A DNA stretch of 40,690 nt from an uncultured Lachnospiraceae bacterium (lineage in GTDB: Bacteria; Bacillota; Clostridia; Lachnospirales; Lachnospiraceae), in contig CANQHZ010000030.1 in assembly GCA_947623805.1 (NCBI GenBank), positions 1 through 40,690 on the forward strand, written 5' to 3'. This document shows, piece after piece, positions 1 through 40,690 of this stretch. The translations under genes were made by a program, and so were the position numbers. Below the pieces are notes generated by a model that was not told the origin of the DNA, made no database searches, and was given only the letters and a program-made list of their open reading frames with translations. Positions within the stretch are counted from its first letter, which is position 1. Each line of letters begins with the position of its first letter.

Positions 1-9
1 GGGGGGGGG
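1..9 (+). repeat. Poly-G tract (at least 9 G) inside a methyltransferase gene
   Basis: Bases 1-9 are all G, followed by TATATG. The tract touches the window edge, so its full length is unknown. It lies in the open frame of the truncated methyltransferase. Runs of this length are exceptional in such an AT-rich region; the only other one is at 3849-3857. Such tracts are classic sites of slipped-strand phase variation, but they are also prone to sequencing and assembly error. Confidence 0.7.
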
Positions 10-284
10 TATATGAGCAAAAACTTCTTTACAGTACACAACATTTATGGATTTTTTCTGAAAAGAATCTGCGCATGATAGCTGGAGAGAGTGGGTTTAA
101 AAGCATAAGATTTAAATATTTCCAGAGGTATGGCATAGGAAATATGCTTGGATGGGTAAAGGACAAAAAACCAGGTACTGCTGTGGAAGATGATATTATA
201 TCAGAAACATTGGATGGTGTATGGAAAGGGCAGCTTAGTGATAGAAAGCTGTCTGATTACATGGTTATGTATCTTGAAAAATAA
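3..284 (+). CDS. C-terminal part of a class I SAM-dependent methyltransferase (cut by left edge)
   Basis: The frame is open from base 3 to the stop at 282-284, so this is the tail of a longer gene and not a gene starting at the ATG at 75. The residues read VYEQKLLYSTQHLWIF, then FSEKNL, AGESGF and a QRYGIGNMLGW-like stretch. That pattern is typical of the last third of class I methyltransferases in glycan loci, where FSxxNLxxIAxxSGF follows the SAM-binding half. The SAM-binding motifs themselves lie outside the window. The visible part starts inside a run of nine G (bases 1-9) that may be longer upstream; a similar tract occurs in the methyltransferase at 3067. Substrate unknown; probably a sugar of the polymer or a sugar nucleotide. 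The family is an inference from the C-terminus only. Confidence 0.6.
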   Translation, partial: GGVYEQKLLYSTQHLWIFSEKNLRMIAGESGFKSIRFKYFQRYGIGNMLGWVKDKKPGTAVEDDIISETLDGVWKGQLSDRKLSDYMVMYLEK

Positions 285-304
285 TAAAGGTGGAATAATT
301 AAAA

Positions 305-964
305 ATGGAGAAAGTGGTTTCTTTTATACCAATAAAATTGAATAATCAGAGGCTGTCAGGAAAAAACCTTATGGAATTGGATGGAAGACCTTTGTGTGAT
401 TACATATTTAAAACAATAGGGGGTATAGATGAAATAACTGAAAAATATGTATATTGCAGTGATGAAAAGATTAAGGAATATATGCCGCAGGGAATCACAT
501 TTCTCAAAAGGGATGCGTATCTTGACGGGTTTCAGGTAAAAGGTTTGGAAATTATTGAACATTTTGTGCGGGACGTGGATGCGGACATATATGTGCTAAC
601 CCATGTGACGCAGCCATTTACACAGGCGGAATCAATCAGAAATGCACTTAACAAGGTATTATATGAAGGTTATGATTCTGCTTTTAGCTGCATTAGCATG
701 CAGGATTACTGTTGGTATAAGGGCAGACCGCTAAACTATGACATGAAAGATATTGTGACGACACAGAATTTAGAACCGATATTTGTTGAGACAGGCGCAT
801 TTTTTATCTTTCGTAAGGAGGTTTTTACTAAGCTCCATCAAAGAATTGGAAATAACCCTTATATGTATCCGATAAGCCAGCTTGAAGCAGTAGACATTGA
901 TACGGCAGAAGATTTTGAATTTGCAAAGGCTGTGGCGCAATATTTAAGGACTGATAGAAGGTAG
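305..964 (+). CDS. Acylneuraminate/ulosonate cytidylyltransferase family protein
   Basis: The 219-residue protein belongs to the CMP-sugar synthetase family (NeuA/PseF/KdsB-like nucleotidyltransferases), which joins CTP and a 2-keto sugar acid to give CMP-sugar plus pyrophosphate in the cytoplasm. The N-terminus FIPIKLNNQRLSGKNL matches the nucleotide-binding loop of the family (IPIKxxNxRLPGKN), followed by PLCDYIFKTI and, near residue 100, THVTQPFT, where NeuA enzymes have the TSP/TQPF segment. The C-terminus carries AVDIDTAEDFEFA, typical of these enzymes. An AAAGGTGG site lies about 12 bases before the ATG. The next two genes encode a pyruvate-type aldolase and a KdsC-like phosphatase, so the three probably make and activate one acidic sugar. 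The exact sugar cannot be read from sequence. Confidence 0.85.
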   Translation: MEKVVSFIPIKLNNQRLSGKNLMELDGRPLCDYIFKTIGGIDEITEKYVYCSDEKIKEYMPQGITFLKRDAYLDGFQVKGLEIIEHFVRDVDADIYVLTHVTQPFTQAESIRNALNKVLYEGYDSAFSCISMQDYCWYKGRPLNYDMKDIVTTQNLEPIFVETGAFFIFRKEVFTKLHQRIGNNPYMYPISQLEAVDIDTAEDFEFAKAVAQYLRTDRR

Positions 965-970
965 ATTTAT

Positions 971-2572
971 ATGGGGAATGTGCAGATACTGGATTGTACT
1001 TTAAGGGACGGCGGAAGAATTATAAACTGCAGTTTTGATGATGATGTTACAAAGGAAATGGTGAGAAGCCTTGCTGATGCCAATATTGATATTATTGAAA
1101 CAGGATTTCTGCGTGACAGGCGCAATGTGGAATATAAAGGTAATTCGACGTTTTTTACAGATGTCGGGCAGATAGCCCCGTTTATTCCTGAAAAGCGCAA
1201 TGCATTTTTTACGGCATTCATTGATTTTGAAATGTATGATTTTTCAGAACTGGAAGCATGCAGGGAAAATTCAGTGACGGGGCTGAGAGTGGGATTTACT
1301 AAAAAACAGTTCACAGATAAAAGGGATGAGCTGGGGAAATGTCTGCTAAAAGTAAAAGAGCAGGGATATAAGCTATTTGTGCAAGGAGTGAACACGCTGG
1401 CTTATTCAGACCGTGAACTACTTGAAATGATAGAATTTGTCAATGAAATAGAACCGTACAGCTTCGGCATTGTTGATACATATGGCGCGATGTATTTGGA
1501 TGACATCATACATTATTATAATCTTACTGATCACAATTTGCATGACGACATATGCATTGATATACATTCTCATAATAATTTTCAGTTGTCATTTGCGTTT
1601 GCACAGCAGATTGTGTCGATGGCGGACAACAGAAATATTATTTTGGATGCCACTTTAAACGGAATGGGAAAATGCGCGGGCAATCTCAACACCGAGCTGA
1701 TTGCAGATTATTTGACAAGGAAGAAAAATCATGATTATGATGTTGATGTGATACTAGATATCATAGACAGGTATCTGTATCCGATTAAGGCGGATAATGA
1801 ATGGGGGTATTCAATTCCTGCATTCATGGCGGGAATATATAAAGCGCATCCAAACAATATCATATACCTTACGGAAAAATACAGACTTAATAGTAAGGAC
1901 ATTAAATATATTATATCGGGGATAGAAGAGAATACCAGACAAAGATATGACTACGATAATATCCAGCGCATTTATAAAAGCTACTGTGAAAACCGCATAG
2001 ATGATGCGGATGTGATTGAAAGGCTGTCTTCCGAATTTGCAGGAGAGAAGGTGTTGGTAATCGCACCAGGAAGGTCAGTTATGACATACCAACAGAAGAT
2101 AACAGAATATATACAATGTAATCAGGTTAAAATTGTATGTGTTAATTTTGCTCCGAAAAAAATAAATGCAGATTACCTTTTTTATGCAAATACTATTCAC
2201 TGGGAAAAAATTAGCAGAACAGTGGAGCATTCAAGGTGCATAGTTTCTTCTAATATACATGTAGATACGGAAGGGGTAAACCTTGTAGATTATTCAAGTC
2301 TTATCATGGAAGATAGTGTCCTTTATGATAACAGTACAATAATGTTTTTGAATTTATTAAAAAAGCTCAAGGTGAAGGAGATTATGCTTGCGGGTTTTGA
2401 CGGGCTGCGTAAGGGAGAGGAAAATTATGTGGATAATACCTTTCCTAAACAAAATGGTGCATTGGGTACGGATGAAACAAACAGGGAAGTAAAGAAACTT
2501 GTTTCGCAATATAAGGCAAAGACGGCTGGGAAAATAGAGATAGGTTTCATTACACCGAGCATATATGCATGA
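971..2572 (+). CDS. DRE-TIM (HMGL-like) pyruvate aldolase fused to a C-terminal Rossmann-like domain
   Basis: Residues 1 to about 310 form a DRE-TIM metallolyase like 4-hydroxy-2-oxovalerate aldolase and HMG-CoA lyase. Visible motifs are LDCTLRDGGR at 7-16 (metal-binding D8 with R12 and D13), HSHNN with H199 and H201 as metal ligands, and GMGKCAGNLNTE at 231-242, so the active site looks intact. Members of this group split or form C-C bonds between pyruvate and an aldehyde. Run in the condensing direction with a sugar aldehyde, this gives a 3-deoxy-2-ulosonic acid. Residues about 345-533 form a second domain starting VLVIAPGRS, with alternating strands and helices; I do not recognise its function. 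The gene begins 6 bases after the cytidylyltransferase and 15 bases before the KdsC-like gene, so the three are probably co-translated. No NeuB or KdsA-type PEP-dependent synthase is visible. Substrate and direction are inferred. Confidence 0.8.
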   Translation: MGNVQILDCTLRDGGRIINCSFDDDVTKEMVRSLADANIDIIETGFLRDRRNVEYKGNSTFFTDVGQIAPFIPEKRNAFFTAFIDFEMYDFSELEACRENSVTGLRVGFTKKQFTDKRDELGKCLLKVKEQGYKLFVQGVNTLAYSDRELLEMIEFVNEIEPYSFGIVDTYGAMYLDDIIHYYNLTDHNLHDDICIDIHSHNNFQLSFAFAQQIVSMADNRNIILDATLNGMGKCAGNLNTELIADYLTRKKNHDYDVDVILDIIDRYLYPIKADNEWGYSIPAFMAGIYKAHPNNIIYLTEKYRLNSKDIKYIISGIEENTRQRYDYDNIQRIYKSYCENRIDDADVIERLSSEFAGEKVLVIAPGRSVMTYQQKITEYIQCNQVKIVCVNFAPKKINADYLFYANTIHWEKISRTVEHSRCIVSSNIHVDTEGVNLVDYSSLIMEDSVLYDNSTIMFLNLLKKLKVKEIMLAGFDGLRKGEENYVDNTFPKQNGALGTDETNREVKKLVSQYKAKTAGKIEIGFITPSIYA

Positions 2573-2587
2573 TTTTGAGGATAGTAT

Positions 2588-3079
2588 ATGAAGATAAAGG
2601 CATTGGCTATGGATGTGGACGGTACTCTTACAGACGGTGGGATTTACATAGGCAGAAACGGTGAAATTATGAAAAGGTTCTGCGTGAAAGATGGGTACGC
2701 TATAAACAATATGCTGCCGCAGATGGGCATAATTCCGATTATTATTACGGGAAGAAAATCAGAAATCGTACAGGCTCGTAGCTCGGAGCTGGGTATTACC
2801 CGGATTATTCAGGGGAGTTCTGACAAACCTGCAGATTTAAAAAATATGCTTTTAAAAGAGGATATTTTACTGGAGGAAACGGCGTATATCGGAGATGACA
2901 TGAATGATTATGAGTGTATGTTGATGGTTGGATTAAGAGGGTGTCCGAAGGATGCGGACAAGAAGATAAAAGCAATAGCGGACTATGTATCAGAATGTGA
3001 AGGCGGAAAAGGCGCATTGCGTGATTTTGTTGAATGGCTTTGGGAAAGGGGAGAGAGCATACGGACATGGCAAAAGTAG
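2588..3079 (+). CDS. KdsC-type HAD phosphatase
   Basis: This 163-residue protein has the size and motifs of the tetrameric KdsC family (3-deoxy-ulosonate phosphate phosphatases): DVDGTLTDG at residues 9-17 with the nucleophile D9 and acid/base D11, the threonine/serine motif IIITGRKS, a conserved lysine region near SSDKP, and GDDMND as motif 4. KdsC removes the phosphate from KDO-8-P; relatives act on nonulosonate 9-phosphates. Next to an aldolase and a CMP-ulosonate synthetase it most likely dephosphorylates the aldolase product before activation. There is no cap domain, as in KdsC. The stop codon overlaps the next gene by 13 bases, which suggests translational coupling. Confidence 0.88.
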   Translation: MKIKALAMDVDGTLTDGGIYIGRNGEIMKRFCVKDGYAINNMLPQMGIIPIIITGRKSEIVQARSSELGITRIIQGSSDKPADLKNMLLKEDILLEETAYIGDDMNDYECMLMVGLRGCPKDADKKIKAIADYVSECEGGKGALRDFVEWLWERGESIRTWQK

Positions 3080-3894
3080 TATGTTTTGGAGCCGCGGGTG
3101 GCGGAAGAAGACTGTATAAAGAAATTTCAGAAAAATATAATGTAGTGGCATTTATTGATAATAATGAGGAAAAATGGGGGACTGAACTGTTTGGAATTGA
3201 AGTATTCTCTCCGAGTGTGCTGAATGAGTTAGAGTATGACTGGATAATCATAACATCGGCACCAGGTCTTGCATCAATATATGAGCAGTGTGTGCAGATG
3301 GGCATATCAGAAGCTAAGATTATAACGACTTATGTGGAAGCTCCACTTGAAAGCAGAAGGATATTTCTGAAAAGTATTGCAGGGATGCCCGAGTTCAAAA
3401 TGCTCCCAGGGGAATGTGCGGAGGCGGGTGTATTTGAAGGTGACTTTGCAAAGTATATCAATGAATATTTTTCTGATCGCATTTTGCATCTTTTTGATAC
3501 ATTTGAGGGATTTGACGAAAGAGATATTGAAAAAGAGAAAGGGCTATCGGAAGCAAAAGCTGGGGAATACGGGAATACTTCCGAAGAGAAGGTGCTGAAA
3601 AAAATGCCATTTCCTCAGAAGGTTGTGCTGCATAAAGGGTATTTTCCGCAGACCGCAGAAGGTATGGAGAATAAGTTCTGCTTTGTAAATTTAGACCTTG
3701 ATTTATATGAGCCTACATATCAGGGATTATTGTTTTTCAGTAGTAAGATGGTTAGTGGAGGAGTTATTCTGGTTCATGATTATTTTGCAGAAAACTTTAA
3801 GGGACCAAGAGAGGCTGTAGATAAATTTGTTAATGAACACAATATACAGGGGGGGGGTATAAGATATATAAATTGCCAATTGGTGATGGGGTGA
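3067..3894 (+). CDS. Rossmann-module + TylF/MycF-type O-methyltransferase, C-terminus shifted at a G9 tract
   Basis: Residues 1-90 are the shared Rossmann-like module: CFGAAGGGRR loop, AFIDNNEEKWG, then a V-x-x-P strand and GISEAKII. Residues 100-270 are a TylF/MycF-related methyltransferase: LFDTFEGF, FVNLDLDLYEPT and GGVILVHDYF are family signatures (metal and sugar-binding acidic residues, base histidine). I chose the ATG at 3067 rather than the longer frame from 3034, because the G-rich site at about 3048-3055 and the module start fit it. The reading frame ends after a G9 tract as IRYINCQLVMG. In the next frame the same DNA reads YKIYKLPIGDGVSVLLAGF and stops at 3915-3917. The PIGDGxS ending is what I expect of this family. 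The present frame therefore looks like a shifted, possibly inactive, version. With 7 or 10 G the normal end would be restored. Confidence 0.82.
   Translation: MAKVVCFGAAGGGRRLYKEISEKYNVVAFIDNNEEKWGTELFGIEVFSPSVLNELEYDWIIITSAPGLASIYEQCVQMGISEAKIITTYVEAPLESRRIFLKSIAGMPEFKMLPGECAEAGVFEGDFAKYINEYFSDRILHLFDTFEGFDERDIEKEKGLSEAKAGEYGNTSEEKVLKKMPFPQKVVLHKGYFPQTAEGMENKFCFVNLDLDLYEPTYQGLLFFSSKMVSGGVILVHDYFAENFKGPREAVDKFVNEHNIQGGGIRYINCQLVMG
3849..3857 (+). repeat. G9 homopolymer in the TylF-type methyltransferase gene
   Basis: Nine consecutive G followed by TATAAG, 37 bases before the stop of the current frame. The change of frame across the tract exchanges an unfamiliar ending for a family-like one. 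This marks it as a candidate phase-variation site or a base-count error. Confidence 0.85.
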
Positions 3895-3942
3895 GTGTCT
3901 TACTGGCTGGATTTTGACTAAAGAATGTAATAAGAGGTGATT

Positions 3943-5085
3943 ATGAAATCTAGGGTTGCTATTTTTTCATTTTATGATAAAGAAGGAATTGTAGATGATT
4001 ATGTTATTTACTTATTAGATGAGCTTTTAACTGTTACTGACAGACTGATTGTTATGGTGAATGGGTTTGTAGATAAAGAAAATATGCATAAGTTGCAAAA
4101 AAAGACTAAAGAAGTAATTGTTAGAGAAAATGCAGGATATGATGCGGGTGCCTATAAAGATGCAATCACAAATGTTATTGGAAGAAATTTACTTGCGCAG
4201 TGTGATGAGCTTATTCTCTGCAATGATACATTTTATGGACCTTTTCTTCCATTAAAAACAATATGGGAAAAGATGGAAAGAAAAAAATGTGATTTTTGGG
4301 GGATGAATTATCTGGATTGTGAGCTGCTTCCACATATAGATAGTTATTTTATGGTGTTTAAGCAGTCAGTATTGAAAACAGGTTTTTTATATGACTACTT
4401 TTGTAATATGATAGATTCTAAAGCAAATGATTTAGATGAAATTATTGCACTGTTTGAGGCGGGATTGACAATATATCTTTTGGACAAAGGATTTAAGCCG
4501 GCGGCATATGCAGAAAAAAATAGGTTGAGTGTTTATGAATGCAGCTATCTGCTCATGACAGAGTATAATTTTCCAATCATTAAGAAGAAGTGTTTTTCAC
4601 CGCGATTTAATGTGCAGTTAGGCTGTATGAAACAAGCTGTAGAATATGTAGAGAAAAATACGTGTTATAATATAGAGCTGATATTAAAAAATGCGTGGCG
4701 TATTTATGGAATTACAATAGATGATATAAACAGGCAATATAAAGGAACGAATCAATACAGGGAATATCAGTGCACTGCAGACTTAACAAGAAGAGAACTT
4801 AGAAAGTTTGTTACAGAAGAAAAGGAAATATATATTTATGGGACAGGTTTTTGGGGAAAAAGAATTTTTCATTTGTATTTATGTGGAAGGAAAAATTTTA
4901 AGGGATTTGTTGTGTCTGATAACATAGAAGAAACAAGAAGTGTTCTGTATGGTTATCCTGTCAGTAAAATATCAGAAATATGCAAGAAAAGTTTGCTTAT
5001 TATAGCTATGACCAGAGAAAACACAAATGAGGCAGAAGCAAATACGAAAGGATTTGACAAGGTGGTTAAGCTTTGGAAAGATTGA
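3943..5085 (+). CDS. RgpF-type glycosyltransferase with C-terminal Rossmann module (copy 1)
   Basis: Residues 1 to about 240 match the rhamnan synthesis protein F family (PF05045): an IFSFYDKEG start, RENAGYDAGAYKD, ELILCNDTFYGPF, CDFWGMN and the SYFMVFK strand. RgpF proteins extend rhamnose-containing wall polysaccharides in streptococci; the donor and acceptor here are unknown. Residues 294-378 form the module, starting IYIYGTGFWGKR. In this subtype the acidic site reads GFVVSDN instead of FIDNN. A GTG two codons upstream (3937) overlaps the AGAGGTG ribosome site, so the ATG is the better start. It is the first of two tandem RgpF copies; a second pair lies at 10639-12897. The base composition is clearly more AT-rich than later genes of the locus. 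Confidence 0.85.
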   Translation: MKSRVAIFSFYDKEGIVDDYVIYLLDELLTVTDRLIVMVNGFVDKENMHKLQKKTKEVIVRENAGYDAGAYKDAITNVIGRNLLAQCDELILCNDTFYGPFLPLKTIWEKMERKKCDFWGMNYLDCELLPHIDSYFMVFKQSVLKTGFLYDYFCNMIDSKANDLDEIIALFEAGLTIYLLDKGFKPAAYAEKNRLSVYECSYLLMTEYNFPIIKKKCFSPRFNVQLGCMKQAVEYVEKNTCYNIELILKNAWRIYGITIDDINRQYKGTNQYREYQCTADLTRRELRKFVTEEKEIYIYGTGFWGKRIFHLYLCGRKNFKGFVVSDNIEETRSVLYGYPVSKISEICKKSLLIIAMTRENTNEAEANTKGFDKVVKLWKD

Positions 5086-6194
5086 TTATATTCTGCTTTT
5101 ACAATCCAAGTGGCAGGCTGACAAGGGATGTGGAATACCTGCTTTCATCCTTAAAACAGTGTGCTAAATATATTGTAATAGTAGTTAACGGAGAAATGGA
5201 TGAATGCGAAAAATTAGAGAGTTATTCGGATTATATTATTTTTCGTGAAAATAAAGGATATGATGCGGGTGCCTATAAATGTGCATTGCGGGATCAGTAT
5301 GTTCATAAATGGCTCAATGAATGTGATGAATTGATATTGTGCAATGATACCTTTTATGGGCCATTTGTTTCTTTTCAGGAGATATTTGAAGAAATGGCAA
5401 GCCAAAATGCGGATTTCTGGGGATTGAATCTGTCTGATAATGGCCTGATAACTTTTATCCAATCTTACTTTCTTGTTTTTAAAATCAAAATATGGAAAAA
5501 GGGAGATTTACAGGAATTTTTTGAAAAGGCTATTGACGAAAATACGCAGGATTTTAAATCTGTACTATATACATTCGAGCAGGGAATATATAAGTTCCTG
5601 ACAAACAGAGGGTATAGGTCAGGAGCGTTAAAACAGCAAAGATATCATATATTATCGTCTGTAGATGGCAATATTTGTTACGATCAGTTACCTTTGCTTA
5701 AAAAGAAAGTGTTTACTGACAAATTTTATGATAAGAAGAAAATTTTAAATTCACTTGCTTATATTGCACAACATTATGACTATGATATCAATTTGATTCT
5801 GGAGGACATAAAAGATAAATATTGCATCGATATAAACTTTGATGAAATAAAAAATCATTTGATAGAAGTACATAAAGAGCCTATAGAAATAGCGAAAGTA
5901 AAAAAAGCGGATTTGATAAATTTTTCTGAAAAGAATAAAAAAGTTTATATATACGGGACAGGGGCTTATGGAAAATTGGTCTATCAAATAGTGGAAAGAA
6001 AATTTATAAAAGGTTTTATTGTTTCGGACGAAAAAATGACGGAAGATAAAAATTTTTTTGATATACCAATTTATAAGATTTCAGATTTGGCTATATGCAG
6101 GGATTTGCCGATTATCGTTGCCTTAAATAAAAGTAATAGTGAAGAAGTGGTTGAAAAATTAGAAGACTTTAAAAATGTCTTGTATCTTTTCTGA
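5073..6194 (+). CDS. RgpF-type glycosyltransferase with C-terminal Rossmann module (copy 2)
   Basis: The 373-residue protein repeats the layout of the preceding gene: a FCFYNPSGRL start, RENKGYDAGAYKC, ELILCNDTFYGPF, ADFWGLN and QSYFLVFK in the RgpF-like part, then the module from about residue 289 (VYIYGTGAYGKL, GFIVSDE). The start is a TTG inside the end of the previous gene, 13 bases before its stop. An AAGGTGG stretch lies about 9 bases upstream, so the two genes are translationally coupled. The conserved GYDAGAYK and NDTFYGPF motifs suggest both copies are active but add different sugars or make different linkages. It is followed by a 411-base gap that seems to hold decayed coding sequence. 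Confidence 0.85.
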   Translation: MERLIIFCFYNPSGRLTRDVEYLLSSLKQCAKYIVIVVNGEMDECEKLESYSDYIIFRENKGYDAGAYKCALRDQYVHKWLNECDELILCNDTFYGPFVSFQEIFEEMASQNADFWGLNLSDNGLITFIQSYFLVFKIKIWKKGDLQEFFEKAIDENTQDFKSVLYTFEQGIYKFLTNRGYRSGALKQQRYHILSSVDGNICYDQLPLLKKKVFTDKFYDKKKILNSLAYIAQHYDYDINLILEDIKDKYCIDINFDEIKNHLIEVHKEPIEIAKVKKADLINFSEKNKKVYIYGTGAYGKLVYQIVERKFIKGFIVSDEKMTEDKNFFDIPIYKISDLAICRDLPIIVALNKSNSEEVVEKLEDFKNVLYLF

Positions 6195-6605
6195 ACATAG
6201 TATGGAAAGACTGTGGCTGTAGCTTTTCCAAAATCATTAAGTGGCAGGAGCAGATTGTTGGATGATGAAAAAGTATATTATCTGGAGAACAGGAAAAAAG
6301 CAAAAAAGTACTGAAGTTTAAAGCCAATAAAGATGTAGATTTAAAAAGAAAATATGGAGGTGGCAAGATTGAAAATAGTAAATTGAGCCAAAATTGGTAG
6401 CAAGACACAAGAAAAAGACTCACATAGTGAGCCTGAATTATGGTATTCCCACCTTTGGAAAGAGGCCACCTGCATATCAACACTTAACGGGTGGGTGCAT
6501 CAGCCATTGATACCGGGATGCCTAATTATTAAATTAACTATAACACAAAATGTTCAGTATCGAAACCATTTTCATAACGTTTTGTGCCTGAGCGAAGCGA
6601 AAGAA
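6195..6605 (+). pseudogene. Non-coding gap, possibly with the remnant of a Rossmann-module gene
   Basis: There is no intact frame here. From the ATG at 6261 one frame reads MMKKYIIWRTGKK. The next frame continues KVLKFKANKDVDLK and stops at an in-frame TAG near 6400. Joined, this looks like the first strands of the module seen in neighbouring proteins (compare IYIWGIGKG in the next gene), with one base change in the glycine loop and a frameshift. The rest (6400-6540) gives only short frames that I do not recognise. At 6544-6586 an 11-bp stem (CACAAAATGTT paired with AACGTTTTGTG, one G-T pair) lies shortly before the next start codon. The remnant reading is tentative. Confidence 0.35.
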
Positions 6606-7859
6606 ATGGATATAAAAATGAAAAATCGTATATATATATGGGGAATAGGAAAAGGATACAAAATGCTTAAAAGCGCCTTGTATTTTGATTGCATAGAAAT
6701 GGTGGGTTTTTTGGATAACGATGAAAAATTATGGGGGACGGAACAGGAAAACAGCATTGTTTATGCACCGTATAACTTGCTCATGGAGATAGACTACATA
6801 CTTATTTCAACGATAAACTATATTGATCAGATAAAAAATCAGTTATTAACTTTGGGAGTGAGTGAAAATAAAATTATAGCATATTTTGACGCATATGATT
6901 GCATTATTAATGAAGTTAATTTTATTAATTATACTGTCAGAATAATGCAGTTAATGGAAAGAAAATTTCAAAATGTATTTTATAAAATGTCCAATATGGA
7001 ATATGAAATAGCGGATAAAGTTAGAAAAGGTTGTTATCAGTTTCCAATTATTGAGCCTGCTGAGAACGCTTTAAATGAAATCATAGAAAAATCAAAGTCA
7101 ATGTGCCGGTTTGGCGATGGGGAATTTGAGGTATTGTTTCAAAGACCAAGATCAACGTTTCAAAAGATAGATAGTACATTGGCAATTAGATTGAAAGAGG
7201 TGCTTGTAAATAAAGAATCTTGTATTTTAACTTGTATTGCGAATAATTATGGCGACTTGAGTTGCTATACGGAAGAAGCAGCGTTGTCGATTAGAGCATA
7301 TATGTCACAATCAATACGAGAGAGCCATATGAGTGTTATAGATATGAGCAAAACATATTATGATGCATATGTGACTAGGGTGTATATGATGTATCGAAAT
7401 AAAGAACATGCTGTGCATATTTTTGAATTATGGAAAAGAATATGGCACAATAGAGATATAGTTATGATAGAGGGAAGATATACAAAAAACGGTTATGATA
7501 ATGATCTGTTTGCTAATGCGGCAAGTGTGAAAAGAGTTTTGTGTCCGACTCAAAATGCATGGAATAAATATCGTGAAATTTATGACTGGATTATTTCTAA
7601 TGTGTCAAAAGAAAAATTGATACTGATAACGCTGGGACAGACAGCGACGGTATTGGCATTTGACTTGGCAATGATGGGTTACCAGGCTATAGATATGGGA
7701 CAGCTTGATAATGAATACGAGTGGTATAAACGGGGAGCAACGAAAAAAATACCGTTGAGTAATAAGTATGTGCATGAAGCTGGAAAAATAGGACAAATAA
7801 ATAGTGATGTTTATGATCCTCTTTTTGAGAAACAGGTGATCGTCAGAATCGGTTGTTAG
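6606..7859 (+). CDS. Rossmann module + GT-D type glycosyltransferase (DUF1792-like)
   Basis: Residues 6-95 are the shared module (IYIWGIGKGYK, MVGFLDNDEKLWG, a strand ending LISTINY, and LTLGVSENKII). Residues about 150-410 match the GT-D fold family (PF08759, formerly DUF1792), found in the serine-rich adhesin glycosylation system of streptococci. The sequence CRFGDGEFE places the DGE nucleotide-sugar/metal motif at D171-G172-E173; LITLGQTATVLAFDLA and YQAIDMGQLDNEYEW are further family-like segments. The open frame extends upstream to a GTG at 6495, but that part looks like unrelated gap sequence. The ATG at 6606 lies close to the module; the ATG at 6618 is equally possible. No strong ribosome site is visible. 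The previous gene ends 411 bases upstream. Confidence 0.8.
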   Translation: MDIKMKNRIYIWGIGKGYKMLKSALYFDCIEMVGFLDNDEKLWGTEQENSIVYAPYNLLMEIDYILISTINYIDQIKNQLLTLGVSENKIIAYFDAYDCIINEVNFINYTVRIMQLMERKFQNVFYKMSNMEYEIADKVRKGCYQFPIIEPAENALNEIIEKSKSMCRFGDGEFEVLFQRPRSTFQKIDSTLAIRLKEVLVNKESCILTCIANNYGDLSCYTEEAALSIRAYMSQSIRESHMSVIDMSKTYYDAYVTRVYMMYRNKEHAVHIFELWKRIWHNRDIVMIEGRYTKNGYDNDLFANAASVKRVLCPTQNAWNKYREIYDWIISNVSKEKLILITLGQTATVLAFDLAMMGYQAIDMGQLDNEYEWYKRGATKKIPLSNKYVHEAGKIGQINSDVYDPLFEKQVIVRIGC

Positions 7860-7874
7860 CAGGTGATATAGAAA

Positions 7875-9116
7875 GTGGTCTGTATCGCTGAGATAGTGTG
7901 TAATGGCAAAACTTTGCAGGAGGCAGTTATGATTTTATCGGAGTGTGGACAGGAATTTGAAGCATATGCAGCAGAAATTACGGATAAATGGACAGGTCAG
8001 ATATTTATCTTTGGTGCAGGGATTGTAGGAAAGCAATTAAAGAAAGAAATATATGCGTATTCTACAGATATTGGAGTAAAGTTTATTGATAATGATGCGA
8101 AGAAAATAGGAACAGTATATGAAGGCGCAGAAGTTATTTCTATGGCAGAGTACTTTCAATTAAATGGAGAGGACAGAGGAATTATTGTGATTGCGGCTTC
8201 GCGTGCTAATATTGGAATTATTGAAGAACAGCTTAGAGGATATGATTTAAGACACAGAGAGAATTATTTTATTTATGATGAATTTAAAAATGAAATTTTT
8301 CCAATTATATCACTGTACTGCTATGATAAATCATATGTATCATTGGCTCAGATTTCACTCACAGAACGTTGTACGTTAAGATGCAAAAAATGTGCTCATG
8401 CGTGCTATGCGGTGGACATTGCTTCGGAGGATATGCCACTTGAAGAAGCATATAGAAGTGCGGATTATTTCTTTTCTAAAGTGGATTTTATAAGTGAATT
8501 CGTTCTGATAGGTGGGGAGCCGCTGTTGTATAGGGAACTAAGTAAAATTGTTGCCTATATAGGGGGAAAATATAGGAAGCAGATAGGATTATTTACGATT
8601 ACTACAAATGGAACAATTGTTCCGCCAGAAGAAGTTATGGAGGAATGTTCAAAAGCGGATGTGATGTTTCGAATATCTAATTACTCTAAAGCGATGCCAA
8701 AATTAAAAACTTCATATGAAAAATTAATAAAACGTTTATCGGAGTACAATATTCCTTATATACTTGGGAGAACGGATAATGAATGGATGGATTATGGATT
8801 TGAGTATGTGGATCGCAAAGCAACACAGGCAGAGTTGATTGAAGTGTTTGATCAATGTAGAACGCCTTGTAGAGAGATTCGGGGGAACAAGTTTTACTAT
8901 TGTGTGATGGCACGCACGGTTTCAGATAATTTGCAATACAATGTCGGGGTAGATGACTATTTGGATTTTGATCGTTTGCAAGGTAAAAATTATAAAAAGG
9001 AACTGTTAAAATTTAATTTGGGATACTCAGAAAAGGGATATCTGGATATGTGTAACTTTTGCCATGGGGCAGAGAGTGTTCATTATCCAATTTCAGTGGC
9101 GGAACAATTAAAATAG
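7875..9116 (+). CDS. Rossmann module + radical SAM enzyme with extra C-terminal cysteines
   Basis: Residues 40-135 are the module (IFIFGAGIVGKQ, VKFIDNDAKKIG, IIVIAASRANIG). Residues about 155-400 are a radical SAM domain: CTLRCKKC places the 4Fe-4S ligands at C166, C170 and C173, followed by LIGGEPLL (the GGE motif that holds SAM) and TITTNGT. Near the C-terminus, CRTPC, YYC and CNFCHG give further cysteines that could bind an auxiliary cluster, as in SPASM/twitch enzymes. The reaction is unknown; in a glycan locus, radical dehydrogenation, epimerisation or deoxygenation of a sugar is plausible. The start is GTG at 7875 with an AGGTGATA site 8 bases upstream. It lies 15 bases after the GT-D gene. 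Confidence 0.82.
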   Translation: MVCIAEIVCNGKTLQEAVMILSECGQEFEAYAAEITDKWTGQIFIFGAGIVGKQLKKEIYAYSTDIGVKFIDNDAKKIGTVYEGAEVISMAEYFQLNGEDRGIIVIAASRANIGIIEEQLRGYDLRHRENYFIYDEFKNEIFPIISLYCYDKSYVSLAQISLTERCTLRCKKCAHACYAVDIASEDMPLEEAYRSADYFFSKVDFISEFVLIGGEPLLYRELSKIVAYIGGKYRKQIGLFTITTNGTIVPPEEVMEECSKADVMFRISNYSKAMPKLKTSYEKLIKRLSEYNIPYILGRTDNEWMDYGFEYVDRKATQAELIEVFDQCRTPCREIRGNKFYYCVMARTVSDNLQYNVGVDDYLDFDRLQGKNYKKELLKFNLGYSEKGYLDMCNFCHGAESVHYPISVAEQLK

Positions 9117-9146
9117 ATTTATGTTGATAGGGAGGAAATATAATCA

Positions 9147-10646
9147 ATGGTAAAAGCAATTGCTCTTTATCTACCACAATTTCATAGGGTGTCCGAGAAT
9201 GATGAATGGTGGGGAGAGGGTTACACGGAATGGACGGCAGTGAAACAGGCGGAAAAATTGTTCTCGGAGCATTACCAACCGCATGTGCCGCTACATAAGA
9301 ATTACTATGACTTATTAGACAAGAAGACAATGGATTGGCAAGCACAGCTAATGAAAAAATATAATGTATATGGAATGTGTTTTTATCATTATTATTTTCA
9401 GGATGGTAGAAAGATTTTGGAGAAACCTTCGGAGAATTTATTGCAATGGACGGATATTGATATGCCCTTTTGTTTTTCATGGGCAAATCAACCCTGGGTA
9501 AGATCATGGAGTAAATTTTACCAAGGAGGGGGATTTTGGAACAGTAAAATTGAAAAAAAACAAGGTAAAAATGGTGATGAAATTTTGCTTAGGCAGAGAT
9601 ATGGAGCAGAAAAGGAATGGACAGAGCATTTTTATTATTTGCTACCTTTTTTCAAAGATAAGCGATATATCAGAATAAATGACAAGCCAGTTTTTATTAT
9701 TTATCGGCCCGCTGACATAGAATGTTTGGCGGACATGATTGATAAATGGAATATCTTAGCTAATGAAAATGAAATAAAAGGGATTTATTTTATTGGAACA
9801 AATGTGAACTGTCCATGTATGGATAGTTTATTGAGGCAAAAGATGTATGATTCAGAAATGTTGGTAAACAATCGAGAAGATTACGAAGAAGCGTGCTATA
9901 GAATAATTCAGACTGAGCTTCAACAGGATGATGATGCCTATTTGTGCGGATTTCCGGGATATGATGATTCACCGCGTCGTGGGGAGAATGGGATTGTGAT
10001 AGAAAATTCTACGCCAGATAAATTCTATAGCTTAATGAAGGTTTTATGTTATTTAACTGAAAAGAAAGGAAAAGAGTTTGTCTTTGTAAATGCATGGAAT
10101 GAATGGGGCGAAGGAATGCATCTTGAACCTGACGAGAAATATGGCTACGCATATTTGGAAGCGTTAAAGAAGGCGCTGGATGATTATAAAGATTTTAAAG
10201 AAGATGACTTAGATATGGAAAGAATTGGACACACTGAAAGCGAACAGTCTATATCAATAAGGAGAAATGCCAATATGGTAAAGGCATTAGACAAATGGCT
10301 TTGCATAAAGGAGACTGGAAAAACACTTGTGTCATTCTTTAAAAAAAATAAATTTCAGGATGTTGCCATATATGGAATAGGGATCTTGGGGCGGCATCTG
10401 ATAACAGAGTTGGAGCATGATGAGAATATTAATATAGTATATGGTATTGACAGGAGAAAAAATGAATCTCTATTAATGTATTCGTTTCCTATATACGGAG
10501 TGAATCAGAAGTTGCCTCAGGTAGATTTGATCGTAGTAACAGTTATTCATGATTATGACAAAGTTTGTATGACATTACGCAGATGGTACGATGGCAAAAT
10601 TGTCTCTTTGAAAGAGATCATAGACTGGGTGGTATCTTATGAATAG
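9147..10646 (+). CDS. WbsX-type glycosyltransferase-like protein with C-terminal Rossmann module
   Basis: Residues 1 to about 345 match the WbsX family (PF14307, related to the GH99-like fold). The start AIALYLPQFH, then ENDEWWGEGYTEWTAV, HYQPHVPL and YGMCFYHYYF, and later VNAWNEWGEGMHLEPD, are family signatures. WbsX proteins are annotated as glycosyltransferases in O-antigen loci but have a glycoside-hydrolase-like fold, so an endo-acting or transferring role is possible. Residues 403-492 are the module (VAIYGIGILGRHL, VYGIDRRKN), joined by a charged linker near residues 350-400. An AGGGAGGAAAT ribosome site lies before the ATG. The stop overlaps the next gene by 8 bases. Confidence 0.85.
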   Translation: MVKAIALYLPQFHRVSENDEWWGEGYTEWTAVKQAEKLFSEHYQPHVPLHKNYYDLLDKKTMDWQAQLMKKYNVYGMCFYHYYFQDGRKILEKPSENLLQWTDIDMPFCFSWANQPWVRSWSKFYQGGGFWNSKIEKKQGKNGDEILLRQRYGAEKEWTEHFYYLLPFFKDKRYIRINDKPVFIIYRPADIECLADMIDKWNILANENEIKGIYFIGTNVNCPCMDSLLRQKMYDSEMLVNNREDYEEACYRIIQTELQQDDDAYLCGFPGYDDSPRRGENGIVIENSTPDKFYSLMKVLCYLTEKKGKEFVFVNAWNEWGEGMHLEPDEKYGYAYLEALKKALDDYKDFKEDDLDMERIGHTESEQSISIRRNANMVKALDKWLCIKETGKTLVSFFKKNKFQDVAIYGIGILGRHLITELEHDENINIVYGIDRRKNESLLMYSFPIYGVNQKLPQVDLIVVTVIHDYDKVCMTLRRWYDGKIVSLKEIIDWVVSYE

Positions 10647-11754
10647 GATGGCTGTATTTATATTCTATGATTTGGAAGGTTATGTGGGAGAATATGTACA
10701 GTATCTGCTCAGTAGTTTAATGACAATCACACAAAAGATTGTGATAGTTTCAAATGGAAAGCTCAAGGAAAAAGAAAGGGCGAAGCTGAGAAGTTACACT
10801 TCATATATTTATGAACGTGACAATATAGGATTTGACGCAGGTGCCTATAAAGATACTTTTACACATTATTTACGAGAAGAATCGTTTGAGCGATGGGATG
10901 AAATTATTTTGCTGAACGATACTTTTTATGGTCCGATGTATCCGTGGAGTGATGTATTTGACAAGATGGATAAACAGGATGTGGATTTTTGGGGAATGAC
11001 AAAGCAGGAAATCTATAGGTGGAATGATGGCACAATCCTTCCCACGCATGTGCAGTCCTACTTTTTGGCGATTCGAAAGAGAATGCTGTGCTCAGAATCT
11101 TTTCGTTTGTTTTGGGAACAGATGGAATATCCTGTTAAGCAGCAGGAAGCCGTATTGAATTTTGAAGTGCGGTTTACAAGCTATTTTTGTCAAAAAAATT
11201 TCAGATATACTGTGTATACAGATGTATGCGGGGTAGATTTTCCTGCCATAAATTCGGAAATATATATGTATTACATTACGGAATTGTTGTCTGTTGCCAA
11301 GATGCCGTTGGTAAAACGAAAAGCGTTGGAATTTCTCAATTTTGAGAAAGCTCGAGTAGCTTTTGATTACATATCTGACAATACGATTTATAATATGGAT
11401 TTGATAAAAAGACATATGCAGCATTTGGATAGAAATTGTGTGCTAAAGCCATTTGGTTATTGGCAGTTGGATGATTTCTGCAGAAAACATCCGGATTTCT
11501 ATATATATGGGGCTGGAAAGATAGGAAGTCTAGTTGGCAAATATCTTCAATGGAGAGGCTTGCGAGTAGATAGATATGTAGTATCTTCCAAAAGGGAAGG
11601 AGAAGGAGACAATGTGCTCTCTTTTAGAGATGCAGTTATCAGTAAAAATACAGGAATTATTCTTGCTTTAAGTAAGAAAAATATGGAGGAAGTGCTGACA
11701 GAAGTTGTGTGCGATATTTCGCCGGATAATCTATTAATTCCAAGATGGATGTAA
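10639..11754 (+). CDS. RgpF-type glycosyltransferase with C-terminal Rossmann module (copy 3)
   Basis: The 371-residue protein has the RgpF-like part (VFIFYDLEGYV, RDNIGFDAGAYKD, EIILLNDTFYGPM, VDFWGMTK, QSYFLAIR) and the module from about residue 285 (FYIYGAGKIGSL). In the module the acidic turn found in other copies is weaker (YVVSSKRE). The ATG lies inside the end of the WbsX-like gene (8-base overlap). Together with the next gene it forms the second RgpF pair; the two share WGMTK/WGLTK and the MxYP stretch, so they are closer to each other than to the pair at 3943-6194. Donor sugar unknown. Confidence 0.85.
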   Translation: MNRMAVFIFYDLEGYVGEYVQYLLSSLMTITQKIVIVSNGKLKEKERAKLRSYTSYIYERDNIGFDAGAYKDTFTHYLREESFERWDEIILLNDTFYGPMYPWSDVFDKMDKQDVDFWGMTKQEIYRWNDGTILPTHVQSYFLAIRKRMLCSESFRLFWEQMEYPVKQQEAVLNFEVRFTSYFCQKNFRYTVYTDVCGVDFPAINSEIYMYYITELLSVAKMPLVKRKALEFLNFEKARVAFDYISDNTIYNMDLIKRHMQHLDRNCVLKPFGYWQLDDFCRKHPDFYIYGAGKIGSLVGKYLQWRGLRVDRYVVSSKREGEGDNVLSFRDAVISKNTGIILALSKKNMEEVLTEVVCDISPDNLLIPRWM

Positions 11755-11784
11755 ACAAAAAACGGGTTTACGAGGAGAAATGAT

Positions 11785-12897
11785 ATGCAGCGAATAGTGC
11801 TTATGGTCATATACTGTTATGATGGTGAGTTAATGCAGTATAGAAAAAAACTCATTAACGACATTCGACCTTATGCGGACGTATTATATATTGTTTATAA
11901 CGGATATATTAATGAGGAAGGAACGGATTTCTTAAATCAAAAAGCAGATTTTGTAATACAAAGGAAAAATGTAGGATATGATGCTGGAGCATATAAAGAC
12001 ATACTGACGCAAGTTCCCTTAGAAAAGTACGATGAGTTGTTATTAATGAATGACACTTTTTTTGGATTCTTTTTCCCGTTGTCGGATTTTTTTGAACATA
12101 CAGGTGAAAAGGCAAGCATTGATTTTTGGGGACTTACCAAACATCCCAGAGGTGTTTGGAAAGACGGAGAGGGTTTTGAGGAACACATACAGTCCTATTT
12201 TTTGCTGATTAAATCCCGAATGCTTCATAGTGAGGAGTTTAAACTGTTTTGGGAAACAATGCCTTATCCAGAGTCTTTTGATGAGGCCGTTAAAAAATTT
12301 GAATTGAAGTTTACAACGTATTTTAGAGGATGCGGATTTCAGGGAGACGCTGCATATTGTGATTTGCACAAATTAGGAATAGAAGACGGGAAAAATCCAT
12401 GTTGGGGATGGTCTCATGAATTGATTAAGAACCAGCAGTATCCTGTTTTAAAAGTAAAAGCAGTTGATTTTGGAAATTTTGTTGATGCGTGGGAATCAAT
12501 AAAATATGTAGACAGATATACGAATTATAACATTAATATGATCAGAGAGGTATTTGATAAGAGATGCCGAGGTAATCTTTCCAATTTTTTAACAGATTTT
12601 TCATTTTTACATAAGTTGGAGGCGTTTTATAAAAGTCATGAAAAAATATATATATATGGTCATGGACGGATAGCTCAAAATATGGCGGCATTTTTTGAAT
12701 ACAGAGGCTGGCATTTTGCAGGTTTTTTAGTAACTGATAAAGTGAAGGAGGAAGAGCCAGTTATGTCTTATAGAGAGGTTAAAGTGAAAGAACAAGATGG
12801 GATTGTGCTAGCACTTGGACGCAAAGCATATGCAGAGGTGTTGCCAGTGGTTATGATTGATTTGCATCCGCATCAGTTCTTTAGCTTATACTCATAA
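11785..12897 (+). CDS. RgpF-type glycosyltransferase with C-terminal Rossmann module (copy 4)
   Basis: The 370-residue protein is a paralogue of the preceding gene: RKNVGYDAGAYKD, ELLLMNDTFFGFF, IDFWGLTK and QSYFLLIK mark the RgpF-like half, and residues 286-368 the module (IYIYGHGRIAQN, GFLVTDK). The first glycine loop has H in place of T/A (YGHGRIAQ). It starts 30 bases after the previous stop with a GAGGAG ribosome site. The cysteines C345-type found in some RgpF proteins are not conserved here, so no further substrate hint can be drawn. Confidence 0.84.
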   Translation: MQRIVLMVIYCYDGELMQYRKKLINDIRPYADVLYIVYNGYINEEGTDFLNQKADFVIQRKNVGYDAGAYKDILTQVPLEKYDELLLMNDTFFGFFFPLSDFFEHTGEKASIDFWGLTKHPRGVWKDGEGFEEHIQSYFLLIKSRMLHSEEFKLFWETMPYPESFDEAVKKFELKFTTYFRGCGFQGDAAYCDLHKLGIEDGKNPCWGWSHELIKNQQYPVLKVKAVDFGNFVDAWESIKYVDRYTNYNINMIREVFDKRCRGNLSNFLTDFSFLHKLEAFYKSHEKIYIYGHGRIAQNMAAFFEYRGWHFAGFLVTDKVKEEEPVMSYREVKVKEQDGIVLALGRKAYAEVLPVVMIDLHPHQFFSLYS

Positions 12898-12954
12898 ATT
12901 GTGTTGATTGCTTTTAAAATTTCCTTTTGAAAACTATGGGAGGAAAGTACATAA

Positions 12955-13863
12955 ATGAGAAGGAAAGTTATTTTTGGCTGTGGGAAAATTGGACAAGAAG
13001 CATTGACCGAATATGGACAGGAAAATGTTATCTGTTTTATTGATAATTATAAGACCGGTAGTGTGCAGGGTATTAACATCATCAGTCTGGATGATTTCCT
13101 TAAGAGGGGTGGCTGTGATGATGCGGAGCTGGTTGTCTGTACAAAATATTGGCGGGAGATAGTGCAACAGTTAGAGCTGAGTAAAGTGAAATATACGATT
13201 TATCCGCCATTGATAAAGGGAATGCCTGATTTTTCGGTTAATATTGCTCATGACAGATGGGCGGATTATCTTGTAGAGAAATTTGATTTTGAAAACATAA
13301 ATATACTGGAAATAGGTGCAAGAAAAGTGATCAGCAGTGTACGCTCTCGATTTAAGAATGCACAGTATACTGGCTTGGACATATATCCAGGGGAGAATGT
13401 TGACATTGTGGGGGATATTCACTGCCTATCGAAGTATTTTGTGCCTGACAGAAAATTTGACCTGATTTTTTCTTCAGCAGTGTTTGAACATCTTGCAATG
13501 CCATGGCGCGCCGCTGAGGAGATAGCAAAATGTCTGAAAGTAGGAGGATATGTGTTCATTGAAACGCATTATTGTTATAATTCTCATGAAAGACCCTGGC
13601 ACTTTTTCCAGTTTAGTGAGCAGGCGTTAAAAGTATTATTTTCAAAGGAAATGGGTTTTGAAACAATTGAAGCTGGGGTGTCCAATCCGATAGATGGGGT
13701 ATTTTCAAAATACGCGTGTGAGTATCTGCGAGGAAAGAAAATAAATAATTTATATTGCCATAGTGAATTTTTGGGCAGAAAGGTGAGGGAAGTTGAGGAT
13801 TTTAGCTGGAATAAAGTCGATGTCAATAGGCTTGTTGAAGGCACTTGTTACCCTGAGCCGTGA
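12955..13863 (+). CDS. Rossmann module + class I SAM methyltransferase
   Basis: Residues 1-88 are the module (VIFGCGKIGQEA, CFIDNYKTG, AELVVCTKYWREI). Residues about 100-240 resemble a Methyltransf_11-type domain: NILEIGARK where motif I (ExGxGxG) is expected, YTGLDIYPG ending in the acidic residue that holds the SAM ribose, then DLIFSSAVFEHLAMPW and LKVGGYVFIETHY. Motif I is atypical because the later glycines are replaced, so SAM binding should be checked. The C-terminal segment with NPIDGVFSKYA may bind the acceptor. The ribosome site is GGGAGGAAAG before the ATG. Likely a sugar O- or C-methyltransferase; substrate not evident. Confidence 0.75.
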   Translation: MRRKVIFGCGKIGQEALTEYGQENVICFIDNYKTGSVQGINIISLDDFLKRGGCDDAELVVCTKYWREIVQQLELSKVKYTIYPPLIKGMPDFSVNIAHDRWADYLVEKFDFENINILEIGARKVISSVRSRFKNAQYTGLDIYPGENVDIVGDIHCLSKYFVPDRKFDLIFSSAVFEHLAMPWRAAEEIAKCLKVGGYVFIETHYCYNSHERPWHFFQFSEQALKVLFSKEMGFETIEAGVSNPIDGVFSKYACEYLRGKKINNLYCHSEFLGRKVREVEDFSWNKVDVNRLVEGTCYPEP

Positions 13864-13914
13864 AATTAATTGTGTATTCGATGATTGCTACAACTGGAGG
13901 TTGGTTATAAGTAC

Positions 13915-15348
13915 ATGAAAGTCATAATTTTTGGCACAGGAAAAGTATATCAAAACAGTAAGGAATGGATTCCAAAGGAAGATATTGTGGCTTTCGTGGA
14001 TAATGCTGTTGAGAAACAGGGCAGTCTTCTGGATGGCGTTCGGATCAATCCTCCCGAGGATATTCAAAATATTATATATGATAGGATTGTCCTGATGAGT
14101 GCGCAGGAGCAGCGGATGAAAGAGCAGCTGCTAGAGATGGGCGTTCCGTCTGATGTAATTTGGAGCAGGCAAAAATATAAAACAGAATGTTCACGAGGCG
14201 TGTTAAAGATGTACTGCTATTATGAGACAGCATATATTCCCAAGGGACGTATTCTTATCATTGCCCAGAATTTAAGATACGACGGTTCGACTATGGCTGC
14301 TGTATATGCTGTGAACGCTCTGCAAGAGCGTGGGTATCAAGCGATTCTGGCAGCGCCATCAGGAGATCAGATGTTTATTGAAGAGATGTCCCAGCGCAGG
14401 GGCATTAACATTGTAATATGTCCGACACTTCGTGATTTGGACACGCCGGAAAATTTATGGATTAAACAGTTTGATATTGTTATTGTAAATGTATTTCCTA
14501 TGATATCCTGCGCTTGTGCAATCAGTAAATACAAACCTGTATTATGGTGGTTGCATGAAGTGGGAATAGCATACGAACAGTTTTTAGAGGCGTATCCTCA
14601 ATATATGCAGATTGACCAAACAGACAATATGCATATCATGGCAGTGAGCCAGAATGCGAAGAATAACTTTGAAGCCTATTATCCAGGGAGAGTACAGTAT
14701 ATTATGCCATACGGGATACCGGACGAATATGTGCCGACGGCAGACAAGACAGATGGTGCTGGGGTGACGTTTGCTATTGTAGGTAATATATGCGAAAGAA
14801 AGGCGCAAAAAGATTTTGTACAGGCTGCAGCAGGGCTTACGCAGGAAGAGTTGGAGCAATCGAAATTTCTAGTAATTGGGAGCGATGATAAGGACGCATA
14901 CTATAATGAGATTAAAAGACTGGCGACAGGGATACCACAGATAAAATTCTTGGGTCAGTTATCCCGTGAAAAAATGAAAGAGATATATCAAAGCATTGAT
15001 GTGGTGATATGTGCTTCGGTTGAGGAATGTCTGCCGGTGGTAGTAGTTGAGGCAATGATGCATAAGAAAGTAAGTGTTGTGAGTGATTCGGCAGGGATGA
15101 TGGAGTATATCAGGCAGGAAAATAATGGTATACTCTATCAAGCTGGGAATGTGGAAGAGTTGAGAAAGCGAATGGAATGGTGTCTGGAGCATCGATATGA
15201 GTTAAGAAGAATGGGAGAAAAAGCGCGTAAGGTATATGAAGACTATTTTACTATAGACAGTTTTGGGAAAAGATTGGAAGCTTTGATTATTAAGATTAAG
15301 AAGAATGTTCCTAAGAAAACAGGAGCCTATACAATGGAGGAGAAATGA
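13915..15348 (+). CDS. Rossmann module + GT4 family glycosyltransferase
   Basis: Residues 1-88 are the module (KVIIFGTGKVYQ, VAFVDNAVEKQG, IVLMSAQEQ, LLEMGVPSDVI). The remainder is a GT-B fold retaining glycosyltransferase of family GT4: ILIIAQNLRYDGSTMAA is the N-terminal acceptor-side loop, FAIVGNICERKAQKDF opens the second domain, and SVEECLPVVVVEAM gives the E-x7-E motif that contacts the nucleotide-sugar. The frame is open from a TTG at 13885, but the module starts at the ATG at 13915; GGAGG at 13896-13900 is a little far from it, so the start is not certain. The stop overlaps the next gene (ATGA). Confidence 0.85.
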   Translation: MKVIIFGTGKVYQNSKEWIPKEDIVAFVDNAVEKQGSLLDGVRINPPEDIQNIIYDRIVLMSAQEQRMKEQLLEMGVPSDVIWSRQKYKTECSRGVLKMYCYYETAYIPKGRILIIAQNLRYDGSTMAAVYAVNALQERGYQAILAAPSGDQMFIEEMSQRRGINIVICPTLRDLDTPENLWIKQFDIVIVNVFPMISCACAISKYKPVLWWLHEVGIAYEQFLEAYPQYMQIDQTDNMHIMAVSQNAKNNFEAYYPGRVQYIMPYGIPDEYVPTADKTDGAGVTFAIVGNICERKAQKDFVQAAAGLTQEELEQSKFLVIGSDDKDAYYNEIKRLATGIPQIKFLGQLSREKMKEIYQSIDVVICASVEECLPVVVVEAMMHKKVSVVSDSAGMMEYIRQENNGILYQAGNVEELRKRMEWCLEHRYELRRMGEKARKVYEDYFTIDSFGKRLEALIIKIKKNVPKKTGAYTMEEK

Positions 15349-16649
15349 ATCCTGAAATCACTGTTATCATGCCTTCCCTGAATGTAATGAGATATATCGT
15401 TGCGTGCATGGACAGCGTGCGCAACCAGTCACTTAAAAATACGGAAATTCTGTGCATAGATGCCGGCTCAACAGACGGGACGCTGGAGTATCTGCAGTCC
15501 TGCGCGGAGCAGGATGAGAGGATTCGTTTGATCCGCAGCGATAGAAAGAGTTATGGCTATCAGGTTAATGTGGGGATTAGAGAGGCCCAGGGAGCTTACA
15601 TCGCCATTGTAGAAACGGATGATTATATTGACAGGGAGATGTTTCAGAGTCTGTACAGTCAGGGAGTAAGTTATGGGCTTGACTTTATCAAGTCAGATTT
15701 TGAAATGATATATGAGGACTGTCCCAAAAAAGAAAAGAAGGCACAGAATATTTTTAAACGGGACAGTGAATTGTATCGTAGAGTGATTACCCCAGCGGAT
15801 TATAATTATATATTTGTATATGATCAGAATATATGGAAAGGACTCTATCGCAGGGAATTTCTGCTTACTAATGAAATCATGCTGCAGGAAACACATGGGG
15901 CAGCTTATCAGGATCTGGGCTTTACGCTTCAGGTTCTGCAAAGCGCTCAAAGAGCAATGTATATTCCGGAAGCATATTATAAATACCGCTTCAACAGGGA
16001 GGACGCATCTTCGGTAAATATAAATACTTTACGATATGTACGTCAGGAGTTTGCTTGGCTGTTTGAAAACCATAAGGTAGAAAAAACGGAAGGGATATAT
16101 AACAGACTGGCCTGCTCCTTTATCGGTGAACTAAATAAAGCGCTCATTAAATCAGATTATGATATATGCGTTCCATATATTTCGGAACCGTATGTATGGA
16201 TAAAAAAAGAATTGAAAGATGCTATTGAACAAGGACAGTTGAACCGAAGTTTCTTTTCAAGGGAGATGTGGCATGAGATTGTCTTTGCGCTTTATGATCT
16301 GGAAGGATATGCGTCTTATCTGCGTTTCCAGATTGCGCAGGAGGAAATTCAGAAAGGTGAATTGGCGCCTTTTATGAACGAAAAAAAGCTGATTGTATTT
16401 GGATGCGGTGTGTATGGAAAGAGGGTCAGACGCTTGTTTCTAGAGTCCGGCAGAGAAATTACATTCTTTGCAGACAATGACAGTAGGCTGTGGGGACAAG
16501 AAATAGAAGGTATAACAGTCCTGCCGCCTGAGCAATGCTATATAGCGCATAAGGAGGCAGCCTATGTTGTGGCGAGTAAGAAATATGCGGAAGAGATATA
16601 TGAGCAGCTATGTATGAACGGAATCAGGAAAATATATATTTGGAAATAA
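15345..16649 (+). CDS. GT2 family glycosyltransferase with C-terminal Rossmann module
   Basis: Residues 3 to about 230 are a GT-A fold inverting GT2 domain: ITVIMPSLNV, LCIDAGSTDGT, the SYGYQVNVGI loop and VETDDYI, whose TDD serves as the DxD-like metal motif. Residues about 240-340 are helical. Residues 348-432 are the module (LIVFGCGVYGKRV, TFFADNDSRLWG, YVVASKKYA, LCMNGIRKIYI). The gene starts within the stop of the previous one (ATGA overlap), so the two are coupled. It is a close paralogue of the gene at 23266, sharing IMPSLNV, ILCIDAGSTDGTLE, SYGYQ and VETDD. The linkage made is unknown. Confidence 0.87.
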   Translation: MNPEITVIMPSLNVMRYIVACMDSVRNQSLKNTEILCIDAGSTDGTLEYLQSCAEQDERIRLIRSDRKSYGYQVNVGIREAQGAYIAIVETDDYIDREMFQSLYSQGVSYGLDFIKSDFEMIYEDCPKKEKKAQNIFKRDSELYRRVITPADYNYIFVYDQNIWKGLYRREFLLTNEIMLQETHGAAYQDLGFTLQVLQSAQRAMYIPEAYYKYRFNREDASSVNINTLRYVRQEFAWLFENHKVEKTEGIYNRLACSFIGELNKALIKSDYDICVPYISEPYVWIKKELKDAIEQGQLNRSFFSREMWHEIVFALYDLEGYASYLRFQIAQEEIQKGELAPFMNEKKLIVFGCGVYGKRVRRLFLESGREITFFADNDSRLWGQEIEGITVLPPEQCYIAHKEAAYVVASKKYAEEIYEQLCMNGIRKIYIWK

Positions 16650-16682
16650 CTGTCATCAGAAATGTGTACAAGAGGAGCTAAC

Positions 16683-17978
16683 ATGAAACAAATAGCGATA
16701 GTGATATGCAATTATAACGGCGGTATGGACACAGTGCACTGCATAGAGGCGGTCATGAAAAATACATGGAAAGACATTGATATATATGTAGTGGACAATG
16801 CATCTGAGGATAACTCAGTCGCTCTTATAGAGAATTCCTTTGGAGACAAAGTGACTATCTTACATAATGAGGAGAATCTTGGCGGTTCAGGCGGATTTGG
16901 CAGAGGCATGAGGCATGCAGTGGATCAGGGATACGAATACGTGATGCTTCTCGATAATGATGCTTTTATTGATACAGACACTATTGAAAAATTATATGTT
17001 TATATACGCGCTCATAAAGAGATTGGTATCGTAGGCGCTAAAATTATGACCCTGAATGACAGGGAACGTATTTTTGATTTCGCTAAGATGATGCAATGGG
17101 ACAAGTTCTATGACGGTTCCGAGTGGTACGGCAGAATGGACTCTCCTGAAACACAGAAGCCGTTTGAGTGCGATTATGTGGCGGCAACGACAGCGATAGC
17201 GAGACGGGAGGCAATCATTGCTTCCGGCGGGATGGATGAAGCCCATTTTATTTATTACGATGATATAGAAATGTGCCAACGAATCCGCATGAGCGGATAT
17301 AAAGTTGTGTGTCTTGGAACTGCTAAGGCATGGCATCGGAGCAGTCTGTCCCAGAGAAGAACCAACACGTTTGCAGAGTATTATATGACACGCAATCGAT
17401 ACCGTTTTTATGGCAAGTATCTTCCGGAAGAGAGATTAGAAGAGTTCGCAGACTATATTATTGCTCAGGCGTTCCCGTATATGTATGGATCTCATTACAT
17501 GGGCAGGGAAGACGTCTATTTGTCCAATAAGTATATTATTGAGGATTTCATGAACGATGTCCGCGGCAAAGCCAGACCAGGAAGAATACAGACGATAAAA
17601 AGCAATTATAAGGAAAACATTGCAAAGCTGATCAGAGGAAAAAAGAAGATAGGATATTATATAAAAGAGACAGGGAGCGAGGGAACGGCCAGACGGTTTG
17701 TACATCTGGTTGAAGAAATAGACCCTGAGGTTGCTATTGAAAACATAAGTAAAGAAGATGCGGCAGCATATGACATGGTGGTTTGCTTTTGTGGGCATGT
17801 AAAGGATGAATCTGAAAACATTCTGCCGGCAGTTTATATTGATATGCATAATAATATTGTGGATGACTGGAATGCCTATCTTTATTTCCAAAACTATGAT
17901 AATGCGTATAGTTTCTTTAGTCATATTTATAAGCCGGCTATTCTGGAAGGAATAGCAAGAATACGGGAAAAAGTATAA
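16683..17978 (+). CDS. GT2 family glycosyltransferase with an unusual C-terminal domain
   Basis: Residues 2 to about 250 are a GT2 domain of the rhamnosyltransferase/galactofuranosyltransferase type: IAIVICNYNGG, IYVVDNASEDNS, ENLGGSGGFGRGM, VMLLDNDAFI with the metal-binding DND, and FIYYDDIEMCQRI followed by WHRSS. Residues about 320-431 form a separate domain (KIGYYIKETGSEGTARRF, DMVVCFCGH, AVYIDMHNN) that I do not recognise; it lacks the GxGxxG loop of the module. This is the only gene between 3067 and 28109 without the module. The start is the ATG at 16683 with AGAGGAG upstream; a longer frame from 16662 lacks a ribosome site. Confidence 0.83.
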   Translation: MKQIAIVICNYNGGMDTVHCIEAVMKNTWKDIDIYVVDNASEDNSVALIENSFGDKVTILHNEENLGGSGGFGRGMRHAVDQGYEYVMLLDNDAFIDTDTIEKLYVYIRAHKEIGIVGAKIMTLNDRERIFDFAKMMQWDKFYDGSEWYGRMDSPETQKPFECDYVAATTAIARREAIIASGGMDEAHFIYYDDIEMCQRIRMSGYKVVCLGTAKAWHRSSLSQRRTNTFAEYYMTRNRYRFYGKYLPEERLEEFADYIIAQAFPYMYGSHYMGREDVYLSNKYIIEDFMNDVRGKARPGRIQTIKSNYKENIAKLIRGKKKIGYYIKETGSEGTARRFVHLVEEIDPEVAIENISKEDAAAYDMVVCFCGHVKDESENILPAVYIDMHNNIVDDWNAYLYFQNYDNAYSFFSHIYKPAILEGIARIREKV

Positions 17979-18005
17979 TGTTGAGAGTCATTGAGGGAGA
18001 GCAGA

Positions 18006-20294
18006 ATGCTATACAGTTTTGATGTTTTTGATACACTAATTACCAGAACAACAGCGACACCTCAGGGTATTTTCGCTATTGTGGATCATATTCTAAAAAC
18101 GGAATATCCCGAGATTGCGAAAAAAGCAGGACAGGATTTTTGTACGATACGAGTAAATGCAGAGACAACCACATTCAGAGTAAACAACAGTGATATAAAA
18201 GAAGACTGGACATTGGACGATATCTACAGAAGAATGGCTTGGATGACTGCCCTTTCGGATGACGAATTGAAATTTGTCAGACATTTGGAACTACAGGCAG
18301 AAGAGGATAATGTCGTCGCAATTACTGAAAACATCGTGAAAGTAAAGGAACACATAGCAAAGGGTGAGAGGGTAGTCCTGATCTCAGATATGTATCTTCC
18401 GAGTGAGGAAATCCGCAGACTGCTGGTGAAGTGTGATCCGGTGTTTGAGAAGATTCCTATTTATGTATCAGGGGAATGTGGTTATAAAAAATGTACAGGG
18501 AACCTTTACAGGTATGTGAGAAGGCAGGAAAAAGTCCTCTGGGAAGATTGGCTACATATTGGTGATAATAGGCAAAGTGATGTTGAGATGCCACAGTCAC
18601 TGGGAATGAAAGCCATTTATTATCAGTATGAAGCATTGCTTGACTGTGAGCGGGCAATTCTGCAGAACAGAGAACGAGAGGCGGCACTGCAATTATTTAT
18701 CGGGGCTTCCAGAAATGAGCGGCTTCTGCATAGCAGTCATGTGGCTTCCAAATTGGGAAGTTCTTATGGGGCAGCCATTCTTTTTCAGTATACGAACTGG
18801 GTATTGGAACTATGTGGCGAACTTTCAATCAGGAAGCTATACTTTGTCGCAAGGGACGGTTATATTCTCTTAAAAATCGCGGAACTGATAAAAAAGTATT
18901 GCGGAAATTCTTGTGAGTTTAGATATGTATACGGCTCTAGGAAAGCGTGGAGACTGGCCGCTGTTATTTCTGAAGAGTATTATGATCTGGAAGGTTATCT
19001 TAGAAACGAGAAAGATTATGCGCATTTAAGTCTCAGAAAACTTGCAGAGGCTCTGGATATGGAAATTGACACGGTGCGTGTTTGTCTGCGGCTCGATGCC
19101 GATTTTCCGATTGAAGAGGAGTATAATTGTTTTGATGAGGCAAAAGCAAATCCGTATCTTCACATCAATGATAATGCTGCATTGAAAAAGGCCATTGTTG
19201 AGAAAAATAAAGAGAAGAGGCGGCTGCTGGATGGGTATTTGCGGCAGGAATTGGATTTGAATGCGGACAGAATAGGTTTTGTGGAGATTCATGGAGATGG
19301 GGTGACACAGGACTATCTGGGAAAATATATCAGTACTATGTCGGATACAAAAATCAGTTCTTTTTATTATATTTTAGAGAAAAATGTTTCACAGGGTAGG
19401 CACACTTTTTATTCACAACAGAAATTGGAAAAGGATCTGGGAGCAGTTATAGAGGTGCTTACGAGAGCTTTTCATGGCAGGACTGTCGGATATAAGCAGA
19501 CAGAGCGGGGATATGAACCGAAATTTCTTGATGACGAGAATCAATATTTGGAAGAATATGGATATCGATATTATTATGAGTCCGTAGTGCGAACAGTGGA
19601 AGCCTTTCTGTGCGCCATGAATCGGAATCGGTGTAATGTATCGGAATTTCAATACGCGCATGATTACAATGATTACCTTCTGCACAGGGAAGATGGAGTC
19701 ATTTTTGAATATATTTGCGATATGCCAATCACAAACACGATTGACGGAAAAGAGAAACTGCTTGCGTTTGCACCGCGGTATTCAGAAGAAGAGATAGAGG
19801 CGGTCAAGGAGAAGGGATATATATGCAACTGTGGTCTGAGCAATACATTTTCTATGAGACGGTGTACCGAAGAGGAAAAAAGAAGAATTAACCGCAATCA
19901 GGAGATATATAGACAAAACAGACTGCTGAGCGCGCAGGGAGTCGTAAATAAATACAAGGTTAACGCTCTGAAATTGAAAAAAAAGGTTGCATTGTATGGC
20001 GCGGGAAGAGTGGGTAGCAGTTTATATGAGGATCTTATACGGCATACAGATGTTTGCCTGATAGTCTGGGTTGATAAAAAATTTGAATGCAAAACTGGTT
20101 TGAAAGATACTGTCAGCCATTTGACGTCGTATAATTTTGAACAGGTGATCGTCGGTGTAAGAGGGAGAAAGCTGGCGGAAGATATTATTACGGATTTGCT
20201 TACAGCAGGGATAGATGAAGACAAGATATATTGGGAGGAATGGGAATGTATAAATTCTTCTTCGGTGCAGGGCGCGTTGGGAAACAGATCCTAG
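18006..20294 (+). CDS. Large HAD-superfamily protein (COG5610-like) with C-terminal Rossmann module
   Basis: The 762-residue protein starts with a HAD phosphatase-like domain: SFDVFDTLI gives nucleophile D6 and D9, VVLISDMYLP the second motif near residue 124, and HIGDNRQSD near 180-190 the acidic motif. Residues about 225-640 form a second half with LYFVARDGYILLKIA, FVEIHGDGVTQDYLG and many aromatic residues. It is typical of large predicted hydrolases of glycan loci whose substrate is unknown. Residues 659-752 are the module (VALYGAGRVGSSL, VWVDKKFECKTG, LTAGIDEDKIY). The ATG at 18006 is preceded by GAGGGAGA with ideal spacing; a TTG at 17991 is less likely. The end overlaps the next gene by 49 bases. 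Confidence 0.78.
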   Translation: MLYSFDVFDTLITRTTATPQGIFAIVDHILKTEYPEIAKKAGQDFCTIRVNAETTTFRVNNSDIKEDWTLDDIYRRMAWMTALSDDELKFVRHLELQAEEDNVVAITENIVKVKEHIAKGERVVLISDMYLPSEEIRRLLVKCDPVFEKIPIYVSGECGYKKCTGNLYRYVRRQEKVLWEDWLHIGDNRQSDVEMPQSLGMKAIYYQYEALLDCERAILQNREREAALQLFIGASRNERLLHSSHVASKLGSSYGAAILFQYTNWVLELCGELSIRKLYFVARDGYILLKIAELIKKYCGNSCEFRYVYGSRKAWRLAAVISEEYYDLEGYLRNEKDYAHLSLRKLAEALDMEIDTVRVCLRLDADFPIEEEYNCFDEAKANPYLHINDNAALKKAIVEKNKEKRRLLDGYLRQELDLNADRIGFVEIHGDGVTQDYLGKYISTMSDTKISSFYYILEKNVSQGRHTFYSQQKLEKDLGAVIEVLTRAFHGRTVGYKQTERGYEPKFLDDENQYLEEYGYRYYYESVVRTVEAFLCAMNRNRCNVSEFQYAHDYNDYLLHREDGVIFEYICDMPITNTIDGKEKLLAFAPRYSEEEIEAVKEKGYICNCGLSNTFSMRRCTEEEKRRINRNQEIYRQNRLLSAQGVVNKYKVNALKLKKKVALYGAGRVGSSLYEDLIRHTDVCLIVWVDKKFECKTGLKDTVSHLTSYNFEQVIVGVRGRKLAEDIITDLLTAGIDEDKIYWEEWECINSSSVQGALGNRS

Positions 20295-21661
20295 ATATGT
20301 GCAGTGTATTTGAAATTTTACCGGATTATTTCATAGATAATGAGGCGGAACGATGGGGGCAGGAACACTGTGGAATAGAGATTGTATCTTTGGAAAAAGC
20401 CTGCAGTTATGATGACATCACTGTATATATAACGTGCAAGGATTCGGAGTCGGTAAAGCAGCAATTGTTAACAGCAGGAGTGGAAGATAAAAGGATATGG
20501 TATGGAAGGGACTGGCTGAACATTTTTCTATGGGTATGCCATCTTTCCGCAGAGGACTGGGGAGTTGTGTTGAACGACAGAATGTCTGATAATAAAGAGA
20601 AGAGTATCGTTTTTGATCTTTTTAACGGGCTGGTTCTGGGCGGTGTCGAGACGTGGAGCCTGCGAATGGCAGAAAAGCTTCAGATGCGTGGCCACAGGGT
20701 AAAAGTGCTTACCAACGATGTGCAAGAACATTCGGTAGATCCACGTGACATACCGATTATTGAACTTTCATATGCGAGCGCCGGATCCGAAAGGGAAAAA
20801 ATGGCAATGTGCGTTCAGGCTATTCGGGAGTGCGGACCTTGTACGATTGTAGGGAATTTTCCGGAGCGGGCATTTGGGGCGGCGTGTATAGCTAAAAAAA
20901 CATACCCTGAAATGATTAGGCTTGTGGCAGTGATTCATAATGATGAACAGATTTATTACGATATGTATGCAGGCATGGCAGATTTGCTCGATGCTTGCAT
21001 TGTTATCAGTTCAAGAATGCGGGTGAATTTGTGCAGGAAAGGCTTTCCTGTGGAAAAAATACATATGTTACAGTGGGAGATTCCTATAAAAAGTTTGTTT
21101 GCGCACACATACTCGAGACAAACTGAAACCTTAAGATTAGGATATGCCGGACGGGTAGTTGTCTGGCAAAAAAGAATGGATTTAATGCTGCAGGCTGCAC
21201 AGAAACTAAAACAAATGGGATGTGATTTTAAGTTGGAGATTGCAGGTGCGGGGGACTATGAGGAGGAAATGAAGCTTCAGATACAGCAGATGGATTTGCA
21301 GGATTGTGTTGTCATGCTTGGCTATATAGACCGTGACAAGATTGCTGATTTCTGGCAGAGACAGGACATCATGTTAAGCTGTTCCGATTATGAGGGACAC
21401 AGCATTTCACAGGCGGAAGCGATGGCGGAGGGAGCAGTACCAATTATTACAGATGTCTCAGGAGCGAGAGACGATGTGACAGATGGAGAGAATGGTTATG
21501 TAGTACCTGTTGGTGCGATAGATACATTGGTGAGCAGAATTGCATATTTGTATCATGATCGCGATATGCTTGCCCAATTAGGCAAAAATGCATATGAGAC
21601 AATAAAAAGTCGTAAAGACAGTGCTGAGCAGTTTGAATGCATTATTAAGGCTATTGCGTGA
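20246..21661 (+). CDS. Rossmann module + GT4 family glycosyltransferase (second copy)
   Basis: Residues 1-95 are the module (YKFFFGAGRVGKQ, DYFIDNEAERWG, VYITCKDSESV, LLTAGVEDKRI). Residues about 115-465 are a GT4 glycosyltransferase: LVLGGVETWSLRMAEKL is the N-terminal loop, LGYAGRVVVWQKRMD opens the donor domain, and DYEGHSISQAEAMAEG holds E383 and E391 of the E-x7-E motif. Three start codons lie in phase (TTG 20231, ATG 20240, ATG 20246). The GGGAGGA at about 20233-20239 fits the last one. It therefore starts inside the end of the HAD gene. The layout equals that of the GT4 gene at 13915, with the module on the same side. Confidence 0.87.
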   Translation: MYKFFFGAGRVGKQILDMCSVFEILPDYFIDNEAERWGQEHCGIEIVSLEKACSYDDITVYITCKDSESVKQQLLTAGVEDKRIWYGRDWLNIFLWVCHLSAEDWGVVLNDRMSDNKEKSIVFDLFNGLVLGGVETWSLRMAEKLQMRGHRVKVLTNDVQEHSVDPRDIPIIELSYASAGSEREKMAMCVQAIRECGPCTIVGNFPERAFGAACIAKKTYPEMIRLVAVIHNDEQIYYDMYAGMADLLDACIVISSRMRVNLCRKGFPVEKIHMLQWEIPIKSLFAHTYSRQTETLRLGYAGRVVVWQKRMDLMLQAAQKLKQMGCDFKLEIAGAGDYEEEMKLQIQQMDLQDCVVMLGYIDRDKIADFWQRQDIMLSCSDYEGHSISQAEAMAEGAVPIITDVSGARDDVTDGENGYVVPVGAIDTLVSRIAYLYHDRDMLAQLGKNAYETIKSRKDSAEQFECIIKAIA

Positions 21662-21683
21662 GAGCTAACCAAAGGAGGATATG

Positions 21684-23246
21684 ATGGAACAGGTCAATAG
21701 GCAGACTTGGCTGGAGTTTGAGGAACAGGCAGAGGAAAAGCAGGTAATTCTGTTTGGAGCAGGGAATTATGCAAGAAAATATTTTCAAAAGTACTGTGGA
21801 AAGCTGAGGCTTGCTGGTGTGATTGACAATAATCCGCAGAAACAAGGACTTAGACTGGCTCAATGTTTTATGGAAGTATATGCACCGCCGGAATCGGATC
21901 TGTCGATTTCTTCGGTCAGCATATTGGAGCGGTACAGCGATGATAATGTGATAGTTCTGATTGCTAGCAAAAATCATTACGAGGATATGCTTGCTCAGGT
22001 TCATGAATATGGCATCACAAACTGTTATGTGATAGTCCGTATGGAGGAAAATGAGAAGCAGGAGGCGGAGAAAATGCCGATTCTAGAACCAGAGCAACAA
22101 AAGAGGCAGTTTGTTGCGGAATGCTGCAAGAGGTATGACATTTCTCCGAAGAAAGTATTTTTCTATACATATGGAAAATATACGGAACATGGGAAATATA
22201 TTACAGAAGCGCTGTTAAAAATCAGAAGTGACTTGGAAATTGTATGGATGCTTTCAGACCTGACGACAGATGTACCAGATGGAGTACGCAAGGTGTATGC
22301 GGGGAACTGGAGGCAGCATATTTATGAAATGGAGACAGCCCGAGTTTGGATACTTAGTTTGGCAGTACCAGATTTTATAGAGAAGAGGAACGGGCAAGTT
22401 TATATTCAGACTAAGCATTGGGCGAGCATAACATTAAAAAAATTTTATCTGGATGCTGTCAAATCTTTTGCAAGTGTGCCGGAAAAACTGGAAAATTGGG
22501 AGCGTGATGGTCGGCTTATGGATTATGTAATTACAGGCAGTGAGTTTGACACAGCTTCCTGTCGAAGTGGTTTTGGCTTTAAAGGAGAGGCACTGCAATT
22601 CGGTTCTCCACGTTCCGATGCATTATTTCATGAGGTAGAGAACAGAAAAAAAGTATATGATTATTATCATATAAAAAAAGATATCAAGACATTGTTATAT
22701 GCGCCGACATATCGGTTTGACAAGAAAAAGGGTAACAGCTTTCATGCGGCCAGACTAATCGAACTGGATTTTGCCAGAGTTAAGAGGGCTTTGGAAAAGA
22801 GATTCGGAGGAGAATGGTATATTTTGTTCAGACTGCATCCTTCTGTAGCGGATGCTTTTCGTGACGTGGAAAGACCGGATTATGTAGTAAATGTAAGTGA
22901 GTACGAGGACAGTGAAGAACTGGTTGCGGCAGGAGATATTACTATTTCTGATTTTTCCAGTATTATGTTTGAACATGCTTTTGTCAAAAAGCCAGTCTTT
23001 TTGTTTGCAACGGATAGGCGAGAATATTTGCAGAATGAATATGAGCTTCTGCTTGACTATGATTCTCTGCCGTTTCCGATTGCGGAATCCAACGATGAAT
23101 TGGTCCGTAAAATCGAAGAATTTGACTGTCAAAAGTATGAGTGCGCTGTTACAGATTTCCTTGAGCGGTATGGGATCCATGAAGATGGACATGCAAGTGA
23201 CCGGTCGGCGGCATTTATATCAAATCTGATTGGTGGTGACAGATAA
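21684..23246 (+). CDS. Rossmann module + TagF/TagB-like CDP-glycerol glycerophosphotransferase
   Basis: Residues about 18-115 are the module (VILFGAGNYARKY, AGVIDNNPQKQG, VIVLIASKNHYED, YGITNCYVI). Residues about 160-515 match the teichoic acid glycerol/ribitol phosphotransferase family (PF04464): FGSPRSDALF with G307-D312, FRLHPSV with H385, and ISDFSSIMFEHAFVKKPVF followed by TDRREYL. These are the conserved donor-binding segments of TagF/TagB. The enzyme should move polyol phosphate from a CDP-polyol onto the growing glycan at the membrane. The gene at 24635 ends in a TagD-like cytidylyltransferase and probably supplies the donor. AAAGGAGG ends 2 bases before the ATG at 21681 and 5 before the ATG at 21684, so I chose the latter. 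Confidence 0.87.
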   Translation: MEQVNRQTWLEFEEQAEEKQVILFGAGNYARKYFQKYCGKLRLAGVIDNNPQKQGLRLAQCFMEVYAPPESDLSISSVSILERYSDDNVIVLIASKNHYEDMLAQVHEYGITNCYVIVRMEENEKQEAEKMPILEPEQQKRQFVAECCKRYDISPKKVFFYTYGKYTEHGKYITEALLKIRSDLEIVWMLSDLTTDVPDGVRKVYAGNWRQHIYEMETARVWILSLAVPDFIEKRNGQVYIQTKHWASITLKKFYLDAVKSFASVPEKLENWERDGRLMDYVITGSEFDTASCRSGFGFKGEALQFGSPRSDALFHEVENRKKVYDYYHIKKDIKTLLYAPTYRFDKKKGNSFHAARLIELDFARVKRALEKRFGGEWYILFRLHPSVADAFRDVERPDYVVNVSEYEDSEELVAAGDITISDFSSIMFEHAFVKKPVFLFATDRREYLQNEYELLLDYDSLPFPIAESNDELVRKIEEFDCQKYECAVTDFLERYGIHEDGHASDRSAAFISNLIGGDR

Positions 23247-23265
23247 ATCGGTAAGGAGAGGGAGT

Positions 23266-24603
23266 ATGACAAAGATAACGGTAATCATGCCGTCGTTAAA
23301 TGTGGTGAAATATATAAGACACTGTATGGAAAGTGTACTGTCACAGACGTTGAAAGAGATGGAGATTCTATGTATCGATGCGGGTTCCACGGACGGAACA
23401 TTGGAGTTATTGGAGCAATATGCGGAAAGCGATGGCAGGATTAAAGTGATTCATTCTGACAGGCGCAGCTATGGCTATCAGTTGAACTTGGGAATCGGTA
23501 TGGCTTCAGGCGAATATGTAGCGGTGGTGGAAACCGATGACATGATCACGCCGGAGATGTTCGAGACTTTGTATGAAGAAGCAGTAAAGGCAGATGCGGA
23601 TTATGTTAAAGGCTCTGCGGAACTTTTCATGGAAGTTTCTAAAGATATATGCCTAAAAATACCTGCGGTACCGGTATTTCAGGATCGCAGTATGTATCAT
23701 AGGCTTTTGTGTCCGAAAGAAATGCCGGAATTGGTAGTATGCGATTACTATTTGTGGACCGGTATTTATAAAAATGAATTGGTAAAGCAGATTATCCTGA
23801 ACGAGACACCAGGAGCTGCCTATCAGGATGCGGGATTTATGTTTCAGGCGTATGCGAAAGCGGAGCGGGCAGTATATCTCCCAGATGCTTTCTATCTGTA
23901 CCGACAAGATAATATGGAAGCTTCTTCATATGACAAGCGTGCGTTCAGATATTTTGTACAGGAGTATGACTATATGAAACAGTTCCTGTCAGGTTTGTCA
24001 AAGGATTGGTATGAAGCGTATTATACACGAATGCTCAATCACTGCAGACGCAGATTTCAGGTTATGGGGGCAACTGGTAAATTCTGGCAGGATGTTTCAG
24101 ACGATATGGAAGAATTGCGGAGAAGACTGCAATACGCAGTAGATCAGAATATAATTAAAAAAGAACATTTGGATGATGACCAGCGCATCAGATTAAAATT
24201 GTTTTTGGACGGACCACAGGCTGTTTATGGAAGTTATGCGGCGGCTTATTTCTGGGCGGTAGAAAATATATGTGTGATGTGGGAGACGATCAAAGATAAG
24301 AATACAATTATCTTCGGCAGCGGTAAGGCAGGCAAATTTCTTCATGCGCTTATCGCGCACAAATATGAAGGGAATGTGCAATGCTATTGTGATAATCAGG
24401 AAAGATTGTGGGGAGTCGTGCAAGGTATTCCGGTGATTTCGCCTGAAGAAGCGGTGAAACGGTATCCGGAAGCCATATACCTGATTCCAAGTGTAAGATT
24501 TGAGACGGAGATGCGTGCTCAATTAACGCGTCTTGGCATTGCGGAAAAGAATATTTTTACTTATAACGCAGGGACAAGCGATTTGCTGGTATTTCAAATG
24601 TAG
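23266..24603 (+). CDS. GT2 family glycosyltransferase with C-terminal Rossmann module (second copy)
   Basis: Residues 1 to about 230 are a GT2 domain: KITVIMPSLNVV, ILCIDAGSTDGT, SYGYQLNLGI and VETDDMI (DxD-like). Residues 345-437 are the module (TIIFGSGKAGKFL, QCYCDNQERLWG, LTRLGIAEKNIF). It is a paralogue of the gene at 15345 with the same order of parts. A longer frame begins at 23230, inside the end of the previous gene, but AAGGAGAGGGAG directly precedes the ATG at 23266. Two such similar enzymes suggest that the repeat unit contains the same sugar, or the same acceptor context, twice. Confidence 0.87.
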   Translation: MTKITVIMPSLNVVKYIRHCMESVLSQTLKEMEILCIDAGSTDGTLELLEQYAESDGRIKVIHSDRRSYGYQLNLGIGMASGEYVAVVETDDMITPEMFETLYEEAVKADADYVKGSAELFMEVSKDICLKIPAVPVFQDRSMYHRLLCPKEMPELVVCDYYLWTGIYKNELVKQIILNETPGAAYQDAGFMFQAYAKAERAVYLPDAFYLYRQDNMEASSYDKRAFRYFVQEYDYMKQFLSGLSKDWYEAYYTRMLNHCRRRFQVMGATGKFWQDVSDDMEELRRRLQYAVDQNIIKKEHLDDDQRIRLKLFLDGPQAVYGSYAAAYFWAVENICVMWETIKDKNTIIFGSGKAGKFLHALIAHKYEGNVQCYCDNQERLWGVVQGIPVISPEEAVKRYPEAIYLIPSVRFETEMRAQLTRLGIAEKNIFTYNAGTSDLLVFQM

Positions 24604-24634
24604 TATATATAATGCGCGGCAGAGGAGAATTTTT

Positions 24635-26776
24635 ATGACAGGAGAAGAATTGGAGCGAGAATTACCCAAAGCGATACTGGGGTGGTATTCGTTTAGGAAG
24701 AATACAAGCAAGTTTATAATTGACAAGAATAATATCGATTGTATAGAGAGTATATCAGGTGACTGGGACTATATCGTTGTGACCGATGCCATTGAAACTA
24801 GGGATAATCCCTGCACTGTCTTGAAAATTTTGCGGACACACCTGAAACCCAACGGGAAGTTATTTTTGATGATGAATAATCGGTTAGGAATAAGATATTT
24901 CTGTGGGGACAGGGACAAGTATTCAGGCACAGTGTCAGACTGTCTGGAAGATTATAAAAATATAGCTGCTTCGAAGATGAACGGACGTATGTATGATAAA
25001 ACACAGATTAAAAGAATCATAGAAAATTCAGGTATAAAATACTATCATTTTTTTTCTGTGTATCCGAATTTTGAGAATCCAGCACGTATTTTTTCAGAAA
25101 ATTACATTCCGAATGAGGATGTAACAAACAGGATTTATCCATCCTACAATTTTCCAGAATCCGTATACATAGAAGAAAAAACAATGTACCAGCAACTGAT
25201 AGATAATGGAATGTTTCACCAAATGGCGAATGCCTTTCTGATAGAGTGTCCGGCTGACGGAAAATTCTGTGAAGTACTGCACGTGACCTCATCCCTTGAT
25301 AGGGGACGTGATGACGCATTATATACGATTATATACAAGGATATGGTTGAAAAAAGAGCGGCTTATCCGGAAGGGAAGAAAAAACTTGTGGATATTGCTG
25401 TAAATATGAATGAACTCGCAGCAAACAATATAAGCGTAGTAAAAGGCGTTCTCTCGGATGACACTTATAGATTGCCGTTTGTCAATGGAAAGACTTCACA
25501 GATATATTTAGAAGAACTTCTCAGAAAAGATGTAGACGAATTTGTGAAGGAGATGGATCATTTTAGGGACGTTATTTTACGATCATCCGATATAGTCTCA
25601 GAAGATAAGGGTGATGGAGAAGGGGCTATACTAAAACACGGATTTGTAGATTTGGTTCCGCTCAATTCTTTCCATATAAATGACGATTATGTTTTTTTCG
25701 ACCAGGAGTTTTGTGTGGATAATTTCCCTGCAAATGCGTTGCTCTGGAGAATGCTGACAACTTATTATACGGCTGATGTCAGGGCAGATAAGATATATCC
25801 TAAAGATAAGCTGGTTGAGAGATACAACCTAAAGAAATGTTTGGATAAGTGGAGGGGTATTGATAATGAATTTTTGACATCTCTGCGTCAGGAAAGGATT
25901 TTGAAAGACTATCACAGGAGAGTGCGTACTTCGATAGGCAATATATTGAATAACCGTCGTTGCATGAATGAGTCGGCTGGACATTATGTATTCAGGCACT
26001 ATGACATCTTTGCGGGAATAGAGGGAAGAAAATTAATCCTTTTCGGCTCAGGAAAATTTGCTGAGAAATTCAAGGAACAATATGGCAGAGATTTTCCAAT
26101 CTATGCAATGCTGGACAATGATCAGTCAAAGGCGGGCACAAGAGTAGACGGGGTGCGCGTAGAAACGCCAGATTACTTAAAAACACTCGTTGCAGGCAGC
26201 TTCAAGGTAGTCATATGCATTAGGGCATATGAAGAAGTATGCAGGCAGCTAGAAAGCATGGGGATTTATGATTACAGCATATACAATCCAGGGAGATATT
26301 ATCAGACGAGACCGCGGGCTACAATAGAAATTATAAATGATACAGATGAGCGGATTACAGATAAGCAGCATAACATTGGTTACGTGGCAGGCGGTTTCGA
26401 TATGTTTCATATCGGGCATCTCAATCTGATTCGCAGAGCGAAAGAGAAGTGCAATTACCTGATTGTCGGAGTAATGTCTGACGAGAGGATGTACAATATT
26501 AAGCAGAAGTATCCTATTATTCCGTGCAATGAAAGGATGCAGATTGTGGCGGGATGCCGTTATGTGGATAGGGTGGAGGAGCTGCCAGCTGACAGAGCGG
26601 GCATCAGGGACGCCTATCATATGTTCCATTTTGACTGTATGTTTTCCGGCGATGATCATAAGGACAGCAAGGACTGGCTGGCGGCAAGAGATTATTTGAG
26701 ACAACAAGGCGCAGATATCGAATTCCTGCCGTACACAAAAGAGCAAAGTTCCACAGAAATTAGAAAGAAATTATAA
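24635..26776 (+). CDS. Three-part fusion: methyltransferase/kinase-like region, Rossmann module, TagD-like cytidylyltransferase
   Basis: Residues 1 to about 200 resemble the second half of a class I methyltransferase (LRTHLKPNGKLFLMMNNRLG, RYFCGDR); the SAM-binding start is weak. Residues about 230-450 have a kinase-like pattern: D339-x4-N344 in DLVPLN, then FFDQEF with D356, similar to the catalytic loop and metal site of aminoglycoside/choline-kinase-type folds, though the usual histidine is missing. Residues 467-560 are the module (LILFGSGKFAEKF, AMLDNDQSKAG). Residues 570-713 are a nucleotidyltransferase of the glycerol-3-phosphate cytidylyltransferase type: GGFDMFHIGHL with HIGH at 592-595, a K near 610, and TKEQSSTEIR at the end. 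The likely product is a CDP-alcohol for the TagF-like enzyme. The ATG at 24635 follows AGAGGAG; a longer frame from 24533 lies in the previous gene. Confidence 0.8.
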   Translation: MTGEELERELPKAILGWYSFRKNTSKFIIDKNNIDCIESISGDWDYIVVTDAIETRDNPCTVLKILRTHLKPNGKLFLMMNNRLGIRYFCGDRDKYSGTVSDCLEDYKNIAASKMNGRMYDKTQIKRIIENSGIKYYHFFSVYPNFENPARIFSENYIPNEDVTNRIYPSYNFPESVYIEEKTMYQQLIDNGMFHQMANAFLIECPADGKFCEVLHVTSSLDRGRDDALYTIIYKDMVEKRAAYPEGKKKLVDIAVNMNELAANNISVVKGVLSDDTYRLPFVNGKTSQIYLEELLRKDVDEFVKEMDHFRDVILRSSDIVSEDKGDGEGAILKHGFVDLVPLNSFHINDDYVFFDQEFCVDNFPANALLWRMLTTYYTADVRADKIYPKDKLVERYNLKKCLDKWRGIDNEFLTSLRQERILKDYHRRVRTSIGNILNNRRCMNESAGHYVFRHYDIFAGIEGRKLILFGSGKFAEKFKEQYGRDFPIYAMLDNDQSKAGTRVDGVRVETPDYLKTLVAGSFKVVICIRAYEEVCRQLESMGIYDYSIYNPGRYYQTRPRATIEIINDTDERITDKQHNIGYVAGGFDMFHIGHLNLIRRAKEKCNYLIVGVMSDERMYNIKQKYPIIPCNERMQIVAGCRYVDRVEELPADRAGIRDAYHMFHFDCMFSGDDHKDSKDWLAARDYLRQQGADIEFLPYTKEQSSTEIRKKL

Positions 26777-26789
26777 TGGGAGATGGCAT

Positions 26790-28109
26790 ATGAATGTAGT
26801 TTGTCATAATATGATGGTAAATCAGGAAAGACCTGAACATGGAGTCAGGGACTTGAAAAAGGCTGGTTTTGAAAGCCTTGCGGTCGGCATAGGTGTCTGG
26901 TATCCGGATTTCTACGGCTGGCATAAGGATAAGCCAATAAAACCGAGACAAATAGATTTAAAGCCAGTGTCTGAGCGTTATGAGGAGATCTTTACGGTAT
27001 GCCGGGAAAACGGGGTAAATATTAATTTTGCATATGGTCCGTCATATGGAATGCCGGATCCTTATAAACATAGAGGCATTCGGGAAAATTTCAGAAAAGA
27101 GGATGGCTCCGCCGATGAGGCGGCAATAAAGGCTGTTGAAGCGGAGCAGGCCACCTTTGTTGAAAAAGCCGCGAAAGAGTGCATTGAGTTCTGCAGTGCA
27201 AACGGAGTGCATTATATACTCATACCGCCTGTTACAGGAGACAGAACATTAGGAAGAGAATGGGAAATCAACCGTAATTTCTATATGAATCTTGCGAAAA
27301 AAGCCAAGGAATGCGACATATGCATTCTATTGCAGAATATGTACCAAGATATGAAAGGACATCTGGTGCGTGGCGTCTGCTCAAATCCGTCAATAGCGAC
27401 TGAGTGGGTAGACCGATTGAATGAGGAGGCTGGAGCGGAAGTTTTTGGCTTTTGTCTGGATGTTGGAGTGTGCAGTATCTGTGGCAATGATATTCATGAA
27501 TTTGTGGTAACGATGGGCAGAAGAATTAAGGCGGTAATTCTGAGAGATTGTGATGGAAAACATGATTACGCGCTTATGCCTTTTAGTTGTGTGTATCGGG
27601 ATGGAGTTCAGACAGACTGGATGGGATTGATCAGAGGCTTACGGGATGTTGATTTTGATGGGGAACTAATTGTTAACTGTTGGAACACAGTTCATGCGGT
27701 TTCACAGCTCCTGCGCCCCACTTTATTCAGGTTTGCCAAGGAAGTGGGAGATTACATCCGCTGGCAGATTCAGCTGGAACAGAATCTGAAAAAATATAAA
27801 TCAATCGTCCTGTTCGGGGCAGGCAATATGTGCAGGAATTATATGAAATGCTACGGAGATAAATACCCTCCTCTTTTTACCTGCGACAACAACCCTAAAC
27901 TCTGGAACACAGAGTTTGAGGGACTTATGGTGAAAAATCCAGAGGAATTAAAGAATCTTCCCGATGACTGCGGCGTCTATATCTGCAATATTTACTACCG
28001 CGAGATTGAAACACAACTTAAGGAAATGGGAATCAAAAATATAGAGTATTTTAACGATGAATATATGCCGACATTTTATTTTGACAGGCTGGAGCGTGAC
28101 GAAGAATAG
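26790..28109 (+). CDS. Xylose-isomerase-like TIM barrel (probable pseudoenzyme) with C-terminal Rossmann module
   Basis: Residues 1 to about 325 align with the sugar phosphate isomerase/epimerase gene that follows, but the expected metal and catalytic positions are replaced. ENLYT is QNMYQ here, FDTGHA is LDVGVC, HIHDND is ILRDCD, DLHQIPF is DYALMPF, and SFETA is VNCWN. A normal isomerase reaction is therefore unlikely; sugar binding or a partner role for the intact paralogue is possible. Residues 338-425 are the module (IVLFGAGNMCRNY, FTCDNNPKLWN, VYICNIYYREI, LKEMGIKNI). The gene starts 14 bases after the fusion gene with a GGGAGA site. Family placement is sure; loss of activity is inferred from the substitutions. 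Confidence 0.8.
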   Translation: MNVVCHNMMVNQERPEHGVRDLKKAGFESLAVGIGVWYPDFYGWHKDKPIKPRQIDLKPVSERYEEIFTVCRENGVNINFAYGPSYGMPDPYKHRGIRENFRKEDGSADEAAIKAVEAEQATFVEKAAKECIEFCSANGVHYILIPPVTGDRTLGREWEINRNFYMNLAKKAKECDICILLQNMYQDMKGHLVRGVCSNPSIATEWVDRLNEEAGAEVFGFCLDVGVCSICGNDIHEFVVTMGRRIKAVILRDCDGKHDYALMPFSCVYRDGVQTDWMGLIRGLRDVDFDGELIVNCWNTVHAVSQLLRPTLFRFAKEVGDYIRWQIQLEQNLKKYKSIVLFGAGNMCRNYMKCYGDKYPPLFTCDNNPKLWNTEFEGLMVKNPEELKNLPDDCGVYICNIYYREIETQLKEMGIKNIEYFNDEYMPTFYFDRLERDEE

Positions 28110-28125
28110 GAAAAGGAGATTAGCT

Positions 28126-29058
28126 ATGGAAATCGGTGTGCAGACAAAAAATGTCGTAAAGGACAGCTGTCCTTTGGAAGGATTTACTATGCTGAAACGG
28201 GCAGGGTTTTCATGCTGCGATTTCAGTTTGGATGTTTATTTAAAAAATTTCAATGTTTATCAGAACAGAATCAATGATTTTTTTAGCGCCCCACTTGATG
28301 AACTGAAAGAATATTTTGCGCTGCACAAACAGGCAGCGCAAACTGCGGGCATTACAATCAGCCAGATGCATATGCCGTATCCTAATTATGTGCCGGGAGG
28401 AACGGACGAGCTGAACGGGTACCTATGTAGTGTAGTAGCCCCAAAAAGCATGGAGATTTGTGCCTTTTTGGAGTGCCCGTATATTGTAGTCCACGGTTTT
28501 AAGCTTGCGCATTATCTTGGCTCAGAAGAAGCGGAATGGGAAAAAACATCAGAGTTTTTGGACTCAATTGCGCCGGCGGCAAAGAAGTACGGGATTACCA
28601 TATGCATTGAAAATCTTTATACAGGTCTTGGAGGACATATCGTTGAGGGACCATGCTGCGATGCATCAAAAGCGTCAAAACGCATAGACGAATTTAACGA
28701 AAGATATGGCGCACAGGTGCTTGGCTTCTGTTTTGATACGGGTCATGCCAATCTTGTCGGTCTTGATTTTGAGAACTTTATCACTACGCTGGGACCTCGC
28801 CTCAAAGTCCTGCACATACACGACAATGACGGCATAAGCGATCTCCACCAGATACCGTTTACATTTACAAGGACAAGGGAAAATACCAGTTCAACAGACT
28901 GGGACGGATTTGTGAAGGGGCTAAAGGGCATTGGCTATAAAGGTGTGCTGAGTTTTGAGACAGCCCCTGTGCTCACTGCATTCCCGAATGTAATGAAAGC
29001 GGATGTTTTGGGGTTCATTGCTAATATAGGAAGATATTTTGATGGGATTTTGTCATGA
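28126..29058 (+). CDS. Sugar phosphate isomerase/epimerase (xylose-isomerase-like TIM barrel)
   Basis: This 310-residue protein belongs to the AP-endonuclease-2/xylose isomerase-like barrel family, which moves carbonyl groups or inverts hydroxyls on sugars and inositols with a divalent metal. Likely ligands are E162 (IENLY), H207 (DTGHA), H230 and H232 (HIHDND), H241 (DLHQIPF) and E278 (SFET), all in the usual order. It carries no Rossmann module. The start is the ATG at 28126 after AAAAGGAGA; the frame from 28057 overlaps the previous gene. It is the last gene of the glycan locus, followed by a terminator. It may make the sugar or polyol precursor for the CDP-linked donor, but the substrate is not evident. 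Confidence 0.82.
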   Translation: MEIGVQTKNVVKDSCPLEGFTMLKRAGFSCCDFSLDVYLKNFNVYQNRINDFFSAPLDELKEYFALHKQAAQTAGITISQMHMPYPNYVPGGTDELNGYLCSVVAPKSMEICAFLECPYIVVHGFKLAHYLGSEEAEWEKTSEFLDSIAPAAKKYGITICIENLYTGLGGHIVEGPCCDASKASKRIDEFNERYGAQVLGFCFDTGHANLVGLDFENFITTLGPRLKVLHIHDNDGISDLHQIPFTFTRTRENTSSTDWDGFVKGLKGIGYKGVLSFETAPVLTAFPNVMKADVLGFIANIGRYFDGILS

Positions 29059-29120
29059 TTTGTCAGGAAAGGCTTTGGAATTTTGCGTAAATTTACATAA
29101 CACATTGCCATAGGCATTAT

Positions 29121-29160
29121 AAAGATAATCATTCACCCCAAAAGAATGGTTATCTTTTTC
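29121..29160 (+). terminator. Rho-independent terminator after the glycan locus
   Basis: AAAGATAATCATTC (29121-29134) pairs with GAATGGTTATCTTT (29144-29157) with one G-T pair, around a 9-base loop, and runs into a T-rich tail. It lies about 60 bases after the isomerase stop. The stem starts with A-rich bases, so it may also work on the opposite strand. Confidence 0.85.
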
Positions 29161-29311
29161 ACTTTGACTTACCATTGCTTTTTCCAAGATTATTTTCGCT
29201 GTATGTATCCATTAAAGGGGACATATTTCCTCTCTTGGACGTTCTTATGCCACAAATCCTCTTTTTAACCACATTTTTAGAATTTATTTATAAATAATAT
29301 CAAAAAGAATG
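29161..29311. other. Spacer between glycan locus and heat-shock promoter
   Basis: No coding frame is convincing here. The only structure seen is a perfect 14-bp A/T palindrome, TTATTTATAAATAA, at 29284-29297, about 15 bases before the -35 box. It may be no more than an A/T-rich UP-like region. Confidence 0.5.
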
Positions 29312-29340
29312 TTGACAATAAAATACTAAAGTAGTAATTT
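29312..29340 (+). promoter_or_regulatory. Sigma-A promoter of the hrcA operon
   Basis: TTGACA at 29312-29317 is a perfect -35 box. After 17 bases comes TAATTT (29335-29340), a weak -10 box; a shifted alternative is AGTAAT at 29333-29338. The CIRCE operator begins 15 bases downstream, the usual arrangement for HrcA control. The exact -10 is uncertain. Confidence 0.7.
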
Positions 29341-29354
29341 ATTATATGAAGATA

Positions 29355-29381
29355 TTAGCACTCCATTAAAACGAGTGCTAA
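29355..29381 (+). promoter_or_regulatory. CIRCE operator (HrcA binding site)
   Basis: TTAGCACTC, nine bases, GAGTGCTAA: a perfect match to the CIRCE consensus. HrcA binds this inverted repeat at normal temperature and blocks transcription of the hrcA-grpE-dnaK-dnaJ operon that follows. It lies in the 5' leader, 54 bases before the hrcA start. Confidence 0.98.
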
Positions 29382-29434
29382 TAAATCTCAAACCAGACAG
29401 CTTCGCAGGCGCAAGCGGAAAGGAGCGTGGCATT

Positions 29435-30493
29435 TTGGATTTAGACGAGCGAAAGCTTAAAATACTCAAGGCGATTATCCAAAATTATTTAGAGACAGGC
29501 GAGCCTGTAGGCAGCAGAACCATTTCCAAGTACACAGACCTGAACCTAAGCTCAGCCACAATCCGAAATGAAATGTCCGATCTGGAGGAGCTTGGACTGA
29601 TAATACAGCCCCACACCTCCGCCGGTCGTATCCCCTCAGACAAGGGCTACAGATTGTATGTAGACCAGATGATGCTCGAAAAGGAAGAACAGCTCAATCA
29701 GGCGACCAAGGAAGTAAAGGAAATGCGTGAGCTCCTTTTAGAGCGCGAGGACAAGATGGAGTCCATACTCAAGCAAATGGCGAAAATGCTCGCGACAAAC
29801 ACAAATTACGCGACAATGATTTCCGCCCCGCAGGTAAGAGGCAATAAGCTCAAATTCATACAGCTTTCCAGAGTAGAGGCGACGCAGCTTTTGACCACCA
29901 TAGTAGTCGAGGGCAACGTAATCAAAAACACAATGATTACAATAGACGAGCCGCTTGACGACGAGACGCTGTTAAAGCTTAATATCCTGCTGAACACCAA
30001 CCTGAACGGACTGCCAGTCGAGGAGATAAACCTCGCAATGATTTCCAGGCTCAAGCAGCAGGCAGGCATTTACGACGGAATAATCGCTGAGGTTATGGAC
30101 GCGGTTGCCGAGGTGATAAAGGAAGACGAAAATATTGAGATTTACACAAGCGGAGCAAACAATATTTTCAAATATCCCGAGCTTGCCGACAACCAGCGGG
30201 CAAGCGAGCTGATTACCACATTTGAGGAAAAGCAGCTGCTGACCGAGCTTGTGCAGGGCAGCCTCACAGACGACAACGGCACAGGCATACAGGTATATAT
30301 AGGAAATGAAACTCCTGTAAAGACTATGAAAGACTGCAGCGTAGTGACCGCGACGTATGAGCTTGAGGAGGGCATGAAAGGCACGATAGGCATTATCGGA
30401 CCGAGGCGCATGGACTACGACAAGGTAATAAGCACCCTCAAGACGCTGAAAAGCCAGCTTGACACCATCTATAAAAAAGATGATAAAGGATGA
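29435..30493 (+). CDS. hrcA: Heat-inducible transcription repressor HrcA
   Basis: HrcA represses class I heat-shock genes by binding CIRCE and is kept active by GroEL. The N-terminus has the winged helix (LDERKLKILKAIIQNYLETG, PVGSRTISK, SSATIRNEMSDLEELGLI, AGRIPSDKGYRLYVD), and the rest has the GAF-like and dimerisation parts seen in the family. The frame is open from 29375 inside the CIRCE region, but the family starts shortly before LDERK. The TTG at 29435 with AAGGAG ten bases upstream fits, giving 352 residues, a usual length. It is autoregulated through the CIRCE at 29355. The next gene starts 39 bases after its stop. Confidence 0.96.
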   Translation: MDLDERKLKILKAIIQNYLETGEPVGSRTISKYTDLNLSSATIRNEMSDLEELGLIIQPHTSAGRIPSDKGYRLYVDQMMLEKEEQLNQATKEVKEMRELLLEREDKMESILKQMAKMLATNTNYATMISAPQVRGNKLKFIQLSRVEATQLLTTIVVEGNVIKNTMITIDEPLDDETLLKLNILLNTNLNGLPVEEINLAMISRLKQQAGIYDGIIAEVMDAVAEVIKEDENIEIYTSGANNIFKYPELADNQRASELITTFEEKQLLTELVQGSLTDDNGTGIQVYIGNETPVKTMKDCSVVTATYELEEGMKGTIGIIGPRRMDYDKVISTLKTLKSQLDTIYKKDDKG

Positions 30494-30532
30494 TAAAAAA
30501 TATAAAGCATTGAGAAAGGGAGACGAGATATA

Positions 30533-31246
30533 GTGGAAGAAAAGCAGTTAGACGAAAACCAGCAGACGGAAAATTCCAAGGAGCTGGATACAGAAAAAAA
30601 CGCCAAAGACACCGACGCGGCTGAAAATAATAGCTCAGCTCAAAATACCGAAAGCGCTGAAAACGAAAATAAGGCAGACGCGGCAGACGACGCGGCGTCA
30701 GATGAGGCGGACAATGCAGCGGAAACAGAATCAGCTGACGAGCCAGAAAGGGCGCAGGAACCAGACGGCAAAAAGAAAAAGTCTTTTTTGGGCAAGGATA
30801 AAAAATCCAATAAGCTTCAGGAAAAGGTTGATGAGCTTGAAGACAGGGTAAAGCGCCAGATGGCTGAATTTGACAATTTCAGAAAGCGCACCGAAAAAGA
30901 AAAGTCCGCAATGTTTGAGACAGGCGCAAAGAGCGTGATAGAAAAAATCCTTCCCGTAGTGGACAATTTTGAGCGCGGGCTTGCGGGGCTTAGCGAGGAG
31001 GAAATGAAGCAGCCGTTTGCCGAGGGCATGAATATGGTTTACAAGCAGCTGATGACCGAGCTTGAAAAGCTTGATGTCAAGCCGATAGAGGCAGTAGGCT
31101 GCGAGTTCAATCCCGAGCTTCACAATGCAGTAATGCAGGTGGAGAGCGAGGAGTACGAGTCGGGAATGGTAGCGCAGGAGCTACAAAAAGGCTACACATA
31201 CCGCGACAGCGTAGTAAGGCACAGCATGGTAGCCGTAGTACAGTGA
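30533..31246 (+). CDS. grpE: Nucleotide exchange factor GrpE
   Basis: GrpE releases ADP from DnaK. Residues about 95-235 show the family: a long coiled-coil helix (KLQEKVDELEDRVKRQMAEF), FDNFRKRTEKEK, VIEKILPVVDNFERGL, and the C-terminal beta domain with FNPELHNAVMQVE and GYTYRDSVVRHSMVAV. The first 85 residues are an acidic, low-complexity tail rich in A, D, E and N, followed by a basic KKKKSFLGKDKKS stretch. It is longer than usual and likely disordered. The start is GTG with GAAAGGGAGA upstream. It is the second gene of the CIRCE operon. Confidence 0.96.
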   Translation: MEEKQLDENQQTENSKELDTEKNAKDTDAAENNSSAQNTESAENENKADAADDAASDEADNAAETESADEPERAQEPDGKKKKSFLGKDKKSNKLQEKVDELEDRVKRQMAEFDNFRKRTEKEKSAMFETGAKSVIEKILPVVDNFERGLAGLSEEEMKQPFAEGMNMVYKQLMTELEKLDVKPIEAVGCEFNPELHNAVMQVESEEYESGMVAQELQKGYTYRDSVVRHSMVAVVQ

Positions 31247-33284
<2,038 letters not shown>

Positions 33285-33325
33285 ATATATGGAAATATAC
33301 AGGATTTAGAGAGGCATAGGATATT

Positions 33326-34501
33326 ATGGCTGAGCAGAAAAGAGATTATTATGAGGTGCTGGGCGTCGACAGGGGAGCTGACGACGCCAGCATAAAAAAG
33401 GCATACAGACAGCTTGCGAAAAAGTATCATCCTGATATGAATCCCGGTGACGAGGAAGCTGAAAAGAAGTTCAAGGAAGCGTCAGAGGCTTATGCTGTTT
33501 TGAGCGATCCTGAAAAAAGGCGCCAGTATGACCAGTTTGGGCACGCTGCCTTTGAGGGCGGCGGAGCTGGCGGCTTTAGCGGCTTTGACTTTGGCGGTGC
33601 TGATTTCTCTGATATTTTCGGCGATATTTTTGGCGATTTCTTTGGAGGCGGCAGCAGAAGCTCACGTGGTAGCAATGGACCTATGAAGGGCGCCAATCTC
33701 CGCACCAGTGTGCGCATAAGTTTCAGCGAGGCGGTCTTTGGCGTGGAGAAGGAGCTTGACTTAAATCTCAAGGATACCTGTAAGACTTGTAATGGTACAG
33801 GCGCAAAGCCTGGCACTTCACCTGAGACGTGCCGTCGCTGCGGCGGGCGCGGGCAGGTAGTGACGCAGCATCAGACGCCTTTTGGCACGATACGCAATTC
33901 ACAGGTATGCCCTGATTGCAACGGCACAGGCAAGACGATAAAGGATAAGTGTCCTGACTGTCACGGCACGGGCTATATTTCGGGCAGAAAGAAAATACAG
34001 GTATCTATTCCTGCGGGCATTGACAACGGGCAGAGCGTGCGCATACGGGATAAGGGCGAGCCTGGAGTGAACGGCGGACCGAGAGGGGATTTGCTTGTTG
34101 AGGTTGTGGTTGACAGGCATCCAATTTTCCAGCGCCAGGATATGAACATATTCTCTACTGTGCCGATGTCGTTTGCGGTGGCGGCGCTTGGCGGCGAGAT
34201 ACTGATAGATACGGTTGACGGCAAGGTGGTGTATGATGTAAAGGCGGGGACGCAGACGGATACGCGTGTGAGATTGCGCGGCAAGGGTGTGCCGTCGCTT
34301 AGAAATAAGGAAGTGCGCGGAGACCATTATGTCACGCTTGTTGTGCAGGTGCCTGATAAGCTTTCGAATGAGGCGAGGGATTTGCTTCGTCAGTTTGATG
34401 GTGAGACGGGGAATACGCTTGAGGCTGTGAAGAATATGGAGAATGGCGACGGTAGTGATGGTGGGGATGATAAGAAAAAGAAGAAACGGAAGTTTTTGTA
34501 A
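33326..34501 (+). CDS. dnaJ: Co-chaperone DnaJ (Hsp40)
   Basis: The 391-residue protein has all parts of a type I DnaJ: the J-domain with HPD in [10 protein letters not shown], a Gly/Phe-rich region ([20 protein letters not shown]), four CxxCxGxG zinc repeats ([32 protein letters not shown]), and the substrate-binding C-terminal domains. It stimulates the ATPase of DnaK and delivers clients. The C-terminus ends in an unusual run of lysines ([10 protein letters not shown]). It is the last gene of the CIRCE operon, 41 bases after dnaK and followed by a large hairpin element. Confidence 0.98.
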
Positions 34502-34575
34502 TATGCAGAGATTGGACATCTGCAATGGCTTTTGGGAAAAAGGCTGTTGCAGGTGTTTTTGTTTGGAAAGATGTC

Positions 34576-34742
34576 GCCCGAGCAGGGGCATATATCCCAT
34601 GCGGACATCGCTTGCGCTCAGTGGGAAGCGTAGCGGTCACTAAGCTCAGCGGCGCTGTAAAAGGAGCTACGCTTTTACAGCTTGCTTCGCTAAGTGCCGA
34701 CGCTTCCCAAGGTCCTTATGGGATATATGCCCCTGCTCGGGC
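34576..34742. repeat. 167-base nested palindrome downstream of dnaJ
   Basis: A perfect 25-bp inverted repeat joins 34576-34600 and 34718-34742. Inside it GGGAAGCGT (34623-34631) pairs with ACGCTTCCC (34700-34708), CACT (34638-34641) with AGTG (34693-34696), and GCTGTAAAAG (34654-34663) with CTTTTACAGC (34672-34681). The whole would fold into one long hairpin. The right flank CTAGTGTATC resembles the flanks of the two hairpins at 40279-40530 (CTACGTTGTC, CTATGTTATC), so it may be a diverged member of the same family. It may end dnaJ transcripts or be a non-autonomous mobile repeat. The short frames across it have no coding character. Confidence 0.75.
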
Positions 34743-35063
34743 TAGTGTATCGTATGCGGCTATTGTGTGTTTTGTGTTGTAAGTTTGTCACTTTTTGATA
34801 TGATTTTAGGACTTGTGTTCAATTCGTTATTATGTGTTTGTTATTGTGAGTTTGTCTGTAAGTTTGTACTTTTTGGTGGTTGCCACGGTAATTTAAGTAT
34901 GCTACAATTATTTTGTTTATTAGGATTTTATGGAAGGATTTTTAGGTGGAATGGCGGTTTGCTGAGTTAAAATAGATTGCAATTGTGTGATAATTTTATA
35001 AAAATTGCGGAAACGGTTAGAATGTTTGGTAATTCGATAAAAAACTTAAAAAGAGGATAAGTT
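34743..35063 (+). promoter_or_regulatory. Leader of prmA with sigma-A promoter
   Basis: TTGCCA (34880-34885), a 17-base spacer and TACAAT (34903-34908) form a good promoter reading toward prmA, about 155 bases upstream of its start. Upstream of it are two imperfect direct repeats of TGTAAGTTTGT(C)ACTTTTTG, near 34779 and 34857. The long 5' leader shows no riboswitch that I recognise. Confidence 0.65.
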
Positions 35064-36029
35064 ATGAAATGGAAAAAATTCACGATAAAGACAATCACTG
35101 ACGCTGAGGATATAATAATCAGCGCTTTGTATGATATAGGCTTGGAGGGGGCGCAGATTGAGGACAAGATACCGCTTACGCCGCTTGAAAAGGAGCAGAT
35201 GTTTGTAGATATTCTGCCTGATGCGCCGGAAGATGACGGGATTGCGTATTTGAGCTTTTTTGTTGAGGAAAATGAGGATAATTTGGTAAATACCGATGAA
35301 ATTATTGAGAATATAAATAATGAGCTTAATGCTTTACGCGACTTTATGGATATCGGCGAGGGTTCGATTATGGTGTCTGAGACGGAGGATATTGACTGGA
35401 TTAACAACTGGAAACAGTATTTTCACCAGTTTTATATTGATGATTTGCTTGTGATACCATCGTGGGAGAAGGTAAAGGACGAGGACAGGGATAAGAAAAT
35501 CCTTCACATAGATCCAGGTACAGCTTTCGGTACGGGTATGCATGAGACGACGCAGCTTTGCATACGCCAGCTGAAAAAGCATATTACTCCTGAAACTTTG
35601 CTGCTTGATGTAGGTACAGGCAGCGGTATATTGTCGATAATTTCAATTATGTATGGTATTAAAGGGGCAATAGGTACAGACCTCGATCCATGCGCTGTGG
35701 ACGCTGTGCGTGAAAATATGGCGTCAAACAACATTCCAGCGGACAAATTTGAGCTTTTGATAGGAAATATTATTACGGATAAGGCTGTTCAGGATAAGGT
35801 CGGCTATGAAAAATATGATATTGTGGCGGCGAACATTCTGGCGGATGTATTAGTGCCGCTCACGCCTGTGATATACAATCAGCTCAAAAAGGGCGGCATA
35901 TACATAACATCAGGCATTATAGACAACAAGGAGCAGACGGTGAGAGATGCGGCCACTGCAGCAGGCTTTGAGGTTATTGAGGTTACATATCAGGGCGAAT
36001 GGGTGAGTGTGACAGCCAAAAAGCTTTGA
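35064..36029 (+). CDS. prmA: Ribosomal protein L11 methyltransferase
   Basis: PrmA trimethylates ribosomal protein L11 using SAM. The 321-residue protein has the small N-terminal substrate-recognition domain (start MKWKKFTIKT, with INNWKQYFHQF near residue 115) and a C-terminal class I methyltransferase: PGTAFGTGMHETTQLC, LLLDVGTGSGILSI (motif I), IGTDLDPCAVDAV, and VAANILADVLVPL, the NxLA motif of PrmA. Length and order are standard. AAAGAGGATAAG is the ribosome site. It is followed after 36 bases by rsmE, a pairing common in Firmicutes. Confidence 0.96.
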   Translation: MKWKKFTIKTITDAEDIIISALYDIGLEGAQIEDKIPLTPLEKEQMFVDILPDAPEDDGIAYLSFFVEENEDNLVNTDEIIENINNELNALRDFMDIGEGSIMVSETEDIDWINNWKQYFHQFYIDDLLVIPSWEKVKDEDRDKKILHIDPGTAFGTGMHETTQLCIRQLKKHITPETLLLDVGTGSGILSIISIMYGIKGAIGTDLDPCAVDAVRENMASNNIPADKFELLIGNIITDKAVQDKVGYEKYDIVAANILADVLVPLTPVIYNQLKKGGIYITSGIIDNKEQTVRDAATAAGFEVIEVTYQGEWVSVTAKKL

Positions 36030-36065
36030 AGCCGTCTGCAAAAGCATTGAGGAAATGGAGAAAAT

Positions 36066-36824
36066 ATGTATCATTTTTTTGTCGAGCCATGCCAGATAGC
36101 TGAAAAGACAATAACCATCACGGGGCAGGATGTGAACCATATTAAAAATGTCATCAGGCTGAAACATGGCGACGAGATAAGCGTAAGCAACGGCATAGAC
36201 GGCAGGGATTACCGCTGTATTATCAGCAGCATAGGCGACAAGGAGGTTTTGTGCGAGCTTATCTTTATAAAGGAGGACGGAGTAGAGCTGCCATCTAAAG
36301 TATATCTTTTCCAGGGGCTTCCCAAAGGGGATAAAATGGAGATTATCATACAAAAAACAGTTGAGCTTGGCGTATATGAGATAATTCCTGTTGCAATGAA
36401 AAGGTGCGTGGTAAAGCTCGACGACAAAAAAGCAAAGTCCAAGCTTGCGCGCTGGCAGGGTATAGCGGAGGCGGCGGCAAAGCAGAGCAGGCGCGCGATA
36501 GTCCCGCAAATTCAGGATGTGATGACTTATGGCGAGGCGATTTCCTATGCTTCACAAATGGATATTAAGCTTGTCCCATATGAAATGGAAAATATTCTGG
36601 AGGGCTCATCTGGAATGACAGGCACAAAAAAAATAATAGGCAGTCTAAAGGGGGGACAGACAATTGCAGTTTTTATAGGTCCCGAGGGAGGCTTTGACGA
36701 GAGCGAGATAGACGCTGCAATTTCAGCAGGTATGATGCCGATAACCCTTGGAAAGCGCATATTGCGCACCGAAACCGCAGGAATGGCAGTTATGGCGTGG
36801 ATAATGTATCAGCTTGAGGATTAA
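36066..36824 (+). CDS. rsmE: 16S rRNA m3U1498 methyltransferase RsmE
   Basis: RsmE, a SPOUT-class enzyme, methylates N3 of U1498 in 16S rRNA. The 252-residue protein has the N-terminal PUA-like part (YHFFVEP, DVNHIKNVIRLKHGDEI) and the knotted SPOUT domain: VPYEMEN, then IGPEGGFDESEID and LGKRILRTETAGMAV, the SAM-binding loops. It has the usual length. The gene is transcribed with prmA (36-base gap). The MCP gene begins 70 bases downstream, without an obvious terminator between. Confidence 0.95.
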   Translation: MYHFFVEPCQIAEKTITITGQDVNHIKNVIRLKHGDEISVSNGIDGRDYRCIISSIGDKEVLCELIFIKEDGVELPSKVYLFQGLPKGDKMEIIIQKTVELGVYEIIPVAMKRCVVKLDDKKAKSKLARWQGIAEAAAKQSRRAIVPQIQDVMTYGEAISYASQMDIKLVPYEMENILEGSSGMTGTKKIIGSLKGGQTIAVFIGPEGGFDESEIDAAISAGMMPITLGKRILRTETAGMAVMAWIMYQLED

Positions 36825-36894
36825 ATTCAGACGATTTAGAATATATTTCACGACTACCTAAAAAATTGATTATTATGAAAGGAGACAAACAACA

Positions 36895-38994
36895 ATGGAG
36901 TACAATGAGGAAATTTTCAAGAAAAGCGCAAACCGCAAAGCGATGACAGTATGGCTGATACTTAATGCGCTGTTATCAGCGCTATGCATATCAGAGGCTG
37001 TCCAGGGGAAACACTCGACAATATATCTTATAACTTATTTCAGCGTGTGCTGGCTGCCGTTTTTTATCGGTCTTGTGGTGTTAAAAATCAAGGGAATGGC
37101 GGCGCCGGTATATAAAGACGTGATTGCCGTGGGCTATGGCATTTTTTACACATATACGATATGCACCTCGGAGTCAGGGCTTACCTTTGCATATATTTTC
37201 CCTCTGACGAGTATGCTCATTCTGTTCAAGGACAAGGGGTACATGCTCCGTTGCGCAGTAACAAACGCCATTGTCATCATAGTCAGCATAATATACCATT
37301 ACTTTCAGGGCATGAACAGTGGCGACAATATTAAGGATTATGTGCTTGAATTTTTCTGTATTGTACTCTGCTATAGCTGCTATATTCTTTCCATTGACCA
37401 TATGGTTAAATCAGACGGCGCCCTTACTGATTCGATAAAAGACAACCTAAACCGCGTTATAGAAACAATCTCAAAGGTAAAGGGCGCGAGCAACTCCATT
37501 GTTGACGGCGTGACCGTGGTGCGCGAGCTTTCGGACGAAAATAAGCAGGGCGCAAATAATGTGGTCGCAAGCATGACGGAGCTTTCAAATAACAACGGCG
37601 TGCTTTACCAAAAGACTATGTCGTCGATGGATATGACCGAGGACATAAATACTCAGGTTCAAAACGTCGCGGGGCTTGTGGAGCAGATGACGAAGCTTGT
37701 CGGCGAGTCGGTATCGCACGCAAAGGACAGCTCAAGCGCACTGGAGGGCGTAGTTGACTCCGCCAATACAATGGCGTCGCTTTCCGCAGAGGTTGAGAAG
37801 GTTTTAAGTGAGTTCAGGTCTGAGTTTGTGATGGTTAAAGAGGAGACAGGCACTATAGAGGGAATAACAAGCCAGACAAACCTGCTTGCGCTCAACGCGT
37901 CAATAGAGGCGGCGCGCGCGGGCGACGCAGGAAGGGGCTTTGCGGTTGTGGCTGATGAAATACGCAACTTGAGCATGGGCACCCAGAACTCGTCAAGCCG
38001 CATACTTGCCGCGCTTAATCATCTGGAGGAAACCGCCGACAAGATGACACAGTCCATCACGAGGACAATAGAGCTTATACAGGAAACCTCAAACCATGTA
38101 AATCAGGTATCCCAGAGCGTAGGCACTATCATAGACGATTCTACGCAGATGGGCGAGCATATAGGCGTCATAGATTCGGCGATGAAAGAGGTGGAGGCAT
38201 CTAATCAGAGCATGGTGGAGAATATGCAGCAGATATGCGATGTCATGCAGATAATGACGGAATGTGTAAGCGATGCCGACACGACTACAAAGACGATGCT
38301 CAGCAAATATGAGGAGAGCGCGGTAAATGTCAACAAAATCGAGAGTGTTGTCGGAAAGCTTATGGAGGAGCTTGGCGCAGGCGGATTTATGGGTGTACAG
38401 GACTTAACGGCAGGAATGAAGGTGTCTGTTGTAAGTACAGCCCAGGAGGCTGCGGAATACCATGGTGAGATTGTGGAGCAGAGTGGAAATGGCATTACAA
38501 TCAGATTAAGCGGCGCAGAGGCTTTGCAGGACAGCCAGCTTAAACGTCAGACATTCAATCTCCGCATAGCTGTGGATAATGTATTATACAACTGGACTGG
38601 CGTAAGCATGACGCCTGCCAAGGATAAAGGCGTGGGCTGCTATCGGATAGCGTTGAATACGTCGCCGTCTGTCATGAACAGGAGAAAATATCCCAGAATA
38701 CCTGTTTCAAGCGAATGTGCAATAGAGCTGAAAGGTGCGGGAACTTACGACGGAAAAATGGTAAATGTCAGCGCGAATGGCTTTGCCTTTGCGGTAAAGG
38801 ACAAAAAATTTGCTGATGCGGCGGGAAAGCAGGTAACAATAACGATACCGCGCTTTGAAGTGCCAAACGTTAATCGGCTTGAGGGGATTATTATACGCTC
38901 GTCAAACAATGACGGAGAGTACATAGTAGGCTGCCGCATGCCTGAGGACAGCAGGGAGCTGCTTGAATACATAAAAGAGAATTATAAAGAATAA
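36895..38994 (+). CDS. Methyl-accepting chemotaxis-like protein with C-terminal PilZ domain
   Basis: Residues about 15-170 hold several hydrophobic helices with short loops and no large outside sensor domain, so any signal is probably sensed in the membrane. Residues about 210-490 are the MCP signalling domain; [20 protein letters not shown] followed by [15 protein letters not shown] is the hairpin tip that contacts CheA/CheW. Residues about 500-590 resemble the YcgR-type N-domain. Residues 594-699 form a PilZ domain with R597-K-Y-P-R601 (RxxxR) and N624-V-S-A-N-G629 (NxSxxG), both needed for cyclic di-GMP binding. The receptor could therefore link c-di-GMP to chemotaxis. A GAAAGGAG site precedes the ATG. 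Both neighbours are housekeeping genes. Confidence 0.92.
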
Positions 38995-39015
38995 GGAATA
39001 ACACCAAAATCTTAT

Positions 39016-39044
39016 TTGACGCATATTTTAAAATAAGATAAAAT
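39016..39044 (+). promoter_or_regulatory. Sigma-A promoter of the cysteine desulfurase gene with overlapping palindrome
   Basis: TTGACG (39016-39021), 17 bases, TAAAAT (39039-39044): five of six matches in each box. An inverted repeat, ATCTTATTT (39009-39017) and AAATAAGAT (39031-39039), covers the -35 box and the spacer and could be a repressor site. The mRNA should begin near 39051. Confidence 0.75.
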
Positions 39045-39057
39045 AGACAATGTACTC

Positions 39058-39084
39058 ATTTTCAGGGGAAATATTACTGAAAAT
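39058..39084 (+). promoter_or_regulatory. Hairpin in the 5' leader of the cysteine desulfurase gene
   Basis: ATTTTCAG (39058-39065) pairs with CTGAAAAT (39077-39084) around an 11-base loop. It lies just after the predicted start of transcription and about 12 bases before the ribosome site. It may stabilise the mRNA or serve as a control site; no known riboswitch fits. Confidence 0.45.
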
Positions 39085-39110
39085 CCGATACGTTTAAGGG
39101 TGTGAAGATT

Positions 39111-40265
39111 ATGGAAGTTTATTTGGACAATTCGGCGACCACAAGATGCCTGCCGAATGTGGCGGCGCTTATGACAAAGATTATGTGCGAGGACTACGGA
39201 AACCCGTCAAGCATGCACAGAAAAGGCGTTGAGAGCGAAAAATATATCCGCTATGCGAAAGAGACGATAGCAAAGCTTTTGAAGGTTCAGGAGAAGGAAA
39301 TAATATTTACTTCGGGCGGCACGGAGTCGGACAACATAGCGCTTATCGGGGCGGCATACGCAAACCACAGGGCGGGCAGGCATATCATAACCACGAGGAT
39401 AGAGCACCCCGCAGTGCTGCAGACCTGCGCCTATCTTGAGGAACAGGGCTTTCAGGTTACATACCTGCCTGTTGACAGGAATGGCGCGGTGAATCTTTAT
39501 GATTTGGAAAAGGCTATGACGCGTGGCACGATTTTAGTGTCGATTATGCATGTAAACAATGAGATAGGCACGATAGAGCCGATTGAGCAGGCGGGTGAGC
39601 TGATAAAGCGCCTTAACCCTAATACGCTGTTTCATGTTGACGCGGTGCAGAGCTTTGGCAAGTTTGCAATATATCCTAAGCGGATGCATATTGATATGCT
39701 TTCTGTGAGTGCTCACAAAATTCATGGACCTAAGGGAGTGGGGTTTCTTTATGTCAATGAAAAGGCGAAGGTGAGACCGATTATCTTTGGCGGGGGGCAG
39801 CAGAAGGGTATGCGCTCTGGTACGGAGAATGTCCCGGGGATAGCGGGGATGGCGCTTGCGGCTGAGGAGGCATATAGTGATTTGGAGGGTAAGAGAAATT
39901 ATCTGTATGCGCTGAAGGATAGGTTTACGGATGGGCTGGCGGGGCTTGATGGGATAAGGATAAATGGCCCGCTTGGCAGGGATGGAGCGCCTAATGTGGA
40001 GAGTGTGTCAATACAGGGAGTGCGGAGTGAGGTTATGCTGCATGCGCTGGAGGATAAGGGGATTTATGTTTCGGCAGGCAGCGCGTGCTCGTCGAATAAG
40101 CCGTCGGCTTCGGCGACTTTGAAGGCGATTGGGGTTAAGAAGCAGTATTTGGATTCGACGATTCGGTTTAGTATGAGTGTATTGAATACGGAGGAGGATA
40201 TGGATTATACTTTGCGTGTTTTGAAGGAGTTGGTGCCGATGTTGAGGAGATATACTAGGTATTAG
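39111..40265 (+). CDS. Cysteine desulfurase, NifS/IscS family
   Basis: This PLP enzyme takes sulfur from cysteine for Fe-S clusters or tRNA thiolation. Motifs: YLDNSATT at the start, TSGGTESDNIAL, HVNNEIGTIEPI, HVDAVQSFGK, SVSAHKIHGPKG with the PLP lysine K203, GGGQQKGMRSGTENV, and SAGSACSSNKPS with the reactive C326 on its mobile loop. The 384-residue length is typical of NifS-like proteins in Firmicutes. A GTG at 39102 is in phase, but AAGGGTG fits the ATG at 39111. The gene has its own promoter. In many relatives the tRNA 4-thiouridine synthase gene thiI follows; here the next gene is cut by the edge and does not start like ThiI. Confidence 0.95.
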   Translation: MEVYLDNSATTRCLPNVAALMTKIMCEDYGNPSSMHRKGVESEKYIRYAKETIAKLLKVQEKEIIFTSGGTESDNIALIGAAYANHRAGRHIITTRIEHPAVLQTCAYLEEQGFQVTYLPVDRNGAVNLYDLEKAMTRGTILVSIMHVNNEIGTIEPIEQAGELIKRLNPNTLFHVDAVQSFGKFAIYPKRMHIDMLSVSAHKIHGPKGVGFLYVNEKAKVRPIIFGGGQQKGMRSGTENVPGIAGMALAAEEAYSDLEGKRNYLYALKDRFTDGLAGLDGIRINGPLGRDGAPNVESVSIQGVRSEVMLHALEDKGIYVSAGSACSSNKPSASATLKAIGVKKQYLDSTIRFSMSVLNTEEDMDYTLRVLKELVPMLRRYTRY

Positions 40266-40278
40266 TGTGAGGGGGTGT

Positions 40279-40390
40279 GAGAGGTTTTCTCAGCCGTCCG
40301 AGTTTGCGCGAAATATACAAAAACGCTGTGCTGTGCTCCGCAATGCACCGCTTATTTTGTATATTTCACTCAAACTCTACGTTGTCTAAT
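40279..40390. repeat. Long hairpin element, copy 1
   Basis: After GAGAGGTTTTCT (40279-40290), GAGTTTG (40300-40306) pairs with CAAACTC (40371-40377) and GAAATATACAAAA (40310-40322) with TTTTGTATATTTC (40355-40367), with a 3-base internal loop between. The right flank reads CTACGTTGTC. It begins 13 bases after the desulfurase stop, so it may serve as its terminator. Confidence 0.8.
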
Positions 40391-40417
40391 GATATTTAAA
40401 TATTTAAATGCTGATGC

Positions 40418-40530
40418 GAGAGGTTTTCTAAACAGTCCGAATTTAGTCAAAATATATAAAATCGCGACTTGGTGCGCGATGCGAAACGTCGCTGATTTTA
40501 TATATTTTGACTAAATTCTATGTTATCAAA
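40418..40530. repeat. Long hairpin element, copy 2
   Basis: It has the same GAGAGGTTTTCT start (40418-40429). A perfect 25-bp inverted repeat joins 40439-40463 and 40494-40518, extended by GCGAC (40464-40468) with GTCGC (40488-40492). The right flank is CTATGTTATC. Compared with copy 1 the arms differ at several places, but each change is matched on the other arm. A 16-bp palindrome, ATTTAAATATTTAAAT (40394-40409), lies between the two copies. Confidence 0.8.
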
Positions 40531-40648
40531 TAAGGTTTTGCAATTACTGGTAAGGCATTAAAGATATTAAATAGGGAGTGAATTGACAGTAAATAGCCAA
40601 TTTTAAAGGGAAATATATAGTCCTAAAACAATAGAAAGGCTGCAATAT

Positions 40649-40690
40649 ATGATGAGAGAAAAGCTGGAAGAAGTTATTCGGGAAATGGAG
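40649..40690 (+). CDS. Start of an unidentified gene (cut by right edge)
   Basis: Two in-frame ATG codons (40649 and 40652) open a frame that runs to the window end, reading MMREKLEEVIREME. AAAGG lies 11 bases before the first. Fourteen residues are too few to identify the product; a charged amphipathic N-terminal helix is all that can be said. The upstream 120 bases after the second hairpin show no clear promoter. Confidence 0.5.
   Translation, partial: MMREKLEEVIREME

Follow-up and report, generated by a model that had tools for sequence, protein, structure and literature searches.

Accessory Rossmann-type domains are known on PglD and on C-methyltransferases. In NeuD/VioB-type acetyltransferases it is the N-domain that holds the NDP-sugar substrate; in C-methyltransferases this is done by the C-terminal domain (PF08484), which is confined to a single enzyme family. 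Rex represses transcription by binding DNA, and the ACT domain is a regulatory module of amino-acid pathways. An accessory domain of Rossmann type is also known on WbaP and PglF and, in the passages of the WbaP study that concern it (PMC10942596), is stabilised by UMP/UDP/UTP and supplies most of the dimer contact, full-length WbaP being inhibited by UMP. Dimerisation through such a domain has been modelled for another member of the superfamily, as given in an excerpt of PMC12802240.

Here we analysed a stretch of 40,690 nucleotides from an uncultured Lachnospiraceae bacterium (GCA_947623805.1, contig CANQHZ010000030.1), hereafter the window. Some gut bacteria have surface-sugar gene clusters in which almost all enzymes, irrespective of their chemistry, bear a copy of the same small domain of nucleotide-binding type, a candidate sensor for the pathway as a whole.

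A half-domain common to 17 of 18 consecutive proteins

A homologous Rossmann half-domain of ~90 residues is present in 17/18 consecutive proteins of the window. All 18 reading frames are open from the starts given in an earlier sequence-only reading, which had proposed a common module on unrelated catalytic partners. Leave-one-out profiles, each built from 16 modules, bear this out, as the omitted module was recovered in 17/17 cases with scores of 15.2 bits (WbsX, 9147) to 62.2 bits, whereas 3600 shuffled proteins scored at most 8.6-10.1 bits. The lowest-scoring members were WbsX (i-E 0.005) and HAD (i-E 2e-4), and Pfam/TIGR matches of the window proteins place the partner enzymes in mutually unrelated families. 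The features are listed below, with leave-one-out scores in bits.

3067..3339, + strand: module 1, N-terminal, TylF-type methyltransferase (3067-3894); 57.5 bits; PF05711
4804..5082, + strand: module 2, C-terminal, RgpF-like protein (3943-5085); 29.6 bits; PF05045
5919..6191, + strand: module 3, C-terminal, RgpF-like protein (5073-6194); 47.4 bits; PF05045
6606..6896, + strand: module 4, N-terminal, GT-D glycosyltransferase (6606-7859); 46.2 bits; PF08759
7977..8285, + strand: module 5, N-terminal part, radical SAM protein (7875-9116); 43.3 bits; PF04055
10335..10631, + strand: module 6, C-terminal, WbsX-type protein (9147-10646); 15.2 bits, the weakest; PF14307
11470..11751, + strand: module 7, C-terminal, RgpF-like protein (10639-11754); 25.9 bits; PF05045
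12619..12894, + strand: module 8, C-terminal, RgpF-like protein (11785-12897); 25.1 bits; PF05045
12955..13212, + strand: module 9, N-terminal, methyltransferase (12955-13863); 35.2 bits; PF13489, PF08241
13915..14178, + strand: module 10, N-terminal, GT4 (13915-15348); 43.2 bits; PF00534
16368..16646, + strand: module 11, C-terminal, GT2 (15345-16649), the copy folded alone; 62.2 bits; PF00535; AlphaFold2 mean pLDDT 93.6
16683..17978, + strand: GT2 without module, the sole exception; 1.2-3.8 bits
19962..20246, + strand: module 12, C-terminal, HAD-like protein (18006-20294); 19.4 bits; TIGR01549
20246..20515, + strand: module 13, N-terminal, GT4 (20246-21661); 46.1 bits; PF00534
21708..22046, + strand: module 14, N-terminal, TagF-like transferase (21684-23246); 40.6 bits; PF04464
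24289..24570, + strand: module 15, C-terminal, GT2 (23266-24603); 44.8 bits; PF00535
26012..26299, + strand: module 16, internal, ahead of a cytidylyltransferase-like C part (24635-26776); 45.9 bits; PF01467 over cut-off
27786..28064, + strand: module 17, C-terminal, probable pseudo-isomerase (26790-28109); 59.0 bits; PF01261
28057..29058, + strand: isomerase paralogue without module; PF01261; active-site positions intact

The GT2 at 16683 had been singled out as the one protein lacking the module, and its score agrees. A hidden module in this protein was ruled out by that score together with an hhalign comparison of its C-terminus with the 17 modules, which gave a probability of 2.7%. Five relatives that can be aligned over almost their full length are likewise without the module, and the match to a sixth spans 312 residues only. 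The N part of the protein at 24635-26776 is weakly methyltransferase-like (PF13489 under its cut-off), and nothing in the PDB matched its first 455 residues at 0.1.

Judged by its sequence, the protein at 26790 is probably a pseudo-isomerase, and it adjoins the intact paralogue; the isomerase alignment took in 46 of 47 listed references, one duplicate being omitted. The ISO modules are the best conserved class, with 72.1% identity in ISO pairs against 44.5% for the barrel. When the two isomerase genes of this genome are compared, identity per 60 bases jumps from 65-70% to 95% at the module start (window 27787). ISO modules were present in 49/90 stretches, some of which are truncated, and none lies in the C3 locus of this genome.

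Structures were predicted for one module by itself and for one full protein. Module 11 alone gave a confident Rossmann-type fold, and the segments align as one family, rather than showing the unrelated folds that the sequence-only reading had named as evidence against itself. Foldseek neighbours of the model were 3nkl (1.9e-5), Rex (3.6e-5), VioB with TDP-sugar (7.9e-4) and WbaP (3.7e-3), of which 3nkl is the best fold match (TMq 0.69 for 3nkl_B and 0.69 for WbaP 8t53). By fold the module is thus nearest to the N-domains of UDP-sugar dehydratases, Rex, VioB and the regulatory domain of WbaP. Comparison of the module sequence profile with the PDB returned Rex at 8.9e-11, 3nkl at 1.2e-10, VioB at 4.8e-7 and WbaP chains at about 6e-5.

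The module alignment held 110 of 336 diverse modules. At 1e-3, TIGR03570 (NeuD) matched 43/110 modules, PF17836 (PglD_N) 6/110 (best 1.5e-5) and PF08484 2/110. One hit of the module profile (L089, 3.9e-60) is the C-methyltransferase domain PF08484 itself. The commonest Pfam match was PF22674 (C2185-like_N; 14/110), PF13727 matched neither any of the 110 modules at 1e-3 nor any window protein, and the seven Pfam families with matches together cover at most 31/110 modules at this threshold. A window copy falls below the curated cut-offs of PF17836 (22.2 vs 23.4 bits) and TIGR03570 (27.8 vs 160.8 bits); full proteins from L061 and L097 clear those of PF17836 (29.8 bits) and PF22674 (40.0 bits), respectively.

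Distribution over loci and enzyme families

ORFs were called by a simple script, and one step of the analysis scored at most 12 candidates per genome. The module profile found 599 copies in 590/1460 ORFs of 90 stretches, known relatives (Rex-like L041, CapD-like L042 and the C-methyltransferase L089) included. Because 66 of the loci were picked via the cytidylyltransferase fusion, the numbers they yield do not reflect random sampling. Partner class was assigned by BLAST to seeds, leaving 60/599 modules without a class. The partners span about 30 Pfam/TIGR families, among them deacetylase, WcbI and asparagine-synthase types, and copies are N-terminal, C-terminal, internal or alone (17 of 599 in the last class). 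The copies cluster into loci, a point that the sequence-only reading had proposed to test by genome searches. In 72 stretches, 550 of the 720 ORFs (>=150 aa) bounded by the outermost module genes contain the module. Module genes reach 20 in one stretch, profile matches reach 57 in one genome, and module-bearing proteins were found again in many genomes.

The proposal that the side is set by the partner family holds in the window and for some partners across all stretches. There the module is C-terminal in GT2 (146/148), ISO (49/49), RgpF (21/21) and WbsX (14/14), and N-terminal in TylF (8/8), GT-D (8/8), TagF (18/20, 2 internal), DUF4422 (14/15) and GT32 (32/39, 7 internal). It fails for GT4 (30 N, 15 C), methyltransferases (16 N, 10 C), radical SAM proteins (12 N, 2 C, 2 internal) and HAD proteins (3 C, 2 N, 2 internal).

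Conservation, divergence and possible function

Among 431 non-redundant modules the two glycines of the beta-1 loop are G in 98% and 92%, and the acid after beta-2 is D in 77%; this position is V in 15%, where the ligand may therefore differ or be lost. Both loop glycines are retained in at least 512/562 modules (the 599 minus 14 with >20 gap columns and minus three duplicate loci, L086, L093 and L095). The strongest family-wide positions are the loop glycines, the beta-2 acid and core/turn residues, the latter assigned from the predicted strand pattern. In pair statistics, from which unassigned and alone modules are excluded, modules on different enzymes are 21.8% identical within a locus (1543 pairs) and 21.7% between loci (101379 pairs). 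The nearest module lies in the same locus for 10 of 367 (5.9 expected) and on the same partner class for 251/367, against 68.5 by chance (CTP and ISO excluded).

For most classes of partner, divergence is faster in the module than in the enzyme (GT2, 26.0 vs 39.8% identity); outside ISO and CTP, whose modules are strongly conserved, the module diverges at least as fast. GT2 modules have a mean identity of just 23.2% across loci, and in 354/641 GT2 pairs with 40-50% partner identity the modules are <28% identical, near the 21.7% background. The same holds (<28%) for 15 pairs with partner identity of >=50% over >=180 aa; in one such group, GT32 of L091/L093 versus L092, the module appears by eye to lie at the N-terminus in one and, in the other, internally ahead of a further domain. 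Within-locus duplication or homogenisation in the recent past was rejected, there being no excess similarity within loci, and frequent free swapping between related enzymes was rejected since module identity declines smoothly with partner identity.

At the level of sequence comparison, the kept GxG loop, the lack of extra likeness within loci and the tendency of the module to follow enzyme class favour a nucleotide-sensing, ACT-like module rather than a locus-specific docking code. The best explanation, to which as a whole we give a probability of about 0.45, treats the segment as an independent Rossmann half-domain from the superfamily of NeuD/PglD-N, CapD-N, WbaP-DUF and Rex, each copy of which would bind one of the pathway's nucleotides or sugar nucleotides and adjust the enzyme that carries it. 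Fused to most enzymes in one class of surface-glycan loci, the module would bind the UMP/UDP/CMP by-product, an NDP-sugar or NAD(H) of the pathway; it would act on its enzyme via dimer state or allostery, and flux through the locus could thereby track precursor supply. It would work like an ACT domain or the UMP-responsive WbaP domain, extended over an entire pathway. Of the docking part or sensor originally suggested, it is the sensor, for a nucleotide or sugar ligand, that gains from homology and from the uridine-nucleotide response described in passages on the WbaP domain (PMC10942596). Against it, a weakly constrained part would show the same fast divergence, and the GT2 at 16683 manages without the module. 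Glycosyltransferases, moreover, own a donor site, and why they should need another site for a nucleotide would have to be explained.

We consider it somewhat unlikely that the modules instead pair and hold the enzymes of a locus in a complex, possibly centred on the pseudo-isomerase at 26790. WbaP dimerises through this domain in the sections cited (PMC10942596), as modelled for another member (excerpt of PMC12802240), the module occupies most ORFs between the outermost module genes, stand-alone modules occur, and the best conserved class sits on a degenerate isomerase. However, the assembly line of the sequence-only reading found no positive support: modules on different enzymes show no greater likeness within a locus than between loci (0.218 vs 0.217) and, ISO and CTP aside, are no better conserved than the enzymes that carry them. 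The top conserved positions belong to the loop, the acid and the core or turns, and ISO modules, missing from the C3 locus, were seen in 49/90 stretches, some of which are truncated. A wider version, similarly doubtful, would be a system of control or assembly in which a shared nucleotide-responsive domain, borne by nearly all enzymes that build one surface glycan, makes the locus switch or assemble as a unit, its hub being the strongly conserved module of an isomerase that has lost catalysis.

That the module grips the NDP-sugar which its enzyme modifies or transfers appears improbable. NDP-sugar enzymes are among the nearest named families, one hit is the PF08484 domain itself, nearest modules mostly share an enzyme class, and the methyltransferase, deacetylase, WcbI and asparagine-synthase partners could use NDP-sugars; but GT2, GT4, GT32 and TagF each have their own donor site, GT2 and TagF exist without the module, and the class with the highest conservation belongs to what is probably a pseudoenzyme. 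Still less probable is spread by recombination and fusion in these variable loci with no common function. The rapid divergence in most classes, the identity step at 27787 and the varying side in four partner classes would fit this, yet the loop glycines are retained, module genes cluster, and ISO and CTP modules are strongly conserved. Finally, it is scarcely credible that the segment belongs normally to each enzyme family: although module-bearing proteins recur in many genomes, this was rejected for the two families tested, GT2, where 7/10 inside module loci of this genome have it against 0/31 elsewhere, and TagF, where 2/32 ORFs sampled across the class have it and 30/32 do not (RgpF allows no contrast because the family occurs in 2/196 genomes of the class, this one included).

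Comparison with known systems

A literature search found no account of this module on many enzymes, which weakly supports its absence from print. If nucleotide sensing is correct, the loci would offer a direct test of how bacteria balance a many-step glycan pathway; at minimum, a domain scarcely covered by Pfam could serve as a marker of such loci.

The N-domain of NeuD/PglD/VioB acetyltransferases (PF17836, TIGR03570) resembles the module in fold, glycine-rich loop and acid after beta-2, whereas the 17 proteins of the window include no hexapeptide-repeat acetyltransferase. One acetyltransferase partner was seen outside the window (L057:6304-7224) and may simply be of NeuD/PglD type. For the NAD(H)-sensing domain of Rex the fold is shared and the profile match spans nearly the whole module, but Pfam matches no DNA-binding domain in the window proteins. 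This genome does have a Rex-like gene, named by eye, which sits apart on C57. The PF08484 domain was reached through the L089 protein, which the module profile caught, and PF22674 accounts for a minority of modules. The ACT domain is, like the module, small and fused to many unrelated enzymes of one type of metabolism; its fold is different, and regulation by the module is a proposal made by analogy. The PF13727 domain of WbaP and PglF/CapD shares the fold and is likewise accessory on unrelated glycan enzymes, but these are membrane proteins of two enzyme kinds, as against about 30 families for the module. The known cases concern single kinds of glycan enzymes; here a single domain family extends to about 30 families of enzymes that share their loci.

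A common half-Rossmann module

The reading frames of the window match the earlier description at all 18 open frames, and the module of about 90 residues assigned to 17 of their products by the sequence-only reading was borne out. In leave-one-out tests a profile of 16 segments recovered the missing one 17 times out of 17, at 15.2–62.2 bits, when the top score among 3600 shuffled window proteins was 8.6–10.1 bits. The lowest-scoring carriers were WbsX (9147) and HAD (18006), and the GT2 protein at 16683 reached only 1.2–3.8 bits with these profiles, under the shuffled maximum. A C-terminal stretch of about 130 residues in this GT2 (16683–17978) has no assignment and is also present in five relatives, likewise module-less. 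One glycine is invariant in an alignment of the 17 segments, whose partners are unrelated enzyme families; the consensus reads IFGxGxxG - FxDND - G - GxxV - QL..G.

From a 110-sequence alignment AlphaFold2 predicts, with high confidence, a half-Rossmann fold (mean pLDDT 93.6, pTM 0.83). Foldseek matched it in the PDB to 3nkl (titled UDP-D-quinovosamine 4-dehydrogenase), Rex, VioB with TDP-sugar, succinyl-CoA synthetase and WbaP, and a profile search of PDB sequences returned 3nkl, Rex, VioB, TrkA and WbaP. The NCBIfam NeuD/VioB model matches 43 of the 110 modules and single Rex models up to 9; the best Pfam matches are C2185-like_N (14), PglD_N (6) and CoA_binding (4). Together with the fold, these matches place the modules in a large, mostly unnamed family within a known superfamily.

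Distribution and partner enzymes

The module reaches well beyond the window. Searching the whole genome of origin (3.96 Mb, 229 contigs) at E up to 10 gave 47 profile matches: 17 in the window, 17 on contig C8, six on contig C3 and seven scattered, the last including genes named by eye as Rex-like (C57), CapD-like (C63) and TrkA-like (C134). All 23 genomes searched from the same genus have matches at 1e-3 (2–54 each), with at least 10 in 14 of them, and 16 genomes from other families of the order have 0–3 each. By hand count from the search listing, 56 of 57 matches in one relative (G022, 7.0 Mb) lie within four stretches of 16–38 kb; at least one match there has Rex length. Across the phylum, scoring no more than 12 candidates in each genome, 144 of 398 genomes match at 1e-5. 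Most of these have one or two matches, and many of the matches appear to have Rex or CapD reading-frame lengths; on the same scoring, and counted by hand, 17 genomes besides the genome of origin, in ten families, hold at least four.

One window protein served as a further scan query:

24635–26776: fusion protein; weakly methyltransferase-like N-terminal part, unassigned middle, module, cytidylyltransferase-like domain

Its relatives, including some partial or distant ones, were found in 66 loci, by record titles mainly Lachnospiraceae (among them Acetatifactor, Dorea, Butyrivibrio and Parablautia) and otherwise Selenomonadaceae (Anaerovibrio lipolyticus DSM 3074), a Treponema MAG and others. 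A PDB search with the first 455 residues gave no match at 0.1.

In 90 stretches with 1460 ORFs, an iterated profile identified 599 modules on 590 of the ORFs, some of these modules being known relatives that the profile also catches; modules of the 26790 (isomerase-like) type occur in 49 stretches and those of the cytidylyltransferase fusion type in 70. Four or more module genes occur in 72 stretches. Of the 720 ORFs of at least 150 aa that the outermost module genes span there, 550 carry the module, a share biased upward because the bounding ORFs are themselves module genes. Within such bounds it is 17/18 in the window, 16/32 in the C8 locus, and 11/11 and 10/10 in two retrieved loci (L076, L074).

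Outside the window, partners over the curated cut-off are DUF4422, Gly_transf_sug/Caps_synth, Methyltransf_24, GDSL lipase, TOD1_MUCI70, DUF5672, DUF1919, GT11, MptE-like, polysaccharide deacetylase, GT90, sulfatase plus GT2, asparagine synthase, DUF1796, GT92, FkbM methyltransferase, pyruvyl transferase (with radical SAM), WcbI, WavE and hexapeptide proteins. This brings the total to about 30 families, some mutually related (several methyltransferases, several glycosyltransferases), in an incomplete list: for 8 of 40 scanned non-window proteins, no partner domain could be named at 1e-3 or none exceeded the cut-off. The proposal that the partner sets the side of the module holds across all stretches for certain partners; for others the side varies.

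Stand-alone modules also exist. One form, about 158 aa long, recurs (L094:2375–2851, L104:5625–6101, L109:4459–4944, and on contig C1 of both G022 and G002); by eye it has a glycine-rich N-terminus, possibly membrane-inserted, and a pre-module helix similar to those in WbsX 9147 and a C8 GT2.

The module is not an ordinary component of its partner enzymes in the two families examined, GT2 and TagF. Matching by hand the places of the 41 GT2 domains in the genome of origin puts a module on 7 of the 10 that lie in its three module loci and on none of the other 31 (Fisher p = 5e-6), the 31 having been assessed with the first profile only; the iterated profile added an eighth module-bearing GT2, on C3. 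Four of seven TagF domains in this genome carry the module (once in the window, twice on C8, once on C3), and one TagF on each of C3, C51 and C54 had none in the first-profile search. Class-wide, 196 genomes returned 30 TagF loci, of which 29 were scanned (the genome's own, L149, was omitted); 25 of these have a profile-recognised TagF ORF, and the module is on 2 of 32 such ORFs. In this sample module-bearing TagF showed no significant association with neighbouring module genes (p = 0.23), and in two loci a module-less TagF adjoins module genes.

Divergence of modules and a probable pseudo-isomerase

Across loci, modules that share a partner class have a mean identity of 30.6%, driven by the isomerase-like (70.8%) and fusion (46.0%) classes; GT2, GT4 and WbsX give 23.2%, 26.6% and 36.5%. 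Between partner classes, identity is 21.8% in the same locus versus 21.7% in different loci. With the isomerase-like and fusion classes left out, 251 of 367 modules have their nearest neighbour in their own partner class, against 68.5 expected by chance, and 10 have it in their own locus, against 5.9. These counts, with the near-equality of 21.8% and 21.7%, indicate that modules mostly travel with their enzymes and bear no locus signature. The sequence-only reading was half right. Its view of a nucleotide-type domain that clusters in glycan loci stands; the single ligand and the enzyme assembly line that it proposed stay hypothetical.

In most classes, partner pairs whose enzymes are 35–60% identical are less alike in the module than in the enzyme (module versus enzyme: GT2, 26.0 vs 39.8%; TagF, 30.4 vs 44.8%; GT4, 40.1 vs 43.0%). 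The trend is opposite for the fusion (52.1 vs 47.4%) and isomerase-like (72.1 vs 44.5%) classes. In the window the latter class has one member, with a module-less paralogue beside it:

26790–28109: module-bearing probable pseudo-isomerase, without two of four presumed metal-ligand positions
28057–29058: module-less paralogue, retaining all four

The four positions of 28057 are those we take to be metal ligands by likeness to D-tagatose 3-epimerase-type enzymes. In 48 module-bearing relatives of 26790 they are kept as Glu in 29, Asp in 39, His in none and the last Glu in 2, with His replaced by Arg in 39 and the last Glu by Asp in 32; 46 module-less paralogues keep them in 46, 46, 45 and 44 cases. 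The change is partial, and activity may have been lost. The full-length 26790 model (mean pLDDT 88.3) matches sugar 3-epimerases. From the ligand losses and the identities within the class, the best conserved modules sit on a probable non-enzyme next to a normal paralogue.

Upstream of the module, the isomerase-like genes of the window and C8 are 39–70% identical per 60 bases (lower where there are gaps); identity jumps to 95% at 27787, the module start. From there to about 29220 the window matches C8 at about 54.2–55.6 kb with 78–100% identity, mostly above 90%, ending past the downstream paralogue. The module start is therefore probably an edge of recombination or gene conversion between two glycan loci.

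Two further features lie near the ends of the window:

305–3079: gene trio; CMP-sugar synthetase-like (by eye), HMGL-type (PF00682) and KdsC-like phosphatase (by eye)
40276–40518: a pair of related repeats with 78% identity over 51 nt, spacing 139

The trio perhaps encodes a pathway to an unusual keto-acid sugar; its HMGL-type protein has an unassigned C-terminal part. The repeats, downstream of a gene named by eye as NifS-like, each have long inverted arms (23 nt at 91% and 25 nt at 100%) 30–32 nt apart. Positions 1–9 are a nine-G run, perhaps an artefact; any upstream part of the locus lies outside the contig.

Possible roles of the module

Across a set of 431 non-redundant modules, conservation of the loop glycines is 98% and 92%, and the beta-2 acid position is Asp in 77% and Val in 15%. 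Homology, this conserved site and the distribution lead us to favour, tentatively and at a probability of roughly 45%, nucleotide-responsive regulatory domains, each of which would act on its own enzyme. The faster divergence of module than enzyme in most classes counts against this. That the modules instead dock the enzymes into a complex is less likely, the missing locus signature counting against it; that they hold substrate is more doubtful still, and that they share no common function is the least probable of these.

For the favoured regulatory role, the nearest experimental precedent is the related domain of WbaP. According to PMC10942596, UMP, UDP and UTP stabilise this domain whereas UDP-Gal destabilises it, and it forms part of the dimer interface; the enzyme is inhibited by UMP with an apparent IC50 of 4.1 uM, and the authors suggest feedback on transferases and dehydratases alike. 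For a related enzyme, PMC12802240 proposes from modelling that a partner protein promotes the dimer, with these domains in contact with each other. ACT domains regulate the enzymes that carry them, and the modules described here may work likewise.
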